Shown here: positions 1-64,000 of the stretch, in pieces
How positions within the stretch are numbered: position 1 is the first letter of the stretch
How the letters are laid out: every line of letters begins with the position of its first letter
Assembly: GCF_013004065.1 (NCBI RefSeq)
Contig: NZ_CP053084.1
Location: 2,108,001 to 2,172,000, forward strand
Source of the DNA: Limnobacter sp. SAORIC-580
GTDB taxonomy: Bacteria > Pseudomonadota > Gammaproteobacteria > Burkholderiales > Burkholderiaceae_B
Reading direction: 5' to 3'
Length of the DNA stretch: 64,000 bases
Made by a program: the position numbers and the translations under genes
The notes under the pieces: model-generated
What the model was told of the DNA's origin: nothing
Database searches by the model: none
Seen by the model: the letters and a program-made list of their open reading frames with translations, nothing else

Positions 1-856
1 AGGTGTGTACCGGCACGTAATTGCCAGCCACCTCGGAAGGAAATGCCTCGAAGCTCAAGTTGTCAGCCCCCAAGACCATGGCCCCGCCCTCTTCCACCAA
101 AAACCGGGCGGCATCCATGCCCAAACCAGGCGGGTTGCTCATGTACTGCTCGGCCTTCTCGTACAATTTCATGCGCCCAGTACGAATCAGCACCACATCA
201 CCTTCTTGAAGGTGTGTGCCTTGCGCTTTCAAGGCTGCCTGCAAGTCTTCCCGGGTGACTCGATAACCTTCTGGCAGCATATCCACACCTCTGGCCGCAG
301 CCACATCCAGAAGCACGCCGCGTGCAACAATTGGGGGAATGGTCTCTGCGCCGGTTTTCAGCCAACCACGGTCACCCAAATGTTTATTCGCCTCAAAGTG
401 GTTCCAGATCTTGCCATTCAAACCAAAGTGATTAAGTGCATCGATGTGGGTGCCCGTGTGTGAATACATTGAGAACGCCGTTCCTGTGTAACTCACATGA
501 TCATTCTGATCACTGCCGACAGACAAAGGGTCGTCCACCCGGGTGCCATTTGGTGTGTGGGTCATCCAGATTTGATAGCGAGGGTCCCCTGCCGCATGCC
601 AGCCGGGCATACCAATGAAGTAGTCCACAGACAAATCATAAACTTTGCTTGCATCAACCTGGGCCATGACCTCTTGCTGAGATTGCGCTGTCATCAGGTT
701 AAGGCGACCAATTTCATCAGTCGGCCCCCACGGGCTGGTACCAACCACAGGGCGCGTGCCTTCCACCTTTGGTAAAGCCATGTGTTGATGCCCACCCCCC
801 GCTTGCACTGCACCCATCATCAACGCAAAGCCACTGAACATTAAAAACCTCTTCAT
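1..856 (-). CDS. Cyclase-family (kynurenine-formamidase-like) hydrolase, 3' end outside window
   Basis: I translated this by hand from the ATG at 854-856. It is open to the window edge, with 285 codons visible. It begins with a signal peptide (MKRFLMFSGFALMMGAVQA) and then matches the cyclase family (PF04199), which includes metal-dependent amide and lactone hydrolases such as kynurenine formamidase. The diagnostic metal-binding segment HTGTHIDALNH is present near residue 140. Its ATG overlaps the stop of the upstream EamA gene (ATGA, 853-856), so the two are probably co-transcribed. The signal peptide suggests a periplasmic enzyme rather than the cytoplasmic KynB. The substrate cannot be told. 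Confidence 0.85.
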   Translation of the reverse strand, partial: MKRFLMFSGFALMMGAVQAGGGHQHMALPKVEGTRPVVGTSPWGPTDEIGRLNLMTAQSQQEVMAQVDASKVYDLSVDYFIGMPGWHAAGDPRYQIWMTHTPNGTRVDDPLSVGSDQNDHVSYTGTAFSMYSHTGTHIDALNHFGLNGKIWNHFEANKHLGDRGWLKTGAETIPPIVARGVLLDVAAARGVDMLPEGYRVTREDLQAALKAQGTHLQEGDVVLIRTGRMKLYEKAEQYMSNPPGLGMDAARFLVEEGGAMVLGADNLSFEAFPSEVAGNYVPVHT

Positions 857-1722
857 GCTGTACCACCTACTGATTTACTGTTGGATACCCAATACACCCC
901 TACGGCGATCAGTGCCGCACCAGCCCAAACCCAGAGCGAGGGTGTTTCATTGAAAAACAAAATGCCGATCAACAGGGAACACAGCGCAATCACATATCCC
1001 AACTGCCCCACAAACACGGGCGTTGTGCGGCGCTGCAATTCAAAGCTGATCAAATAGAAAAAGCCCGACACCACAGCGATGCTCATCACAGTGAACAGCG
1101 CTTGTGTGGGCAAACCCACGGGTTGAGTCACTGCGTAGACCGGGAGGAGCAGCGCCCACTGGGAGGTGAGTAAACCGGCAGCCATTTGAAGTGGCTTTCC
1201 GTTGGCGGGCCATGCCCGTGTTCTGTAAACATTTCCAATTGCGAGCAACAAGGGGGACGCGCAGGCCAGCAATACCCAGATGAACATCTCGGGGCTGGGC
1301 AAACTGTTTTTGGGCAACAAAATGGCAAGTACTCCTGCAAACCCTAACACCAGCCCGAGGCCGCTGGTGAAATTTGCTTTACCACGGAAAAGTACCAATA
1401 CAATTGCGAAGGTGAGTAAGGGTGAAAGCGAAGCCACCACACCGACCAGGCCAGAGGGAATGTAATTCAGCACCCAATAAGTAATCAGGTACGGACCAGT
1501 AAAGCCCATCAAACCCGCCAGGGTGTAGTACCGAACATGGTCCTTCCGCAACTTCGGCAATTGGCCAGCCCACCATGCGCTGGGCAATACAATCAATACG
1601 CTTCCTGAAATTTGCCAGAAAAGAAGCTCGATGCCTTCCACACCCGCTTGAGTGGCCAACTTGCCCAAGGCATAGGTCAGGGAGATTAAAAGGCCGCAGG
1701 CCAGCAACAACAACACGTTCAT
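853..1722 (-). CDS. EamA/DMT-family transporter
   Basis: Multi-spanning inner-membrane protein of the drug/metabolite transporter superfamily. About ten hydrophobic helices form two repeated EamA halves, and the length of about 289 residues is typical. I chose the ATG at 1722 because the protein then starts directly with the first helix (MNVLLLLACGLLI). An upstream GTG at 1761 would add 13 polar residues. It overlaps the downstream cyclase-family gene by ATGA and is divergent from a LysR gene, which probably regulates it. Such proteins usually export metabolites or amino acids; the substrate is unknown. Confidence 0.85.
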   Translation of the reverse strand: MNVLLLLACGLLISLTYALGKLATQAGVEGIELLFWQISGSVLIVLPSAWWAGQLPKLRKDHVRYYTLAGLMGFTGPYLITYWVLNYIPSGLVGVVASLSPLLTFAIVLVLFRGKANFTSGLGLVLGFAGVLAILLPKNSLPSPEMFIWVLLACASPLLLAIGNVYRTRAWPANGKPLQMAAGLLTSQWALLLPVYAVTQPVGLPTQALFTVMSIAVVSGFFYLISFELQRRTTPVFVGQLGYVIALCSLLIGILFFNETPSLWVWAGAALIAVGVYWVSNSKSVGGTA

Positions 1723-1773
1723 TCGTACACAACCTTTCAGGCAATCTGCCTTGACATTCACCTAGGCAGTGTA

Positions 1774-1787
1774 TTTGCAATCGCAAA
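1774..1787. promoter_or_regulatory. Inverted repeat between exporter and LysR gene (putative operator)
   Basis: TTTGCAATCGCAAA has perfect 5-bp arms around a 4-bp spacer, midway between the divergent EamA and LysR starts. It is a candidate LysR-type binding site. This is inferred from position and symmetry only. Confidence 0.4.
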
Positions 1788-1838
1788 ATTGATAATCTAG
1801 GCAATCAGCAACTTATTGTTTCCTGTGGAGCAACAATC

Positions 1839-2720
1839 GTGAATGAACTGGTCGACCTGCGTGTGTTTGTAGAGGTGGCGAAACGGCTCAGTTTCACGGA
1901 TGCCGCTACAAACCTCGGAATCAACAAATCCGCGGCCAGCAAGGCGGTTTCCAGAACGGAAGAACGGCTTGGAGTGAAACTGATTCAACGCTCAACCCGC
2001 AAACTCAGCCTGACCGAGGAAGGACAGAAACTGTTTGAAAAGGCCAATGGTGCATTGTCGAGTATTGCGGAGGCTGAGCAGGAAATCACCCACAATCAGC
2101 AACAGCTCAAAGGAAAGCTGCGCATTGCTGCGCCAATGTCGTACGGCTTGACCACCTTGATCAAAAAAATTCCGGAGTTCATGAACAAGCATCCGAAACT
2201 CACGGTTGAGCTTCATCTTGAAGACAAAATATCCGAAATCATCGGGGAAGGTTTTGATATTGCAATACGAATTGCAGAGCTGAAAGACTCGGGCTTGGTG
2301 GCCCGAAAGCTGGGGGATATTCAGCACGTCACCGTGGCTGCCAGCACCTACCTGAAACAGTATGGTATGCCCAATCATCCGGCTGACCTGAGTGCGCACA
2401 AATGCTTGATCTACACCTACCGCAGCACCCCGAAACAATGGGTTTATTTTGATACGCAAGGCGAGGAACACAGCGTGAGCGTGACAGGCTCATTCGAGTC
2501 CAACAATAGCTTGGCCATTCGGGAATGCTTGCTTAAAGGGTCAGGGATCGCACTGATCCCCGCTTTTATAGTTCAAGAAGACATTCAGGCAGGGCGACTT
2601 GATGTAATACTTCAAGACTACAGTGGTTTTACGCGGAATTTATATGCGGTTATTCCGGACAGAAAACACATCAATTCCAAGGCACGGGCCTTTATTGATT
2701 TTCTCAAAGAGAAAGGCTGA
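1839..2720 (+). CDS. LysR-family transcriptional regulator
   Basis: A 293-residue protein of usual LysR length. The N-terminal winged helix-turn-helix is around residues 1-60 (the FTDAATNLGINKSAASKAVSR segment), followed by a substrate-binding domain (IRIAELKDSGLVARKLG..., GSGIALIP). It resembles the DmlR/AaeR-type subgroup. The start is a GTG with a GGAG nine bases upstream. It is divergent from the EamA exporter/cyclase pair with a 77-116 bp gap that contains an inverted repeat, so control of that pair is the likely role. The effector is unknown. Confidence 0.9.
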   Translation: MNELVDLRVFVEVAKRLSFTDAATNLGINKSAASKAVSRTEERLGVKLIQRSTRKLSLTEEGQKLFEKANGALSSIAEAEQEITHNQQQLKGKLRIAAPMSYGLTTLIKKIPEFMNKHPKLTVELHLEDKISEIIGEGFDIAIRIAELKDSGLVARKLGDIQHVTVAASTYLKQYGMPNHPADLSAHKCLIYTYRSTPKQWVYFDTQGEEHSVSVTGSFESNNSLAIRECLLKGSGIALIPAFIVQEDIQAGRLDVILQDYSGFTRNLYAVIPDRKHINSKARAFIDFLKEKG

Positions 2721-2775
2721 ATCTCCAACGAGAATCAGCCTTCCCTTACCAATTGAATAACAGATTCAAAAGAGC

Positions 2776-3093
2776 TTAAGGTTTGTTGGCGTTGCGGCGC
2801 TGCTCTGGAGTCTGGTTCATTAGCTCCTTCAAAACCTGTTCACGCGACTTGCTCATTCCCTTGCCGGTCATAATGAAAATCATACTTCCGTCAGCAGAAC
2901 TCTTCTCAACATAACCCTTTTGAATTGCAGAAAGGTACATAGAGTAAACCTCGTCTTTGCTCAAGCGCATGCTGGGCGGCAGTGAATTCAACATCGTCGA
3001 ATCATTGGCTTGATTGGATTGCGCGGTGGTTACGGCGGGGATAATTGCAGCGCTGGCTGCAACCAATGAAACTATCAGGGCAAATCTTTTCAT
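2776..3093 (-). CDS. Small secreted protein of unknown function
   Basis: About 105 residues with a clear signal peptide (MKRFALIVSLVAASAAIIPAVTTAQ). The mature part is polar and charged, with no cysteines and no recognised domain. I chose the second of two adjacent ATGs because GAGG then lies six bases upstream. The gene stands alone between the convergent LysR gene and the MarR gene. Function cannot be assigned. Confidence 0.7.
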   Translation of the reverse strand: MKRFALIVSLVAASAAIIPAVTTAQSNQANDSTMLNSLPPSMRLSKDEVYSMYLSAIQKGYVEKSSADGSMIFIMTGKGMSKSREQVLKELMNQTPEQRRNANKP

Positions 3094-3205
3094 CATTAAC
3101 CTCAAAAGAATGTAATAAGTTCAATTACCAGAGCACTTCGTACTGCCACTTCAAATTTATTGGCGGCTCATTCTCAAGAGGTCAAAGCAAAAAAACTGAC
3201 CAAAC

Positions 3206-3751
3206 CTAGAAATCGAGAGAATCCAGCTTATGGTGGGCTGGGCAATCGTGTTCGGGACAAACTTCGTCATCACACAAGCGACATACACTTACCGCATCCA
3301 TTTCGCTGTTCACCGAGTCTTCAATCAACAAAGACAATATCTTTTCCAATTGCTTTTGATGCGTGGCCGACAGCTTTGAAACAATCGGCTTCAAGGTCCC
3401 CAAACGGGTATCCAGCACATCGCGCAAATGTTTTTTCCCAGACACGGTGAGTTCGAGGTTGACAACCCGTTTGTCCTCACCTGCCAGCCTGGAAACCCAA
3501 CCGGACAACTCCATTTTTTCGGTTAAGCGAACCATGGCTGAATGGGACAAACACAGACCTTTCGCAAGCTGCCCAATCGAACACACCCCGAACATTCCAA
3601 TCACATTCAATGCCGCACTAGCCGTGCTGTTGGCGTTGGGATGAACTTTCAATTCTTCTTCAAGCCGGTTATTTACCAGCCCGGCCACTGCTCCCAGCAA
3701 GTTGGCTGTTTTCAATGTTTTTGGAGAACTATTTATATGCATAATACACAT
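3206..3751 (-). CDS. MarR-family regulator with C-terminal Cys/His motif
   Basis: 181 residues. The central winged-helix region (SIGQLAKGLCLSHSAMVRLTEKMELSGWVSRLAGEDKRVVNLELT) is MarR-like. After it comes an unusual tail with C157, C160, C165, H168, C170, H173 and H174, spaced like a metal or redox site. Similar Cys tails occur in a known MarR subset, so the domain pair is not unique. The gene is monocistronic, and no obvious target lies next to it except the small secreted protein at 2.8-3.1 kb. The start could also be the ATG at 3742. Confidence 0.85.
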   Translation of the reverse strand: MCIMHINSSPKTLKTANLLGAVAGLVNNRLEEELKVHPNANSTASAALNVIGMFGVCSIGQLAKGLCLSHSAMVRLTEKMELSGWVSRLAGEDKRVVNLELTVSGKKHLRDVLDTRLGTLKPIVSKLSATHQKQLEKILSLLIEDSVNSEMDAVSVCRLCDDEVCPEHDCPAHHKLDSLDF

Positions 3752-3935
3752 ATCTCAAGGAAAAACAACATGGTGTTCCCCACACATCATATGAAATCGT
3801 TTCCAGCATATTCACGGTGTGGGCCCATCAACCTGATGGTTGATATTTAACGGTAACAAGCGCGTCATGTTACCGCGTGGCTGGCAGATGGGGAACAGGG
3901 ATATACAGCAGCGCCGAGCAGGCAATTGAGTGGTA

Positions 3936-4424
3936 TTAGCAGTCGAGACCACCAAAACTGTATGAAACGGCCTCGGTGTCAAGCCGATCAAGTACATCAT
4001 CCCAATCAAGATTTTTTACTTCGCCAGACCAATCTACCCGAAGGAATCGAGCGCAGCTCAACACACTCGAGGCCTCGGCCATGGCCAATTGATGCGCACT
4101 TGAACGAATAAATGCTGATTTGCTGTTTTCAGACTCCCACAGAGTGAGGGTCCACGCCTGATTACCGAACAACTGCCGACGCACTGAATATGCCAACAAA
4201 CCAGGCTGCCCTTGAAGTGATTTCACAACCGCCTCACTGCGTGAATAAAAGGGCCCAGACTTACCCTCTTTTACAAATGCATGAGTTACGACCAACTTCG
4301 CGTTTTGGGCTATGGCCGCTTTTCCCTGGGGATAAACAAAAGGCGTTGAAATTGAAAATGCGGTGAGTGCAAGACCGGCCGCTGCCAAAGAAGTAACTTG
4401 AAGCAATCGGTTCAGCTTTAGCAT
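3936..4424 (-). CDS. Membrane-anchored or secreted ABM-like (dimeric alpha-beta barrel) protein
   Basis: 162 residues. A hydrophobic N-terminal segment (residues about 5-30) is followed by a region resembling antibiotic-biosynthesis-monooxygenase-type ferredoxin-like folds (LVVTHAFVKEG...FYSRSEAVVKSLQGQPGLLAYSVRRQLFGNQAWTLTLWESENSKSAF). Family assignment is moderate. I chose the ATG at 4424 because upstream codons run through the operators. The gene is divergent from a TetR gene, and its -35/-10 elements are overlapped by the two TetR-type operators. TetR repression is therefore the obvious model. Confidence 0.65.
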   Translation of the reverse strand: MLKLNRLLQVTSLAAAGLALTAFSISTPFVYPQGKAAIAQNAKLVVTHAFVKEGKSGPFYSRSEAVVKSLQGQPGLLAYSVRRQLFGNQAWTLTLWESENSKSAFIRSSAHQLAMAEASSVLSCARFLRVDWSGEVKNLDWDDVLDRLDTEAVSYSFGGLDC

Positions 4425-4439
4425 GAAACGCACCCTGAA

Positions 4440-4456
4440 TGTTGACAGTGTCAACA
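4440..4456. promoter_or_regulatory. TetR-type operator 1
   Basis: Perfect 17-bp palindrome TGTTGACAGTGTCAACA (8-bp arms, one central base) in the divergent tetR/ABM intergenic region. Confidence 0.75.
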
Positions 4457-4457
4457 A

Positions 4458-4486
4458 AGAATATTCCTCAATGTAGACACTGTCAA
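4458..4486 (-). promoter_or_regulatory. Sigma-70 promoter of the ABM-like gene
   Basis: On the minus strand, TTGACA (4486-4481) is followed after exactly 17 bp by TATTCT (4463-4458). The -35 lies inside operator 2, and operator 1 lies just downstream of the -10. Confidence 0.7.
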
Positions 4487-4488
4487 CA
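4472..4488. promoter_or_regulatory. TetR-type operator 2
   Basis: TGTAGACACTGTCAACA is the same 17-bp palindrome as operator 1 with one arm mismatch. Centre-to-centre distance is 32 bp, about three helical turns, which fits side-by-side dimer binding. Confidence 0.7.
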
Positions 4489-4510
4489 AATTCTGATTTA
4501 TGATGTGCGC

Positions 4511-5113
4511 ATGACAGAAGACGACCTGAAATCCCGTTGTTTGGCAAAAGCCTTTGACGAACTTGACAGTGGCCGCATCAGTGAGCTGAGCCTGCGTGCG
4601 ATTGCGCGCGATTTGGACGTGTCGCATCAAGCACCTTACCGCCACTTCAAGAGTAAAGACGACTTGCTCACCGCCCTGAGTTGCGAGTGCTTCAAGCATT
4701 TCTCAGAACATTTGAATGCAAGGACTCGGGGGGAAAATGAATGGGAGGGGCTCAGGCTGATGGGATTGGCCTACATTCGATATGCGGTTAGCTATCCCCA
4801 CCGTTATCGCCTGATGTTCAACGAACATCACAATGGGTTTGCCCTGACTGGCGAAGCCTTGAAACAGGCACAGCATTCCTTTTTGCTGTTGCGCGATCAA
4901 CTCGGTTTGATTGCAAAACTAAACCAGAGCGCTCAGCACATTGACCCGCAGGCCGATGCGATGTTTATTTGGTCAAGCCTGCATGGTTTGGTGTCGCTGC
5001 TTGAAAACCCCCTGACCGACAAATTGCCAGTCAGGGAATCGGTTCTGAAAAACCTGGTAGACCATGTACTGGATCGAATCGGGACTGGTATTCAGCCCCG
5101 ATCCGACGCTTAA
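4511..5113 (+). CDS. TetR-family regulator (WHG-type C-terminal domain)
   Basis: 200 residues. The N-terminal TetR helix-turn-helix (SELSLRAIARDLDVSHQAPYRHFKSKDDLLTAL) is followed by a ligand domain with the TetR_C/WHG look (LRLMGLAYIRYAVSYPHRYRLMFNEH...MFIWSSLHGLVSLLENP). I chose the ATG at 4511 over an in-frame ATG at 4439 because the latter lies inside the operators. The gene is divergent from the ABM-like gene and likely autoregulated through the same two palindromes. It overlaps the convergent CigR-like gene by 4 bp. Confidence 0.9.
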   Translation: MTEDDLKSRCLAKAFDELDSGRISELSLRAIARDLDVSHQAPYRHFKSKDDLLTALSCECFKHFSEHLNARTRGENEWEGLRLMGLAYIRYAVSYPHRYRLMFNEHHNGFALTGEALKQAQHSFLLLRDQLGLIAKLNQSAQHIDPQADAMFIWSSLHGLVSLLENPLTDKLPVRESVLKNLVDHVLDRIGTGIQPRSDA

Positions 5114-5646
5114 AAAATCCCGTCAATCGCATCAACAACAATGGCGGTGCCCACTGCAATCAACAACAGATCGGTGCCCAGTTGCACATATTTGTGGTTC
5201 AAGGGCGGCGCTGGCAGGCGAATGCGCAATTCATTGGGAATGTCGTAATAGCGAACGTCGCTGCCCAGGGCGCGGCCCTTTTGCCACTGCTTGGCCTGGC
5301 CCGGGGGCTGGCAACCATTGCCCTTTTTGGCCAGGCCGGGTGGGCACTTGCCTTTGGCAACCTGGCCACCGTAGTAGTCACGCACTATCCGGGTTTCAGC
5401 GCCACCAAAGTTAAACGACACTGACACACCGCCCTGCCCAGAGTCACGACCCCCGTCAACACGGTTGCCTTTCTCGTTACCACCGCCTTTGCGGTTTTCC
5501 TTTTGCCCGCGTTGCTCGCTTTGTTCCTTATTCTTTCCCTGGTTGCCATTCCCTTTTTCAGGTTTCTCGGCGTAAGCACTGCCGCTGGCGATCAACAATG
5601 CGGTAGATGCGACAGTCAAAGTGCGTAGTATCGATTTAATTGACAT
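5110..5646 (-). CDS. Secreted CigR/RcnB-like protein
   Basis: 178 residues. There is a signal peptide to about residue 26, then a long low-complexity Lys/Gly/Asn/Gln/Glu stretch (to about residue 75). The conserved CPPGLAKKGNGCQPPGQAK motif follows, and a C-terminal hydrophobic helix is preceded by LNHKYVQLGTDLLLIA. These features match the anti-virulence regulator CigR / RcnB-like (PF11776) family of envelope proteins of poorly known biochemistry. It stands alone, convergent with the TetR gene. Confidence 0.75.
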   Translation of the reverse strand: MSIKSILRTLTVASTALLIASGSAYAEKPEKGNGNQGKNKEQSEQRGQKENRKGGGNEKGNRVDGGRDSGQGGVSVSFNFGGAETRIVRDYYGGQVAKGKCPPGLAKKGNGCQPPGQAKQWQKGRALGSDVRYYDIPNELRIRLPAPPLNHKYVQLGTDLLLIAVGTAIVVDAIDGIF

Positions 5647-5690
5647 GGGTGACCTATAATTGGTTGTAACGCATTAGTAGTACCACCACG

Positions 5691-6986
5691 ATGAACAACA
5701 AGCAATCCTTACTCGCTACTTTGCAACAAAGCCGCGAGCGTGTTCTTGAATTGCTCAACAGCTTAAGTGCTCAGCAAACCAAAGTGCCCTATTTACCGGG
5801 CATTAACCCGCCTATTTGGGAAGTTGGGCACGCCGCTTTTTTCTTCGAGCGATTCATTCTGCAAAACCTGGACAAAGTCCCCTCGTACAACCCGGCACTC
5901 GACGACATTTGGGACTCGTTTGAACTGGCCCACGAGGACCGCTGGCAAGAAGGGCTTTTCCCAGACAAACCCGACACCCTGCGCTACTTTGACGACACCT
6001 TCAACAAGGTGAAACAGCGAATTGAAACCAAGGCGCTGACCGACAGCGACCTTTACCTGTACAAGTACGCCATTTTTCACCTGAACATGCACATTGAGTC
6101 GATGGTGTGGGCGCGCCAAAGCCTGGGCTATGCGCCGCCGCCTTACGCATTTGAAAATGCGGGCAAGAGAAACACGCAACCAATCGACCAGAACGATGTT
6201 GAAGTGCCTGCGGGCCGCTACAAAATTGGTATGCCGCCTGAGTCGGCACATTTCGCGACAGAAGATTTCTGCTTCGACAATGAAAAGCCAGAATTCATCG
6301 TTGACATGAAAGCCTTCAAAATTTCGAAAACCCTGGTCAGCAATGCCGAGTTTCTGGCTTTCATTCAGGCAGGTGGGTATGAAAATGACCAACTTTGGAG
6401 CATGGCAGGCCTGAAGTGGCGTAACAGCTCTGGCGCAAGGCACCCCCTATTCTGGAAAAAAGAAAACAGCATTTGGCTGGAACGCCACTTTGATCAATGG
6501 CTGCCTGTTCAGGCCGAACTGCCCGTGAAACACGTGAGTTATTGGGAGGCACAAGCCTACTGCAAGTTTGCCGGGCGACGCTTACCTTCCGAGTTTGAAT
6601 GGGAAGTGGCTGCCTTGGGCAATCGAGAACAAGGCACCTTCAACAAGTTTCCATGGGGCAACACCATGGAAAGCGACCGGGTGGACATGGACAGCACGCA
6701 CCTTGCGAGGCTGCCAGTAAGCGCCCTGCCCGAAGGCGACAGCCCGTTTGGATGCCGGCAAATGATCGGTACCGTGTGGGAGTGGACCGACAGTCTGTTC
6801 TTCCCCTACAACGGATTCAAAGTAGACATGTATCCCTTCATGTCCACCTTGCAATTCGGAGACCACAAAGTGGTTCGGGGTGGCTCTTGCGCAACTTCGT
6901 CCATACTCATTCGCGGCACCTACCGCCAAGCCTATACACCCGATCGAAACGATGTTTTCGTCGGCTTCAGAACCTGTGCCCAATAA
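5691..6986 (+). CDS. EgtB/OvoA-type non-heme iron sulfoxide synthase
   Basis: 431 residues. The N-terminal DinB-like part carries the iron ligands expected of this family: H47 (WEVGH) and H130/H134 in HLNMHIE. The C-terminal formylglycine-generating-enzyme-like domain has GTVWEWTDSLF and VRGGSCATSSILIRGTYR, and ends with DVFVGFRTC. Enzymes of this class join a thiol or selenol donor to histidine or hercynine using O2 (EgtB, OvoA, SenA). The partner gene 6 bp downstream is an OvoA-C-type methyltransferase, so a split ovothiol-type route is the best reading. An EgtB- or SenA-like specificity cannot be excluded; no SenB or SelD homologue is nearby. Confidence 0.85.
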   Translation: MNNKQSLLATLQQSRERVLELLNSLSAQQTKVPYLPGINPPIWEVGHAAFFFERFILQNLDKVPSYNPALDDIWDSFELAHEDRWQEGLFPDKPDTLRYFDDTFNKVKQRIETKALTDSDLYLYKYAIFHLNMHIESMVWARQSLGYAPPPYAFENAGKRNTQPIDQNDVEVPAGRYKIGMPPESAHFATEDFCFDNEKPEFIVDMKAFKISKTLVSNAEFLAFIQAGGYENDQLWSMAGLKWRNSSGARHPLFWKKENSIWLERHFDQWLPVQAELPVKHVSYWEAQAYCKFAGRRLPSEFEWEVAALGNREQGTFNKFPWGNTMESDRVDMDSTHLARLPVSALPEGDSPFGCRQMIGTVWEWTDSLFFPYNGFKVDMYPFMSTLQFGDHKVVRGGSCATSSILIRGTYRQAYTPDRNDVFVGFRTCAQ

Positions 6987-6992
6987 GGCCTT

Positions 6993-7742
6993 ATGACCAA
7001 TCCTTACGAAACCGACGAGCTTTTAAACCAGTACCTGGCCTTTCACTACGGCATCGACTATTTTGATGTTCCGAATTACCCGGTGCGCTGCGCCCAGCTG
7101 TGCCTGGAATTCATGGGCAATCGACCACGCCGCAAGGCGCTCGACCTGGGCTGCGCCGTGGGCAGAAGTACTTTTGAGCTTGCCTTGGGATTCGACACTG
7201 CTGTCGGTGTTGATCTATCCGCCCGTTTTATCGATGCGGCCGAAGCGCTTCAACAAGGCAATACCCTGAATTACTTTCTGCATGACGAAGGCGATTTGGG
7301 CAGAGCCATGCAAGTGTCGCTTGCCAATTTCAATTACAGCGATTGCAGCCAGCGTGTGGAATTTGCGCAAGGCGATGCTTGCAAACTTGGTGAAGAACAC
7401 ACGGGTTACGACCTGATATTTGCTGGCAACCTGATTGACCGGGTGAACAACCCCACCGAATTCCTGAACGACATGCCCAAGCGCATTGTGCCCGGCGGCT
7501 TGTTGGTTATCAGCTCACCCTACACGCTGTTGGCTGAATACACCCCCAAGGAAAACTGGATTGGTGGAATTGAAGAACATGGCAAACCAAAAACCATGCT
7601 CGAGGGAATGCAAGCCGTGCTTGCACCCCATTTCAAGCGGGTTCGCGACCCTATGAATGTTCCATTCGTCATTCGGGAAACTGCCCGCAAATACCAGCAC
7701 AGCATTGCTGAAATGACCGTGTGGGAAAGAAAGGGCAGCTAA
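6993..7742 (+). CDS. OvoA C-terminal-type SAM methyltransferase (putative 4-mercaptohistidine N1-methyltransferase)
   Basis: 249 residues. The opening ETDELLNQYLAFHYG with YPVRCAQLCLEF and the SAM motif DLGCAVGRS (residues 51-59) followed by GVDLSARFI are characteristic of the methyltransferase fused to the C terminus of OvoA. Here it is a free-standing protein. Its start sits 6 bp after the sulfoxide synthase stop, with AAGG in the gap, so the two are translationally linked. In ovothiol synthesis it would methylate 5-thiohistidine. OvoB, the PLP lyase, is not in the window. Confidence 0.85.
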   Translation: MTNPYETDELLNQYLAFHYGIDYFDVPNYPVRCAQLCLEFMGNRPRRKALDLGCAVGRSTFELALGFDTAVGVDLSARFIDAAEALQQGNTLNYFLHDEGDLGRAMQVSLANFNYSDCSQRVEFAQGDACKLGEEHTGYDLIFAGNLIDRVNNPTEFLNDMPKRIVPGGLLVISSPYTLLAEYTPKENWIGGIEEHGKPKTMLEGMQAVLAPHFKRVRDPMNVPFVIRETARKYQHSIAEMTVWERKGS

Positions 7743-9853
7743 GCCAACGGAATCAGCGTGACGGGTACACCATTCACTGCGGCGTTTCCGCTGGGCTCGT
7801 CAAGCCATTGCTCATCGGTCAAATCGTTGCAACTCACGCCTGCATGGGCAGCAGCCACTTGCAAACGTACCCCCGATTTGTCGTGGCCCCAACCGTGCGG
7901 AATGCTCACCACGCTGGGCATTACATCGTTTGAAATTTCTACAGGCAATGTAATTTCACCCACTCGGCTGCGCACACGCACGTTGTAGCCGTCTTGCAAA
8001 TTCAAACGCGCAGCATCCGCAGGGTTGACCATGGCGGTGCATCGGTTCTTGCCTTTGACCAGGCGCTCGGAGTTGTGCATCCAGGAATTGTTGCTGCGAA
8101 TGTGGCGCCTGCCAATCAGCATCATCTCTGCGCCTGTCTGCTTGTCGGCATTCAGTAAATCAGCCACATAATTTGCCGCTGCCTGCAGCACCTGCACAGG
8201 TGCCAACTGAATTTTTTTATCAGCTGTTTGCAAACGGTTAGGGAAACTTGGGCGCAATGGCCCCAAGTCAATGCCCTCAGGGTGCTGCTTTAATTTCTCC
8301 AAACTCAACTTGTGCTCACTGGCCATGCCATAAGGCCCCATTTGCAAACCCATGTCGAGAATCATTTGTGGTGGCATGGAAGGCCGTGCAGGCTTACCAA
8401 TTTTGGTGCCGTAGCAGGCCGCCAGCCTGTCCATCAGTTCCCAGTCGTCCAGGCTGCCTTCCGGTTTGGGCAGGGTGGCCGCACTGTATTTGGCCTGGTT
8501 GCGCACGCCAAATATATTGAAAATCAAATCGTAGTGATCATGTTCCAGAGGCGATGTCGTGGGCAAAATAACATCGGCATGGCGATTCGTTTCGTTGATG
8601 TACAGGTCAACTGACACCATGAACTCAAGCCCGGTCAAAGCCTTGTCAAGCTGCTGGCCGTTGGGTGTGGACAATACCGGGTTGCCTGCAATGGTGACCA
8701 TGGCCTTGATCTGCCCTTCACCTTCGGTTTGAATTTCTTCGGCCATGATGGCACTGGGAAACTCGCCCAAGGCCTCGGGCTTTTGGCTGACCCGGCTGTG
8801 CCAGCGGCCATAACTGCCCGGCTTGCTGTTGGGTGCGGCAATCAGGTCAAGTGCGGGGTTGGCCACCAGGCTTCCACCCACACGGTCGGTGTTGCCTGTC
8901 ACAAAGTTCAGCAACTGAATACCCCACTGCGCCAAGGTGCCATGGCGCTGCGTGCAAGCACCCATGCGGCCATACGCAACCGCCTTTCCCGCGTTTGCAA
9001 AATCACGGGCAATTTGGCGAATGGTGTCAGCCTCAATACCGCATTCGGCCTGCGCCACTTCAGGTGTTACTTTTGAAATCGCACCCAACGCCGCATACAA
9101 ACCCTCACTGTGGTGGGCCAGGCGATCCATTCGAGTCAAGCCTTCGCCAACGATCGTGTTGATCAACGCAAATACAAACGCAGCATCGCTGGCGGGCTTG
9201 ATGAAATGGTGCGCATCAGCCACTTCCGCTGTTTCGGTCTTCCGAGGATCAATCACAATCAACTTTCCGCCACGCGCCTGCAAAGCATTGATTCGCTTGG
9301 CCACATCGGGCACGGTCATCAAGCTGCCGTTCGAAGCGATCGGGTTGGCACCCAGCATGAGGAAATAATTGGTGTGGTCAATGTCGGGAATCGTAATCAG
9401 CAATTGGTGCCCAAACATCCAGTAACCCAACAGTTGCATGGGCAACTGATCAACCGATGTGGCTGAAAAACGGTTGCGTGTTTTCAGCAAACCCAGGAAA
9501 TTGGCGCTGTGGGTCATCAAACCCCAGTTGTGCACATTCGGGTTTCCCTGGTAAACACCCACGGCGTTGGCACCATATTTTTGCTGCACCTGAAACAAGC
9601 CCTCGCAGGCCAATTCAATGGCGTCGTCCCAGGTGGTTTCTACCCATTGCCCATTCACTTTTTTAACCGGGTGCTTTAAACGGTCGGGGTCTTCCTGAAT
9701 GTCCTTCAGTGCCACTGCCTTGGGGCAAATGTGCCCGCGGCTAAAGGGATCTTGCTCATCGCCCTTGATTGAAACAATCTGATTGTTGTCTACCTCGATT
9801 TTCAGGCCACAAATGGCTTCACACAAATGGCAGGCGCGGCGATGGGTTTGCAA
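7739..9853 (-). CDS. Molybdopterin oxidoreductase
   Basis: 704 residues of the DMSO-reductase family. The N-terminal [4Fe-4S] motif is C8-C11-C15-C43. The MGD-binding core has MLGANPIASNGS, VIDPRKTETA and YGRMGACTQRHG, and the molydopterin-dinucleotide-binding domain is C-terminal. No Cys or SeCys is seen at the usual Mo-ligand region; the local sequence reads NRFSATSVDQLP. It has no Tat signal, so it is cytoplasmic and probably soluble. It is convergent with the methyltransferase (4-bp overlap) and no small redox subunit adjoins it. The substrate is unknown. Confidence 0.85.
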   Translation of the reverse strand: MQTHRRACHLCEAICGLKIEVDNNQIVSIKGDEQDPFSRGHICPKAVALKDIQEDPDRLKHPVKKVNGQWVETTWDDAIELACEGLFQVQQKYGANAVGVYQGNPNVHNWGLMTHSANFLGLLKTRNRFSATSVDQLPMQLLGYWMFGHQLLITIPDIDHTNYFLMLGANPIASNGSLMTVPDVAKRINALQARGGKLIVIDPRKTETAEVADAHHFIKPASDAAFVFALINTIVGEGLTRMDRLAHHSEGLYAALGAISKVTPEVAQAECGIEADTIRQIARDFANAGKAVAYGRMGACTQRHGTLAQWGIQLLNFVTGNTDRVGGSLVANPALDLIAAPNSKPGSYGRWHSRVSQKPEALGEFPSAIMAEEIQTEGEGQIKAMVTIAGNPVLSTPNGQQLDKALTGLEFMVSVDLYINETNRHADVILPTTSPLEHDHYDLIFNIFGVRNQAKYSAATLPKPEGSLDDWELMDRLAACYGTKIGKPARPSMPPQMILDMGLQMGPYGMASEHKLSLEKLKQHPEGIDLGPLRPSFPNRLQTADKKIQLAPVQVLQAAANYVADLLNADKQTGAEMMLIGRRHIRSNNSWMHNSERLVKGKNRCTAMVNPADAARLNLQDGYNVRVRSRVGEITLPVEISNDVMPSVVSIPHGWGHDKSGVRLQVAAAHAGVSCNDLTDEQWLDEPSGNAAVNGVPVTLIPLA

Positions 9854-9864
9854 GTGTTGTCTCC

Positions 9865-11271
9865 CTAGAAAATCAATCGGTAGCCAAGCACCCCCCGATC
9901 AATATCGCTCCATTGAAAGGAAAAACCAGTGACTTGATGCGTAACCGAAAAATTGATTTGTTTTTTATCTAATGGATTATGTCTCGGATTGGAGTCCAAT
10001 TGTAAGTGAGTTCGAAAAGCAGTAGAGATATGCAATAGAGATGCCGTCAAACCCACTGTGCCGCCATGCTCCGTATCTACTTGCGTGACCGGCACGATCC
10101 CGAGCCACAAGGGCAAGTCGAGCACTCGGCCAAAACCACCTCCCAAACCGATCTGCAAATTGGCTTTCGCTCCGTGGTCCCATCGAATACCACTCGCCAA
10201 AATCTTGGACTTTCCCCAACCATCCGCAGGCAAAGTTCGATTGTCGAAAAACGTCACACCAAAAACGCAATCGGTATCCTCTTGCCGCAAGCAACGGGCC
10301 CTAACCTTGGCAACTTCTAGTCTGCTGGGTTTGGGCAAGGGATCATTCAGCCAGGAATTCTCTGAAGTAAAAGCCAGGTAAGAAATATCCAACACTCGAG
10401 AAGATCCGTCAAACTGCAACTTGCCCCGTGATACTGGTGCACTTGGCGCCGCAACTCCCGAAGAAGGTTCGCGGTTATACATCACCAGCTTGGCAGCCCG
10501 ATCCAGATCTGAATGTACGCTGAAATCCACCAAGGCTTTGTTGGCTCTGAAATACTCAAAACCGTCCTTTTTATTGGCCTGCGCTTGCGGCACAGACTTG
10601 AACTCTGCAAACAAACGGTCTGCTGACTTCACAACAAACTCGCCCTCTCGGTCTCCATAATTCAAATAAACATCGAGAGGTTGTCGAATACGCCAGTTCT
10701 CACGTAAACCTTTCTGGAACTGCGTAAGAAGCAACTCGATGTAGTAGGCACAGTTGATATTCAAAAAATCGTAATCAAAGAGTTGTCCCAATGACTCGTT
10801 CACCCGAACCTTGAGTTCCTGAATTGAAATCTCATGTCTCAAAGGACGGATGTAAACATCCCTTCCCTCTTGATCGTAAAGTCTCAGCTTGTCAGAGTAG
10901 GTTGATATTTTGTAATGCCCGGGCACCGTGCTAACCACGGTTTTTATCATCGCAAAGTCGATGTCTTTCAAGTTGCCGTAAAACTCAACAACCGGATCGT
11001 CGGGTTCAGGTTGGGTCGCGTGATGAAATACGATGAACACATGTCCGAAAACACTTTCTGGATCATTCAAGTTTGCTGCTGAAAACGCAATACTGGCCTT
11101 GGGATAATCATCAATTCCGCCGGCCAATACTGGGCTGACGCCCAAGAGAAGCAAAACCAAACTCTGTAGTTGCAATAGCCTGAAACCGGCTAGTAGGAAA
11201 GCAAACATGCAAAATCGAAAAGTGTTGCAGGTGAGTAATCTTCGATGAGTGCCCTTTTGAAGACGAGCCAT
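9865..11271 (-). CDS. DUF4105 (Lnb N-terminal-like) periplasmic protein
   Basis: Up to 468 residues. A hydrophobic leader ending in VLAG is followed by the DUF4105 domain with FGHVFIVFH and the conserved LNINCAYYIELLL cysteine. This papain-like arrangement suggests a periplasmic cysteine hydrolase. The C-terminal half is beta-rich and ends in a terminal aromatic (YRLIF), like an outer-membrane strand signature. The start may be the ATG at 11208, directly before the hydrophobic stretch. It lies 11 bp upstream of the molybdopterin enzyme, possibly in one transcript. Confidence 0.75.
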   Translation of the reverse strand: MARLQKGTHRRLLTCNTFRFCMFAFLLAGFRLLQLQSLVLLLLGVSPVLAGGIDDYPKASIAFSAANLNDPESVFGHVFIVFHHATQPEPDDPVVEFYGNLKDIDFAMIKTVVSTVPGHYKISTYSDKLRLYDQEGRDVYIRPLRHEISIQELKVRVNESLGQLFDYDFLNINCAYYIELLLTQFQKGLRENWRIRQPLDVYLNYGDREGEFVVKSADRLFAEFKSVPQAQANKKDGFEYFRANKALVDFSVHSDLDRAAKLVMYNREPSSGVAAPSAPVSRGKLQFDGSSRVLDISYLAFTSENSWLNDPLPKPSRLEVAKVRARCLRQEDTDCVFGVTFFDNRTLPADGWGKSKILASGIRWDHGAKANLQIGLGGGFGRVLDLPLWLGIVPVTQVDTEHGGTVGLTASLLHISTAFRTHLQLDSNPRHNPLDKKQINFSVTHQVTGFSFQWSDIDRGVLGYRLIF

Positions 11272-11372
11272 TCGTCAAAGGTCTGTTCGGGCTTTCGGGT
11301 CTTCTTGTAAAGTGACCTAAGGTAAGGTCCGTGACCAACAGACCACTCCCGGGCAAGTCGTGAAAAATGCAT
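11190..11372 (-). CDS. Possible small protein overlapping the start of the DUF4105 gene
   Basis: 60 codons from an ATG at 11372 to a TAG at 11190, in a different frame from the DUF4105 gene. The composition is protein-like (two Trp, many charged residues, YLRSLYKKTRKPEQTFDEW) rather than random. If real, the DUF4105 protein would begin at 11208 by coupled translation. No clear Shine-Dalgarno and no family recognised. Confidence 0.3.
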   Translation of the reverse strand: MHFSRLAREWSVGHGPYLRSLYKKTRKPEQTFDEWLVFKRALIEDYSPATLFDFACLLSY

Positions 11373-11413
11373 CAAGATCCATGCATTGACGCCCGGGATA
11401 CAATCGCTCGTAA

Positions 11414-11803
11414 TTACTTTCCCGACTTGGTCAGGTCAATATTGAAATTGCCATCGCCCAATTTGTACATCGCGCCAGAGCTATAATCAGTCGTGGAGCC
11501 AAAGGGACCACCGCTCAACAAATTCACCCAAAAGGTGGGTTCAATACTGGTTTCGACAGCAACTGTTTTCTCTTCGTAACCTTCTGCACGCAAGGTAATG
11601 ACATTGCCCTCTGCACCTTTAGGCTTGCTGACTTTTCCGATAAATGGTGTTTTACCCACTTCGGCGCCATTAATAAGGACTGTGGCACCTCTTACATTTG
11701 AGTTCACGGAAATTTGCTGGTCTTTGCCAGACATGATTGATGCACAGCCAGTGGCACCCAATACCGCAGCGCCGAGTACAGCGCGAGCAAGAATTTTATT
11801 CAT
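11414..11803 (-). CDS. PEGA-domain lipoprotein
   Basis: 129 residues. A lipoprotein signal ends in LGATGC (C20). A PEGA-like domain follows (ATVLINGAEVGKTPFIGKVSKPKGAEGNVITLRAEGYEEKTVAVE), then a short GG-rich C terminus. PEGA domains are surface or envelope beta modules without known catalysis. The gene is monocistronic; the long A/T-rich leader upstream (11804-11915) probably carries its promoter. Confidence 0.8.
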   Translation of the reverse strand: MNKILARAVLGAAVLGATGCASIMSGKDQQISVNSNVRGATVLINGAEVGKTPFIGKVSKPKGAEGNVITLRAEGYEEKTVAVETSIEPTFWVNLLSGGPFGSTTDYSSGAMYKLGDGNFNIDLTKSGK

Positions 11804-11987
11804 GTTTTATACCTTGTTAGATTTAATATTAATCTTCCCGAGCAGGAAGTGATTTCCGTTCAACAATATCTAAAGTTTTTTTAATAACCTTACCGAGAAC
11901 GGACGAGGGATACTATTGGTATCCAAAATCAAAGTAAATAAGAAAACATACACCCCCCCTTTTTTTAGTCCCTCAATGGAATTAGCC

Positions 11988-12989
11988 ATGATCAACGCAT
12001 ACGCAGCTTTCGAGGCCAAAGGCCCGTTGAAACCCTTTCAATACGATCCGGGTGAATTGAACGCATTTGACATCGAGATCGATGTGGACCACTGCGGCAT
12101 TTGCCACAGCGATGTCAGCATGCTTGACAACGACTGGGGCCGTGCCAAATACCCCATGGTGGCAGGCCACGAAATTATTGGTCGGGTAAGCCAAGTGGGC
12201 AGCCATGTCAGCCACCTGGCCATTGGTGATGTGGTGGGTTTGGGCTGGCATTCAGGCTACTGCGAAAGTTGCCGTATGTGCATGGGCGGCGACCACAACC
12301 TGTGCAGCACCGCCAAAGGCACTATTGTTGGTCGCCATGGCGGGTTCGCTGACAAGGTGCGCGCGCAAGCTGTCAGTGCCGTGAAAATTCCCGCAGGTGT
12401 CAACCCTGCTACTGCAGGCCCGCTGCTGTGTGGTGGCATTACCGTTTACAACCCGTTGGTGCAATTCAATATTTCACCGCAAAGCAAAGTCGCGGTGATC
12501 GGCGTGGGCGGCTTGGGCCACATGGCGGTCATGTTCCTGAAAGCCTGGGGCTGCGAGGTCACCGCATTCAGCAGCAACGCCTCTAAAACCGACGAATTGC
12601 TGGGCATGGGTGCACACCACGTGCTGAACAGCAAAGACCCCGATGCCTTGAAGAAAGCGGCTGGCTCATTCGACCTTATTTTGTCGACCGTGAACGTGAA
12701 GCTTGACTGGAACGCCTACATTGCCACCTTGGCTCCCAAAGGCCGCCTGCACTTTCTGGGTGCCGTGCTGGAGCCTTTGGACATTGGTGTGTTTGGCTTG
12801 ATGGGGCAACAACGTTCCATTTCGTCTTCGCCTGTGGGCAGCCCGCGCGTAATCGCCGACATGCTCAAATTCGCAGCCCTGCACAATATTCAACCCATCG
12901 TAGAAACCTACAGTTTTGACCAAATCAACGAGGCTGTGGACAAAGTACGCAATAGTAGCCCCCGCTTTAGAGTGGTGTTGTCGCGATAA
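11988..12989 (+). CDS. Zinc-dependent alcohol dehydrogenase (YahK/cinnamyl-alcohol-dehydrogenase type)
   Basis: 333 residues from the chosen ATG. In-frame starts at 11916 or 11976 are possible, but homologues begin near MINAYAAFEAKG. The catalytic zinc site is CGICHSD plus GHE. The structural zinc cysteines are in CESCRMCMGGDHNLC, and the Rossmann NAD(P) motif is VGGLGH. Members reduce aldehydes with NADPH. The gene is preceded by a C-rich and T-rich homopolymer stretch (around 11952-11966) and followed by a long intergenic region. It has no operon partner. Confidence 0.88.
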   Translation: MINAYAAFEAKGPLKPFQYDPGELNAFDIEIDVDHCGICHSDVSMLDNDWGRAKYPMVAGHEIIGRVSQVGSHVSHLAIGDVVGLGWHSGYCESCRMCMGGDHNLCSTAKGTIVGRHGGFADKVRAQAVSAVKIPAGVNPATAGPLLCGGITVYNPLVQFNISPQSKVAVIGVGGLGHMAVMFLKAWGCEVTAFSSNASKTDELLGMGAHHVLNSKDPDALKKAAGSFDLILSTVNVKLDWNAYIATLAPKGRLHFLGAVLEPLDIGVFGLMGQQRSISSSPVGSPRVIADMLKFAALHNIQPIVETYSFDQINEAVDKVRNSSPRFRVVLSR

Positions 12990-13348
12990 CACCCCCCTTC
13001 TCACCCCCCACCCCCACCCTTTGATGTGATTGATTTAGTTGAACATTAAGAGGAATCTGGGTGGGAGGGTTCTGAATACACCAAGAAACGGCGAAAGACC
13101 GAAAAAAGCTCAGAGAGGACTGCAGGAATTTGCAACAAACTTATCACGTGAATGAAACATAGAGGGAAATTAAACCCTTTATAAATCATGGATCTTTGAT
13201 GATCACCTCATGTGGATACTTAGAATTTGTCGCAATTTTTGTAGGTACTGTTACATGAAATGACAAAAAATGTGATTTTTTTCAAACATTTGTTCAGTCA
13301 ACACTTGTTCGCGCAATAAATTCGAGCAAGTATTCATTAACTCAACGA
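12990..13348. other. Intergenic region upstream of the pilus locus
   Basis: 359 bp without a credible gene. It begins C-rich and becomes A/T-rich. Near its end is an imperfect inverted repeat (13303-13311 and 13323-13331, 9-bp arms, one mismatch), and TTGTTC occurs twice directly with one GAACAA further on. A promoter and regulator site for the gene at 13349 is likely here. Confidence 0.4.
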
Positions 13349-13840
13349 GTGAACAATAAAAATATGGTCGCACAAACAAAGCCATTCGAGAGTACTTCTG
13401 CCATGCTTGCAGGGCTGTCCTCTGGCAACTCGATTACAAACAATATCGCTTATTTCAGGGCAAATCACCCGGTTGATCCATGCGACTGTGAATACAGCGA
13501 ATTGGCCGCGCACATTGAAGACACGGGCCTACTCAACCTGAGCTTGCCATTTATTCTGCAAGGTCTGGCTGAAACAGAAGGAACAACCTGGCATTACTTT
13601 CGCGGCCTGATGAAAGCCTATTCAGAGCTACGTCCCAAAGTAAAAACCATTGAGTCCACGCCTCGACTAATTGGTGAACTGTTGAAAGTGTGTATCCACG
13701 AATACGACGCCATCAATCAAGAAGCATTCGATGAAGCACAGGCCTGCAGTCTGGCTGTGCTGGAAACTGCGGCTTACCTTTTGGTTCATTACAGCCCGCA
13801 TGAAGGCAATCAATGGCTTGACGCGATTTATCAAGATTGA
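13349..13840 (+). CDS. Unrecognised soluble protein upstream of the pilus operon
   Basis: 163 residues, mostly helical, with no signal peptide or membrane segment. I recognise no family. The only cysteines cluster loosely (CDC at about residue 48, then a few singles). It is on the same strand as the type IVb pilus genes and ends 146 bp before the first of them. It could belong to the locus, for example as a regulator or cytoplasmic accessory, but nothing in the sequence proves this. Confidence 0.6.
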   Translation: MNNKNMVAQTKPFESTSAMLAGLSSGNSITNNIAYFRANHPVDPCDCEYSELAAHIEDTGLLNLSLPFILQGLAETEGTTWHYFRGLMKAYSELRPKVKTIESTPRLIGELLKVCIHEYDAINQEAFDEAQACSLAVLETAAYLLVHYSPHEGNQWLDAIYQD

Positions 13841-13986
13841 TTTGCCTCTGACAAAAACCCCCTGACGCAGCAGAAAAAATTTGGGATTGCTGCAAAAGAA
13901 AATATTTCGTATATTGATATATATTCGAATTTATAAAATTTGCAAACTCGCTGAAAACCGATCCATACGAAGAAGGTAAAACGAAT

Positions 13987-14694
13987 ATGGAATTTGCTCT
14001 TGGTCTAGCCATTGTGTTGATGGCATGGAATACAACCGGGGAAACGAGTGGGGAGACAGGCGCCACAGTTGTGATGGAGGCACCCACACCTGCCATGGTG
14101 GCCGAGAAACATGAGGACCACCTTCCTTATTTCGCTGATGAGTTGCTATCGCGCAATGTTGAGCTGGCCAGGCACAGCGCCCCAGACCCCCTGCCGCAAG
14201 CCCGAAGCTTCGTAGCAGTTGCTCAGCCCAACCTCGAACCCAAATCCCCAAGCGCCACTTCAAACAAACCCAGCAACATACAGCTGGCCATGCAAGCCCC
14301 CTCCTCCGACGTATTCATTGTTGACCTGCCGCCCAAAGTGATTCGGGAAGCCGAGCAATTGGCTGCCCTGCCGGTGAAACAGGAGAGCGCAAGGCTGGTG
14401 GTGACACCGCGTGCCATTCAATGGGAATTGCGGGTTGAAGACGGCAGGCTGGACAAAGCCATTCGCCGTTGGGCCAAGGAAGCGGGTTACACATTTCGCT
14501 GGGATGCCGACCGTTACGTGATGATTGCAGCCGGCACCACCTTCTCGGGCACCTTTGAATATGCAGTAGAACAAGTGCTTGAAACACCCGGAATCAAGAA
14601 CAGCGAATACCCCTTGGAAGCCTGTGTTTACAACAACGAGCCGCCATTGCTGCGAATTACCCGCTTGGGCGATCAAAAAGAAGAGTGCCGATAA
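13987..14694 (+). CDS. TcpQ/PilL-like pilus assembly protein
   Basis: 235 residues. The N terminus is hydrophobic, the middle is Pro/Ala-rich, and the C-terminal TcpQ-like domain (residues about 148-235) contains the LDKAIRRWAKEAGYTFRWD motif. In TcpQ and PilL proteins this domain assists the secretin. It is the first gene of the pilus operon, 3 bp before the secretin gene. It is shorter than R64 PilL. An A/T-rich stretch at 13900-13940 may hold the operon promoter. Confidence 0.75.
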   Translation: MEFALGLAIVLMAWNTTGETSGETGATVVMEAPTPAMVAEKHEDHLPYFADELLSRNVELARHSAPDPLPQARSFVAVAQPNLEPKSPSATSNKPSNIQLAMQAPSSDVFIVDLPPKVIREAEQLAALPVKQESARLVVTPRAIQWELRVEDGRLDKAIRRWAKEAGYTFRWDADRYVMIAAGTTFSGTFEYAVEQVLETPGIKNSEYPLEACVYNNEPPLLRITRLGDQKEECR

Positions 14695-14697
14695 AAC

Positions 14698-16461
14698 ATG
14701 AAGACACCACTGAACAGAACACTGGTATGCACTGCTGTTGCAGCATTGCTAAGCCTTGGAACAGCAGCTTGCACAGGCCCACAGATCAAGGCTGAAGTAC
14801 AGGCCGACAATGACAACGGTTTGCGCAAAGTTGAGCAGGTGAACACCAGCTTGCAAACCAACGGTTCCTTTCGTGGTGGTCGGCAATACGCCGAAGAACA
14901 AGCCAAGCAACAACAAAATGCGAAGGTGCTGAAACGCGCCAGCAAAAGCTGGATTGGCGGCACCTTCGTGCATGTGAATGACGACGACAAGTTGCCCGCG
15001 ATTTTTCATGAAACCTACAAAATGAATTTCGCGGACAAAGGCCGCCCTGTGGATTTGAATACAGTGGCAGCCCGCCTGACCCAAATGGTCGGCATTCCTG
15101 TGCGCATTCAGCAAGACGTATTCAACACACCAGTCAGCGCCGAACCCCGCCGTGGCGCACGCCAGTTACCACCAGTAAGCGCCCCTACCGAGGCGGCACC
15201 ACCGGTATCCACGCCAGTCGCAGTGGACAGTGTGGCCCTGGCGCCCCGCACCACCGTGGGTGCCGTGGCGATGAACTGGGACGGTACACTGATTGATTTT
15301 TTGAACAACACCACCGACAAACTGAGCTTGTCCTGGGAGTACCGCGACAACTCAATTGTCATCATGCGTTACACCACAGCCATGTATGAGCTGGCCTCTT
15401 TCCCCAATGGCTATGAATACGCCATGAGCAGCGGCACGCAAGGCCGGGTGCGGGGCAATGAAGTGCAAAGCAATTCGAATTTGAGCGTGTCCGAGAAAGG
15501 GAAAATTGACGGCCAGGCCAGCATACTGGAAGTGATCAACCGCATGGTGGCCTCGGTGCCCGGTTCCGAAGTGATCGTAGCCGAAGGCACTGGCCGAGTG
15601 ATGGTTAAAACAAGCCGCGACATGCAAACCCAGGTGCGCGACATGATCCGCGCCGAAAATGCAAACATGCTGAAACAGGTGCATGTACAGCTTGATATTT
15701 ACTCGGTCATGTCCAAGAAAGACGACCAACAGGGCGTGAACTGGGATGTTTTTTTCAGAAGCCTTTCTCAGCGCTACGGCATTGGCGTGTTGTCGCCCGA
15801 ATCGCTGGTGGCCCCTGAAGCAGGTTTGATTGCACTGACCATTCCGGAAGCCTTGCAAGGTTTCATTCCCGGACAAAACCCGCCTAACAGCCCTACCAAT
15901 CAACGCTTTGGTGCCAGCTCGGCCATTGTGCAAGCTTTAAATGAAATTGGCGACAATGTTCAACACCGCCCCATTTCCCTGGTGGCATTGAACAGGCAGT
16001 GGGCACGCAAAGCAAGGCTGACTACCACGGGTTATTTGTCGGAAACGAAACCCGCCTCCTCAGGTGCTCTGGGTGGCGGCACAGGTGTACCCGGCTTGAC
16101 CACCGATGAAATTACAACTGGTGACCAGTTTGCGGCCATGCCGTTTATTCTGGACAACAACACCATCATGCTGAAAATGGGCATCAGCTTGTCTGACCTC
16201 ACCAGCCTGCTGGAAATTACCACTGGCTCTGGCGAAACCCTGCAACGGGTTCAAACGCCCAACACCAGCAGCATTTCTGACCAGTACACCATCGCACTTC
16301 GCCCAGGTGAAGTGATGGCCATCACAGGTCTGTCACGCGATGTATCCGGTTTCACCGAGCGCAAGCTGACCGAGCAGGCACCATTGCTGGCCGGTGGTTC
16401 GCGCAACCTGTCCACCATGCGAGAGAACTTCATCGTTCTGGTTCGCGCGGTGGTGCTGTAA
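14698..16461 (+). CDS. pilN: PilN-family type IVb pilus secretin (lipoprotein)
   Basis: 587 residues. A lipoprotein-type signal ends at AAC (about C25), and N-terminal periplasmic domains lead into the secretin domain (VQLDIYSVMSKKDDQQGVNW, then LRPGEVMAITGLSRD near the C terminus). It matches the R64 PilN / BfpB group that forms the outer-membrane pore for type IVb pili. It is flanked by a TcpQ-like pilotin partner and by PilO. A Pro/Ala-rich insert lies at residues about 140-180. Confidence 0.9.
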   Translation: MKTPLNRTLVCTAVAALLSLGTAACTGPQIKAEVQADNDNGLRKVEQVNTSLQTNGSFRGGRQYAEEQAKQQQNAKVLKRASKSWIGGTFVHVNDDDKLPAIFHETYKMNFADKGRPVDLNTVAARLTQMVGIPVRIQQDVFNTPVSAEPRRGARQLPPVSAPTEAAPPVSTPVAVDSVALAPRTTVGAVAMNWDGTLIDFLNNTTDKLSLSWEYRDNSIVIMRYTTAMYELASFPNGYEYAMSSGTQGRVRGNEVQSNSNLSVSEKGKIDGQASILEVINRMVASVPGSEVIVAEGTGRVMVKTSRDMQTQVRDMIRAENANMLKQVHVQLDIYSVMSKKDDQQGVNWDVFFRSLSQRYGIGVLSPESLVAPEAGLIALTIPEALQGFIPGQNPPNSPTNQRFGASSAIVQALNEIGDNVQHRPISLVALNRQWARKARLTTTGYLSETKPASSGALGGGTGVPGLTTDEITTGDQFAAMPFILDNNTIMLKMGISLSDLTSLLEITTGSGETLQRVQTPNTSSISDQYTIALRPGEVMAITGLSRDVSGFTERKLTEQAPLLAGGSRNLSTMRENFIVLVRAVVL

Positions 16462-16476
16462 GCATGGAGATGCGCC

Positions 16477-17766
16477 ATGGCTGAGCAATCTGCAGTAGTT
16501 CATCAGCTGGGGAAAAAAGCCTACATTGCCGGCTTGAACTGGCAGCCACTGGCACGCTCAAGCTACAGCAAACGCATTGCCGATATTCGGGAGTATGCCG
16601 ACCGCATTGATGCCACCAAGCATATTTTGCTCAAGGGCCATCAGAACGAATACCTGGGTCTTTATAACTACGATCCTGATATCTCGGATGAAGAACGCAC
16701 CGGGCAGGTGTACAGCCTGGCGGCCATGTTGGCCACACAGAATGAGCAGGAACACGCCATCTATGCCATTCGCATAGAGGAAGGAAGCAAGAAAGGCCAA
16801 ATGGCCTTGATGGTGATTGAACAGGGTGCGCCCACCATGGACATCATCGGCAGCGATGCCGAGGTAGTCAGCACTGTGAACACTTACACCAATGGGTCAA
16901 TCGAAAGTTCGGAATACCATGTTTACAGCAACGCCCCAGAGCTGTTTCCGAGTGCCCTGCCCCTGGACATTGCAGCGCGCTTGGGCAGCTTCAGCAACAA
17001 ACATGCGCTGATTGGTTTACCCACCGATTTGATCAAAGCCTCGGCGATGCTTGCCGTGGTGCTTCTGCTGGCTGGTGGCGTGTATGGCGGCAACGAATAC
17101 CTGGAAGCCAGCGCACGTGAAGCGCGCATGAAGCAGGCGCAGTCAAGCATACAAACCCCGCAATATTTGAAAAAACTGGCGACCGATCAGCGCAATGTGG
17201 GGCTGGCCAATACCGATGTAATTGAAATGCTGAACCTGTTGAGCGAGCAACCTTTCATGGCGCGAGGCTGGCTATTGGAAAGCATTCAGTGCAACCTGGG
17301 CAAGTGCAGCAGTGAATGGCAATCGCAAGGCGGCTACACGCAAGAGTTGGTGAGCTTTTTGAACAACCAGCAAAGCAGCCCCGACCCCAAAGACGTCAAC
17401 AAACTGAAGTTTTCGTTTTCATACGACATGGCCTCCCGGGGCATTCAGCAGTTGCAGGATTTGCCCAAAAAACAGGAAGCCAGCGAGCTGCTTTACCTGG
17501 AACAACAGGCTTGGCAAAAAGCGGGCATTCAGTTCAAGGTCGACACCCAAGGCCAAACCTGGCCCACTGGCTTCAAGAGCATTCCACCCAATGTGTCGGT
17601 GAACCGGCATGCAACTGAGGTGACGGGCAGCCTGACCCTCATGAAAGACTTTCTCGATCGATACCCTTCCGGAATTTACTGGAATCAGATTTCCATGAAG
17701 ATTGAACCCAAAAACCTGGATGCCGCCGTGATGGTGACATTGAAGGGAGCACTGTATGCGTACTAA
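16477..17766 (+). CDS. pilO: PilO-type pilus accessory protein
   Basis: 429 residues. The N-terminal part is cytoplasmic, one transmembrane helix lies near residues 188-208 (SAMLAVVLLLAGGVYGG), and the periplasmic domain has a CNLGKC pair. This topology and its place between secretin and PilP fit R64 PilO, an inner-membrane platform component. The stop overlaps the PilP start by 11 bp. Confidence 0.8.
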   Translation: MAEQSAVVHQLGKKAYIAGLNWQPLARSSYSKRIADIREYADRIDATKHILLKGHQNEYLGLYNYDPDISDEERTGQVYSLAAMLATQNEQEHAIYAIRIEEGSKKGQMALMVIEQGAPTMDIIGSDAEVVSTVNTYTNGSIESSEYHVYSNAPELFPSALPLDIAARLGSFSNKHALIGLPTDLIKASAMLAVVLLLAGGVYGGNEYLEASAREARMKQAQSSIQTPQYLKKLATDQRNVGLANTDVIEMLNLLSEQPFMARGWLLESIQCNLGKCSSEWQSQGGYTQELVSFLNNQQSSPDPKDVNKLKFSFSYDMASRGIQQLQDLPKKQEASELLYLEQQAWQKAGIQFKVDTQGQTWPTGFKSIPPNVSVNRHATEVTGSLTLMKDFLDRYPSGIYWNQISMKIEPKNLDAAVMVTLKGALYAY

Positions 17767-18325
17767 ATATTTACTGGGCGGCCTGCTGGCGACATTGGCA
17801 TTGAGCAGCCTGCATGCGCAGGAAAATGCAACACCCAAAGTTGAAGCCAAGGCCGAGAACAAAACCGCAGTGACACCGGTTGAGAACATCAAGCTCAATG
17901 GGGTAACAGTGCCTTTGAACATCAAGACACTGGCTGAAATTCAAAGACTGCAAGAAGAGCAAGCCATGCGGGAAGAATTACAAGCGGCGCTGAAAATTGG
18001 TGGCAGTGTAACAAGCACGGCAAGTAAACCATTGGCAACACCCACACCCGCAGCAGTTGCGCCAAGCAAAGCCACAGCAGCCCCAGTGCGAGCCACCAGC
18101 AAGGCAGCATCTGCAGTTTCAGCCAACACAGTACTCGGCGTGTATGGCACAACAGGTGCAATGACCGCTGAAATTCAAACAGCAGGTCGAAGCGTACGTA
18201 CGCTTCGCGAAGGCGAACAACTAGGCAAATTCAATATCAGGCGAATCACACAGAACGGACTGGAATTGGTCGCAAGCAACGGCAACACGCAGCATGTCTC
18301 CGTGGGTGCGCAAGTGAGGTTTTGA
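17756..18325 (+). CDS. pilP: PilP-type pilus biogenesis protein
   Basis: 189 residues. It has a signal peptide or membrane anchor (LLGGLLATLALSSLHAQ) and a coiled-coil stretch around residues 55-80. An Ala/Pro/Thr-rich linker leads to a C-terminal small beta domain (VLGVYGTTGAMTAEIQTAG ... LREGEQLGKFNIRRI) resembling GspC/PilP homology regions. PilP connects the inner-membrane platform to the secretin. It ends 2 bp before the ATPase ATG. Confidence 0.8.
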   Translation: MRTKYLLGGLLATLALSSLHAQENATPKVEAKAENKTAVTPVENIKLNGVTVPLNIKTLAEIQRLQEEQAMREELQAALKIGGSVTSTASKPLATPTPAAVAPSKATAAPVRATSKAASAVSANTVLGVYGTTGAMTAEIQTAGRSVRTLREGEQLGKFNIRRITQNGLELVASNGNTQHVSVGAQVRF

Positions 18326-18327
18326 TC

Positions 18328-20058
18328 ATGAAAAGAGACCTGGCACTGAATGTGTTGGCCACGCAAGCGGACAAAGCGCTGAAAGTTGAAAAACTCAGTG
18401 AATTGCCCGCGTTTTCGCGCGTGCTGACCGACGGCAGTGCGGGGGCTTTGCTGAAGCTACCCGCTGCAGTTGAAAAACATGTGTGTGCCATTGAAACTGG
18501 TGTGAAGCGCGCGATCATTTTGTATGATGCGGAAAAACTCGCGCAGATTCGCCCTTTCATTTCACACCTGCGCGGCAAACTGATTGCCGAGAAATTCACG
18601 TTTGAGCGACCCGAAATTGGTTGTGGTGGTGGCGTAATCGAGCACTTGATCGAGAACTCCCGAACCAAAATCGACAGTACCGAAGGCGAAGAAGACCCGG
18701 CTGTAGCGCAGTCCAAAGCCAAAGAAATTTTTGAATCCTGGGTGGCTTTGGCTGTGCAGGAACGCGCAACCGACATTCACGTACAAGTGATCAACAACAT
18801 TGCGGAAGTGAAACTGCGCGTGGATGGTGAACTTGAATTTTTGCGTGACCAGCAAGGCGGCGTGTACACCCCGCTGCAAGCAGAGCGTGCCGTAGCTTGG
18901 GCCTACAACAATGCATCGGGCAAGGGGTCGAACAGCAACAGTCAATTCTCGGTGGGCGAAAACCTGTACTGCATGATCGCCGCCCGCGAAGTGGGTGGCA
19001 AACGTGTAGCCATGCGCTATCAATCCATGCGAGGTTGGGCCGGTATCAAAGTGGTGTGCCGCTTGCTATACGTTGACATTGATGCACCCACTCTCAGCTA
19101 TGAGCAATTGGGTTATGCCCCTTCGCACATGAAGCAGTTAAAGAGTGCGTCCAATACACCCTCTGGTACCATTATTTTTGCGGGTGTTACAGGTTCAGGC
19201 AAAACCACCACGCTGAAAACTTTCATTGAAACGCACCCCGGCAACGGTACAGATGCGTTTTACTCGATTGAAGACCCGGTGGAATACCCATTGCGAGGCG
19301 TGCACCAAATTCCGATTCAGCGTGATTTGCTTGACCGCAAAGGCTCAGCCGCCAAATACGCCGAAGTGGTTGCAGGCCTTATGCGTGCCGACCCGGGCTG
19401 CGTGTTGATGGGTGAAATTCGCGACCCGGCCACTGCAATTTCAGCGCAGCAAATTGTTGAAACAGGCCACATGGCTTGCGGTACGGTGCATGCGCATTTG
19501 ATTTCCGGCATTGTGCCGCGCCTAACCAACGAAGAAATTGGCATGAGTCGCGACGTGCTGACCAACCCCAATATTTTGACATTGCTGGTGTACCAGGCCT
19601 TGGTACCCAAGCTGTGCCCACACTGCAAAATTGGTGGCCGCCTGTACCAACAGGGCATGCCCGATTCAGAGCATGTATTTGAGCTGCTCGACACACTGGA
19701 AACACGCTTTGAACTGGGGCGCGACCTGTTCTACTTTAAAAAACAAGGCGGCTGCCCCAAATGCAAACACCGCGGCACTGCGGGCTTGAGCGTGGTGGCT
19801 GAAATTCTGACCCCCGACCGGAAGTGGCTGAACCTGATTCGCCAAGGCAAAGACTACGAAGCGATGATGTACTACCGTTCAAAATCGGATGGCAATTTCC
19901 GATCAGCGAACATGGACGGAAAAACAGTGTTTGAACACACCTTGTACAAGGCATTGCTGGGCGAAGTGGACCCGCGCCACTGCGAACGCTTTGACAGCTT
20001 TGACCGTTTCGAAATCATGAACGACGCCGACCGCGCCGAAACTGCGGCTTACACCTGA
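18328..20058 (+). CDS. pilQ: PilQ-type pilus assembly ATPase
   Basis: 576 residues of the GspE/PilB secretion ATPase superfamily. Walker A is GVTGSGKTTT (residue about 286), the Asp/Glu box is IEDPVEYP, Walker B is LMGEIRDP and the His box is GHMACGTVHAH. Two CxxC pairs (CPHC and CPKC) are placed as in zinc-binding members. I used the ATG at 18328, two codons after the TTG that overlaps the pilP stop. It powers pilus extension from the cytoplasmic face, and no separate retraction ATPase is present, as in R64. Confidence 0.92.
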   Translation: MKRDLALNVLATQADKALKVEKLSELPAFSRVLTDGSAGALLKLPAAVEKHVCAIETGVKRAIILYDAEKLAQIRPFISHLRGKLIAEKFTFERPEIGCGGGVIEHLIENSRTKIDSTEGEEDPAVAQSKAKEIFESWVALAVQERATDIHVQVINNIAEVKLRVDGELEFLRDQQGGVYTPLQAERAVAWAYNNASGKGSNSNSQFSVGENLYCMIAAREVGGKRVAMRYQSMRGWAGIKVVCRLLYVDIDAPTLSYEQLGYAPSHMKQLKSASNTPSGTIIFAGVTGSGKTTTLKTFIETHPGNGTDAFYSIEDPVEYPLRGVHQIPIQRDLLDRKGSAAKYAEVVAGLMRADPGCVLMGEIRDPATAISAQQIVETGHMACGTVHAHLISGIVPRLTNEEIGMSRDVLTNPNILTLLVYQALVPKLCPHCKIGGRLYQQGMPDSEHVFELLDTLETRFELGRDLFYFKKQGGCPKCKHRGTAGLSVVAEILTPDRKWLNLIRQGKDYEAMMYYRSKSDGNFRSANMDGKTVFEHTLYKALLGEVDPRHCERFDSFDRFEIMNDADRAETAAYT

Positions 20059-20060
20059 AC

Positions 20061-21212
20061 ATGACATTCAAAAAGAAACTCAGCAACTTTTTCAATGCCA
20101 TCAACTTGATGGACTTTCGCGGCAAGCGCGAAGCATTTTACGAACAGCTCGCCAAGTCGATTGAAAACAAAGAACAGTTCAAAACCTTTCTGGAAGAAGA
20201 ACTGAAAATTGCCCGCCACAAGCGAACACGCAACAGCAGCCGGGAAGCGGCCTTGAAGCTGATGGTTCGTAAACTGAGTTTGGGCGACGACTTTCTGATT
20301 AGCCAAATTCTGGGCACCGTAATGCCACAAAACGACCGCATGATGCTGGCCGCCGTGGACGAAGCCAAAGACAAACCGGGCACCTTGCGTGCATTGGCCG
20401 CAGCGATCAAATCGCAAAAAGAAGCCAAAAGCGTGATCTGGAAGGCCATTTTCCCGCCCATGGTGTTGATACCCGGTGTGGCAGGTTTCAGCTACGTGCT
20501 GGCCACGCAGTCCATTCCAATTATTGTGAAAGTGGCACCGCCTGAAGTGTGGACACCGTTCAATATGTCGGTGCGAATCGTGTCGGAAATTGTGGCTTCT
20601 CATGGCGGTTTGATTGTGGCCAGTGTTATTGGTGCTATCGCCGCATTTACTTATGCCCTGCCCCGCTGGAAAGGCAATTTGCGAAGCCAATTGGAGCAAG
20701 TGCCGCAGGGCTGGGGCTTCTTGCTGTTTCCAGTGGCGCCGTTCTTGCTGCCGCTGTCGATTTATCGCGACTTTCAGGTCAGCCTTCTGGTCACCTCGCT
20801 CGCGGTGCTATTGAAAAGTGGAGCCACTTTGTCGTCGGCACTGGACACACTGAAACGCAATGCCGACCCCTGGATGCGCTGGCATTTGAAAAAGATCATG
20901 AACCACTTAAATGTGGCCCCTACTGATTACATACCTGCCTTTAGCAAAGGGCTGATGAGCCCGAAACTGCTGGCCCGCCTGGCCACCACCATTCGCAACA
21001 ACCCACAGTTCGACAAGATTCTGATTCAACTGGGCACCGAAGGTGGTGAAGACATTCGCAATGAAATTGGCAACACCGCCAAGGGTTTGAATGCCGTGTT
21101 ATTGAGTGTTGCTGCGGCTGTGGTGGTGTTTTTGTACGTGGGGCAATTGTCGATCAGCCAAAGCATGACCGAGGAACTGGACCCTGTGAAAAGAATGCAA
21201 CGCATGCGTTGA
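20061..21212 (+). CDS. pilR: PilR-type type II secretion F (platform) protein
   Basis: 383 residues. It has the GspF/PilC-like layout of two cytoplasmic helical domains and about three membrane segments (KAIFPPMVLIPGVAGFSYVLA, GLIVASVIGAIAAFTYAL, and one near the C terminus). It follows the ATPase by 2 bp, is the inner-membrane core that the ATPase drives, and is the last gene before the independently promoted pilin. Confidence 0.9.
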   Translation: MTFKKKLSNFFNAINLMDFRGKREAFYEQLAKSIENKEQFKTFLEEELKIARHKRTRNSSREAALKLMVRKLSLGDDFLISQILGTVMPQNDRMMLAAVDEAKDKPGTLRALAAAIKSQKEAKSVIWKAIFPPMVLIPGVAGFSYVLATQSIPIIVKVAPPEVWTPFNMSVRIVSEIVASHGGLIVASVIGAIAAFTYALPRWKGNLRSQLEQVPQGWGFLLFPVAPFLLPLSIYRDFQVSLLVTSLAVLLKSGATLSSALDTLKRNADPWMRWHLKKIMNHLNVAPTDYIPAFSKGLMSPKLLARLATTIRNNPQFDKILIQLGTEGGEDIRNEIGNTAKGLNAVLLSVAAAVVVFLYVGQLSISQSMTEELDPVKRMQRMR

Positions 21213-21221
21213 AATAAGTGC

Positions 21222-21249
21222 TTGACACCACAACTGATTGATCTACAAT
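21222..21249 (+). promoter_or_regulatory. Strong sigma-70 promoter of the major prepilin gene
   Basis: TTGACA (21222-21227), a 16-bp spacer and TACAAT (21244-21249), immediately upstream of the prepilin gene. It explains separate, higher expression of the pilin. Confidence 0.8.
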
Positions 21250-21327
21250 CAATCCGTCTGTTGGTATATATACGGAATGCTTGGGCCAACATGTACTACA
21301 CAATTTCCCTTCGGAGAGGAATCAAAA

Positions 21328-21876
21328 ATGATTACATCGCACACACTGAATGCCCGCCGCAAACAAAGCGGTATTACCCTGATTGAAGTATCAATCGGCC
21401 TGATCATTGCAGCGATTGTTGCTGCCGCAGCCTTTATCGCATTTCAGAACAATGCACGCCGTACCGAAGTTCAAGACAACATCAAGCAGATTACGGAAAT
21501 CGTCAGCGAGACCAAGCAGAAGGTTGGTATCAATGGTGGGGCTGCCGGATACACTGGACTCACAGCAGAACTGGCTGCAACTCTAGGTATTCTGCAAGAA
21601 ATCGGTCAATTAAATAGTTATGGTCAGGCTATCAATCTCACCGAGGGAACTGACGCTGTAAACGAGGCAATACTTACGTGGAACGGCGTTGAAGGCGATC
21701 AGTGTACTGATATCGTTCTCGCAGTCGGATCTGCAGCAACGAACGTTGCAAATGGTGAAGTCGGAACGTGGGATTTAGAGACAAACGGTCAAATGAGTCT
21801 CGCTAACGCAGGCGTGGTATGCGGAAATGATCCTGAAGTCGTTGCAAATCTGGCAATCACCTTCGGCCGTCGTTAA
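21328..21876 (+). CDS. pilS: PilS-type major type IVb prepilin
   Basis: 182 residues. A long basic leader (MITSHTLNARRKQSG) is followed by the cleavage context G/ITLIEVSIGLIIAAIV with Glu at +5, then the N-terminal assembly helix. The C-terminal part has a Cys pair (DQCTDIVLA and VVCGND) for the usual disulphide loop. I chose the ATG at 21328 because GGAGAGGA lies 6 bp upstream. The mature protein starts with Ile rather than Phe, as allowed in type IVb pilins. It has its own promoter and a following stem-loop. Confidence 0.9.
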   Translation: MITSHTLNARRKQSGITLIEVSIGLIIAAIVAAAAFIAFQNNARRTEVQDNIKQITEIVSETKQKVGINGGAAGYTGLTAELAATLGILQEIGQLNSYGQAINLTEGTDAVNEAILTWNGVEGDQCTDIVLAVGSAATNVANGEVGTWDLETNGQMSLANAGVVCGNDPEVVANLAITFGRR

Positions 21877-21896
21877 TCACATCTCATGTAGCACAG

Positions 21897-21920
21897 CAAG
21901 GGGGCAACACTGCCCCCTTG
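21897..21920 (+). terminator. Stem-loop after the prepilin gene
   Basis: Perfect 10-bp stem (CAAGGGGGCA / TGCCCCCTTG) with an ACAC loop, followed by a weakly T-rich sequence. It probably acts as an attenuator or mRNA 3'-end stabiliser, giving more pilin than minor-pilin transcript. Confidence 0.7.
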
Positions 21921-21945
21921 TTCATTTGAATCAAGGCGAATTACC

Positions 21946-22950
21946 ATGCTTGACTCACTGAAACACCGTAACACCAAGCACACAGGCTTTCTCAGCATCG
22001 AGCTGGCGCTGGTGCTGATCATCAGTGCCATCATTGCCTTCGCTGTGGTTCAGCAACAAGCACGTTCTGCAAAATCCTCTGTCGCGAAAATCCAGGCTGA
22101 TCAACTCAACCAGGTCGGCGACGCATTGAATTCCTACACCGACTTGTACCGGCGCGGCATTTCTGCCCCCGGTGATTTACAAGTGGATTTGAACAACGAC
22201 GGCATCACCGATGTCACGATTCCCGAAACCCCGGTTACAGGCAACGAAGGAAGTAAACTGACGCCCACCATTGAAAACCTGATTGATGTGGGCCTGTTAC
22301 CTGCAAGCTTTGTGAACCGCCCTGCTGCATCGGATGGACAATTCATTACCCGCCTTTCAATTTTGCCAGCGGGCTGCTCTATGGCAGCAGACAATTGCCG
22401 CATTGAAGGCTACATCACCCTGAACCAACCAGTGACAATTGGTGGGCAAGACGGCTCCGCTGGCGAATTCGACAGTGACATTGCAGGCGACATGCTGAGC
22501 TTCATGGGCGGCAACGGATTCACCACTCTACAAGCCGATACCCCCGCCACCAGCGCGGGCGGCAACTTCACTGTGGCGCTGGATATTGACGGCAATGGCA
22601 CGACCGATGCCAACACACCCGCGGGCATACCCGGCGTGCGCGTAGGCGCACTGGCCTCCCGATACGATGTGCGTAACCCGATTGCCGATGTTGATTTTTG
22701 CCGAGGCAACCGAACCCTGAACTGGGTGAACAGTGGCAATTCCTGCACCACCGTTATTTTTAACGACACACCAGTGGGCTATCGCTTTGTGGCGGTTGAT
22801 GCCGACACTGGCGGCGGCGCAGGTGGCGGAGGCAGTGCCTTCATTCGCTGTGTGTACAACCCAAATGCCAACCCGCCCGCGCAATTGTCCATTCTCAGCA
22901 GCTGCTGCCAAAACGGTAACCAGGCCTGCACCCCACCTGCGGTGCCTTGA
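21946..22950 (+). CDS. Large type IVb prepilin-like protein (PilV position)
   Basis: 334 residues. The prepilin leader ends ...KHTG, followed by FLSIELALVLIISAIIAFAVVQQQARSA with Glu at +5. The rest is a long Asn/Asp/Gly-rich domain with a late Gly-rich linker and a Cys-rich end (CVYNPNANPP..SSCCQNGNQACTPP). By place and size it is the likely tip or minor pilin, analogous to R64 PilV. No shufflon repeats are visible. Its stop is 2 bp before the peptidase ATG. Confidence 0.8.
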   Translation: MLDSLKHRNTKHTGFLSIELALVLIISAIIAFAVVQQQARSAKSSVAKIQADQLNQVGDALNSYTDLYRRGISAPGDLQVDLNNDGITDVTIPETPVTGNEGSKLTPTIENLIDVGLLPASFVNRPAASDGQFITRLSILPAGCSMAADNCRIEGYITLNQPVTIGGQDGSAGEFDSDIAGDMLSFMGGNGFTTLQADTPATSAGGNFTVALDIDGNGTTDANTPAGIPGVRVGALASRYDVRNPIADVDFCRGNRTLNWVNSGNSCTTVIFNDTPVGYRFVAVDADTGGGAGGGGSAFIRCVYNPNANPPAQLSILSSCCQNGNQACTPPAVP

Positions 22951-22952
22951 TC

Positions 22953-23483
22953 ATGAACAGGCGCCAGTTTATTGCTGCTGCAAGTTCGATTTCGCTGACT
23001 GCACACCTGGACAAGCTGGCTTGGGCCACGCAATCCCCCAGCTACACCTTGCTGGACATTCAACGCGGCCCGGATCGCTTTCAAATTGATTTCAGCACGC
23101 CTGAAGGTTACCGCACAGCCGCCTGGATGCTTCGCGATATTCGAGCCAACCGGGTGGGCGTACCCAATATTGAAATGTTGCAACTGGCAGCATGGGCTCA
23201 AATTGTTTTGGCTGAACACCACGCCTACACCGTGTTTGAAGTAACCTCGGGTTTGCGGACCCATCACACGAATTCCATCATCGAGGGTGCAGCCCGACAT
23301 TCACGTCATTTGCCCGATGAGAGCGGACAGTTTTACGCCATGGACATCAAACCCATTGGTGTGAATATTGATCAATTGGCTAAAACCCTACAGTACCCCG
23401 CATTCGGGGGGGTTGGTGTTTACAGAAGCCATGTTCATTTCGATATTCGCGACTACGCCACACAATGGCGGTCAAAAAAATGA
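22953..23483 (+). CDS. Tat-exported DUF882/M15-type murein peptidase
   Basis: 176 residues. It opens with a twin-arginine signal (MNRRQFIAAASSISL). The body has TSGLRT, EGAARHSRH, YAMDIKP and YRSHVHFDIRD, supplying the His/Asp/His zinc ligands of the YcbK-like M15 family. These enzymes cut peptidoglycan cross-bridges. In R64 this position holds the PilT lytic transglycosylase, so a different type of wall-cutting enzyme appears to have taken over that role. Confidence 0.85.
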   Translation: MNRRQFIAAASSISLTAHLDKLAWATQSPSYTLLDIQRGPDRFQIDFSTPEGYRTAAWMLRDIRANRVGVPNIEMLQLAAWAQIVLAEHHAYTVFEVTSGLRTHHTNSIIEGAARHSRHLPDESGQFYAMDIKPIGVNIDQLAKTLQYPAFGGVGVYRSHVHFDIRDYATQWRSKK

Positions 23484-23495
23484 TTAAATTCATCA

Positions 23496-23513
23496 ACTTG
23501 AGTCACTTCAAGT
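23496..23513. repeat. Inverted repeat downstream of the pilus operon
   Basis: ACTTGA-GTCACT-TCAAGT has 6-bp perfect arms. A second wider pair, ATGATACG (23529-23536) and CGTATCAT (23597-23604), surrounds the leader of the next gene. They are possible operator sites. Confidence 0.35.
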
Positions 23514-23636
23514 CAACCACAAAGCGACATGATACGTTGTCCATTTGTGTTAAATAATGATTTTTAGATCAAATTACAATTTGAGAGTCTTGATTCCGTA
23601 TCATCATTAACCCACGAGATTGCTTTATCACGCGCC

Positions 23637-24218
23637 ATGCCTCAAATTAACAACAAGAACAAGCCACGCACAGGTGCCTACCTGAACCTGTTCAAGCAAA
23701 AATACGGGCTAACCGTGTCAAAAATGTGCGCTTTGTTCGGTATCAGTACCCAGGCGAAATTTAACTCAATTGTTCGCCCACCCGAGGGCAATTCTAGCGA
23801 TGAACCGCTCGATCCCACGGTTGCTTTAATTTTGAGGCTGTACGAAACCCATGAGTCGCTGGTTCCTTTGAACAATGAGCTCAGCCTGGAAGACACCTAC
23901 AAAATGTTTCAAAGGGTGTTCGGAAAAACCAAAGTCAGCGAAAGCACTTTTGGTCAATTGTTGGGCCGTAGCGCAGGTTCCGGTTACCGGTGGTTGAACG
24001 GTTCAGGCAATGCCACACCGCAAGTGGGCATCGTGCTGGAAAGGCTGCACCACATGTTGGCCAGCGGCATGGAAGAACCGGAAGTTTGTTATTTGTGGCT
24101 GGACATTGTTCATCAGGAATACCGGGCGCGTAACCAAGTGCCACCGCTAAACGATATAGACGCAGTGAAGTTGTTGATCCAGAAGTACCCGCTTAAATAC
24201 AAACACATGGCGTCATGA
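23637..24218 (+). CDS. Unrecognised protein with helix-turn-helix-like repeats, linked to pilus locus
   Basis: 193 residues, no signal or membrane segment. Two regions look like DNA-binding helix-turn-helix or Cro-like folds (LTVSKMCALFGISTQAKFNSIV and VSESTFGQLLGRSAGSGYRWLNG). They are separated by a helical linker, as if the domain were duplicated. It lies 154 bp after the M15 peptidase on the same strand, and the intergenic region contains inverted repeats. It may regulate the pilus locus; this is inference. Confidence 0.6.
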   Translation: MPQINNKNKPRTGAYLNLFKQKYGLTVSKMCALFGISTQAKFNSIVRPPEGNSSDEPLDPTVALILRLYETHESLVPLNNELSLEDTYKMFQRVFGKTKVSESTFGQLLGRSAGSGYRWLNGSGNATPQVGIVLERLHHMLASGMEEPEVCYLWLDIVHQEYRARNQVPPLNDIDAVKLLIQKYPLKYKHMAS

Positions 24219-24225
24219 ACAAAAC

Positions 24226-24840
24226 ATGGATTACACCGAGGTCAAACTGATTGCTGTGTGGAGCGGACCCAAGGCCCCACCCAGCCAGTTGAAACTTTCT
24301 GATTACAAATTGCCCGTGGCAGGTCGCATGCCGAAGAACTACTTCAATGCACTGTACGGCAACCGCAATGCCTACATGGCATTGGGTGAACTGTTGTCGC
24401 AAGCTCAAAAAGCAGGTCATTACTTTTCAACAGCCACCATTACCGTGGGCATTGAAACGCCACGCAAGCCGGGCGTGGTGCACCTGGAAGACCTGGGTGA
24501 AGAAAGTGGCACGCAATTTGTAAATTTGTCGCGCGTATCCAAAGAAGTGGTGTCAGAAGTGGCTGACATTTACCGTGCGTGTAGCGCCTTTAAAAAAATG
24601 CCTGAGGGCGAAATAGACTGGCGCAAGCCTTTTCGCTTCATGCCAGAATGCCCTGAGCACTTGCCTGTGGTGTTCGATCTGCTGCAGTGCTCAGTGCTGG
24701 TTCACCCAGTGGCTTTTACCACCACACCCGAGGGCAAGCACCACTTCATTGCCAGCTTTGATCCCGATCGGGTCAAAATTCTGGATGCTCAACCCAACCG
24801 ACATGAAATAGGCCCACACCCAGAGCAAATCGTTTTTTAA
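24226..24840 (+). CDS. Unrecognised cytoplasmic protein after the pilus locus
   Basis: 204 residues with no signal peptide, membrane segment or recognised motif. It starts 8 bp after the preceding helix-turn-helix-like gene and is probably co-transcribed. Its composition is ordinary for the chromosome. Its stop overlaps the convergent small membrane gene by 4 bp. Confidence 0.6.
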   Translation: MDYTEVKLIAVWSGPKAPPSQLKLSDYKLPVAGRMPKNYFNALYGNRNAYMALGELLSQAQKAGHYFSTATITVGIETPRKPGVVHLEDLGEESGTQFVNLSRVSKEVVSEVADIYRACSAFKKMPEGEIDWRKPFRFMPECPEHLPVVFDLLQCSVLVHPVAFTTTPEGKHHFIASFDPDRVKILDAQPNRHEIGPHPEQIVF

Positions 24841-25094
24841 ATGTGGTACTGGGGTGTTTTGTGGTTGGGTGCGTTGGGGCCAGCCTGTTGAGGCGGCAAT
24901 ATGGTGATGATGGGCTGGGTCAGCTGATTGCTGAGTGAAAACGCCTGGGGAACCATGCCGTTTTCATCGGCATGCATGTAAATAATCGACATGACTGCGG
25001 CGCAGAAGCTGATGACCAGTATCGCCACCATGGTAAAAATCACCGCGAGTATTCGTGTTGCAAGCCTTGGCCTTGTGGGGTTGAGTCCGTTCAT
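24837..25094 (-). CDS. Small inner-membrane protein of unknown function
   Basis: 85 residues. One strong transmembrane helix (LAVIFTMVAILVISFCAAVMSIIYM) follows a short basic N terminus, and the tail is Pro/Gln-rich (TILPPQQAGPNAPNHK). The ATG at 25094 has AAGGAA 8 bp upstream, so I prefer it to a longer in-frame start. Confidence 0.6.
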   Translation of the reverse strand: MNGLNPTRPRLATRILAVIFTMVAILVISFCAAVMSIIYMHADENGMVPQAFSLSNQLTQPIITILPPQQAGPNAPNHKTPQYHI

Positions 25095-25144
25095 GCTGCA
25101 TTCCTTCACACCTTGGCATTTAACATTACAACTTCTGTACAAAA

Positions 25145-25957
25145 TTACAAGCCATTCTTGCGCTGAAAAATTTGCCACTGGCGAATAATTTCATGCAATG
25201 CAGCAAGGCCGTCGGTCAATGCTGCGGGCCCAGGCTGCAAAATCAAGGGCGATTTAACCTCGAAAATTTGCTGGTGCTTCACTGCACTCACATTGCCCCA
25301 CCCTGCCCGTGCCGCCACGGTTTCCGGGCGAAATTTTTTGCCGCACCAAGAGCCAATAATGATGTCAGGATTGCGGCGAACAATTTCACTGCTGTCGGCA
25401 ATAATACGGTTCTTGCCCAGGCTTTGCGTGGCAAGCTCGGGAAAGCAATCGTCGCCCCCGGCAATACCAATCAGCTCGCTCACCCATTGAATGGCGCTGA
25501 TCGGCGGCTCGTCCCATTCTTCAAAATACACCTTGGGGCGCACAGGCCATAGGCTGGCTTGAGCGCGTATGCCTTCCACTTGCGCCTGAATTTCAGCAAT
25601 CAGTTGCAGGCCCTTTTCCGCCGCACCCACCATGGCGGCCACCTGGTACATCATGCTGAATATCTCGGGCACCGAACGTTGGTTGAACACCGTCACCTGC
25701 ACGCCATGGCGAATCAAGGCACTGGCAATGTCGGCCTGCAAATCAGAAAAACCAAACACGCAATCCGGGTTCAAAGCCAAAATTTGATCAATCTTGGCAG
25801 TCAAAAATGCACTCACCTTGGGTTTTTCAAGGCGGGCTTTGCGTGGGCGCACAGTGTAGCCAGAAATACCTACAATCCGGTGTTCTTCACCCAGCAGGTA
25901 AAGCCACTCGGTGGTTTCCTCGGTGAGGCAAACAATGCGTTCGGGCAGTTGGATCAT
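25145..25957 (-). CDS. Cobalamin-binding-protein-like (BtuF-type) protein, no signal peptide
   Basis: About 270 residues of the class III solute-binding fold: ERIVCLTEETTEWLYLLGEEHRIVGISGYT at the N terminus, then the VYFEEWDEPPISAIQWVSELI domain crossing. It matches BtuF-like vitamin B12 or iron-siderophore binders. No signal peptide is seen, so it is predicted cytoplasmic, as in a known subset annotated as cobalamin-binding. Its start overlaps the stop of the upstream M48-like lipoprotein gene. Confidence 0.8.
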   Translation of the reverse strand: MIQLPERIVCLTEETTEWLYLLGEEHRIVGISGYTVRPRKARLEKPKVSAFLTAKIDQILALNPDCVFGFSDLQADIASALIRHGVQVTVFNQRSVPEIFSMMYQVAAMVGAAEKGLQLIAEIQAQVEGIRAQASLWPVRPKVYFEEWDEPPISAIQWVSELIGIAGGDDCFPELATQSLGKNRIIADSSEIVRRNPDIIIGSWCGKKFRPETVAARAGWGNVSAVKHQQIFEVKSPLILQPGPAALTDGLAALHEIIRQWQIFQRKNGL

Positions 25958-26514
25958 TTGCACAGGTCTTCAGTGCCAAACCGAAAGCGTGCACCGGTGT
26001 ACTGTTCAATTTCTGCAATGGCCTTGCAGGGGTTTTCGCCACGATCAATCAAATGCTGTGCTGCATAGTGGTTGGCCCGTGTTTCAACTTGATCAAGAAA
26101 GCCTTTAAATTCAGGGTCTTGACCATAGGCGCCCAAAAGCGTCATGAAAGCATTGTTCATCAGTTCGGTGTCTTTGGCGTTGGTTTGGTGAATGCGTTTC
26201 AACAAATCATACCCACGCCGAGGGTCGTCGTATTTCAGGTGCACCAGTTCATGCACAAAAACATAACGCAGTGCTGCGTCGCTAAGCCCCTCGGAAAAAG
26301 CCTCGTCAATCACGATCTGGGTTTTGCCTTTGGCAAAGGCAAACAGGGGGCTTTTCTGGAAACCCATGCGGGAATACGGCACATCGTACTGCTGGCGCAG
26401 TTCTTCAAACATGCTGAGGGTGTCGGCGAAATCGCGTTGGGGCGGCGTGGTACAACTGCTCACCCAGGGAAGCAGGAATAAAACCCAAATCCAGCGAAAC
26501 GGCGTAAGGCGCAT
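25954..26514 (-). CDS. M48-like metalloprotease lipoprotein
   Basis: 186 residues. A lipoprotein signal ends in WVSSC, then a zinc-protease helix HELVH (residues about 88-92) is followed by a helical region with a downstream ETRANHYAAQ segment. This suggests a small membrane-tethered M48/M78-type peptidase. It is transcribed with the B12-binding-like gene (overlapping ends). Confidence 0.75.
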   Translation of the reverse strand: MRLTPFRWIWVLFLLPWVSSCTTPPQRDFADTLSMFEELRQQYDVPYSRMGFQKSPLFAFAKGKTQIVIDEAFSEGLSDAALRYVFVHELVHLKYDDPRRGYDLLKRIHQTNAKDTELMNNAFMTLLGAYGQDPEFKGFLDQVETRANHYAAQHLIDRGENPCKAIAEIEQYTGARFRFGTEDLCK

Positions 26515-26690
26515 TCGGTTGTGAAGACTATGTTGTGAGTATTTTGATGACAGCGTATCGAAATACTACTATCAAATAGAAAGGCTGGTGAAAATTTGTT
26601 CAACGCTTTGGCAGCCCTCAAGCCGACTGGCTGCACCTTGGTTTTTTGCGTTACACTGCCAGCCCTTTTTCAATTTCAGCGAGCCAAGCC

Positions 26691-27590
26691 ATGTGGTTTA
26701 AAAACCTGTTCATCTTTCGCCTTACCAAATGGGAAGAAACCCCCGAGTCGCTGGAAGACAAACTGGCCAAACAAGCCCTGCAAGCCTGCGGTGGCATGGA
26801 CTTGCAAACGCGCGGTTGGGTGGCCCCAAAGGCCGAGGGCGAACCCTTTGTGCACCGAAGCGGCCAGCAGTTGCTGATTTCATTGGGCTTGGAGAAAAAG
26901 CTGTTGCCCAGCACGGTGATCAATCAATTCACCAAAGCGCGCGCAGCGGAAATTGAAGAACGCGAAGGCTACAAGCCCGGCCGCAAGCAGATGAAGGAAA
27001 TCAAGGAAGCCGTGACCGACGAATTGTTGCCACGGGCTTTTGCCATTCGCAGCCGAATCAATGCATGGATAGACCCGCAGGGCAAGTGGCTGGTGATTGA
27101 CGCTGCAAGCCCGGCCAAGGCCGATGAACTGGTCGGCATGCTGATGAAAAGCGTGGAAGGCGTGGCCATGGCTTTGGTCAAAACCAAAATATCGCCCACC
27201 GTGGCCATGACCGCCTGGCTGGCCGAGAACGACAACCCGCCCCCTTTTACCGTGGACCAGGACTGCGAGCTGAAAAGCCGTGGTGAACAGGCCGCCACTG
27301 TGCGCTATGTGAAGCACTCGCTGGAGTCTGAGGAAATTGCAAAGCACATCAAAGGTGGCAAGGACGTGACCAAACTGGCCATGACCTGGGCTGACAAAGT
27401 TTCCTTTGTGCTGCATGAAAACCTGCAGGTGAAACGGGTTGCGCCTTTGGATGTGATTAAGGAACAGGCCGCCCTCAGTGCCGACGACGACGCATTTGAC
27501 TCCGACTTCGCCCTGATGACCGGTGAACTGCGCAAACTGATTCCTGGTTTGATCAATGTACTGGGTGGCGAGCTGACTGGCGCGAATTAA
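26691..27590 (+). CDS. rdgC: Recombination-associated protein RdgC
   Basis: 299 residues beginning MWFKNLFIFRLT, the conserved RdgC N terminus. RdgC forms a ring dimer on DNA and limits RecA loading. Conserved segments include RSGQQLLISLGLEKKLLP, VIDAASPAKADELVG and the QEQAAL-like C-terminal region. Length is standard. I chose the ATG at 26691 by homology over an in-frame upstream start. Confidence 0.92.
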   Translation: MWFKNLFIFRLTKWEETPESLEDKLAKQALQACGGMDLQTRGWVAPKAEGEPFVHRSGQQLLISLGLEKKLLPSTVINQFTKARAAEIEEREGYKPGRKQMKEIKEAVTDELLPRAFAIRSRINAWIDPQGKWLVIDAASPAKADELVGMLMKSVEGVAMALVKTKISPTVAMTAWLAENDNPPPFTVDQDCELKSRGEQAATVRYVKHSLESEEIAKHIKGGKDVTKLAMTWADKVSFVLHENLQVKRVAPLDVIKEQAALSADDDAFDSDFALMTGELRKLIPGLINVLGGELTGAN

Positions 27591-27650
27591 CAAACAACTT
27601 GGTAATTTGCTGACAGTTTTTAAATATTGAGTGCACAAGTGTTAACTTTC

Positions 27651-27681
27651 GCCGCGACGAAATTCAAGATTTCGTTGCGGC
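27651..27681. other. Conserved-looking hairpin between rdgC and the desaturase gene
   Basis: A 12-13 bp stem with one G-T wobble (CCGCGACGAAAT / ATTTCGTTGCGG) and a TCAAG loop, without a clear T-run. It may be an rdgC terminator variant or a leader structure for the desaturase mRNA. Confidence 0.45.
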
Positions 27682-27750
27682 TGTACCTCAACAATCAAGA
27701 ACAATTATTAAATATTTAAATTTGGGTTTTTCGGAAGCGAAATCATCAGT

Positions 27751-28959
27751 ATGATTCCCACATCCTTTGAACCAACTGGTAAAAACCAATCTTCAATGAC
27801 CACACGAGTTGACCCCAACAGCCCGATCCACTGGCCCGGCGCAATCACCCTGTTCGGAACCACCATTGCTGCACTCATTCTTGTACCCGCTTACGCTTGG
27901 TTCAACGACTACAGCACGGCTGCCTGGGTGTCATTTGTGGTGTTGGCCATTCTGAATGGCATTTCGATTACCGCCGGTTACCACCGCCTTTGGGCACACC
28001 GCACCTACGAAGCCCACTGGACCGTGCGCTTCGTGTTGATGTTCTTCGGCACCATGGCTGTACAAAACAGCATTTTGATTTGGGCTTCGGGCCACCGCAC
28101 GCACCACCGCCATGTGGACGACACCGAGCACGACCCCTATTCTGCCAAGCGTGGCTTCTGGTTCTCGCACATGGGCTGGATGATTCGCAAATATGAATCC
28201 GGCAAAGAAGACCTCAGCAACTCGCCTGACCTGCTGAAAGACCCACTGGTGATGTTCCAGCACAAGCACTACACGGCGCTGGCCTTGGGCATCAACTTTC
28301 TGTTCCCTGCCTTGATTGGTTACCTGGTTGGCGACTTGTGGGGCGTGATGCTGCTGGGCGGTTTGCTGCGCCTGGTGTGGTGCCACCAAACCACCTTCTT
28401 CATCAATTCGCTGGCGCACATTTGGGGCCGCCGCCCTTACACCGACGAGAACACCGCGCGCGACAACGATTTCCTGGCGATTTTTACGTACGGTGAGGGT
28501 TATCACAACTACCACCACCTGTTTCAATACGACTATCGCAACGGCATCAAGTGGTTTCACATCGACCCCACCAAATGGCTGATCGCTGGTTTGTCGTTTG
28601 TGGGCTTGACCAAGAACCTGAAGCGCTGCGACAAGTTCGCCATTGAAAAAGCGCGCATCGCGATGCAATTCAAGCGTGCCGAAGAAAAAATGCAGGCACA
28701 GCCCACCGCAATGCATGCGCATGTTGAAGCCATGAAAGCCCGCCTTGCGCAGGAATATGAGCACTACAGCAAGGCCTTGCAAGACTGGGCGAAACTGAAA
28801 GAAGCCTGGTACCAAGACACGAAAAACGCCATCAAGAATGGCGAAACCCTGGCGGCCTACAAAGCCAAATTCAAAGCCATGGAAGTTGAAATGCGCCTGC
28901 AGCGCAAGCGCTTGCAAGCACTGGTTCGCCAGGTTCAAAAACCTGCATTGGCTGCTTGA
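27751..28959 (+). CDS. Membrane acyl-CoA / fatty-acid delta-9-type desaturase
   Basis: Up to 402 residues. The three histidine boxes are HRLWAH, HRTHHRH and HNYHH, with four membrane spans between them. This is the di-iron stearoyl-CoA desaturase type that introduces a cis double bond to adjust membrane fluidity. The C-terminal 110 residues form a charged, probably coiled-coil extension. The start may be the ATG at 27796. It is convergent with the DCC-Coq7 gene. Confidence 0.9.
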   Translation: MIPTSFEPTGKNQSSMTTRVDPNSPIHWPGAITLFGTTIAALILVPAYAWFNDYSTAAWVSFVVLAILNGISITAGYHRLWAHRTYEAHWTVRFVLMFFGTMAVQNSILIWASGHRTHHRHVDDTEHDPYSAKRGFWFSHMGWMIRKYESGKEDLSNSPDLLKDPLVMFQHKHYTALALGINFLFPALIGYLVGDLWGVMLLGGLLRLVWCHQTTFFINSLAHIWGRRPYTDENTARDNDFLAIFTYGEGYHNYHHLFQYDYRNGIKWFHIDPTKWLIAGLSFVGLTKNLKRCDKFAIEKARIAMQFKRAEEKMQAQPTAMHAHVEAMKARLAQEYEHYSKALQDWAKLKEAWYQDTKNAIKNGETLAAYKAKFKAMEVEMRLQRKRLQALVRQVQKPALAA

Positions 28960-28963
28960 GTAG

Positions 28964-29878
28964 TTAGATAAAACGCGCCAAGGTGACTGCAACCTTGGAG
29001 CCTGACCCAACAGCACTTACCCAAAGCCTGGCGATTAAACCGCCGGGCTTTGTTGTTTTTGCGGCGGCCTCGTCGCGGTGCGCGCATTCATCCAGTTGAA
29101 ACTCAATCAACTGCGCTTTCAAATCCTGGTGGGTTCCCAAAGCCGTCAGCTTTTCGATTTGTTCCTGATAGTGCAAGTTCACAAAAGTTTCCACCGCAGC
29201 AATGGTTCGGTACACCGCAACCGGCCCGAACAAGGCTGGCAAAGCCCCGGTGAGGAAGCCTGCAATGCGCCAGGGCACCAACAGCCAGCTTCGGCGAAAT
29301 ACCGGCAGCAACGTGTTCATGGCGTTTAAATGGCGCTGCTCAGTTTGCAGGTGTTCACTGGCAAATGCGCGAACTTCAGGGTTTCTTGAAACAGCCAAAA
29401 TGCCTTTGTAAATCCACACTGCCCCGGTTTCACCGGCGTGGTCAGTGCGAAGGTCAGCCACCAAAGTGGGCGGCAAATGGCTGGTGTCGAATTTCAAAAT
29501 AAAGCGTTGAATGGCAGGGCGAACGGGCAAGAAGCCGTTGTACGCCTTTTCCATGACCCACAACATGCCCGGTACCTTGGCCAGCCATGCCAACACCCGC
29601 CAACCCGGCAACTGCGCCCACACATGCACAAAAGCCGCAGCACCACTGAGCAATTCGCCTTGCGCCGTGCGCGTGTGAAAACGCGCCATGAGCTGTTCTT
29701 TGGGTTGCCCTTGGGGCAGTGGCGTGTCAGGCTTGGAGACATCCACCCAGGCAATGGGCTGATCGGGCGTGATGTTTTGATACACCGCGATTTCACGGCG
29801 GCACATGGGGCATGAACCGTCGAAATACACTTCAACACATTGGGATTGGTTTACAACTTGCGGGTCTTTAACTGCCAT
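28964..29878 (-). CDS. DCC (DUF393) - Coq7 fusion: demethoxyubiquinone hydroxylase with N-terminal thiol-disulphide domain
   Basis: 304 residues. Residues about 15-115 are a DCC/DUF393 module (VYFDGSCPMCRREI, CPMC at 23-26). From about residue 140 the protein is Coq7, a ferritin-like di-iron hydroxylase of ubiquinone synthesis: LRTDHAGETGAVWIYKG, EQRHL, AVETFVNLHYQEQI and DECAHRDEA supply the metal ligands. Normal Coq7 is about 200 residues, so the front part is an added domain. It may deliver electrons or sense redox state. It ends head-on to the desaturase gene. Confidence 0.85.
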   Translation of the reverse strand: MAVKDPQVVNQSQCVEVYFDGSCPMCRREIAVYQNITPDQPIAWVDVSKPDTPLPQGQPKEQLMARFHTRTAQGELLSGAAAFVHVWAQLPGWRVLAWLAKVPGMLWVMEKAYNGFLPVRPAIQRFILKFDTSHLPPTLVADLRTDHAGETGAVWIYKGILAVSRNPEVRAFASEHLQTEQRHLNAMNTLLPVFRRSWLLVPWRIAGFLTGALPALFGPVAVYRTIAAVETFVNLHYQEQIEKLTALGTHQDLKAQLIEFQLDECAHRDEAAAKTTKPGGLIARLWVSAVGSGSKVAVTLARFI

Positions 29879-29919
29879 GACCGTACTGCCTTGATTGAAA
29901 CTGCTTTGGGAAAAACCAC

Positions 29920-30132
29920 TTATCCCAGTTTAACCGTGTACTTCACACCGTCAAACTCGATTACATCGCCACCCACAATTTTCTTGCGCTTCTGGGTTTC
30001 AATTTGGCCGTTGACCAACACATGGCCATCGGCAATCACATTCTTGGCCTCGCCGCCGCTGGACAACCAACCCTGAAACTTCAGGATTTTGTAAAGCTCA
30101 ACGGGTTCTTTGTTGATGATGACTTCGTTCAT
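29920..30132 (-). CDS. S4-domain RNA-binding protein (YbcJ-like)
   Basis: 70 residues that are essentially one S4 RNA-binding fold (LYKILKFQGWLSSGGEAKNVIADGHVLVNGQ...KKIVGGDVIEF). It resembles E. coli YbcJ. I chose the ATG at 30132; an ATG 18 bp upstream is also in frame. It lies between the Coq7 fusion and the GMC oxidoreductase. Confidence 0.85.
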   Translation of the reverse strand: MNEVIINKEPVELYKILKFQGWLSSGGEAKNVIADGHVLVNGQIETQKRKKIVGGDVIEFDGVKYTVKLG

Positions 30133-30167
30133 GGCGTGTATTCCCTGCAATCAATGCCCGAAGTGTA

Positions 30168-31814
30168 TCAGCCTTCGAGTATCCACCTTGCCGCTTTCTC
30201 GGCAATCATCAGCGTGGGGCTGTTGGTGTTGCCGCTGGTAATGGTGGGCATCACACTGGCATCGGCAATGCGCAGGTGCTTCACACCAATCACTCGCAAG
30301 CGGGAATCGACCACAGCAGCGGGGTCGTTGGCCGCACCCATTTTTGCCGTACCCACCGGGTGAAAAATCGTCGTGGCAATGTCGCCTGCCAAACGCACCA
30401 ATTCCTCGTCGGTTTGAAACTCCACGCCGGGCTTGAATTCCTCAGGCTTGTATTTCGCCAAGGCGGGTTGCTGCGCAATATTACGCGTCACCCTGAGGGA
30501 ATCGGCCGCCACTTTCTGGTCTTCCTCAGTGCTGAGGTAATTCGGCGCAATGGCGGGTGCTTCGTCGAACCGACTGCTTTTAATGTGCACCGAACCGCGG
30601 CTGCTGGGGTTGAGGTTGCACACACTGGCCGTGAAGGCATTGAAGTTGTGCAGGGGCTGACCAAATGCAGGCAGGCTCAGCGGCTGCACATGGTACTGAA
30701 TGTTGGGGTATGGCCGGTCGGCGCTGCTTTTGGTGAATGCGCCCAGTTGCGAGGGGGCCATGCTCATGGGGCCGCTGCGCTTAAATACATATTCCATGCC
30801 AATTTGCGCCTTGCCCCACAGGCTATTGGCCAGTGTGTTCAGGGTTTTAACGCCCTGCACTTTGAATACTGCGCGAATTTGCAAATGGTCTTGCAGGTTG
30901 GCACCCACGCCGGGTTTGTCCAGCTTTACCTCAATACCGTGTTGCTGCAGCAGGCTGCCCTGCCCTATGCCCGATAATTCAAGAATTTGTGGCGTGCCAA
31001 TGGCACCCGCACACAGCACGGTTTCACGCACGGCTTTCACCGCCACTTCTTCACCGCCCTTCACTACCAGCGCGCCATTGCACACCAGTTCGCCACTGGC
31101 GTTGCGCTCGATGATTAAATTTTTAACTTGTGCCTGGGTCCACACTGTTAAGTTGGGCCGCTTCATGATTGGGCGCAAGAAGGCTTTGGAGGTGTTCCAC
31201 CGCCAGCCGCTGCGCTGGTTCACTTCAAAGTAGCCCACACCAAAGTTATTGCCACGGTTGAAGTCGTCGCTGGCGGGTATGCCTGCCTGTTGCGCCGCTT
31301 GAGAAAATGCTTCCAGAATTTCCCAACGCAGGCGCTGCTTTTCCACGCGCCACTCACCCTTGCCACTGTGAAACTTTGGCAAGTCTGTGTCAGCCAACTC
31401 GGCATGCGGGTTGTCGTAACGCCAGTTGCTTTCATGCGCTAGAAAATCTTGCAAACAATTGTTCCAGTTCCAGGCCTCGTCGCCGGTTTGGGCAGCCCAG
31501 CTTTCATAATCGCGGGCCTGGCCACGCATGTAGATCATGCCGTTGATGCTGGAGCAACCACCCAAGGTTTTGCCACGGGGGTAAATCAGGGCGCGGCCGT
31601 TCAGGCCGGCATCGGGCTCGGTGCGAAAGCGCCAATCGGTGCGGGGGTTGTCGATGCAATACAGGTAACCCACAGGAATGTGGATCCAGTGGTAGTTGTC
31701 TTTACCGCCCGCTTCCAGCAACAGCACTGAATTGTTGGGGTTGGCACTGAGCCGGTTGGCCATCAAGGCCCCAGCTGTGCCCGCCCCCACTACGATGTAA
31801 TCAAAAGTCCGCAT
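30168..31814 (-). CDS. GMC-family oxidoreductase (choline-dehydrogenase-like)
   Basis: 548 residues. The N-terminal FAD motif is YIVVGAGTAGALMANRLS, and the GMC signatures PRGKTLGGCSSINGMIYMRG and GAIGTPQILELSGIG are present. The C-terminal catalytic His region is FHPVGTAKMG with the late NTNSPTLMIAEKAA motif. These flavoenzymes oxidise alcohols. No BetB neighbour is present, so it is probably a general alcohol dehydrogenase rather than BetA. The start was placed at MRTFDYIVVG. Confidence 0.9.
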   Translation of the reverse strand: MRTFDYIVVGAGTAGALMANRLSANPNNSVLLLEAGGKDNYHWIHIPVGYLYCIDNPRTDWRFRTEPDAGLNGRALIYPRGKTLGGCSSINGMIYMRGQARDYESWAAQTGDEAWNWNNCLQDFLAHESNWRYDNPHAELADTDLPKFHSGKGEWRVEKQRLRWEILEAFSQAAQQAGIPASDDFNRGNNFGVGYFEVNQRSGWRWNTSKAFLRPIMKRPNLTVWTQAQVKNLIIERNASGELVCNGALVVKGGEEVAVKAVRETVLCAGAIGTPQILELSGIGQGSLLQQHGIEVKLDKPGVGANLQDHLQIRAVFKVQGVKTLNTLANSLWGKAQIGMEYVFKRSGPMSMAPSQLGAFTKSSADRPYPNIQYHVQPLSLPAFGQPLHNFNAFTASVCNLNPSSRGSVHIKSSRFDEAPAIAPNYLSTEEDQKVAADSLRVTRNIAQQPALAKYKPEEFKPGVEFQTDEELVRLAGDIATTIFHPVGTAKMGAANDPAAVVDSRLRVIGVKHLRIADASVMPTITSGNTNSPTLMIAEKAARWILEG

Positions 31815-32033
31815 GTTTACCCCGAATCGATTACCCAATAGTAACCAGCCCACAAATTGGATTGAACCCCGCGTTGCTGCAATCGACTTGGGGTTTTCCA
31901 GAGTTTTGCAAAAAAGTTAAAGATGTCTTGATCAATCGCCTGTGCTTATGACCATTCCAAACATGTCAGAATCACACTCAATTCCTTTACAATCGACTGT
32001 TTCGCATTAACTACCCTGCCCGAGGTTTCTAAA

Positions 32034-34223
32034 ATGACAGAACGCACCACCGTGCATGGCTTGAAAGTAGCCACACCCCTGTACAACTTCATCAACAATG
32101 AAGTGCTGCCCGGCACCGGCATTGATCAGGCTGCCTACTGGAAAGGCTTCGACGAAATCGTCAGCACACTGGCCCCGAAAAACGCCGCCCTGCTGGCCGA
32201 GCGCGACCGCATTCAGCTGGAAATGGACGCCTGGCACAAAGCCAACCCCGGCCCCATCGCCGACATGGCCGCCTACCAAGAATTTTTGAAAAAGATTGGC
32301 TACCTGGTTGAGCAGCCTGCCAAAGTGCAAGCCACCACCGCCAATGTAGACAGCGAACTGGCCACCCAAGCTGGCCCCCAGTTGGTAGTTCCAATTTTGA
32401 ATGCACGCTACGCCTTGAATGCTGCGAACGCACGTTGGGGCAGCCTGTACGATGCACTGTACGGCACCGATGTAATTTCTGAAGAAGGCGGTGCAGAACG
32501 CGCTGGCGGCTACAACCCCGTGCGCGGTGCAAAAGTAATCGAGTTTGCACGCAACTTTTTGGATCAGTCTTTCCCATTGGAAGGCGCATCACACAAAGAC
32601 GCCACTGGCTACGCCATTGCAGGTGGCAAGCTGCAAGTTGCCTTGAAGAACGGCAGCACCGTTGGCCTGAAAAACGCCGCACAACTGGTGGGTTACCAGG
32701 GCGACGCCGCAGCACCTTCATCGGTATTGCTGGTGAACAACGGCATTCACGCCGACATCATTATTAACCGCGCAACACCGATTGGTTCAAGCGACGCAGC
32801 CGGTGTGGCCGACGTGGTGCTGGAAGCAGCGCTGTCTACCATTCTGGATTTGGAAGACTCTGTTGCTGCCGTAGACGCTGAAGACAAAATTGTGGCCTAC
32901 AAAAACTGGCTGGGTATTTTGAAAGGCACCCTCACAGAAAGCGTGAGCAAAGGTGGCAAAACCTTCACACGTGGCTTGAATGCTGACCGCGTGTACACCG
33001 GCGTGAATGGCGAGAAAGTGACCATGCATGGCCGCAGCATGTTGTTCTTGCGCAATGTGGGCCACCTGATGACCAACCCCGCAATTTTGTGGGGCGGTGA
33101 CAAAGAAATTCCCGAAGGCATTATGGACGCGATTGTGACCACCACGATTGCGCTACACGACCTGAAAGGCAATGGCGTTAACGGTATTCGCAACAGCCGC
33201 AAAGGTTCGGTTTACATCGTGAAGCCGAAAATGCACGGCCCTGTTGAAGTGGGCTTTGCTGCTGAATTGTTCACCCATGTAGAAAAGCTGCTGGGCCTGC
33301 CCGACAGCACCGTGAAGCTGGGCATTATGGACGAGGAGCGCCGCACGTCTGTTAACTTGAAGGCTTGTATTGCTGCCGCAGCCAGCCGTGTTGCTTTCAT
33401 CAACACTGGCTTCTTGGACCGCACTGGCGACGAAATGCACACTGCAATGCACGCAGGCGCCATGATTCGCAAAGCCGACATGAAGAGCAGCGCATGGATT
33501 ACCGCCTACGAGCGCAACAACGTGCTGGTTGGTTTGAGCTGTGGCCTGAAAGGCCGCGCACAGATTGGTAAAGGCATGTGGGCCATGCCCGACCTGATGA
33601 AAGCCATGCTGGAACAGAAAATTGGCCACCCCAAAGCCGGTGCCAACACCGCCTGGGTTCCAAGCCCAACTGCTGCAACATTGCACGCCATGCACTACCA
33701 CCAGGTTAGCGTGGCCGCTGTTCAAGCCGAGCTGGAAAAGATTGATGCCGACGCAGAACGCCCAGGCATTTTGGCCAATCTGTTGCAAGTGCCAGTGGCC
33801 ACCAACACCAACTGGAGCGATGCAGAAAAGCAGCAAGAACTGGACAACAACGCCCAAGGTATTTTGGGCTATGTGGTTCGCTGGGTTGACCAGGGTGTGG
33901 GTTGCTCCAAGGTGCCCGACATCAACAACGTGGGCCTGATGGAAGACCGCGCCACACTGCGTATTTCCAGCCAGCACATTGCCAACTGGATTCACCACGG
34001 CATTGTGAGCAAAGAGCAAGTGATGGAAACCATGAAGCGCATGGCCGCTGTGGTTGACCAGCAAAACGCTGGCGACCCCGCGTACAAGCCCATGGCTGGC
34101 AACTTTGAAACATCCGCCGCATTCAAGGCCGCATGCGACCTGGTGTTCAAAGGCATGGAACAACCTGCCGGTTACACCGAGCCACTGCTGCACGCATGGC
34201 GCTTGAAGGTGAAAGCTGCTTGA
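32034..34223 (+). CDS. glcB: Malate synthase G
   Basis: 729 residues, the length of isoform G. It condenses glyoxylate with acetyl-CoA in the glyoxylate cycle. Visible landmarks are [27 protein letters not shown], the [12 protein letters not shown] segment, [11 protein letters not shown] and [12 protein letters not shown]. The gene stands alone with a strong terminator 25 bp after its stop. Confidence 0.95.
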
Positions 34224-34247
34224 GTTGATTAAGTAGTTTGATTTGAG

Positions 34248-34280
34248 AAAGCCAGGTGCTGAAAAGTGCCTGGCTTTTTT
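34248..34280 (+). terminator. Rho-independent terminator of glcB
   Basis: AAAGCCAGG (34248-34256) pairs with CCTGGCTTT (34269-34277), and the run of T continues to 34280. Confidence 0.85.
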
Positions 34281-34310
34281 GTTGAAACCTAACCCGTAGT
34301 AGGTAGCATT

Positions 34311-34339
34311 TTGACAGTACAACACCTTGCCTCTACATT
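34311..34339 (+). promoter_or_regulatory. Consensus-like sigma-70 promoter of the NlpC/P60 gene
   Basis: TTGACA (34311-34316), a 17-bp spacer and TACATT (34334-34339), 30 bp upstream of the start codon with an AAGGAG ribosome-binding site. Confidence 0.75.
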
Positions 34340-34369
34340 GCTTTTCCAGATTAAAAAAGGAGAAGCTGA

Positions 34370-34840
34370 ATGCAAGAGCATGTTGCCCAAACTGGCAAGG
34401 GTATTGCCCACCGTGCCGACAAGGTGTTTGAAATTATGGAAGGCAAGCCCTACAAATGGGGCGGTAAAAAAACAAACGGATTTGATTGTTCCGGGTTCGT
34501 CGCCTATGTGTTTGAACAACTCTTCCCAGAACGCGCTGCTGCCTTTAGAACTAACGTTGCGGGCTATATGGCATCGCCTCATTTTGAACAGGTTGACACA
34601 CCACAGGCTGGCGACTTGATCATATTTCCGGAACAAGTCACTGGACCTTACAAAGGGGTCAATCACATTGGCATTGTTCAAAACGAACACGGCTGGGTGG
34701 GTTCGCAAAGTTCTACCGGTGTCAGCTTCGTGTTGTTCTCAAAACCGGGATATTGGTCCAAGCGACCGAAATACTTTCTGCGCTACAAATATTCGTCCAC
34801 GCAGGCCATCGCGAGTTATCTGCAAAGTATCGGTCAATAA
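34370..34840 (+). CDS. Signal-less NlpC/P60 peptidoglycan amidase-like protein
   Basis: 156 residues that form a single NlpC/P60 papain-like domain: catalytic Cys40 in GFDCSGF and His99 in NHIGI. It has no signal peptide, which is unusual for a housekeeping wall hydrolase. It is followed 10 bp later by a gene for a secreted protein, the arrangement typical of type VI amidase effectors (Tae) and periplasmic immunity proteins (Tai). No T6SS gene is in the window, so the function is inferred. It could also be a phage-type or cytoplasmic enzyme. Confidence 0.75.
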   Translation: MQEHVAQTGKGIAHRADKVFEIMEGKPYKWGGKKTNGFDCSGFVAYVFEQLFPERAAAFRTNVAGYMASPHFEQVDTPQAGDLIIFPEQVTGPYKGVNHIGIVQNEHGWVGSQSSTGVSFVLFSKPGYWSKRPKYFLRYKYSSTQAIASYLQSIGQ

Positions 34841-34850
34841 GGAAATGGAC

Positions 34851-35390
34851 ATGATTAAATTTGCTTTCGCCGCAACGCTGATGCTAGGCCTTACATCGAC
34901 TCACGCTTCAGAGAACTCAACCGCTGATTTGCTGAAGGCTTGGATATTGCTGGAAGTTCGCTGCCCGATTGGATGTTTTGAAACCACGACCAATCAATTC
35001 AAACCGCAGATTGGAAAGAGTATCGATTTAAAAGCAGCACAAAATAAAACATCGCCAGTGGGTGCCTGCGCTAAGGGGCACTTGCACTTTGTGCTTGAAG
35101 AACTGCCGTTGAAAGATGTGCTGACTCGAATGAATACCACCCTACCTCCAGAGGCTGTAGATAGCCAAGGCAAGCCCTTGCAGTTTTCACTGGAGAACAC
35201 AGACCTCGGATTTTCTGCTTACGGTGAGCAGCTAACCGTGGTTAAAACTGGAGTTTTGGAATGTAAAGACCCTGCCTGGAAAGGGAAATGGGAGCAGAGA
35301 AAGTTTGTGGTGTCGATTGACGCGCACCGAATGGTGACGCTGGAGGAAGATGGAGCGTTGGGGGTTTATTACGCTTTAAAGAACAAATAA
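34851..35390 (+). CDS. Secreted protein paired with the NlpC/P60 gene (putative immunity protein)
   Basis: 179 residues. A signal peptide (MIKFAFAATLMLGLTSTHA) leads to a mature domain with four cysteines in two pairs (CPIGC early, then single Cys later). I recognise no family. I chose the ATG at 34851 because AAGGAA then lies 6 bp upstream. The 10-bp spacing from the amidase-like gene implies one transcript. A periplasmic inhibitor or partner of that enzyme is the simplest reading. Confidence 0.65.
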   Translation: MIKFAFAATLMLGLTSTHASENSTADLLKAWILLEVRCPIGCFETTTNQFKPQIGKSIDLKAAQNKTSPVGACAKGHLHFVLEELPLKDVLTRMNTTLPPEAVDSQGKPLQFSLENTDLGFSAYGEQLTVVKTGVLECKDPAWKGKWEQRKFVVSIDAHRMVTLEEDGALGVYYALKNK

Positions 35391-35435
35391 AACGCTGAGC
35401 GGTTGATTGATTAGTGATAAGCATGTCTATAAAAT

Positions 35436-35452
35436 ATACCAATATTTGGTAT
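35436..35452. promoter_or_regulatory. ParD operator palindrome
   Basis: ATACCAA-TAT-TTGGTAT has perfect 7-bp arms and ends 12 bp before the parD ATG. It is a typical autoregulatory site of a type II toxin-antitoxin operon. Confidence 0.65.
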
Positions 35453-35464
35453 CGGAGGCCTCCC

Positions 35465-35704
35465 ATGGCTAAAAACACAAGTGTTTCTCTTGGCCCACAT
35501 TTTGATCAATTCATTGCATCACAGGTCCAGAATGGCCGCTATGGCTCGGCCAGCGAAGTGGTCAGAGCAGGGCTACGTTTGCTGGAAGAAAACGAAACTC
35601 AGCTGACGCAACTGCGTCGCCTACTGGAGGAAGGCGAGCAAAGCGGACTTTCCGACTATTCTTACGACGATCTAATTTCGCAGCTGGACAAAGAAGCGGA
35701 ATGA
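35465..35704 (+). CDS. parD: ParD-family antitoxin
   Basis: 79 residues. The N-terminal ribbon-helix-helix (NTSVSLGPHFDQFIASQVQNGRYGSASEVVRAGLRLLEE) is followed by an acidic tail that binds the toxin. GGAGG lies 7 bp before the ATG. It overlaps the toxin start by 4 bp (ATGA). It probably represses its own operon at the palindrome just upstream. Confidence 0.9.
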   Translation: MAKNTSVSLGPHFDQFIASQVQNGRYGSASEVVRAGLRLLEENETQLTQLRRLLEEGEQSGLSDYSYDDLISQLDKEAE

Positions 35705-35997
35705 CAAAGCCATTCCTTCTGACTGTCGCGGCCCGCAACGACCTATTGAATATTGCTCGCTTTACTGCAAAACGCTGGGGAAACCCGCAACGAAACAAAT
35801 ATCTAAAACAACTCGACGACACTTTTCGGTTACTTGCTCGCCAACCAGAAATCGGTATCGATGCATCGGGAATAAAGCCCGGATACAGAAAATTCGTGCT
35901 CGGTAGCCATGTCATTTTCTACCGCGATGGAAGCAATTCAAAAGTCGTAGTGGTTCGTGTGTTCCATCACCGCATGGATGTGGATAGTCACCTTTAA
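35701..35997 (+). CDS. parE: ParE-family toxin
   Basis: 98 residues of the RelE/ParE fold: LTVAARNDLLNIARFTAKRWG at the N terminus, then YRKFVLGSHVIFYRDG and VVVVRVFHHRMD at the end, the conserved ParE core. ParE toxins poison DNA gyrase. The frame is intact with no sign of decay, so the module looks functional. Confidence 0.9.
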   Translation: MTKPFLLTVAARNDLLNIARFTAKRWGNPQRNKYLKQLDDTFRLLARQPEIGIDASGIKPGYRKFVLGSHVIFYRDGSNSKVVVVRVFHHRMDVDSHL

Positions 35998-36093
35998 GCT
36001 TCTTTCAACGAGGCTTGTTGCTATTTAGCTTGCGCAAACGAGATACTCGAAAAGCAAAAAAGTACGGCAGTAAATATTGATCGCATATGAATT

Positions 36094-36363
36094 TCAGGAA
36101 GTATGTTGGACAATTAATTTATAGATGCGTTTAAACAGAACGCCAAGCAATAAGCTACCAAAGGCACCAACTAAAAACCAAATCCCGAAGAAGCCAAGAG
36201 CGTATTGGTAATCAACGGTACTGCCTGGGAAATAAAACTCAAGCTGTGCGTTGTGTAACAGGCCGATAAACAACATAGCGCAAGCAAGGGCTACTCCACA
36301 TGCAATCGACACAATCAATCCTTTGTGGCTTATTAGTTTCACCAGCCTGACTGATAAGTTCAT
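36094..36363 (-). CDS. Small two-helix membrane protein
   Basis: 89 residues with two transmembrane helices (ISHKGLIVSIACGVALACAM region and FFGIWFLVGAFGSLLLGVLF). No family recognised. The ATGA overlap with the upstream secreted-protein gene shows that they form an operon. Confidence 0.6.
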   Translation of the reverse strand: MNLSVRLVKLISHKGLIVSIACGVALACAMLFIGLLHNAQLEFYFPGSTVDYQYALGFFGIWFLVGAFGSLLLGVLFKRIYKLIVQHTS

Positions 36364-36869
36364 TGATTCGATACCTGTTTTGTGAGCAGCACTTCTTCAA
36401 CTCTTGCAGAAGTTATTTTCAAATTAACCTGAAAAACCTTCTTGGGGAGCTTAGGATTTGCTCGAGTCGAGAATCGATGATATTCACGGAACGTAAGAAC
36501 CAACTCGGCTTGGTCAACTGTTGTTTCAGGCGTTTTAGGTACAACCCAATCGGCCTTTACAAACTCCCCTTTCGCTTGCAATGTGTGTACTTGAACTTCC
36601 GGTAGTTCATCGAAAGTGGCAACAGTGATCAGGTGATTATTTTTACAAGTGGCACCAGTTTCAAGCCCACAAGTTTCATCGCGAGCTGGCGTTGCAAACA
36701 GGCGCAACATCAAGCCCTTCTGCTGCCCAGAGCTGTATTGATTCAGTTCGATCAACTGCCCGTACGCCAAGTTTTTCAAGAGGGTTTGTTCTTCCACCTC
36801 AGTTGCCCAGCTTGAGTTTGCGAACAATACCAAAGCGCTGCTTGCCATTATCTTTTGAATCTTTTTCAT
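36360..36869 (-). CDS. Secreted protein of unknown function
   Basis: 169 residues. A signal peptide (MKKIQKIMASSALVLFANSSWA) precedes a beta-rich domain with one likely disulphide (CGLETGATC). No family recognised. It is co-transcribed with the small membrane protein at its 3' end. Confidence 0.6.
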   Translation of the reverse strand: MKKIQKIMASSALVLFANSSWATEVEEQTLLKNLAYGQLIELNQYSSGQQKGLMLRLFATPARDETCGLETGATCKNNHLITVATFDELPEVQVHTLQAKGEFVKADWVVPKTPETTVDQAELVLTFREYHRFSTRANPKLPKKVFQVNLKITSARVEEVLLTKQVSNQ

Positions 36870-36877
36870 CGCTCAGT

Positions 36878-37237
36878 TCACTGAGATATGTATGTAGTCG
36901 GCGACACTTGGCAATCAAAATTGCCATCGCAAAATATGCTCAGCAAAAAATACAAAATGACTATGAGTGTAAGAGGTGCAAGCGTGACACCAACACCAAC
37001 AATATAGCGCCGCATATTGCGCACTTTATTTTTGAAGATGATCACTGCACCACTTATGACAGCGATGGGATGCGCCAATATGCTAAAGAAGAATAGCCAC
37101 AGGAGAACATTGCGTTCAGAACCGGGCGCATCAAACATCATTGGTGACATCATCAATACACCTGCCGCAGGAAGGAGGGAGATGAGCGCCAAGACTGAAA
37201 TGATCGATGACACGATTCGAATAAATATCGGTAGCAT
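36878..37237 (-). CDS. Small membrane protein
   Basis: 119 residues with about three transmembrane helices and a short Cys-containing tail (SIFCDGNFDCQVSP). No family recognised. A longer in-frame version starting at a TTG (37279) with a GGAGGG nearby cannot be excluded. Confidence 0.5.
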   Translation of the reverse strand: MLPIFIRIVSSIISVLALISLLPAAGVLMMSPMMFDAPGSERNVLLWLFFFSILAHPIAVISGAVIIFKNKVRNMRRYIVGVGVTLAPLTLIVILYFLLSIFCDGNFDCQVSPTTYISQ

Positions 37238-37297
37238 GATTTTGTGAAAATAAAGTTCAGGTTGGTTTCGCCCCTCCAAGACATGCGAACCCGTGTT

Positions 37298-37906
37298 CTA
37301 GTTACCGGCCGACTTGAGGCTTCTGTACACATCTCCGATATGGAACCCAAGAATCGAAATTTTTCCGTCAAGCAAAAAAGTAGTTGGGTAAGAAGGTAGA
37401 GCTTCATAGGCCGAATCAGAGATGCAGATGTAGTTTGGAATCGCTGACTCGAGCGATTGACCTTTAAGCCGGTATTGACATGTATATCGACCTCCACCTC
37501 GTTCCTTAACCAAAAGTACTGATTCGCTGTTTTGACTTCCAAATGCAAGCGTATAGAAATCTGCCAACGCATGAACGGTGACCATCCATATTGCTCCGAA
37601 GATGACAATTGGTAGAAAAGACAAAGCAAGAACTTTTTTCAACTTAGAAGCTCCCTCTTGCGTTTTCATGCGACCGGTGCCGAACCCCCAATAAAGATAA
37701 GTCGTCAAAAGTAATGTTGCAGTGACAGACAGGTAAGTACCCCAGCGAAGCCAAAATGTAGAGGGAACAAAGCTTGTCAATGCCCCGTAAACAGACAGTC
37801 CCATTGAAGCCATGATGAAGAATAGCGCCACTTCTTCAGGGGGCATGGAATTGTCCTGTTCAACATGACGCACTGCCGATTTCAATTTCACCGCTCCTTG
37901 GTGCAT
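37298..37906 (-). CDS. Membrane protein with C-terminal soluble domain
   Basis: About 202 residues. Three hydrophobic helices occupy the first two thirds, then a hydrophilic domain follows with a Cys pair (YTCQYRLKG, NYICISDSA). No family recognised. It is one of four consecutive minus-strand genes for small envelope proteins. Confidence 0.55.
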   Translation of the reverse strand: MHQGAVKLKSAVRHVEQDNSMPPEEVALFFIMASMGLSVYGALTSFVPSTFWLRWGTYLSVTATLLLTTYLYWGFGTGRMKTQEGASKLKKVLALSFLPIVIFGAIWMVTVHALADFYTLAFGSQNSESVLLVKERGGGRYTCQYRLKGQSLESAIPNYICISDSAYEALPSYPTTFLLDGKISILGFHIGDVYRSLKSAGN

Positions 37907-38153
37907 GTAATTCGCTTTGCCCAAAAGCGACGCTGGTAATAAATTGTGGGGTTTGAATTAAAGGATCAGAGTTTGAGTAGCGCGAGGGGTACAACAGTTC
38001 CAACGTTGTGTTGACCCTCAACTTGCATGGCTAGCTGAGTGAGATCAAGAAACCAGTTACGGCCTTTGCGAAGCACGCCGGAAGTGCTCAGAACTCACCT
38101 GGTGGTAGTTGTTCTTCGGTGGGTCTATTGTATTGACAAGTTAAAGTTGATAT

Positions 38154-38444
38154 TCACTTATGAGCAGGGGATGTGTGTAGCTCAACACCTAATGCACGGA
38201 TCAATTTGAAAACAGTGTCATACCTTGGTTTTGCGCCAGGAGCCAAAGCCTTGTACAAACTTTCCCTCGCCAATCCCGTGTCTTTTGCAAGTTGGGTCAT
38301 TCCTCGAGCTTTCGCCACATCACCAATTGCTATTAGAAAAACATCGGGATTTTCATCTTCTAGCGCTGCGTTCAGATAAGCTGCGATCACTTCCTCGTTA
38401 TCGAGATATTCGGCTGCATCGAATTTCGCAAGTTTCATCTTCAT
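38154..38444 (-). CDS. HigA/HI1420-type antitoxin
   Basis: 96 residues of the addiction-module antidote family: helix-turn-helix GMTQLAKDTGLARESLYKALAPGAKPRYDTVFKLIRALGVEL, preceded by the conserved FDAAEYLDNEEVIAAYLNAALED. Its cognate toxin gene lies just upstream but is disrupted (38448-38592). The antitoxin frame is intact, so only repression or protection against related toxins would remain. Confidence 0.9.
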   Translation of the reverse strand: MKMKLAKFDAAEYLDNEEVIAAYLNAALEDENPDVFLIAIGDVAKARGMTQLAKDTGLARESLYKALAPGAKPRYDTVFKLIRALGVELHTSPAHK

Positions 38445-38447
38445 GCC

Positions 38448-38592
38448 TTAACCCTCGTAACATTTAAGCAAAGCTTTGGCCTGTTTAATGTCACTTTTCT
38501 GTGTCGATTGAAATTATTCGAGCTTTCCCAATCGGATCACGCAATGCTTTAAGCCACGCATCAAATTCTGATGTGCGTTGAAAAGAATTCAT
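38448..38592 (-). pseudogene. HI1419-type toxin gene with internal deletion
   Basis: The minus strand encodes a typical toxin N terminus (MNSFQRTSEFDAWLKALRDPIGKARI) that soon reaches a TGA at 38491. In another frame the typical C terminus follows (STQKSDIKQAKALLKCYEG, stop at 38448). Intact HI1419-like toxins are about 95-100 residues, so some 45-50 central codons, including the VGEGVxEMR core, are missing. Confidence 0.85.
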
Positions 38593-38601
38593 AAATCTAA
38601 T

Positions 38602-38619
38602 TGTATCCGAACGGATACA
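38602..38619. promoter_or_regulatory. Antitoxin operator palindrome
   Basis: TGTATCCG-AA-CGGATACA has perfect 8-bp arms 10 bp upstream of the toxin remnant start. It is the expected autoregulatory site of the module. Confidence 0.7.
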
Positions 38620-38703
38620 TTGAGACAAGGATGACTTCGGAAATACTAACGTAGCGTTGAACTTCATGACCCGGCTTGCCCGGGCAGGACATAACTACCA
38701 TGC

Positions 38704-38734
38704 GGTGCCTTTTTAACGAGTTTAAAAAGGCACC
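38704..38734. terminator. Bidirectional terminator
   Basis: 13-bp perfect stem (GGTGCCTTTTTAA / TTAAAAAGGCACC) with a 5-nt loop and T-rich arms both ways. It lies after the VF530 gene. Confidence 0.7.
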
Positions 38735-38811
38735 TTAAAGAGAATGAATGGGGGGTTACAAATTGCGGGGTGGCGGTAGCTTGGTGTGATTACACCGCGC
38801 GGCAAGAAGAC

Positions 38812-39054
38812 TTAACTTTTTCGCACTTCAGTTTGTGCTGCAAATGTAGAGAGGTAAAGTTGCTCCACCTGCTCTCTAGCCCAAGGCGTTTTTCTAAGAA
38901 ACTTCAGGCTGGATTTAACGGAAGGATCGTTCTTGAAACAATTGATTTTGATTCGATTGGCGAGCTCATCCCAGCCGTAGTGCTCAACAAGCTTTACCAC
39001 GATTGTTTCAAGCGTGACTCCATGCATGGGGTTCTTGGATTGCTCGGTATGCAT
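38812..39054 (-). CDS. VF530-family DNA-binding protein
   Basis: 80 residues containing the whole VF530/DUF2132 signature: [57 protein letters not shown] (shown here as the family hallmark). VF530 from Vibrio fischeri has a DNA-binding-like fold. The true function is unknown. It has its own terminator downstream. Confidence 0.9.
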
Positions 39055-39097
39055 GCTGGGCTTTTATCCTTGAAGCGATTGCTTTTTATAAGAAGTG

Positions 39098-39694
39098 TCA
39101 GGCAGGCAATTCATACGAAACCTTGGTGCCCGCAATACTGACTATTCCTTTCGTCTGTAACTCTAGCAGCAATGACTGAAGCTCTTCATCGGATAGTTGC
39201 TTTTGAAACATGTTGCTAATGGTGCTTGTCAGCGTTTTGACAGCGCGTGGCTTGGCTGCTCCCCTGCGCTTTAAATCAGCAATGATTACAGCAATTTTCT
39301 CGCTAGGTGATTTGGAGTTTGACGCCTTGACAATCGGGATGTCAGTGACATCTTTGGAACGACACGCGAGGATCTTTTTACCCTTGAGGTGATTGATCAG
39401 CGGGTCGAAGCCCGTGTCTTTGGAAACAATGTGGAAGCAGGCCTCTGGCTCTTTGCTGGCCAACAAGCCAATGTAGTACGCAATGTGAAAGTCGAGCGCG
39501 TTGGAACCATTGCCAGAAATCTTGATGTACTCGGCACGCTCCCCCATTTGCTGAAGTGCCGATGCCACCTCGAAGGTGACCTTGGCTTGATTGGCACCGA
39601 CGAATACGATCACTTTGAAGTGCTCTTTGCTGAGCACCGCCATTGCTTCTGGCTGCACGTTTTCGTAATCGATAAGGACGTAGTTTGTTCGCAA
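39098..39694 (-). CDS. PIN/NYN-domain putative ribonuclease
   Basis: 198 residues. The N-terminal half is a NYN/PIN-like nuclease fold with acidic residues in VLIDYENVQ and later VSKDTGFDPLI, and a GNGSNALDFHIAYYIGLLA segment. The C terminus is a helical extension. Such proteins cleave or process RNA. The start is a TTG with AGGA six bases upstream, as no suitable ATG exists. Confidence 0.75.
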   Translation of the reverse strand: MRTNYVLIDYENVQPEAMAVLSKEHFKVIVFVGANQAKVTFEVASALQQMGERAEYIKISGNGSNALDFHIAYYIGLLASKEPEACFHIVSKDTGFDPLINHLKGKKILACRSKDVTDIPIVKASNSKSPSEKIAVIIADLKRRGAAKPRAVKTLTSTISNMFQKQLSDEELQSLLLELQTKGIVSIAGTKVSYELPA

Positions 39695-39764
39695 TTCAAA
39701 TCCTGGTTTTAGGCTTTGGTCTTTATAAGTCGGCAGGCTAGTTCTATAGGCTGATCGACCTCAA

Positions 39765-40181
39765 TTAGACAGGCATTTCTGGATTGAATGCGACTTCCCA
39801 AAGGTGACCATCTGGATCTTGAAAGTAACCCGCATAGCCACCCCAAAAAGTTGAGCCTGCGGGCTTAATGATTGTTGCACCCGCTGTGCTTGCCTGCTGC
39901 ATAACTTCATCGACCTCAGCTTCAGAGGCCACATTGTGGGCAAGACTAAAGCTGCCGGTACCTCCACCCGTCAGTGGCAAGCCCGTGTCGGCGGCTAAAC
40001 TTGTGCGCGGCCACACTGCGAGTTTCAGGTTGGGTTGAAGATCGAAAAAGGCCACCGCACCGATCTCGAACTCTGTACCCATGATGCCATTGGTGGGTAA
40101 CCCAAGACCATCACGATAGAACGCGACGGCACGTTGCAGATCTTCAACGGCGAGGGTGATGAGGCTGATGTGTGGGCGCAT
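39765..40181 (-). CDS. VOC-family (glyoxalase/bleomycin-resistance fold) protein
   Basis: 138 residues. Paired beta-alpha-beta-beta-beta modules with HISLITLAVEDLQRAVAFYRDGLGL at the start and GYFQDPDGHLWEVAFNP at the end, the usual metal-site Glu/His. It is a predicted dioxygenase, lyase or resistance-type enzyme; the substrate is unknown. Confidence 0.85.
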   Translation of the reverse strand: MRPHISLITLAVEDLQRAVAFYRDGLGLPTNGIMGTEFEIGAVAFFDLQPNLKLAVWPRTSLAADTGLPLTGGGTGSFSLAHNVASEAEVDEVMQQASTAGATIIKPAGSTFWGGYAGYFQDPDGHLWEVAFNPEMPV

Positions 40182-40282
40182 AAGTTAGACGCAGGAAATT
40201 CCAGGGCAGATCAGGTGGACGAACAACTTCTCCATTCCAACCAAGGCGGGCACTTCAACGCGATGCGAATTGCACCTATTAA

Positions 40283-40849
40283 TTATTTTTTGCTGGGATT
40301 CCACTTGCCGTTTAATCCAATCGCACCAGGAGGAATTTTTTCAACTCGCATCACGTTCATCGAGTTATTGGGTGTGAAGGATAATCTCTTTTCTTTGCGA
40401 TCAAGGTCGTCGTTGTAATTGATTTCGCAAGGCCCCCAGTAGGCCTCATATCGAGAGGTCTGTGTGGCGCCAGGAACGTACTGAGGTGCTCTGCGTAAGT
40501 TGCATTGAGCGGAGTATCTGTAAACGGTTTGAGCGGAAAAGCCGTGAGTGGGACGGGCAGGAATATCACGGGTACCTAAAAATCGAATGTCCTTGGCAAT
40601 AATGTCTCCGGCTTGATACTGTCGCTCAAGATTTCCTTCATGTGGAACATTCAATATCATCTGATCTCCACTGACAGTAGCCACCAGCATGTGCCAAAGA
40701 GACTCGGGTGAACCGTCGGGGAGTTTTTTGCCAGTCTGTCGGTAACTTTGCCAGTCGCCTTTCAAATTATCCAAGCCGCCATCGGCTGTTGCAGAAAAAG
40801 AAATGGTGAACGCGAAGAGAAAAATTCCGGTCGTAAGAGGCTTTTTCAT
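40283..40849 (-). CDS. Secreted protein of unknown function
   Basis: 188 residues. A signal peptide (MKKPLTTGIFLFAFTISFSATA) precedes a beta-rich mature part with two Cys (CNLRRAPQYV and GPCEINY). No family recognised. It is the last ordinary gene before the cassette array. Confidence 0.6.
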   Translation of the reverse strand: MKKPLTTGIFLFAFTISFSATADGGLDNLKGDWQSYRQTGKKLPDGSPESLWHMLVATVSGDQMILNVPHEGNLERQYQAGDIIAKDIRFLGTRDIPARPTHGFSAQTVYRYSAQCNLRRAPQYVPGATQTSRYEAYWGPCEINYNDDLDRKEKRLSFTPNNSMNVMRVEKIPPGAIGLNGKWNPSKK

Positions 40850-41004
40850 GTTCAATATCATCTGACTGGGGTTAGAGGAAGTAAGCCATCAAACTACTAT
40901 ATAGCAAGCACTGACATTTGGATCGTGGAAGAGCCCTGCCCGCTAACAAACTGATGCAATGAGCAGTTAACTCCCTTCAAAATATTCATTGATGCCGAAT
41001 AGTG

Positions 41005-41083
41005 ACTTAACGTCGGAAATGACCAAACCAAAACTTTTGTGGCGAAGCCACCTTTTGCTGTTGTGGGTCCGTATCGATTGACA
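41005..41083 (-). repeat. attC site 1 (degenerate)
   Basis: ACTTAAC (41005-41011) to ATTGACA (41077-41083), with an internal GTGGCTTCGCCAC hairpin. It is the array's low-coordinate end. Confidence 0.55.
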
Positions 41084-41085
41084 AG

Positions 41086-41427
41086 CTATGTCGCAACACT
41101 GCCTCGCTGCAAAGGCTTCCACACGTACAGAAACCAAAACACCGGCATTGAGAGTATGTTCCCCATGAACAAAACGACGGCCCAAAGCGCTTTTTTGTCT
41201 TTTGGCACATGCTCAGTCCTGAACAAGTAAATGATATAGACAATGAGTAGCCCCCCGATAAGGGCCATGGTGCCAAGATGGAGTCGGAAGAGCAGATCAA
41301 ATTTAGCCTGCATCTCTTCTTGTGTCATCTGACCACTCATCGAGTCGAACGCTGCAAAAAAATAAAATATATATACGATAGGTAAAGCCGTTGCGATTGC
41401 CAAAAGGATTGCAGCGCTTCGATTCAC
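41086..41427 (-). CDS. Cassette gene: small membrane protein
   Basis: 113 residues with three predicted transmembrane helices (AAILLAIATALPIVYIFYFFA, LGTMALIGGLLIVYIIYLF, ALWAVVLFMGNILSMPVFWFLYV). No family recognised. Stop and start lie directly against attC sites 1 and 2. Confidence 0.7.
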   Translation of the reverse strand: MNRSAAILLAIATALPIVYIFYFFAAFDSMSGQMTQEEMQAKFDLLFRLHLGTMALIGGLLIVYIIYLFRTEHVPKDKKALWAVVLFMGNILSMPVFWFLYVWKPLQRGSVAT

Positions 41428-41445
41428 ATAGGCCTCCGCTGTGTC

Positions 41446-41503
41446 GCGTAACGTTCAGAGTAACAGGCGTTGCTTGGCCTCATTGTGGGGCGTCCTGTTG
41501 ACT
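41446..41503 (-). repeat. attC site 2 (short)
   Basis: GCGTAAC (41446-41452) to GTTGACT (41497-41503), with ACAGG/CCTGT internal pairing. It overlaps the last codons of the SEL1 gene. Confidence 0.55.
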
Positions 41504-42193
41504 GCCAAGCTGGGCATCTTTGCTATTAGACGCGACTGGCGACCAATTCTCCAGCTGTTGCTTGCACGAGTCCAACTGCTCAGCCGACAACATCTGTTCT
41601 AGTTGCGGAATGACCCGATTTAGATGACTTTGTAACTGTCGTTCTCCTGGCTTCGCATACTTTCTCGCGCGCTTCGACCAAACACAGGCAGCAACCATGT
41701 CTTTTTCTCCAATTTGGCCAGAACCATGCATGTTGGCCATATTCCACATGGCTTCGGCACTGCCGAGATCAGCTGCCTGTGAATAGAGTTCAAAGCCTTT
41801 GCGACGATCTTGTTTCACTCCCAACCCCATATCGTAAAGGTAAGCCAAGTTATTAGTTGCAACGGCGTGCCCTTGTGCGGATGCCTTTTCGTACCAAGCC
41901 AACGCCTCGGAGTAGCGCTTCTCTGCTTGAAGCCCACTACCAAAGCTATTTTGGGCCTCTGCGTTACCGTTTTCAGCAGCCATGCGATACCACTTCATGG
42001 CTTCCTTTCCATCACGCGGTGCTCCTTTCCCAAAATCGTAGGCGACACCAACGCGAAATTGGGCATCTGTATCGCCGGCCTCAGCTTTCGCAATCAAAGA
42101 CTTGGTTTCACTCGAAAGAAACCAATCCGCCATTGCAATGTTTGAAAAGGTAGCTAGAACTACGAAACACAGGTGAACTAATGAAGTTTTCAT
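41480..42193 (-). CDS. Cassette gene: secreted SEL1-repeat protein
   Basis: 237 residues. A signal peptide (MKTSLVHLCFVVLATFSNIAMA) precedes about four SEL1/TPR-like repeats (DAQFRVGVAYDFGKGAPRDGKEAMKWYRMAAENG and so on) and a polar tail. SEL1 proteins scaffold protein-protein contacts, here in the periplasm. I chose the ATG at 42193 to begin with the signal peptide. Confidence 0.85.
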   Translation of the reverse strand: MKTSLVHLCFVVLATFSNIAMADWFLSSETKSLIAKAEAGDTDAQFRVGVAYDFGKGAPRDGKEAMKWYRMAAENGNAEAQNSFGSGLQAEKRYSEALAWYEKASAQGHAVATNNLAYLYDMGLGVKQDRRKGFELYSQAADLGSAEAMWNMANMHGSGQIGEKDMVAACVWSKRARKYAKPGERQLQSHLNRVIPQLEQMLSAEQLDSCKQQLENWSPVASNSKDAQLGSQQDAPQ

Positions 42194-42222
42194 GCGAGAC
42201 CGTATCGATTTTTGATTAAGAC

Positions 42223-42308
42223 GCATAACGTGAAGCTAGCCTTCGCCAGAGTATGTAGGGAACCCGACGATATAACTGTTCGGCGTCGGGTTGAGCGTAC
42301 GGTTAGGA
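42223..42308 (-). repeat. attC site 3
   Basis: GCATAAC (42223-42229) to GTTAGGA (42302-42308), with an internal CCCGACG/CGTCGGG stem. It overlaps the stop of the next gene. Confidence 0.75.
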
Positions 42309-42779
42309 GTCAACATACGTCAACAAAACGGGGGCTGATTCGATCTGGCCATTCTTAGTTGATATGTAGATCAGTGTACCGGTCATTTGCAGGCCGCTTT
42401 CTTCGTAGATGCGAGCAACGAGGGAGCCTGTGTCGATTGACCTTCTTGCCGTTGGAGCTAGCGAGATGTTTACATATGAATTCGCGACGGCCCCCACAAG
42501 CCGATAGGTCATGACTTCGGTCCTGTCTGTATTTTCGTAGGTGAAACTTCCGCTAACGCGATCCCCATTTTGCTTAAGCTCGAGCATCCCAAAAAATTTA
42601 CTATTTTTTTGATTATTAAAGTAAAGCTTCCAACGACCATCAACTCGAACTCCCCGATATATTTTGTCCTCGAACCAAGGGAGTACGACCTTTTTTAATA
42701 CCCAGCCAAGGCCTAAAAATACAAAAGTTGCGATGAGGCTACTAACAATGCCGAGGGTTACGGTTTCCCAAATACTCAC
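42303..42779 (-). CDS. Cassette gene: membrane-anchored beta-domain protein
   Basis: 158 residues. One N-terminal transmembrane helix (TLGIVSSLIATFVFLGLGWVL) is followed by a soluble beta-rich domain that looks lipocalin-like (GRWKLYFNNQKNSKFFGMLELKQNGDRVSGSFTYE). Similar short anchors with such domains occur beside defence or stress genes, but I assign no function. Confidence 0.7.
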   Translation of the reverse strand: MSIWETVTLGIVSSLIATFVFLGLGWVLKKVVLPWFEDKIYRGVRVDGRWKLYFNNQKNSKFFGMLELKQNGDRVSGSFTYENTDRTEVMTYRLVGAVANSYVNISLAPTARRSIDTGSLVARIYEESGLQMTGTLIYISTKNGQIESAPVLLTYVDS

Positions 42780-42786
42780 TTAAGGC

Positions 42787-42856
42787 TCCTAACGTTTGAG
42801 GTGACCAGCATGCAGCGGCGTTGCCCGGCGCGTCCGTGTCTAACGACCTGTTAGGT
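42787..42856 (-). repeat. attC site 4
   Basis: TCCTAAC (42787-42793) to GTTAGGT (42850-42856), 70 bp. The final core box contains the stop codon of the next gene. Confidence 0.8.
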
Positions 42857-43132
42857 ACCGCTCGGCACCTTCATAAGCGACCAGATTGTCAAAGCCGTAC
42901 TAACTATCGTGAAGACACCAAGAATAATGGTGTTCAACCTGAGAAGTCTGTTAGACAGCACGGTGTTTGAGTCAGTGAACCGAATTATGGCCCATGAGAC
43001 ATCTTCCTCGCACATCAACGCGAGCGCCATGCGCTGCTGCTCGTATACCTTGCTCCCAATTTGAGAGTCAGTGTAGAGGGTGCGCAGAAGTTCCTTTTTG
43101 GTTTTGTCCTTAATGTATTTGTCACCATCCAT
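42851..43132 (-). CDS. Cassette gene: small tail-anchored-like protein
   Basis: 93 residues. A charged helical N-terminal part (TKKELLRTLYTDSQIGSKVYEQQRMALALM) is followed by a C-terminal hydrophobic helix (LNTIILGVFTIVSTALTIWSLMKV). No family recognised. Its place is a single-gene cassette. Confidence 0.6.
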   Translation of the reverse strand: MDGDKYIKDKTKKELLRTLYTDSQIGSKVYEQQRMALALMCEEDVSWAIIRFTDSNTVLSNRLLRLNTIILGVFTIVSTALTIWSLMKVPSGT

Positions 43133-43146
43133 AATTTCTCCTCCCT

Positions 43147-43268
43147 GTCTTTAGCGATGCCTGACTCCCGCATTTACTTGGTATTGCCAGCGAAGCTGAT
43201 CGACGCCCTGGTAAACGGAGTGAACAACAGTTAGGTTGTTGATATGAGCAATATCAATAGCGTTAAAC
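43147..43268 (-). repeat. attC site 5 (poorly conserved)
   Basis: The right box GTTAAAC (43262-43268) over the next stop is good. The left box near 43147-43156 is degenerate, so this boundary is approximate. Confidence 0.4.
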
Positions 43269-44003
43269 AATTATGCCAAACCTGTTAAGGGCCCAGCTAA
43301 CGTTCTCACGGCTATTAATAAGATATTTGCCATTGCGATCTTTTTCGATGCGAAGTGACAGTTTTTCTCCACGCGCCACTATGCCCGCTTCCACCAGGCG
43401 GCGTATTTCGTTATTGGGGAAAATTAGGAAGTTATTTGTATATGCGGAGCCGGTAAATGCTCTTAGTACGAGAATGTAAAAAGTGGATGAAGAGTCTTTA
43501 GCGTCGTAGCTTCTTTGGTTTAACGAGAAGGAATACTTGTTTGCATCAGAGAGATTTGCTGTTTTTACTTGGATGTGAAAATACTTATTATCTTTGCTTG
43601 CCACGATATCTATGCCATCGTCTACTGCCATGTAGGATGAGTTGAAGCCGAAAAACAGAAGTTCAGACATCACCGCAAATTCGCCAGCTTTTCCCGTGTA
43701 GCTCGAGTTTATACGTGGCTGCTCAGGAATGACGATTTCTTTCGGTATAGAGCTACGTGGAATTTTTATCTTGTAAATTCCACGGCGAGCTCCGCCTTTT
43801 TTGTTTTTGGGCTTTAAGAAAATTGATTCTCTTTTATTCTTTGACAAGTCAGAAGAAAGAGCGGCAGAAACCTTTATGGGAAGTTGATCTGCTGGTATTT
43901 GGATGTGCGGATACTTTGAAATTAGCGCAGCCGCAATTTCATCTATATGCATTTCCTTGCGCTCATCTCGAAGCACTTCCGCTATCTGTTCAATAAGTTT
44001 CAT
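43263..44003 (-). CDS. Cassette gene: HARE-HTH plus PD-(D/E)XK-like nuclease
   Basis: 246 residues. The N terminus is a HARE-type helix-turn-helix (LIEQIAEVLRDERKEMHIDEIAAALI), a domain often fused to restriction enzymes. The C-terminal half has a restriction-endonuclease-like core: E108 in GKAGEFAVMSELL, D132 in DDGIDIVAS and QVK at 145-147. A DNA-cleaving, possibly anti-phage, role is likely. No methylase partner is present, so it is not a classical restriction-modification pair. Confidence 0.75.
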   Translation of the reverse strand: MKLIEQIAEVLRDERKEMHIDEIAAALISKYPHIQIPADQLPIKVSAALSSDLSKNKRESIFLKPKNKKGGARRGIYKIKIPRSSIPKEIVIPEQPRINSSYTGKAGEFAVMSELLFFGFNSSYMAVDDGIDIVASKDNKYFHIQVKTANLSDANKYSFSLNQRSYDAKDSSSTFYILVLRAFTGSAYTNNFLIFPNNEIRRLVEAGIVARGEKLSLRIEKDRNGKYLINSRENVSWALNRFGIIV

Positions 44004-44030
44004 GTACTTCCTTTTTGGTTGAAACGAGGA

Positions 44031-44092
44031 GCCTAACGTAAAGGCGAACTGCGCCTTGCCGCAACGTGTTCGAGTCGACCGACAAGTTAAGT
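44031..44092 (-). repeat. attC site 6
   Basis: GCCTAAC (44031-44037) to GTTAAGT (44086-44092), 62 bp. The inner part is nearly the same as sites 13 and 21. Confidence 0.85.
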
Positions 44093-44953
44093 GTCATCCT
44101 CGAACCTTAGCAAGAAGTGGCTCGCGTCAGCCACAGCGCGGCGAATCCTAACATCGCGCAATCCAGGATTCGCGAAAATGGCTTGGCGCAAACCTTCCTC
44201 ATGCTCAGATGCCATACGTGCCCCCGTGATCACGCCCGTGACCGCCGAGGGCGGAACGTTGAAGAGAGCTACTGGGTACGGCGCTGCTGCTACTGTTTCG
44301 GCCGCGTCCATCAATGGGCGAACGATGCGCCACTCACGCTCATATGCCCAGTGCGAGCTCTTTACCAGAAAAAGTTCGATGACACTCATCTCAGACAGCG
44401 GGGCACTCGGCCGACTATCACGGTAGTACACTCGACGGATGCGGCGCAGGTCGTCCACCTCAGACTTCTGCTCATGGAACCACGGATGCATCGAATCAAA
44501 CTCCACCACAAAGCCAGTGTGACTCGATGCATAGTGCGCCCACATGAGCAGACTGTCGGGCACTTCGGATAGACAGAACGCGCCGAGGACTTGATCAATC
44601 TTTCCCGTAATGAAAGCAGCAGCAACGGTCCCGACCGCTTGGAGCGTGCCCAGCATGTCCGACTGCTTTGATTGCGCCAAATGTTCAGCGAGTGCCATCA
44701 CCTGGGCATAGGTCATTCGCGTCCGCACGTGCTCCGGCTACTGCTCATATATCCTAGTCATTTCCTCCGGGAGCACCCGATTCACGACAGAAAGAAATTT
44801 CTCTCTCGTGGCGAAGGAGGTGATCTCGGGTCGACCTTCAAAGGGATCGTTGAACGTACCAAGCTGGCTGTACCGAACTCTTAGATCAGTAAGGAATGTG
44901 CAGCGCTCTGCTGCGAAGTACTTATACAGTAGTGGCGGACAGTCACGCAGCAA
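44087..44953 (-). pseudogene. Cassette gene: DUF2971 protein interrupted by an in-frame TAG
   Basis: Two collinear pieces in one frame make a full DUF2971 protein. The N-terminal part has LLYKYFAAERCTFLTDLRVRYSQLGTFNDPFEG. The C-terminal part has CLSEVPDSLLMWAHYASSHTGFVVEFD and SSHWAYEREWRIVRPL. They are split by TAG at 44738-44740 with no frame change, so one nonsense mutation broke it. No ATG follows the core box, so the original start is uncertain; a TTG at 44953 is possible. DUF2971 proteins are of unknown function and common in accessory and defence DNA. Confidence 0.8.
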
Positions 44954-44959
44954 GATGAT

Positions 44960-45031
44960 ACCTAACGACCAAGCCGCGCGGCGCAAACGAAGCGTGGCGT
45001 AGTTTGCGTCCGAACGAGTGCCTTGTTATCT
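44960..45031 (-). repeat. attC site 7
   Basis: ACCTAAC (44960-44966) to GTTATCT (45025-45031), with inner palindromic GC-rich arms. The last box covers the next stop. Confidence 0.75.
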
Positions 45032-45841
45032 TTCTTCATCTTCGATATGTACGATTGCATCCGCCTCAAACTCTGTGACCGTCTTGGTTTCGATGCCGAA
45101 TTTATAGATTGGGTGGCCTTTGAATAAAAAGAGCGGGTTACGTTCTTGATGATAACGAACTGTTTCGAAGTCTTCGGGGGTTAAAAACACCGTAACAGTG
45201 TTGCCGCCGGAACGACGAATGGCCACGATGTTGCTCGCTGGATATAGCTTGTAAACGCGCCCCTTTATTTCTTTGTATGAACCAAGATATGTTTCCCCTT
45301 TCAGCTCCACTAGATAATCTTTAGTGTCGCTTGTGAATGCGGCGACTGTCTCTTGTTGAAGCAGTGGAGAGCCTAGTGAGATCCCTTCAACACCACCAGA
45401 GGTATCAATACGGTTAACGATGTTAGCAACTTCCGTGTAGATTGAGCCGATAAATATCTTTTTATTGTCATCCTTTTCTTTATGAATGCGATCAAGGACA
45501 TTACCTGTGTAATAACCGACCACACCTGATACAACGTACTGGATTATTTGTTTTAGGTTTTCTTGAACTGTTGGATCGGCCAGAATTGGGACCAAAGCAA
45601 AAGCATCTGAACTTCTGCGCCTTTCACCAAGCTGAAGTGCTAGGCCAGGGCGTTCCTCTTTAGCTGGGAACGCCCCCTTCTTTAATCGGCCGTTTTTTGC
45701 TAAGTAAGCCTTATGGATGATTCGCTGAATGGCCAACAGAGACTCCGATAGATCATAAATGCTTACTCCATGAGTTTTTAGTTGCTCACCCGTGAACCGT
45801 ATCGAGAGCAGACCATTTTCGTATATTTCTCGTTTACTCAA
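45026..45841 (-). CDS. Cassette gene: unrecognised 271-residue protein
   Basis: Start TTG at 45841 with GGAGAG upstream. N-terminal region YENGLLSIRFTGEQLKTHG; a hydrophobic stretch near residues 100-120 (IIQYVVSGVVGYYTGNVL) could be a membrane-contacting or buried helix; the C-terminal half is beta-rich (VELKGETYLGSYKEIKGRVYKL). I cannot name a family. It is a single-gene cassette. Confidence 0.7.
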   Translation of the reverse strand: MSKREIYENGLLSIRFTGEQLKTHGVSIYDLSESLLAIQRIIHKAYLAKNGRLKKGAFPAKEERPGLALQLGERRRSSDAFALVPILADPTVQENLKQIIQYVVSGVVGYYTGNVLDRIHKEKDDNKKIFIGSIYTEVANIVNRIDTSGGVEGISLGSPLLQQETVAAFTSDTKDYLVELKGETYLGSYKEIKGRVYKLYPASNIVAIRRSGGNTVTVFLTPEDFETVRYHQERNPLFLFKGHPIYKFGIETKTVTEFEADAIVHIEDEER

Positions 45842-45857
45842 CGAACTCTCCTTATAA

Positions 45858-45956
45858 AACTAACGTTTGATGTGAGGGGGCGCGGCAGCGGCGAAGCCGC
45901 GAAGGGAACCCACAAGCGCAGCTTGTGGGCGGTCCTTATCGACGGAATTGTTAACC
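45858..45956 (-). repeat. attC site 8 (99 bp)
   Basis: AACTAAC (45858-45864) to GTTAACC (45950-45956), with a large internal CCCACAAG/CTTGTGGG stem. Confidence 0.7.
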
Positions 45957-45969
45957 AAGAAATCGGTCA

Positions 45970-46434
45970 TTATGCGAGACTAAATATTTGCAGGATGGTG
46001 CCAATAGCAAGGACGAATATAGACGCGAAGCCCAGCCTATCAAGTGTGGCCGGAAAATGATTCGCTTCAGCGAGAATCGCATTCTCGGCACTTCGTTCCT
46101 CAAGCAGACTTTCTATTTGCTCATGAAAGTTATGACTAGCTTCACTTTGAAGTTGAGTAAGCAGGCCTATTTGAAAATCAATATTTGCAATGCGGTGCAC
46201 TGCTATTGACGAGTTTTCCTTAGCTTTCGCTGACCAGAAGAAACTTAGACCGCCTAGCAACGCGGCACTGTAAACTGTAAGAATGCCTAGTTGCGCTAGT
46301 CGTAATCTGACCTCAGCGGACAACTCAGGGAATCCAGACCGCCCGAACCAAAAAAACGTCGTATACCCGATTGCGTAGAGGGCGAAAACGCCTAGCATTT
46401 TCCCAGGCTTAGGTAGTTTATGAGGATGCGCCAT
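45970..46434 (-). CDS. Cassette gene: membrane protein
   Basis: 154 residues. Two N-terminal transmembrane helices, a helical, probably coiled-coil middle (LLTQLQSEASHNFHEQIESLLEE) and a C-terminal transmembrane helix. No family recognised. Confidence 0.65.
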   Translation of the reverse strand: MAHPHKLPKPGKMLGVFALYAIGYTTFFWFGRSGFPELSAEVRLRLAQLGILTVYSAALLGGLSFFWSAKAKENSSIAVHRIANIDFQIGLLTQLQSEASHNFHEQIESLLEERSAENAILAEANHFPATLDRLGFASIFVLAIGTILQIFSLA

Positions 46435-46441
46435 GGGTATG

Positions 46442-46510
46442 GGCTAACGACCAAGCTCAGACGCGGCCACGCTGAAGGCGTGGACATCGCACCGGAGCGT
46501 CATATTAGGC
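46442..46510 (-). repeat. attC site 9
   Basis: GGCTAAC (46442-46448) to ATTAGGC (46504-46510), with a GGCCACGC/GCGTGG inner hairpin. It covers the next stop. Confidence 0.7.
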
Positions 46511-46783
46511 AGGATCGGTAACGTGCTCACGTATCCACTTCCAAGCCTCTTCACTAAGCCAACCTTGATAGGCTTTTACCACCTTAATGACCAGGAGGCG
46601 ATCGTTTTGATCGGTGTGCTTTAAAAGGCGTTCCGACAACTGATCTGCTGTTTCTAATGTGTATATCAACCAAGTTGAATCAAGGTAGTGCCACCAACTG
46701 GATGACCTCTTTAGCTCCTCGTACAAAGCGCTGTAGTTCTGGCCGGTTTTATTTAGGTCATACGAGACGCAATAAACGGTCAT
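46505..46783 (-). CDS. Cassette gene: Cas2/SinR-like small ferredoxin-fold protein
   Basis: 92 residues. MTVYCVSYDLNKTGQNYSALYEELKRSSSWWHYLDSTWLIYT has the YxVSYDL opening and WxxLxSTW pattern seen in proteins annotated SinR-like. These resemble the Cas2/VapD ferredoxin fold. No Cas1 or CRISPR repeat is near, so this is not a CRISPR adaptation gene. A small nuclease-like or toxin role is possible. GGAGAG precedes the ATG. Confidence 0.65.
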   Translation of the reverse strand: MTVYCVSYDLNKTGQNYSALYEELKRSSSWWHYLDSTWLIYTLETADQLSERLLKHTDQNDRLLVIKVVKAYQGWLSEEAWKWIREHVTDPA

Positions 46784-46802
46784 GTAACTCTCCTTTTTTG
46801 AG

Positions 46803-46892
46803 GACTAACACCTCCTAAACCCACCCCGCCCCCCGCCGTAGCCCAGCGGAGGCGTGGGGGCGGGTGCAGCGCCTTCTGGGTAGCCTTTAGCA
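46803..46892 (-). repeat. attC site 10
   Basis: GACTAAC (46803-46809) to TTTAGCA (46886-46892), with a long GC-rich hairpin between. Confidence 0.65.
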
Positions 46893-47384
46893 ACGAGCCT
46901 GACTGAAAACGCAGGAATTTCTTGAACAAACATATATCCAGCCACCTTGAGCACAACACCACCCGTTATTGCACTGCCTGGGACATTGGCAGCCGCTTGG
47001 AGGATTGAGCTTTGCATCTGACACAGACGCGACCTGCATCGCAGATGTGCCAATGACATGGACGCCCACAATCATTCTTCGATCAAGTGCAATTTCGGCA
47101 CCTACTCGAATTTTCAGGCGAACCGGCGTCCCCGGAACTCCAGATATTGGCGCATCCATTTTTGCAGACTCCACAACGTCTGACGTTTTAATTATCCAGA
47201 CATCACCGTCATCAGATGCAAGAGAAAAATTCTGACCGTCATCCGATGCAGAGACGACGTGACCTTCGACGACCACACCATCACCGTTAAAAATTACGGG
47301 CTGGTCGAATTTAACCTTCGGGAGGTCTGCGTGAGAGCATTTCGCGCCTCTGTTTGCTGCAATTGCATTATCTATTTCTTTCAT
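46887..47384 (-). CDS. Cassette gene: protein with Cys-rich C-terminal knot
   Basis: About 165 residues, from the ATG at 47384 (a G-run ribosome-binding site lies 7 bp upstream; an ATG at 47444 is also possible). A beta-rich main part is followed by a terminal 34-residue segment with eight cysteines (CQCPRQC...CC...C...C...C). This could bind metal or form disulphides, and resembles a small zinc or knottin-like module. No signal peptide is present. Confidence 0.65.
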   Translation of the reverse strand: MKEIDNAIAANRGAKCSHADLPKVKFDQPVIFNGDGVVVEGHVVSASDDGQNFSLASDDGDVWIIKTSDVVESAKMDAPISGVPGTPVRLKIRVGAEIALDRRMIVGVHVIGTSAMQVASVSDAKLNPPSGCQCPRQCNNGWCCAQGGWIYVCSRNSCVFSQARC

Positions 47385-47453
47385 TTTGTTACCCCCCCCC
47401 ACTGAATTAAACCACGAACGTTTATCAAATATCTGTAATGTCATGGCGTCATT

Positions 47454-47531
47454 GCCCAACGTTCGAGTTCACCCGAATGCGCATGCGGGCGAAGCCCGCC
47501 GTAGCACTTCAGGTGCAACAAAAGGTTAGAC
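47454..47531 (-). repeat. attC site 11
   Basis: GCCCAAC (47454-47460) to GTTAGAC (47525-47531), 78 bp, with a GCGGGC/GCCCGC inner stem. Confidence 0.85.
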
Positions 47532-47540
47532 CACACTGCC

Positions 47541-47852
47541 CTACTCTTCACCGCGAGCTGCAGCGTCCATTGCTTGCTCGGCCGACATGCCAGACTTGAA
47601 GGCAGTAAACCCACCGTGGCCTCCGTCGATGGAGAAGCAGAGCTCGCGAATTGTCTCTACCGAGTGTCCAGTATCACTGGCAATCTGGTGGTAGAGATAT
47701 TGCTGGATTGGCCGTGTTTGAGCCTTGAGACGCGCGTTGATGTAGGTCTCGAGTTCGGCGGCAATACGATTGTGATTGGCCGCCTTCTCCTTCTTTCGAG
47801 AATCAGTGCCTCGATAATCAGCGCGTGGAACATGAATAGGGTAGGTAACCAA
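47541..47852 (-). CDS. Cassette gene: small unrecognised protein (TTG start)
   Basis: 103 residues. I start it at the TTG at 47852 because a perfect AGGAGG lies 6 bp upstream. The longer frame to 47900 would begin inside the attC site. The C-terminal half (YLYHQIASDTGHSVETIRELCFSIDGGHGGFTAFK) looks like a winged-helix or Ig-binding-free regulatory motif, but I assign no family. Confidence 0.65.
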   Translation of the reverse strand: MVTYPIHVPRADYRGTDSRKKEKAANHNRIAAELETYINARLKAQTRPIQQYLYHQIASDTGHSVETIRELCFSIDGGHGGFTAFKSGMSAEQAMDAAARGEE

Positions 47853-47881
47853 CGAATGCCTCCTGTGCGTGATGACGTGCG

Positions 47882-47948
47882 GCCTAATATTTGAATTCAC
47901 CGGACTGCGCGGCTTTTCGCGCGGGTCCGGTGGAATAATGGGTTAGGC
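47882..47948 (-). repeat. attC site 12
   Basis: GCCTAAT (47882-47888) to GTTAGGC (47942-47948), with long CACCGGAC/GTCCGGTG arms. Confidence 0.85.
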
Positions 47949-47983
47949 CTGCTGACACAATGGGCCGACCGTCTAGATACATC

Positions 47984-48436
47984 TCATTCAACACGCACAA
48001 TATTCTTTTCACTAAACAACCGCTGGCAGATGTCGCGCAACACAGTAGCGAGCCTTGTTAAAAATACTGGATCAACTTCAAGTGAGGTTGACTCATAGTA
48101 GTAACGCCAGTCTTCAAATGATTTATTCGCTTTGGAAAGTTTCATCCTCATTTCCAACGCAGTTAAATTCAGCTCGACAATAGTCTCGTTCTTAACCAGT
48201 TCTGGAAGCTTGTTGTAAAGCTTCAGCAACTCGTGCGTACGAACAAATTTCCGGTCAGTCGCCAGTATTGCTTTCATTGCCATTTCGAGCGCAAATGAAA
48301 GCGACACAACATATGGGACTATGGTCAGTTCAAAATTCGTGGTGTTTGAGATAGGGCGCTGTTCGTTAAGTCGATTGGCCGCGATCAGGAACGCGTTGGC
48401 ATTATCGAGAACTTTATGAGGATCAATGTTTTTCAT
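47984..48436 (-). CDS. Cassette gene: HEPN-like protein
   Basis: 150 helical residues. The segment VPYVVSLSFALEMAMKAILA...TRHELLKLYNKLP type (here RTHELLKLYNKLPEL) is the core of HEPN-family proteins annotated as nucleotide-binding or RNase-related. HEPN proteins are often toxin or defence ribonucleases. No separate antitoxin is seen in the cassette. Confidence 0.75.
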   Translation of the reverse strand: MKNIDPHKVLDNANAFLIAANRLNEQRPISNTTNFELTIVPYVVSLSFALEMAMKAILATDRKFVRTHELLKLYNKLPELVKNETIVELNLTALEMRMKLSKANKSFEDWRYYYESTSLEVDPVFLTRLATVLRDICQRLFSEKNIVRVE

Positions 48437-48443
48437 GGTCTAG

Positions 48444-48506
48444 ACCTAACGTTGGAGTTGACCGGCGCCTTGCCGCAACGTGTCCGAGTCGACCGACCTG
48501 TTAGAC
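48444..48506 (-). repeat. attC site 13
   Basis: ACCTAAC (48444-48450) to GTTAGAC (48500-48506), 63 bp. It shares about 33 consecutive bases with site 21. Confidence 0.88.
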
Positions 48507-48507
48507 A

Positions 48508-49017
48508 TCACTCCCCCCACTTCCTGGATAGAACGCCGCCCTCATACTTTGCTGTGATCGCTCGGAACGCCTCATCTTCCTCCTTAGTAGGCTCCATTTC
48601 CCCTTGGACCTTCCATGAGTAGAGCAGTGCCAAGAAATGGGTTCGAACTGCCGTCGAGTCCGCGAGAAGCTCTTCCAGCTGGCTGTTAATCACCAACAGC
48701 CCCTCCTTCGTTTTCAGAGTCCAGCCTTTTGGTTTGGAGATGTCATGGATGAAGACGTTACGCCTCAAAAGAAAGCGCTTGAAGAGCACGTCGACTTGAC
48801 TATTCAGTTCCGCTCGCTTGCGCAGCTCTGTAAGGAACGCACCCAATGGGCGATCCATGTCCTTCGACGCTAGTCGCTCAGAAAGCGCCACTAAGTAGTC
48901 GCTCTCATGCGGCATGGCGATCTTCATGACGCGCTTTATGACTCTCTCGGTTGACTGAACGTTGAGCAGAACGTAGCCAATCTTCGCGAGGATCTTTGTG
49001 ACGAGCGTGGCGTCCAT
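48508..49017 (-). CDS. Cassette gene: helical HEPN-like protein
   Basis: 169 helical residues. The motif RRNVFIHDI (R86-N87-x3-H91) resembles the R-x4-6-H active site of HEPN ribonucleases, in a helix followed by a partner helix. I cannot place it in a named family. A single-gene cassette. Confidence 0.6.
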   Translation of the reverse strand: MDATLVTKILAKIGYVLLNVQSTERVIKRVMKIAMPHESDYLVALSERLASKDMDRPLGAFLTELRKRAELNSQVDVLFKRFLLRRNVFIHDISKPKGWTLKTKEGLLVINSQLEELLADSTAVRTHFLALLYSWKVQGEMEPTKEEDEAFRAITAKYEGGVLSRKWGE

Positions 49018-49023
49018 GGTGAT

Positions 49024-49083
49024 GTCTAACGTGGAAGGTAACCGGACTGCCGCAGACAGGTCCGGTTGACGGAAGGGTTAGCC
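49024..49083 (-). repeat. attC site 14
   Basis: GTCTAAC (49024-49030) to GTTAGCC (49077-49083), 60 bp, with ACCGGAC/GTCCGGT arms. Confidence 0.88.
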
Positions 49084-49095
49084 ACATTGCTGAAA

Positions 49096-49590
49096 TTAAA
49101 GACCCACATTTGGCCAACGCTCAATATTTTTAAGTGCAAGGGTCGCCCCATCTGAGCCCAGTGAATCAGCCACACGCGCCCAATACGCAAACTTTTCACG
49201 AGATACCTCCGCCCCGTTGAGTCCATAGAGATAGTGAGACATCAATGAGTGAGCGGCAACGAGATTACCTGACTCAGCGAGCTCACCGAGCAATTCAAGA
49301 GCTCTTCGGTCTCGGACTTCATGGTCTTCTGATCCGAGGCCCATTTGGTAGGCGGAGAGGAGTTCGACCTTTGCATCATGATCCTCAGGGTGCAGGGATT
49401 GCTCGGCTTGTTTAATCCAACCATCACTTCGTTCCCGGGTTCCTTGATCGAACTCATAGTTGGCGAGCAAAATCATCGCCTCAACGTCACCACTTAAAGC
49501 ATACCGAGTCATGTACGCGACCGCCTGCTCGAGCTCTCCAGACTTCAATAGGGCCTGGGCGTGGTTACGTCGAAAGGAAAGAGCATTCAT
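49096..49590 (-). CDS. Cassette gene: SEL1/TPR-like repeat protein
   Basis: 164 residues of repeated helix pairs (HAQALLKSGELEQAVAYMTRYALSGDVEAMILLANYEFDQG, then AYQMGLGSEDHEVRDRRALELLGELAESGNLVAAHSLMSHYLYG). No signal peptide. A predicted interaction scaffold in the cytoplasm. I chose the ATG at 49590 outside the attC site. Confidence 0.7.
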   Translation of the reverse strand: MNALSFRRNHAQALLKSGELEQAVAYMTRYALSGDVEAMILLANYEFDQGTRERSDGWIKQAEQSLHPEDHDAKVELLSAYQMGLGSEDHEVRDRRALELLGELAESGNLVAAHSLMSHYLYGLNGAEVSREKFAYWARVADSLGSDGATLALKNIERWPNVGL

Positions 49591-49599
49591 ACGGCTAAC

Positions 49600-49710
49600 T
49601 ACCAACGTAACCGGCGTCGGAGCCCGGCAGGGCGGAGGGTACAAGAAAGGACCATGAGAATGCCGAAAGCATAGCCCTTGATTGCGTCCGCGTTGACCTG
49701 ACAGTTAGGC
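49600..49710 (-). repeat. attC site 15 (111 bp)
   Basis: TACCAAC (49600-49606) to GTTAGGC (49704-49710). A 134-bp non-coding tail (49711-49844) follows before the next gene stop. Confidence 0.7.
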
Positions 49711-49844
49711 TGGGGAGCGAAGGCACGGCGTTACATCTACATGTTCATACCGGTCTGGTGATAGGTGCATAACCGAATGCAAGAACATTGCAGATACTAT
49801 CGTGCCTAGCGTGAGGTGCATTGCACCTGCGATACAACGGAATC

Positions 49845-50429
49845 CTACTCAGCAGTGTCAGTTTCATCCGGGTCGGGCGGAAGCATAGTGGCAGCGTGTT
49901 CGTCGGAAAAGCGTTTGCTATCCTGAATTACTGAATCAAGTCGGATGCTCATCAAGGCAATACAGGCTCTGAACCTTGCGCCCGTTGATTCATCGTTATC
50001 AAAAAATTGTTCAAGCATCTCCCGCAGTCCCCAATTGCCCGCAAAAGGAGCAACCAATTCCCGCACTCTGTCCCTGTGGGCTCCGGCATCAAGTGTTGCA
50101 CTAGAAACCTCATGAGCGAACGAGTTACGAATGCGCCTAACAAGGTGCAACGCACGTGCAAATTCAGCTTCGATCAGTCCAAGTCGATAGCACGCATTGA
50201 TGCGAGCAGAGAATGTAGCTAGTGGGCTATCACCCTCAAGTAGTTCATCCTTCCCATTTGTCACTGGCAACAAAGTCGAGTCTAGAAGCTGGAAAAGTAG
50301 TAGATCTAGTTGAGCAGTACCAAGTATTACGGCGGCACGATCACTCTCACTTTTGAACTCGTTAGCAAACGTCTGGAATTCTTCTATGGTGCGGTGGTGG
50401 CGTAGTTTTTCTTGCGTTTTCTTGCTCAT
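49845..50429 (-). CDS. Cassette gene: MltR-family (HEPN-like) protein
   Basis: 194 residues similar to the mannitol-repressor MltR fold: ILGTAQLDLLLFQLLDSTLLP, then FSARINACYRLGLIEAEFARALHLVRRIRNSFAHE. The RNSFAH motif (R101-H106) is the HEPN-type active-site pattern. No mannitol operon is near, so the repressor role is unlikely and an RNase-like function is possible. Confidence 0.8.
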   Translation of the reverse strand: MSKKTQEKLRHHRTIEEFQTFANEFKSESDRAAVILGTAQLDLLLFQLLDSTLLPVTNGKDELLEGDSPLATFSARINACYRLGLIEAEFARALHLVRRIRNSFAHEVSSATLDAGAHRDRVRELVAPFAGNWGLREMLEQFFDNDESTGARFRACIALMSIRLDSVIQDSKRFSDEHAATMLPPDPDETDTAE

Positions 50430-50456
50430 ATTGAACTCAATTTTAATCGCTGATTA

Positions 50457-50521
50457 GCCTAACGTGCAGTAGAGGCGCCTGCGCGGCTTTCGCATATATC
50501 ACCTCGAACGCAGAGTTACTA
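50457..50521 (-). repeat. attC site 16
   Basis: GCCTAAC (50457-50463) to GTTACTA (50515-50521), 65 bp, overlapping the next stop. Confidence 0.8.
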
Positions 50522-51259
50522 CTTTGGTGGCTCATTAGCGAATCGGTATTCCAGTATGGTACCAACCAACCAGACCAATCCGGCGGGCATTATCCAGAGA
50601 AGTAGCGCAATGAGAGCAAACCTGGGTTCGGATACCGTAGCCAGGACTGTGCCTAACACCAACTCAAACAGAAGAATAATAAATGCATTTCCGTGTTCTC
50701 TCAGATGCTTGTATGACTCGACATACTGTCGGGTCTCCTCGGTGTCTTTGCTACGTGCTTTCGTTAGCTTAGTGTAGTAAGAGTACGCGCATTCGCCTTC
50801 GTTTTTAATTGCCAAACCTAGAGGCACAATCTGAATGCACAGGACAACCATGAGCAGAGTGATCGATAGGATAACCTTGTGATCTGGGGCTTCTTGACAA
50901 ACGTAGAACGCGGCAGCAGATATACCAACAAACGCGAGAGAGCCATAGAATAAATATCGATATGTGGCAGTATGCTTCGCCAAAAATACCCCACGTGTAG
51001 CGTGAAGTACGAGGACTGGCGCACTTGCAACGTAGCAGTAGGCCAATCCTAGTGCTGCGAGAAGAGAGAGAAACTGGGCGTCGAGTTTCGATACATCTGT
51101 GACTCCTGGGATGATGAGATTGCGAAGACTCGATGTATCTGATGCATTCAAGTAAAGAAGAATTGCTCCACCAATGACAGTTCCGACAAAGTACCGAACA
51201 AAGTAGAACTCCCACCAACGGCCCTCGCTCGATTTCTTTCCATTTTCTGAAAGGTTCAT
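50519..51259 (-). CDS. Cassette gene: multi-spanning membrane protein
   Basis: 246 residues with about six transmembrane helices and a charged loop (KARSKDTEETRQYVESYKHLREHG) before the last pair. No family recognised. Its ATG overlaps the stop of the HNH gene (TAATG), so translation is coupled. Confidence 0.7.
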   Translation of the reverse strand: MNLSENGKKSSEGRWWEFYFVRYFVGTVIGGAILLYLNASDTSSLRNLIIPGVTDVSKLDAQFLSLLAALGLAYCYVASAPVLVLHATRGVFLAKHTATYRYLFYGSLAFVGISAAAFYVCQEAPDHKVILSITLLMVVLCIQIVPLGLAIKNEGECAYSYYTKLTKARSKDTEETRQYVESYKHLREHGNAFIILLFELVLGTVLATVSEPRFALIALLLWIMPAGLVWLVGTILEYRFANEPPK

Positions 51260-51918
51260 TATGTATCCCTTGGTAGAAAAGGCCTAACGTTTGAAATGAT
51301 GTGGATACCTGGGATCAGCGGCCCACGAAATGGTGCAAAGCCATTAGCTTGGAGAACAGCATCTCTCAAAGTATCTGGCGCTTGGTTCCAAATGATGTAC
51401 GCCTGCTCTATTCGAGAGGCATCAAGCCGCGTGGTCGCATCGAATCCTTGGAGCAGGCTAATTGTTCCCAACGTTGAGTCGCTTAGGTAATACCATTCGT
51501 CTGCGAGGTTCGGATGCTGGCGGCTCTTGGCGACGAGAAACTCCAACATGGTCGAAATGTCTTCGGCCTTTTCTCCGCCTTGAGCATCCATAGGTAGGCC
51601 CATGTCGGGCTTACCGTTGAAACCACCGTGCACCTGTTTATGGCACTTGCGACATAGCGTAATTCCGTTCCCCGGCTCGAACTGGGCGTTTGACAAGAAG
51701 CTCTTTCGGAAGATGTGATGTGCGGCAAGGTCGCGCTTGCATTCGCACTTCACACACATGTTCCCATCACGCATCCGAACAAAGTTGCTCCAAAGCCGGA
51801 GACAAGCTAGATGCGAATGACCACACTGCAATGCACGCACTAGCCTTGAGCGCACGTCGTGTACTTGTTGGATCAAGTTTGTTATCGCAGTGCCCGATTG
51901 AGGCCTAACGTTTGACAT
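51259..51918 (-). CDS. Cassette gene: HNH endonuclease-like protein reading through an attC-like site
   Basis: 219 residues. The HNH/zinc core is MCVKCECKRDLAAHHIFRKS followed by GITLCRKCHKQVH. The protein begins MSNVRP, encoded by the core box at 51903, and near its end again reads SNVRP from a second core box (51282-51288). The C terminus therefore runs through attC-like DNA and stops in the leader of the next gene. A nuclease role is likely. Confidence 0.75.
   Translation of the reverse strand: MSNVRPQSGTAITNLIQQVHDVRSRLVRALQCGHSHLACLRLWSNFVRMRDGNMCVKCECKRDLAAHHIFRKSFLSNAQFEPGNGITLCRKCHKQVHGGFNGKPDMGLPMDAQGGEKAEDISTMLEFLVAKSRQHPNLADEWYYLSDSTLGTISLLQGFDATTRLDASRIEQAYIIWNQAPDTLRDAVLQANGFAPFRGPLIPGIHIISNVRPFLPRDT
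51282..51348 (-). repeat. attC site 17 (inside coding region, decayed)
   Basis: GCCTAAC (51282-51288) is intact. A possible partner box ATTAGCT lies at 51342-51348. The first 12 or so bases match site 18. The HNH gene is translated through it. Confidence 0.5.
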
Positions 51919-51971
51919 GATGGGCTCGAATCAGCTTGCTGGGGCGAGTTCTCTCGATGGAAGGGTTAGGC
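51903..51971 (-). repeat. attC site 18
   Basis: GCCTAAC (51903-51909) to GTTAGGC (51965-51971), 69 bp. The boxes are perfect inverted copies. Confidence 0.9.
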
Positions 51972-52505
51972 AACGCGGCTCTCCTCTGAAGATTGGAGCC
52001 GATCAAGCTCAATCTGAACATCTTGTGTCGTTGCCGAGAGAGAAGATGCCATTTCGTCAAGAGTGCGGAACAAGTTTTCGAAGGATTCGGCGTCCATTTT
52101 GCGATGCTCCCGGATCGCGATGTCGACTGTCTGCCGAAGCTGACGAATCGTGGCCGCAAGTGACATAGCGGGACCAATAAGCACATCAGGGAGGGAATGA
52201 AGCTGAACGCTAGCCGCGGCATCTCTAAGGGCAGTTAGCTCTTCGAAGTCGAAGTGTTTCTCTCCCGATGCGACTTTGTAAATATAGTCTCGACTTGAGA
52301 GTTCAGCAGCAAAGTGTGCGGCGGCCCGTGCACAGTTACGGCAGATTACGAGAAGAGATTTTGCGGCTTCCCGCCTTGCGTGGCGACTTTCCGCGCGATG
52401 TAGTGCAAGTGCACTTGTGTGCTGTTGACGTGATTGCCATACTGCAATGCATGCAGTGGCAAGAATGGCAATCACTGACCCGACGGCTTGAACCCAGGAG
52501 GCCAT
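51966..52505 (-). CDS. Cassette gene: membrane-anchored coiled-coil protein
   Basis: 179 residues. One N-terminal transmembrane helix (AVGSVIAILATACIAVWQS) is followed by a long charged, helical body. It resembles short anchored proteins often found in accessory loci. No family recognised. The stop lies in attC site 18. Confidence 0.65.
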   Translation of the reverse strand: MASWVQAVGSVIAILATACIAVWQSRQQHTSALALHRAESRHARREAAKSLLVICRNCARAAAHFAAELSSRDYIYKVASGEKHFDFEELTALRDAAASVQLHSLPDVLIGPAMSLAATIRQLRQTVDIAIREHRKMDAESFENLFRTLDEMASSLSATTQDVQIELDRLQSSEESRVA

Positions 52506-52578
52506 CTCGCTGCTTGAAAGCTCAGTTGTTATGCAAAGTAGAGACACTGTGTCGCCGAAGAGTGAAATGAATCGTGTT

Positions 52579-52653
52579 GCCTAACGCCTCAATAACCGAC
52601 GCAGCTTTGCTGCGTCCGGCGCCGAAGGCGCGCAGTTGATTGATTTGTTATGC
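52579..52653 (-). repeat. attC site 19
   Basis: GCCTAAC (52579-52585) to GTTATGC (52647-52653), 75 bp, with a CGACGCAGC/GCTGCGTC hairpin. Confidence 0.85.
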
Positions 52654-52656
52654 AAT

Positions 52657-53304
52657 TTAACTACCCCCATCTCTTTGGTTAATCCCATCAATTTTTTCTT
52701 GGGGCAGAGATGAATATAACTCATCGATTTCTTTAGGCTCGGTAATCATTTTTGTGCTGATAAAATTAACAAGCTTAAATAGCGTATTTACAGTATCTCT
52801 ATCATCCTTGAGATCAATAGAGCCTGGATGTACAGCATCATTTCCTATGACTCTTACGCTATCTAGAGCTTTTTGAACTCCCGAAGGAAGTCCCTCTTTT
52901 ACCAATGCAGCAATGTCTGAGTTAATATTTTTTCCGGGCTGCCCAAGATGAGCGCAAAGCTTTTGAATTGCCAGCCTCAAAAGTGCTGCTGCTCCTCTCG
53001 GAGACAAATTGCTTATCGTTCTAGCCTCTTCATAATCTTGTCTGATTTCTTCGGGAAGATCGGGGTTTGGAGGTTGCGCAGATGAATGGATTGGAAAAAT
53101 GACTTTTTCACCTAACCAGATAGTGGGTGAGGAACAGTTTTCGCAATCTGAGACTAGGAATTTCTCATTGTGATACTGAGTGCCAAATCCATTCTCACTT
53201 GATGCTCCGCCCATGAAGTACCATGATTGTTTTGCGTAAACATGGCAATTTGGACAATTGAATGCTCTCGCCGCTCTTTTGGGTGGAATATATTCGGCTT
53301 TCAT
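52657..53304 (-). CDS. Cassette gene: DUF4145 zinc-ribbon protein
   Basis: 215 residues. A CPNC...CENC zinc ribbon (residues about 17-60) leads to the DUF4145 domain (SPRGAAALLRLAIQKLCAHLGQPGKNINSDIAALVKEGLP, then VIGNDAVHPG). DUF4145 is HEPN-related and common in restriction and defence islands. A single-gene cassette. Confidence 0.85.
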   Translation of the reverse strand: MKAEYIPPKRAARAFNCPNCHVYAKQSWYFMGGASSENGFGTQYHNEKFLVSDCENCSSPTIWLGEKVIFPIHSSAQPPNPDLPEEIRQDYEEARTISNLSPRGAAALLRLAIQKLCAHLGQPGKNINSDIAALVKEGLPSGVQKALDSVRVIGNDAVHPGSIDLKDDRDTVNTLFKLVNFISTKMITEPKEIDELYSSLPQEKIDGINQRDGGS

Positions 53305-53326
53305 TCAATCCCTCGTTTCTATATTT

Positions 53327-53395
53327 GCACAACACCGTGCTCTGAGGCAAACCGAAGCGAAGCGTAGATTTGTCCCTAGCAGCACTTTGTTAGAA
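53327..53395 (-). repeat. attC site 20
   Basis: GCACAAC (53327-53333) to GTTAGAA (53389-53395), 69 bp. Confidence 0.7.
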
Positions 53396-53399
53396 GCCA

Positions 53400-54386
53400 C
53401 TATGACAGCATATATTTTTTGAATAAATTTGCCCTATTAACACGCGCTTTTCTGTCATTCGTACCCGAATACATTGAATGATAGAAGAGGCCATGATCAG
53501 TTTCTTTTAGATTCTTGCTGCTAAGAACATTAGCATCAAATGTATTCAGACGTTCCACGAAATCATTGGGTACATACTCTACCAAACAAAGCTCTACGAC
53601 AAGCGTGAAAAAGCATGATTTTCTAAACCAAATTGAATCTATATTCAGCCCCAACCTCTGAATCACTGAAATTGCATTAAGAATCTGAGCCTTTATTTTA
53701 TGTGAATCCGAAAATTCATCATTAAACTCTGCCACACACTTTTCAACCTCCGTATCACGAGGATAATATCCTCCTCGCACCAATGTTGACATGACTTGCA
53801 AGAAGAAATGCACATCGGCCATTCTAGTGAATTCAGATTCATGGAAAACACCGAAAGCATCTAGCTCTACTTCATCTGCTAGTTCTTTCGCAACTTGTAT
53901 AAACTTGCCATCATAAATCGCGTTATGAATTTCAATATCATCAAGCTTAAATTTTGTGAGATTTATACGCCGAAATATCTCTCTCACTAAATTATCATCA
54001 ACTTTTCCAATATCACGAACAACGATTTGATACGATAGAAAATCCTCGCGCTGCTCTTCAGTAAGCTTATCGAAGCTAGGAACAATCTTAAGTTCCTTTT
54101 TGAAGTCGTTTTCTATATATTTTTTAATCGTAGTTAAGCGCTGCTGCCCATCTATTACTTTTTGCGTAGTTCTAAGTTTTTTAGTATCAGTTACGCCCTG
54201 GCAAACATAGATTTCAGGGAATGGAAACCCATGCAGGATAGTATCCAGAAACTCTTCTTGGTGTTCATGAGTCCAGACAAATTTTCGCTGGAAATCTGGG
54301 GTCAACTCCAACCGATTTGTATCTATTTTTTCATAGATGTCTGCTATGGTCGGATTGGTTACAGACGGCTTGATCTGTGTAGTCAT
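53400..54386 (-). CDS. Cassette gene: DUF262 protein
   Basis: 328 residues. A DUF262/ParB-like domain has PDFQRKFVW (residues 30-38) and the hallmark DGQQRLTTI (79-87). The rest is helical, without the C-terminal HNH nuclease (DUF1524) that GmrSD-type proteins carry. The upstream nucleotidyltransferase overlaps it by ATGA, so the two are one unit. DUF262 domains are typical of anti-phage proteins. This pair is A/T-richer than its neighbours. Confidence 0.85.
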   Translation of the reverse strand: MTTQIKPSVTNPTIADIYEKIDTNRLELTPDFQRKFVWTHEHQEEFLDTILHGFPFPEIYVCQGVTDTKKLRTTQKVIDGQQRLTTIKKYIENDFKKELKIVPSFDKLTEEQREDFLSYQIVVRDIGKVDDNLVREIFRRINLTKFKLDDIEIHNAIYDGKFIQVAKELADEVELDAFGVFHESEFTRMADVHFFLQVMSTLVRGGYYPRDTEVEKCVAEFNDEFSDSHKIKAQILNAISVIQRLGLNIDSIWFRKSCFFTLVVELCLVEYVPNDFVERLNTFDANVLSSKNLKETDHGLFYHSMYSGTNDRKARVNRANLFKKYMLS

Positions 54387-55000
54387 TGATTCTTCCTCAG
54401 ATCCTTGGATCTTTTAATATCTTTTATACCCGAGAGCGTATAATTTTCTAGGTGGCTGTAGCTCTTGAAAACGCCAGCATTTACACGATAATTTCCAACC
54501 TCTGACTTACCATCGGATATGCTCCTGAAGAATTCAAACCAATCGTCTTTTATCGCTTTCATCTGGAATGAAATAGGTAATTTGTCTGGTCGAATCCAAC
54601 CAAGAGCAACATATTCTAAAAATGAATGATACAACTCAATCTCTCTGACATGGACAACAGCTCGATTCTTTCGAATCATCATTTGATATTCAGCCACACT
54701 CAACATCATTTGTTCAAATAGACTAGGTGACACGAGAGCTACATCAATGTCTGAGTCGTAATCAAACTGCTTCTTTTTTAAAGGGCTAAATCCTAACTTT
54801 GCAGACCCTGTAATATATATTTCGTGAAATGGTATGCAATATTTATTGGCGATTCTCTTCCTAAACTCATAGAACTCTTCGTCCCGCGCACTGAATATAT
54901 ATGGCGTGCCGTGCAACACATGCTTCCGACAAAAATCCAGCACAGATTCATCGTCATTTTTTGATACAAGTTCAGAATTAAACTCTTCTAAATCCATCAA
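54383..55000 (-). CDS. Cassette gene: nucleotidyltransferase-fold protein paired with DUF262
   Basis: 205 residues. The Pol-beta-type nucleotidyltransferase core is present: GSAKLG at 65-70 and D82-x-D84-x-D86 (YDSDIDVAL). It could transfer nucleotides to a protein, RNA or small molecule. It is shorter than CBASS cyclases (about 300+ residues) and resembles none I can name. It overlaps the DUF262 gene by 4 bp. Two genes in one cassette are unusual and suggest a functional pair. Confidence 0.8.
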   Translation of the reverse strand: MMDLEEFNSELVSKNDDESVLDFCRKHVLHGTPYIFSARDEEFYEFRKRIANKYCIPFHEIYITGSAKLGFSPLKKKQFDYDSDIDVALVSPSLFEQMMLSVAEYQMMIRKNRAVVHVREIELYHSFLEYVALGWIRPDKLPISFQMKAIKDDWFEFFRSISDGKSEVGNYRVNAGVFKSYSHLENYTLSGIKDIKRSKDLRKNQ

Positions 55001-55031
55001 TATATCCTAGGTGTTGAATCGGCTTGCTTCT

Positions 55032-55100
55032 TGACGCAAAGGTGACCGGCGCGTTACGGTAAGGGGCCGCAACGTGTCCGAGTCGACCGACCTGTTAGCA
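55032..55100 (-). repeat. attC site 21
   Basis: A degenerate left box near 55032, and GTTAGCA (55094-55100) on the right. Its inner half is identical to site 13 over about 33 bases. Confidence 0.75.
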
Positions 55101-55101
55101 C

Positions 55102-55562
55102 TCATGGCGCGTGCGCCACGAAGAAGGTTTTCCAAACGGTGAGAACGTCCTGAACAAAATCGAGTAAGTTCAACACCGTGCCGTCATCCAAGGTGATCAC
55201 GATCTCCTCCTCCCCTTCGCCATAGCCGCCCATACCGTAGCGTCCGCCATCGAAACCACTCTCAGTATCCGCGCCTTTGGTAATGGGCGTTCGTGAAGTG
55301 AGGGTGAAGTGCTTCACCGAATTCGCTAGATCGCCACAGACCTTTAAAGTGCGGTCCGCACAGAGGGCTTGAACTACGGAGCGCTGCTTAGCGGCACCCG
55401 GGACGGCAGGATCGTCTTGATCCAGTCTATGAGCGCGTAGCCCGTCAGGACAAAATTCATGAAGCGGTCTCCCGTGAGCGACTCGTCGAGGAGCAAGGTA
55501 GCGTCGCGCTCCAGCTTGCTGAGGAGATCGCGTGCAGTATTGAACCCAAAAGTGAGTGCCAT
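55102..55562 (-). pseudogene. Leading cassette gene, frameshifted by one missing base
   Basis: Reading from ATG 55562 (MALTFGFNTARDLLSKLERDATLL ... TGYALIDWIK) the frame soon hits a stop near 55374. In the next frame the protein continues (DPAVPGAAKQRSVVQALC...HFTLTSRTPITKG...GEEEIVITLDDGTVLN...TWKTFFVAHAP). Joining them needs one extra base around 55423-55426, as if AAGAACGAT had become AAGACGAT. The whole would be about 153 residues. The function of this cassette family is unknown to me. Confidence 0.75.
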
Positions 55563-55567
55563 GATGA

Positions 55568-55939
55568 GATCTAACTAGTTTTATCGAACAACAACGGCGA
55601 TATCCATCTATCCGAACATCACCCCTGAGAAAACCGCACCTCACCATAGCTACCGCAGGCCACCACCAAAGCCTGCTCTTGTAAGGCATGTAAATTAATT
55701 AGTACATAAACTAAATTAATTGTCATACAACAGCAAGCAATCCACTCCCCTCACCCCACTGCTTAATAAATAATCAACCCCTACAACCCGCACCCAGCTT
55801 TACTCTCCGCCGAATAGCATCACCTACCTCCCCCTCATTTGAAGGGCGGTGTAACTGAACTAAAAAACTCGCGGAAATAAAAAAACCGGACCACCCCGCT
55901 ACGAATGATCCGGTTTTCAGAAAGAAAAAATTATTGTTT
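55568..55939. other. Leading end of the array: half-site and non-coding leader
   Basis: ATCTAAC (55568-55574) is the outermost core-type box. The next 365 bp contain no credible gene. There is an A/T-rich patch (55690-55735) with AAATTAATT twice as a direct repeat, a possible promoter or attI relic. No intI remnant is recognisable. Confidence 0.45.
55882..55917 (-). terminator. Terminator of the metal-dependent hydrolase gene
   Basis: AAAACCGGA and TCCGGTTTT arms with an 18-nt loop, then a T-run on the minus strand just after the gene's stop. Confidence 0.75.
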
Positions 55940-56854
55940 TTATGCAGCAACTGGCGCCTTGGTCACAGCTTTGCTCATGCGTGCACGCACTGCTTTTTTC
56001 ACTTCCGGGTTGGGGTTGCGCATGGCTTGGTTGACCTTCTCCACGAAAACGTCGATCTCTTTCATGAAGTGGCTGTTGTCATGATCCCAGGGGTGGAAGT
56101 CGGCGCGGAAGTAGTCGAAGAAGTCGCTCATCGCGTTGCGGAAAATGCCTTCCTTACCCAGCAACATTTTGGCAACGGCTTTGTAGCCTTGCAGGTGCTT
56201 GCCCTTGGTGTTGGGGTCGGCGAACACCAGGCGTGCATGGAAGTACATAATAACTGGCCAGAAAATAACGGTGGCCAACACCATGCCGAAGCGGCGAATA
56301 AAGCGGTTGTAAACGTTGTCGGGAACCACGGTGTTCCACACGTCGTAGGCCACGGCTTTGTGTTCGGTTTCTTCGTATGCGTGCCACTGCCACATTTGCT
56401 TGAAACCTTCGTCCGATTTCTCGCCGGTTACTTTTGGATCTTTCAACACGGCGTCGGCCATGATGGCGGTGTAATGTTCAAGCGCAATGGTGCCAGCCAA
56501 GGATAATTTTTTGCCCAGGCCTTTTTGCAAACCACCCAGCAGTTTCCACAGCATTTTGTCCAGCTTCAAAGCGGGCACACCACTGCGGTCCATCATCTCG
56601 TTATATTCCTCATGCTCGCGGCTGTGCAGCGCTTCCTGGCCGATGAATGCAGTGATGGCTTGTTTCAGTTCGGGGTCGGTCACCTGGTCTTTGTAGGCGC
56701 GCACGGAGTCCATGAACAAACGCTCGCCTGCGGGGAACAACACCGACAGAGCGTTGAAGAAATGGGTGACGTGCTCACCGGCTTCGTGCCAGTTGTTGAT
56801 GCGGGACTCGTCAAGATTGATTTTGACGTCACGGCGCACTGGAATGACTTTCAT
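55940..56854 (-). CDS. Metal-dependent hydrolase (PF10118-like)
   Basis: 304 residues. A helical, ferritin-like putative metal-hydrolase family: GQEALHSREHEEYNEM, TIALEHYTAIMAD and WHAYEETEHKAVAYDVW provide clustered Glu/His ligands, and a hydrophobic stretch lies near residue 190. AAAGGAG sits 8 bp before the ATG. It is on the minus strand next to the array's leading end but is ordinary chromosomal DNA with its own terminator. Confidence 0.85.
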   Translation of the reverse strand: MKVIPVRRDVKINLDESRINNWHEAGEHVTHFFNALSVLFPAGERLFMDSVRAYKDQVTDPELKQAITAFIGQEALHSREHEEYNEMMDRSGVPALKLDKMLWKLLGGLQKGLGKKLSLAGTIALEHYTAIMADAVLKDPKVTGEKSDEGFKQMWQWHAYEETEHKAVAYDVWNTVVPDNVYNRFIRRFGMVLATVIFWPVIMYFHARLVFADPNTKGKHLQGYKAVAKMLLGKEGIFRNAMSDFFDYFRADFHPWDHDNSHFMKEIDVFVEKVNQAMRNPNPEVKKAVRARMSKAVTKAPVAA

Positions 56855-57146
56855 GGTGTACTCCTTTGGTTGCAGCTATTTTTATACTTTGGTACTAACG
56901 ATTACATTGCTCAATGTATCAATCATTCTCGTCATTAACAACTGTAAACGTTAGAAAAACACTCTAAATTTCAAACGAGCGTTTGTTTTTGGAAACACCG
57001 CAAACCATTGATTCAATTGCATAAATTATTTTGCAGTGCAATATGAAACCAGGTTCTTTTACTGGAAGTGTTTGTTCCACAAGGCCTTCCGCACCTTGTG
57101 GCGTGCGGTAAAATCGAAGTATTCATCAGTTCATTGAGAGGTATTT

Positions 57147-58007
57147 ATGAACGCGCCAAAACCAATTTCTGTACAACAGCCGCGCACCGTAGAACACATT
57201 GTGGTGGGCCAAGCCACCAGCGATGGCGCTGGGGTGAAGCTGACCCGTGTGATTACGCAAAACCTGCAGCGCAGACTAGACCCATTTCTGATGCTGGACA
57301 ACTTTGGCAGCGACAACCCCAACGATTACATTGCGGGCTTTCCGAACCACCCGCACCGTGGGTTTGAAACCATCACTTACATGATTGCCGGGCGCATGTT
57401 GCACGAGGACAGCAAGGGCAACAAAGGCTTGCTGGAAAACGGCGGTGTGCAGTGGATGACGGCCGGGCGCGGTGTGTTTCACAGTGAAATTCCGCAACAG
57501 GAAGAAGGCGTGATGGAAGGTTTTCAGCTGTGGTTGAACCTGCCCGCGAAAGACAAAATGTGCACGCCCTGGTATCGCGATTTCAAAAACAACGACCTGC
57601 CCCAGTTTAAAACCGCCGATGGTGTTGCGGTTACCGTGATTGCAGGCAACAGCCATGGCGTGGAAGGTGCGGTAAGCCGCGAAGGCACGCAGCCTTTGTA
57701 CCTTGATTTGCATTTGCCTGCGGGTTCGCGTTTTGTACAAGAACTGCCTGCGCAACACAATGCGGTGGTGTTTGTTTACCGAGGCGAAGTGAAGGTGGGC
57801 GGCCAAGTGGTGGGCGACAAACGCATGGCGATTTTGAAGAACGAAGGCGATGGCGTGGTGATTGAAGCCAGCGCCGATGCCAAGGCCCTGCTAATTGCGG
57901 GCAAGCCACTGAATGAGCCAATTGCGCAATACGGCCCGTTTGTGATGAACACTGAACAGGAAATTCGGCAGGCCTTGCAAGATTTCAGGGAAGGTACGCT
58001 GGCGTAA
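57147..58007 (+). CDS. Pirin-family protein
   Basis: 286 residues. A bicupin with the metal-binding motif HPHRGFETITYM in the N-terminal domain, WMTAGRGVFHSE and a second cupin half. Pirins include quercetinase-type dioxygenases and transcription cofactors. The gene is followed by a strong terminator. The 292-bp upstream region is A/T-rich and holds only promoter-like sequence. Confidence 0.92.
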   Translation: MNAPKPISVQQPRTVEHIVVGQATSDGAGVKLTRVITQNLQRRLDPFLMLDNFGSDNPNDYIAGFPNHPHRGFETITYMIAGRMLHEDSKGNKGLLENGGVQWMTAGRGVFHSEIPQQEEGVMEGFQLWLNLPAKDKMCTPWYRDFKNNDLPQFKTADGVAVTVIAGNSHGVEGAVSREGTQPLYLDLHLPAGSRFVQELPAQHNAVVFVYRGEVKVGGQVVGDKRMAILKNEGDGVVIEASADAKALLIAGKPLNEPIAQYGPFVMNTEQEIRQALQDFREGTLA

Positions 58008-58036
58008 AAAAAGCCCGGAGAAATCCGGGCTTTTTT
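58007..58036 (+). terminator. Rho-independent terminator of the pirin gene
   Basis: AAAAAAGCCCGGA / TCCGGGCTTTTTT stem with a GAAA tetraloop. It probably also serves the convergent lipoprotein gene. Confidence 0.9.
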
Positions 58037-58065
58037 ATTTCAACTACGTTGGCAATTAAGGCGAA

Positions 58066-59568
58066 TTATCTCGCTTCAACAGCCTCGGCAGGGGCTGCTT
58101 GCTCAAAGGCACCCACACGTTCGCTCAAAGACAGGATTCGATAGATTTCATAGGTTTCCTGCTCATTGCTGGTGTCGCCTTCAGTCAAGATGCGCTTGGT
58201 GTCGTTCAAGGTTGCAGCAGCCACAGTGACAAAGTCGCCATCACCCACAGCAGGATCGGGTGCTGAGACGTCACTCACCGAATCAAGCAACACATTGGTG
58301 AAGGTCAACCGACCATTCGCCAGTGTGTAGTCGGCCACAATCACGCCGTTGGCCTCTTCTCCGTTGTCAACCGCGGGCAGATCGGTGAACACCAACATAA
58401 CGCGCGAATTGGACAGGAAGTAGTAAAACACGGATGCCACATCATCGCCGAAATCCACACTGCCATTTTCAGCAGGCGCGGCGACAGTGGTAGGTCCACC
58501 GGTTGAAAATTCGGGCGGAAGTACTTCGTACCAGGTTCCGATCAGGCTGTCCTTCACGTTGTTGAAGCGCTCGAAAGTGGCAACGATCGTGATGCCCTGT
58601 TCGACCAAAGTGAGTACCAGTTGTGTGCCGTCAAGCGCAACTTTTGAAGAGTACAAAAATGGATCACTTTCAGTCGAAGAGTTGTTGGTACCGGGTGGGC
58701 TTGTGAAATCGGGAACCAAAGCGCGCGGCAAGCTGGTGAACTGAAATTCAGCAGTTTCACTGTTGTAGTTCGTAGTACCCACGCCAACAAATGAAAACTC
58801 ATCGGCAGGATCGCTGATGTCGAATTCGGAGAACACAAACGAATTCACAACACCGTCATTTGCTGCGTTCGTATTACCAACGTCAAAGCTCAACAAAACC
58901 TGGTAGTTGGCATCGCTGGCAATCGTTTCGCCACCACCTGTAGCGCTGACCAAACGCCAGTTGCCTTGCAGTTCGTTTCTGTAGAAGCGAAGCATGGCCT
59001 CTGTTGAATCAACGACTGTGGGCTCGCTACCTTCTGGATATGCGCCCTCAATCGCTGTCTGGAATGCCATGGCAAAGTCCGCTGGCGCCATTTCCAGGTT
59101 GTTCAAGAGATCAGCAGCGTTCGCGAACTCAATATTGTCAGGAATGGTCACGGAGCCGTTCTCGGCGTTGCCATCGCTGTCTATGGTCTGGAAAAACGTG
59201 GTGAGGTTGGCCAGAATATTGGCTTGCGTTGTTGCATTGCCATCAGCCAACTCTTCAGCGATTGTTTGGGGTGTAATGCGTGCGCCACCTGGCACTGCAA
59301 TTTGCAAGCCGGCGATATTAAAGGTAACTGTGTCACCTGCCTGGAAATTGAACATGCCACCGTTCATGGTGGTGCCTGTCAATCCGCTTGGTGCTGCGCT
59401 GTAGCTGACACCATCGATTGGTGAATTGGTAAGCTGGCCAGACGTGGTAGTACCGCCACCACCGCCGCCGCCACCTGTTGCTGGCGCAGTGCCATCACCA
59501 CCGCCGCCGCAGCCCGCCAATATCGCCAAGCTTAAAATGCTGGCACCGAAAAACCGATTCAAACTCAT
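58066..59568 (-). CDS. Large Gly-linker lipoprotein of unknown function
   Basis: 500 residues. A lipoprotein signal ends in LAGC, then a poly-Gly linker (GGGGDGTAPATGG...) and an acidic mature domain with beta-rich segments (FNIAGLQIAVPGGARITPQTIAEEL; IEFANAADLLNNLEMAPADF). It resembles surface adhesin or filter lipoproteins of Burkholderiales. No enzyme motif is seen. Confidence 0.7.
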   Translation of the reverse strand: MSLNRFFGASILSLAILAGCGGGGDGTAPATGGGGGGGGTTTSGQLTNSPIDGVSYSAAPSGLTGTTMNGGMFNFQAGDTVTFNIAGLQIAVPGGARITPQTIAEELADGNATTQANILANLTTFFQTIDSDGNAENGSVTIPDNIEFANAADLLNNLEMAPADFAMAFQTAIEGAYPEGSEPTVVDSTEAMLRFYRNELQGNWRLVSATGGGETIASDANYQVLLSFDVGNTNAANDGVVNSFVFSEFDISDPADEFSFVGVGTTNYNSETAEFQFTSLPRALVPDFTSPPGTNNSSTESDPFLYSSKVALDGTQLVLTLVEQGITIVATFERFNNVKDSLIGTWYEVLPPEFSTGGPTTVAAPAENGSVDFGDDVASVFYYFLSNSRVMLVFTDLPAVDNGEEANGVIVADYTLANGRLTFTNVLLDSVSDVSAPDPAVGDGDFVTVAAATLNDTKRILTEGDTSNEQETYEIYRILSLSERVGAFEQAAPAEAVEAR

Positions 59569-59734
59569 ACAACACCCCTTTTTTAGTAGGCCAATTGTTT
59601 CAACTTATTAAACAGATAGTTAACACACCGTTAATTAGTACAAACAGGTGTTAACTACCGAAGAATATCGAAGCAATTTACTGCCTACCACCCACTCAAA
59701 TTGGGGCCTGTAAGAATGCCGACTTGCAACTCGT

Positions 59735-61426
59735 TTACTGCTCAATCACCACTGGTTTTTTCATTTTCACCCAGGCTTCTGCCTTGGGCAGATAGTTCTC
59801 CTCGATCACATTGCGCTTGATTTTCATGGTAGGGGTGAGGAAGCCGTTTTCCATGCTCCACAGGTCTTTTACCACCACAATGCAGCTCAATTTTTCATGG
59901 GCTTCAAGCTGGCCATTCACATGGTTCAGCAGCTCGGTCATTTCACTTTCAACCCGTGCCGCTTCATTGGGGTTTTGCTCCACTTGTTTGTGTTCCTCAA
60001 GGGGCAACATGACCAGCGCAAAAGGTTGTGAAAACGAGGGGCCTGTTACACACACAGCCTCGATCAATTCATGGCCGTTCAAGCGGTTTTCAATGGGCAC
60101 GGGCGCAATGTATTTGCCCTTGCTGGTTTTGAACAATTCTTTCACGCGGCCCGTAATTTTCAAGCGGCCTTGCTCGTCGATCACGCCCATGTCGCCGGTT
60201 TTCAGAAAACCGTCGGCGGTGTAAGACTCTGCAGTCAGTTCCGGATTTTTGTAATAGCCCATCATGTTGCAGGGGCTTTTCACCAGCACCTCACCCACTT
60301 CGGAAATTTTGCATTCCACGCCGGGGTAGGTGTTGCCCACGTAGCCCACACGCACCTTGCCGGGCAGGCTGCAATGGGAGTAGGCAAAGTTCTCGCTCAT
60401 GGCGTAGCCTTCGAGCAAATCAAGGCCCAGGTTGCGGTACCAAGACATTAGCGCGGGGGCCAAGGGTGCCGAGCCACTGAGCGCCATGCGAACTTCAGAC
60501 AAGCCCAGTTTTTTCAGCAAGAACTTTTTGAATAAACCGGAAAGAATCGGAATTCGGAAAATAACTTGCTGCACACCCAGCGGAATTTTTCCGCAAATAC
60601 CGTTGTAAAACTTGGTCCACAAACGGGGCACCGAGAAAAACAAGGTGGGCCGTGCGCGTTGCAAATCTTGAATGAAGCTGTCGAGCCCGAACGAGAAGTA
60701 CACATGGAAGCCATAAAACAGCGAGCCGGTTTCCAGAATGGCGCGCTCGGCGGCGTGGGCCAGCGGCAGGTAGGAGATCATGCGGTCGGTGTTGCTGAAG
60801 CTCATCACCTTCGAGGTGCCGCGCAGTGCGCTGATCATGGCGTTGAACGAAATCATCACGCCCTTGGGCTTACCAGTACTGCCAGATGTGTACAGCATGG
60901 TGGCCATTTCGTCTTTGCTGCGCTTGACCGGGTTTTGTGTGGGTGCGGTGGCGGCCACAATGTCGTCCCATTTCTTGGCATGCTTCAGTTCAGGTGCCAA
61001 GGGCAAAGTGATGGTGGGCATGCTGGTGGGAATGCCCTTCTCGACCACGCGCCACAGCTCGTCCATCTTGCCGATGAAAATCATTTTTGAGTCGCTGTTG
61101 TCCAGCACGTATTCTGCGGTTTCAGCGTTCAGTGTGGGGTACAAGGGAATGGACACGTGCCCTGCCCGCCAAATGGCCAGGTCGGCCATGATCCAGTGCG
61201 CGCTGTTCTTGCCCAAAATACCAATGTGGGTTTTTTCAGGCAGGTTCAGCGACTGCAAATAAGCCGCCATGCAGTTAACCTGGTCAGCCACCTGGGCCCA
61301 AGTGTAGTCCACGGTTTTCTCGGCCGAGAATGGCTGGGTGAAGTAAACCTTGTTGGGTTGTGTGGCTGCCCAATGGTCCATGCAATCCAGCAGGGTTTCG
61401 AATTTTTCGTACTGCGCTGCGCTCAT
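59735..61426 (-). CDS. Long-chain acyl-CoA synthetase (AMP-forming)
   Basis: 563 residues of the ANL superfamily. The P-loop is YTSGSTGKPKGVM, the adenylate motif YAMSEN, and the TGDMGVIDEQGRLKITGRVKELFKTSKGKY hinge and catalytic-Lys end are present. It activates fatty acids to acyl-CoA, feeding the neighbouring MaoC/thiolase-like genes. It has no membrane segment beyond hydrophobic patches. Confidence 0.9.
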   Translation of the reverse strand: MSAAQYEKFETLLDCMDHWAATQPNKVYFTQPFSAEKTVDYTWAQVADQVNCMAAYLQSLNLPEKTHIGILGKNSAHWIMADLAIWRAGHVSIPLYPTLNAETAEYVLDNSDSKMIFIGKMDELWRVVEKGIPTSMPTITLPLAPELKHAKKWDDIVAATAPTQNPVKRSKDEMATMLYTSGSTGKPKGVMISFNAMISALRGTSKVMSFSNTDRMISYLPLAHAAERAILETGSLFYGFHVYFSFGLDSFIQDLQRARPTLFFSVPRLWTKFYNGICGKIPLGVQQVIFRIPILSGLFKKFLLKKLGLSEVRMALSGSAPLAPALMSWYRNLGLDLLEGYAMSENFAYSHCSLPGKVRVGYVGNTYPGVECKISEVGEVLVKSPCNMMGYYKNPELTAESYTADGFLKTGDMGVIDEQGRLKITGRVKELFKTSKGKYIAPVPIENRLNGHELIEAVCVTGPSFSQPFALVMLPLEEHKQVEQNPNEAARVESEMTELLNHVNGQLEAHEKLSCIVVVKDLWSMENGFLTPTMKIKRNVIEENYLPKAEAWVKMKKPVVIEQ

Positions 61427-61599
61427 TTGTTTGTCTCCCGAATTTTTTCTGTTCTTTTAAGTTGATACAAGAATATCAGCACGCTGGCCGCTTCATGGAA
61501 ATTTCACATTCATTTTGTCAACCTGCCAAGGTCACCAAGAGTTAAACGATGACATTGCTTCAAAAAAGTCCTACAGCCTATTTTCATCAGGAGTACTCA

Positions 61600-61860
61600 A
61601 TGAAAACGCTTATTTCCATCATCGCTTTGGGCACCACTCTTGCCTTTTCCCAATTGGCCCAGGCTGGCGATGATTACCGCCGCAGTCATGGCCCCACCAT
61701 CGACATCAACATCCTGATTCCGTCAGCCTATGCCGCCATTGGATTCGACCGCTATGACGACCGCCGGGTGTGGGGCGACGACGACGATTGGGACGACCGC
61801 GATGATGATGACGACGACGATTGGGACGACCGCGACGATGATGACGATGACGATGATTGA
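61600..61860 (+). CDS. Secreted Asp-rich acidic protein
   Basis: 86 residues. A signal peptide (MKTLISIIALGTTLAFSQLAQA) precedes a short folded part (GPTIDINILIPSAYAAIGFDRYDDRR). The tail is almost only aspartate with WDDR interruptions repeated twice. The DNA of the tail is a GAT/GAC repeat, so the length may vary between strains. Cation binding is likely. The start has GGAG upstream; it is convergent with the thiolase gene. Confidence 0.75.
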   Translation: MKTLISIIALGTTLAFSQLAQAGDDYRRSHGPTIDINILIPSAYAAIGFDRYDDRRVWGDDDDWDDRDDDDDDDWDDRDDDDDDDD

Positions 61861-61872
61861 TTCACGTCCACG

Positions 61873-63177
61873 TTAACGCCTTAGTTCAACGCCCCCTTTG
61901 TTCTCCAGCAGTATGGCGGCGCCCAGGCCGCCCCCAGCACAGCTGGACACCACGGCGTAACGCTTGTTCTCCACCTGTAACCTGCGGGCTGCGGTGGTCA
62001 GCAAACGAATGCCAGTGGCTGCAAACGGATTGCCCAGGGAAAGCGATCCACCCCAGGTGTTCAGCTTGTCGATAGGCAAATCGCCCGGTACTACACCATT
62101 GAAGTACTCACCCGCAAATTCGCTACGCGCCATACAAGCAATATTGACTAGCACCTGCGCGGCAAAGGCTTCGTGCAGTTCCCACACATCGATGTCGGCC
62201 ATGCTCAACTTGTTTCTAGCCAACAAGACTGGAATGGACACCGCTGGCCCCAGCAACATTTCTTCTTCCAGGCTTTTCACAGCGGCCAGTTGATAATCCA
62301 CCACTTCAGCCAGGGGCTGCAATCCCAAGTCGTTTGCGGCCTCCAGGCTGGTGACCAGCAAGGCCGCCGAGCCATCGGTAAAACGCGATGAACCCGCGGC
62401 GGTGATGACACCTTCTTTTCGGAAAATGGTGCGCATGGTCGACAGCTTCTGGATATTACTGTCCTTCCGGGGTGTGTTATCCAATGTAATGGGGTGTTTG
62501 ATACCCGACACCTGAACCGGAATAATGGTGCCCTCGAAGTGGCCTCGGTTCAGTGCCTCAATGGCCAGCCGGTGACTGCGCACAGTGAAGACATCACAAT
62601 CCTCGCGGCTTACTTTGAACTTGCGCACCATTTGTTCGGCGCACACACCCATGGTTTTGCGGGTGGTGAAGTCGGTGCCAGTGGGCATTTCGGGTTTCAA
62701 GTCGGCTGGGCGAAGGCTGGCCAGGTTTTTCAGTATGTTTTTGGCAGAGGAATCTTGCCGCACCTTCATGGCTGCACGCCGAATTTTTTGCGAATAGCGA
62801 ATGGGAATATCCGAAAAACTTTCTACGCCTGCTGCAATGCCCACCTCGATTCGGCCCAGGGCAATCATGTCGCACAAATTGGCAAAGCCCACACTGGCCG
62901 ACAAACCAGCCATGGAGGTGGTGTAAGCGGGAATGGTGGCTGGCAAGCCAGCGCTCAACATGCTTTCACGCGCCACGTTGGAAGTTTCAATTTCATGCAA
63001 AACCGTGCCCATGGTTACCATGTTCACGCGGTTTGCATCCAGGCCGGTTTTACTCACCAAACCTGCAATGGCTTTGCCGCCCAGCTCATAGGTCATGAGC
63101 TGGGAATAGGCACCACCCGAATCAAGAAACGGAGTGCGCACACCATCCACAATCACTGCTTTGCGAATTGACTTCAT
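61873..63177 (-). CDS. Thiolase-fold protein (FadI-like) with altered active site
   Basis: 434 residues that align along their length with acetyl-CoA acyltransferases: VDGVRTPFLDSGG, HEAFAAQ and CAGGGLGAA are kept. But the nucleophile position, Cys in VNxACxSG of true thiolases, is Gly91 (TTSMAGLSA; codon 62905-62907). The GHP histidine is Asn (GNPFAATG; codon 62029-62031). It probably cannot perform classical thiolysis. It overlaps the MaoC-like gene by ATGA. Confidence 0.85.
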   Translation of the reverse strand: MKSIRKAVIVDGVRTPFLDSGGAYSQLMTYELGGKAIAGLVSKTGLDANRVNMVTMGTVLHEIETSNVARESMLSAGLPATIPAYTTSMAGLSASVGFANLCDMIALGRIEVGIAAGVESFSDIPIRYSQKIRRAAMKVRQDSSAKNILKNLASLRPADLKPEMPTGTDFTTRKTMGVCAEQMVRKFKVSREDCDVFTVRSHRLAIEALNRGHFEGTIIPVQVSGIKHPITLDNTPRKDSNIQKLSTMRTIFRKEGVITAAGSSRFTDGSAALLVTSLEAANDLGLQPLAEVVDYQLAAVKSLEEEMLLGPAVSIPVLLARNKLSMADIDVWELHEAFAAQVLVNIACMARSEFAGEYFNGVVPGDLPIDKLNTWGGSLSLGNPFAATGIRLLTTAARRLQVENKRYAVVSSCAGGGLGAAILLENKGGVELRR

Positions 63178-63998
63178 TTGAAGCGCCCCACCATGTGCAA
63201 GGTGCCATCTGCTGCGGCCAGACGAAGTTGGGTGTAGCCGTCAGAGTCCTTCGCTGTACTGGTTTGCACCTGCATGCCCGGATTGGGCAATGGCAGTGGT
63301 TTGATCCATCGCACATCGAGATCGGCCGCGGAGTAACCGGCGTTGTTCAACACTTCCCAGGTGCGAGCCAATTGCCCGAAGCCATGCAAAATGCAGCTTT
63401 TAAACCGCGTACGTTTGCCCACCGCCTTGATGGTGTGAATGGGATTGAAGTCGCCCGTCAACATGGCAAAGGCCAGGCCGTCTTCTTCCTCGGCATCCCA
63501 GTTTCCTGCGGTGTTGAATTCATGTTCTTCACGCTTGGCGGGTTTGCTTTTGCCAGCAGGTTTTGCCCGGGGCACGGTGGAGTAACTGTCGATGACCATG
63601 GCCAGTTCACCCTTGGGGTTGCTGGCCTGCACGCGGGTGTGAATGCGCACTTTGTCACCATCGTCGCTCACATCCATCAAGCTGCCGCGCAAGGCGATGG
63701 CCTCATCGCGGTTCAGTGGCTTGTGAATTTGCATGCGCAAGCCCTGGTTGAGCAGCGACAACAAATTGTACGGCGCAAGGCTGCCCAGCTTGGCCAGCAT
63801 GGGCATGGCCCAGTGGCTGCAAAAGTGCGCAGGCATTTCGGTGCGGTAGCGATTGGCAGGTGCGCCTGTCCAGGCCACATATTGGTCCAACAGCTCGTTG
63901 TTCAAGGCAGGCACATGCATGCTGTGGTGCACGGGCAATTCCGGCAAAGTACCGGGCCGGGTAATGGGCGTGGCATTGCGAATGGCCGCCCAACCCAT
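63174..63998 (-). CDS. MaoC-like double hot-dog hydratase/dehydratase (may extend past window)
   Basis: At least 274 residues. The C-terminal hot-dog carries the MaoC hydratase-2 signature: LTGDFNPIHT...CILHGFGQLA. The N-terminal half resembles a second hot-dog fold. Such enzymes act on 2-enoyl-CoA. The visible ATG is 2 bp from the window edge, so the true start may lie beyond. It runs into the thiolase-like gene (ATGA). Confidence 0.8.
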   Translation of the reverse strand: MGWAAIRNATPITRPGTLPELPVHHSMHVPALNNELLDQYVAWTGAPANRYRTEMPAHFCSHWAMPMLAKLGSLAPYNLLSLLNQGLRMQIHKPLNRDEAIALRGSLMDVSDDGDKVRIHTRVQASNPKGELAMVIDSYSTVPRAKPAGKSKPAKREEHEFNTAGNWDAEEEDGLAFAMLTGDFNPIHTIKAVGKRTRFKSCILHGFGQLARTWEVLNNAGYSAADLDVRWIKPLPLPNPGMQVQTSTAKDSDGYTQLRLAAADGTLHMVGRFK

Positions 63999-64000
63999 GG

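Follow-up and report, generated by a model that had tools for sequence, protein, structure and literature searches.

What is an array of gene cassettes that has no integrase beside it? Integrons are typically described with one attI site next to the integrase gene intI, and arrays without intI are taken to be debris or off-target insertions. The window analyzed here, a 64-kb stretch of the chromosome of Limnobacter sp. SAORIC-580, holds such an array, which a first-pass annotation had called a relic or satellite of a chromosomal integron. The first half of that description stands, while the idea of an anonymous satellite does not: the array is the Limnobacter chromosomal integron, in the position where it normally lies next to a PF10118 hydrolase gene, with intI deleted and attI retained.

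On the minus strand of the window, hand annotation marked out 21 attC sites from 41005 to 55100, with about 20 same-strand genes between them (Table 1). This agrees with the earlier count, and no recombinase gene lies within the array, as had been claimed. The core boxes are degenerate in several sites (55029, 51282, 47882, 43159, and 41005). A covariance model trained on seven attC from four loci in three other genera, and on no Limnobacter sites (R1), gave 20 hits in the 64-kb window with filters off and hits counted at E<=10. Fourteen of these were hand-called sites on the array strand (14/21), four were array sites read on the opposite strand, and the remaining two coincided with none of the hand-called sites (45412, 8.9 bits; 59618, 8.8 bits). 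Every one of the 11 hits scoring 14.5 bits or higher was an array site. With well over three sites scoring, the covariance check proposed in the first-pass annotation does not refute the array. A second model (R2) was trained on 104 sites from the genus, including some from this array, and so is not independent of it; at E<=2 it found 17 of the 21 sites, missing 53327, 51282, 46803, and 43159. Gathering-score Rfam searches of the window gave no match, and ARAGORN found no tRNA there. Two cruder approaches were set aside: a box-pair scan with duplex energy was too loose (48 candidates between 38 and 56 kb, where shuffled sequence gave a mean of 23 and a maximum of 34), and a home-made attC scanner, which reported eight window sites (seven in the array region and one at 26766), was superseded by the covariance models.

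Table 1. Positions of the array, its attI, the intI scar, and neighboring genes in the window.
Feature	Position	Strand	Evidence or remark
PF10118 metal-dependent hydrolase gene, platform neighbor	55940..56854	-	
Left-end sequence common to other intI-type (A) units	55642..55804	-	
Last intI codons (GGTAGCTATGGTG)	55642..55654	-	only intI remnant seen at locus
intI deletion scar	55630..55641	-	~1.04 kb of Limnobacter sp. P1 absent here
attI core, 50 nt	55571..55620	-	R3 61.4 bits
attC 1	55029..55100	-	degenerate R'; hand, R1 10.4 bits, R2
Cassette gene, GmrSD_N, NsnA-like	53400..54386	-	PADLOC E 5.4e-38
attC 2	53327..53395	-	hand only
Cassette gene, PD-T7-4 family (DUF4145)	52657..53304	-	PADLOC E 1.4e-89
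attC 3	52579..52653	-	hand, R1 30.2 bits
attC 4	51903..51971	-	hand, R1 20.8 bits
attC 5	51282..51349	-	degenerate R''; hand only
Segment common to G216	49595..51290	-	97.3% identity, both ends at core sites, flanks differ
attC 6	50457..50521	-	hand, R2 17.6 bits
attC 7	49593..49710	-	hand, R1 14.5 bits
attC 8	49024..49083	-	hand, R1 21.1 bits
attC 9	48444..48506	-	hand, R1 33.6 bits
attC 10	47882..47948	-	R' ATTAGGC; hand, R1 19.6 bits
attC 11	47454..47531	-	hand, R1 18.7 bits
attC 12	46803..46891	-	weak; hand only
attC 13	46442..46510	-	hand, R1 17.6 bits
attC 14	45858..45956	-	hand, R1 20.8 bits
attC 15	44960..45030	-	hand, R2 16.6 bits
Cassette gene, PDC-S31/DUF2971, split by stop	44087..44728		PADLOC E 2.5e-30
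attC 16	44031..44092	-	hand, R1 17.5 bits
attC 17	43159..43236	-	R' GTCAGGC; hand only
attC 18	42787..42856	-	hand, R1 23.3 bits
attC 19	42223..42308	-	hand, R1 12.4 bits
attC 20	41446..41503	-	hand, R2 21.0 bits
attC 21, terminal	41005..41086	-	degenerate R''; hand, R1 8.6 bits, R2
VF530 gene, distal flank	38812..39054	-	relatives at distal side of same locus in several genomes

Three of 20 scanned ORFs, a subset of those in the array, match PADLOC models below E 1e-3 and 17 do not, so the stock of defence-like genes first proposed is borne out only in part. Two of the 17 give weak matches: one at E 0.002, from the second part of the split PDC-S31/DUF2971 gene, and one at E 0.008. The gene at 53400-54386 overlaps that at 54383-55000 in a two-gene cassette.

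The array had been taken to end at 55574, but the attI core, whose GTTAG forms the boundary to the first cassette, reaches 55620. The same 50 nt sits between the first cassette and intI in two relatives that keep an open intI at the hydrolase locus, G112 (L014/L151; attI, intI, hydrolase at L014) and Limnobacter sp. P1 (L027). Compared with a complete integron, the window has attI beside its first cassette but lacks a functional intI, of which only the last codons are left: the reverse complement of 55642-55654 encodes the TIATA tail of the G112 and P1 integrases. An intI elsewhere in the genome had been suggested as a check, and searches of the 3.30-Mb single contig with the TIGR02249 profile and the genus IntI protein found no integron integrase. 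The best profile match reached 78.4 bits against a cut-off of 265, the best match to the genus IntI had E 1.1e-16 over 64 residues, and these short matches look like Xer or phage-type recombinases. The absence of a nearby integron-integrase that defines a CALIN therefore holds for the window and genome-wide. A plasmid absent from the assembly could carry intI.

Where intI persists, it is of the expected kind. Profile searches identify the G112 protein as an integron integrase (TIGR02249, 444.1 bits, cut-off 265; NF011946, 443.4 bits, cut-off 435). Among the matches listed, it is 60.9% identical to plasmid IntI1; it matches the IntI4 structure (PDB 2a3v) at E 4.5e-79. An intact gene occurs in one of 16 genus genomes, plus P1, so that supply of integrase in trans is hypothetical in most species. 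The exact LexA box (consensus CTGT-N8-ACAG) stands at the start of intI in seven of the 12 loci scanned (L027, L139, L151, L172, L143, L137, and L163) and is absent from the other five (L171, L154, L155, L026, and the window).

The window attI is one of many. A model of the site (R3), trained on 31 copies that are nearly all among those counted, scores 36 copies at 50 bits or higher, spread over 14 of the 16 Limnobacter genomes. In a sample of 200 genomes from the family, 12 have a match; 10 of these are Limnobacter, and the other two, at about 22 bits, belong to other genera. Similarity among the dispersed copies ends at the core, and attC sites follow in 35 of 38 attI loci, the exceptions being L144 (1 kb left on the contig), L146, and L158. 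All 181 attC hits at the 38 loci lie downstream in attI orientation, with none in 237,487 upstream bases. Twelve further loci, mostly with weaker or degenerate copies, have attC in five cases (6/6 hits downstream and in orientation) and none in seven. Across the whole genomes of SAORIC-580, G112, G066, and G147, 61 of 68 attC hits lie behind an attI copy; the other seven are at the G147 hydrolase locus, where attI has been lost. Within SAORIC-580, R2 gave 14 hits at E<=10, with 150 of 520 first-look candidates scored: 13 in the array and one at C1:3173442, where a second array headed by attI lies (C1:3.17 Mb). This array, the attI, and the deletion scar are additions to the first-pass annotation. 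Several of the genus genomes are drafts or MAGs (G220 has 6% contamination), so misbinned contigs are possible. Global alignment of the Limnobacter attI with class 1 attI1 (of L007) scores 4.0, a value reached by 15 of 2000 shuffles. In another genus, the attI-bearing stretch of G004, which has intI, occurs once, in one of 11 genomes of that genus, and dispersal of attI is thus no general rule.

How did these copies arise, and do they still work? A protein search found no intI fragment at 28 of the 36 copies. At A-type units away from the hydrolase locus (L137, L139, L143, L154, L159, and L172), intI fragments survive in varied states of decay, as would be expected if several independent integrons had been acquired at different sites and each had lost intI and kept attI, its array filled before the loss and nothing captured in trans. 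We think this history unlikely, given the second kind of unit. B units are 265 nt long and consist of a 215-nt leader followed by the 50-nt attI; they give 31 matches in 12 of the 16 genomes (28 of them extend to the attI end and 20 span the whole unit), and the protein search found no intI fragment at any of them. Blastn found nothing resembling this leader at the hydrolase loci. A left end shared by A and B units was considered and rejected, as blastn found only the 50-nt attI in common. Also against independent integrons, five species have an orthologous B attI next to a lipase gene, and the five first cassettes that follow it differ, with no match to one another. Such unrelated cassettes at one orthologous site, together with the intI-free copies, point to a trans integrase acting on several ports.

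Exchange at attI is also seen at the hydrolase locus. CACIAM 66H1 (L026) has the same deletion junction as the window and a different first cassette, which is 98.9% identical to one lying behind ten attC in the P1 array; the homology begins exactly at GTTAGGC, and for comparison the two chromosomes are 96.7% identical over 2 kb. The attI copies of the window and CACIAM 66H1 differ at two positions, each of which is conserved in 90% or more of the 31 copies aligned. Further inside the window array, the R' edge of attC 5 is the exact boundary of the segment common to G216. Comparison among relatives, also proposed at first pass, thus reveals differing array content rather than one conserved gene order. 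Not all such differences need an integrase. L138 and L170 are 97% identical in the array and 83% in the flank, with a first cassette common to the three genomes there. An entire array, B unit included, thus seems to have passed between species in one piece, and homologous exchange can account for some of the variation among arrays.

Could the 50-nt sequence instead be part of a MITE-like mobile repeat, or of a gene-less cassette with a core site that attracts cassettes, its attI identity being secondary? B units are indeed uniform in length, with a left end that recurs, and L156 carries a second, inverted left-end copy without a recognizable attI core. We nevertheless find this quite improbable, since in G112 and P1 the same 50 nt separates intI from the first cassette, arrays extend from the unit's right-hand edge, and conservation is concentrated in the 50 nt: among 16 B copies (the divergent L142 left out), the attI core is more alike than the leader in all 120 pairs (0.883 vs 0.669). 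A transposon with two B ends is not supported generally, the inverted second copy occurring in one searched locus (L156). Searches of 72,556 plasmids and 50,697 phages (E<=1e-5) turned up no B unit, and neither L195 nor those relatives of the lipase locus that lack a listed unit (L182-L188) offered a clean empty site. The remaining alternative, ordinary CALINs of cassettes at random attG-like sites or a decayed integron with an unremarkable start, has parallels in the CALINs away from the canonical locus that are common in Xanthomonas and Shewanella, as outlined in PMC12444791 and PMC9229058, but is contradicted for Limnobacter by arrays that begin at a conserved 50-nt attI, and is very hard to credit.

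We therefore favor, as probable, the reading that the window holds the ancestral Limnobacter chromosomal integron at the hydrolase locus, which lost intI, and that in the genus attI multiplied and cassettes were captured in trans at the A and B copies. The deletion would have run from the promoter side of intI to its last codons, leaving attI and the array in place. In the genus, attI would have spread over the chromosome as intI-type (A) and intI-free (B) units, each copy taking up cassettes between the G and TT of its core by means of IntI made elsewhere. In species keeping intI, the source would be the one intact copy; in species such as that of the window, it may be an incoming integrase, or there may be no uptake at all. 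Against this reading, a sigma-70 scan found no promoter-like site at the window attI or in one B unit. The sequences themselves show that intI was lost and attI kept, that attI copies are dispersed with correctly oriented attC arrays behind them, and that cassettes were exchanged with breakpoints at the core; we infer that the attI copies recombine, that a trans integrase is responsible, and that the conservation of attI reflects use. A bolder version, which on the sequences at hand we consider evenly balanced between right and wrong, is a multi-port integron. A single integrase under SOS control, which few species retain, would serve several attI ports dispersed around the chromosome, some of them as B units, and these ports would remain under selection and go on exchanging cassettes in trans even where intI has been deleted, as in the lineage of the window.

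How does this compare with known systems? CALINs and SALINs are clusters or single attC sites without an integron-integrase, with Xanthomonas and Shewanella examples outlined in PMC12444791 and PMC9229058. In those excerpts, as in Limnobacter, attC arrays without adjacent intI occupy several chromosomal places, some conserved between species, but most Limnobacter arrays start from one of the genus's attI copies. The Xanthomonas ilvD-locus integron, as sketched in PMC12444791, likewise has one ancestral place, progressive integrase loss, and a retained array; Limnobacter differs in that several further loci carry attI ports, and in that cassettes have been exchanged at an attI whose neighboring intI deletion was inherited. 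In class 1 and 2 integrons, Delta-attI-type cassettes also place attI pieces in unusual positions, where IntI1 still uses them (PMC12901181, in part), but there the attI pieces form the ends of gene cassettes, whereas in Limnobacter attI with its 215-nt leader heads chromosomal arrays. Insertion at attG sites, described in excerpts of PMC12444791 and PMC12901181 as neither attC nor attI, also puts cassettes outside the main integron, but the Limnobacter site is a conserved attI. We found no precedent for dispersed attI copies or for Limnobacter integrons in the literature searched at the level of titles and abstract openings, and the excerpt of PMC12690207 holds nothing bearing on dispersed attI. 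According to part of PMC9024848, attI sites other than those of class 1 have been poorly described and IntegronFinder 2.0 does not detect them, so attI heads of arrays would go unseen.

The scattered copies, usually heading arrays, suggest that a single recombinase is able to act at many docking sites. That intI-free Limnobacter arrays begin at dedicated, conserved attI ports gives CALINs a concrete way to form and perhaps to remain active. With its small number of ports per genome, this environmental genus allows a direct test of whether CALINs are dead relics or satellites fed in trans.

The window (G000:C1:2108001-2172000, G000 being the genome that contains it) lies within one contig of 3,297,222 bases, and its cassette array is real. 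Between its minus-strand genes lie imperfect inverted repeats whose edges read RYYYAAC and GTTRRRY, and 21 attC sites (58-118 nt) were delimited there by hand. Because circularity was to be avoided, we scored them with an independent covariance model trained only on other genera (seven attC sites from four loci in three genera). Run over the 64-kb window with filters off at E<=10, this model recovered 14 of the 21 sites, which bears out the attC-separated, same-strand gene array claimed in the first-pass annotation. All 11 matches of at least 14.5 bits were array sites on the array strand; two matches away from the hand-called sites scored 8.9 and 8.8 bits. The PF10118 metal-dependent hydrolase gene beside the array has eight matches at 94-99% identity, five named Limnobacter and three from MAGs with coarser names, and neighbouring genes thus assign the window to Limnobacter, Burkholderiaceae. 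Relatives of the antitoxin gene at the far array end adjoin attC sites in two other loci (L145 and L140).

Features of the cassette array and of related attI units (window coordinates unless a contig or locus is named)
Position	Strand	Feature	Remark
38154-38811		HI1420-type antitoxin gene	far array end; short ORF upstream of the gene
41086-55562	-	array genes	
44087-44986		DUF2971 (PDC-S31) cassette gene	two same-frame ORFs split by in-frame TAG at 44738-44740
49595-51290		segment shared with G216	97.3% identity
49710-49845		possibly a gene-less cassette	~135 nt separating attC 7 from gene 49845-50429; box-like GCTAGGC
55571-55620		attI	50 nt
55596-55623		inverted repeat of the attI core, then T-rich stretch	putative terminator by scan
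55642-55654		final intI codons	
55940-56854	-	PF10118 hydrolase gene	
58040-59732, 61448-61910		stretches absent at the corresponding place in L026 (66H1) and L029 (L. alexandrii)	500-aa ORF at 58066-59568 inside the first
C1:3172492-3172541		second attI of G000	
L156:9882-10105, 16018-16281		two inverted B units	~6 kb apart; one without recognisable attI core
G066:C3:823726-824447		divergent pair of B units	

The reported lack of an integrase between the flanking genes extends to the whole genome: a TIGR02249 profile search of G000 stayed below the cut-off of 265 bits, its best match scoring 78.4, and a search with the IntI of the genus itself gave short matches only. The integrase gene, intI, is present in other Limnobacter genomes, and in one of them (G112) it adjoins the same hydrolase gene as the window array. 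Limnobacter sp. P1 (L027) likewise has intI at this hydrolase locus (338 codons including the stop, 91.7% identical to that of G112). Relative to P1, about 1.04 kb containing intI is gone from the window, where the final codons survive and the sequence runs on into a 50-nt element. The counterpart of this element stands between intI and the first cassette in G112 and P1, and we therefore identify it as attI. Among 16 genus genomes, including two that are only 65% and 85% complete, intact intI occurs in one (G112) and fragments in G187, G131, G220, G208, G147, and G066. The intI deletions in the window, L026, L028, L029, L030, L031, L163, and L145 leave the same final codons in place, GGTAGCTATGGTG or a slight variant of it; past these the continuation differs among loci, with one deletion common to the window and L026.

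Searching the attI region across the genus gave additional copies at other loci. With an attI model of 31 copies, and the best 150 candidates per genome scored, we found, at E<=0.1, at least 56 matches spread over 15 of 16 genus genomes, and at least 36 copies of 50 bits or more in 14. By protein search, intI or a fragment lies within reach of 8 of these 36 copies and none at 28. The matches listed for G000 comprise two copies, one of them in the window. In a family sample of 200 genomes under stricter filters, attI matches occurred in 12, ten Limnobacter and two from outside the genus, the latter partial and about 22 bits. A second genus that we examined has a single copy of its attI-bearing stretch.

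The copies fall mainly into two kinds of unit, whose only common sequence is the 50-nt attI; L142, L161, and L162 fit both poorly. A units have intI or its fragments upstream of attI, plus conserved sequence past the intI end. A LexA-like CTGT-N8-ACAG box stands at the start of intI in 7 of the 12 loci scanned. B units span 265 nt and have a recurrent left end; the protein search found no intI fragment at any of them. They gave 31 matches, distributed over 12 of 16 genomes (28 extending to the attI end, 20 full length); no B unit was found that combined exact ends on both sides with an empty site. Across 16 B copies, leaving out the divergent L142, each of the 120 pairs is more similar over attI than over the 215-nt leader (mean 88.3% versus 66.9%), which would be expected of a site in use.

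At least one attC lies downstream of attI in 35 of 38 loci, the exceptions being L144 (1 kb to the contig end), L146, and L158. All 181 attC matches in these loci are downstream and in the attI orientation, with none in 237 kb upstream; the count is drawn from the best 198 of 210 matches, and the remaining 17 belong to three hydrolase loci without attI. In another 12 loci, where the attI copy is mostly weaker, five gave attC matches (six in total, each downstream and in orientation, with a strong one in L204) and seven gave none. Genome-wide, with the best 150 candidates per genome scored, attC matches numbered 14 in G000, 29 in G112, 15 in G066, and 10 in G147. Of these 68 listed matches, 61 stand behind an attI copy, and the other seven lie in the G147 hydrolase-locus array, where attI is lost. 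In G000, the sole listed match beyond the window falls 0.9 kb downstream of the sole other attI.

Comparison of cassette content between relatives revealed different first cassettes in the window and in CACIAM 66H1 (L026), despite an identical intI deletion junction at the hydrolase locus. The 66H1 cassette is 98.9% identical to one placed behind ten attC in P1, and the match begins exactly at GTTAGGC, which follows attI in one genome and an unrelated attC in the other. Since the two chromosomes share 96.7% identity over 2 kb and the window, 66H1, and P1 form an unresolved trio in the tree, it is likely, short of proof, that the deletion was already present in the last ancestor shared by the window and 66H1. 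The 66H1 case is best read as an insertion after intI loss. The window segment found in G216 has its boundaries at core sites and different neighbours, and these cases look like site-specific exchanges. Near a lipase gene, a B attI occupies the same place in five species (G000, G216, G175, G196, G187); the 700 nt behind these copies gave no blastn match over 100 nt, either among themselves or against the other loci fetched, and the far flank is conserved where comparable (G196, G187). The same B-headed array occurs in three genomes (L138, L148, L170), and L170 is 97% identical in the array and 83% in the upstream flank, which suggests that an array plus its attI is also transferred as a block.

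Arrays without an integrase are already known, and so are decayed chromosomal integrons (PMC12444791, PMC9229058, PMC8618304). According to the IntegronFinder 2.0 paper, attI outside class 1 is poorly described and goes undetected (PMC9024848); therefore, attI-headed CALINs (attC clusters without intI) would be overlooked. Dispersed attI ports, copies proposed to take up cassettes, were not described in the open-licence papers searched. In the window, intI was lost by deletion and attI and the array were retained; attI copies with arrays stand elsewhere, and exchanges occur at core sites. The window copy may be decaying, because its attI and the 66H1 attI disagree at two conserved positions, the boxes of several attC are broken, and the DUF2971 gene has an in-frame stop. 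Delta-attI cassettes, which show that IntI1 can move pieces of attI (PMC12901181), may bear on the spread of the Limnobacter attI. In the working that we propose, IntI, from one locus or brought in, would recombine attC circles with any attI port, and thus ports distant from intI would be fed in trans.
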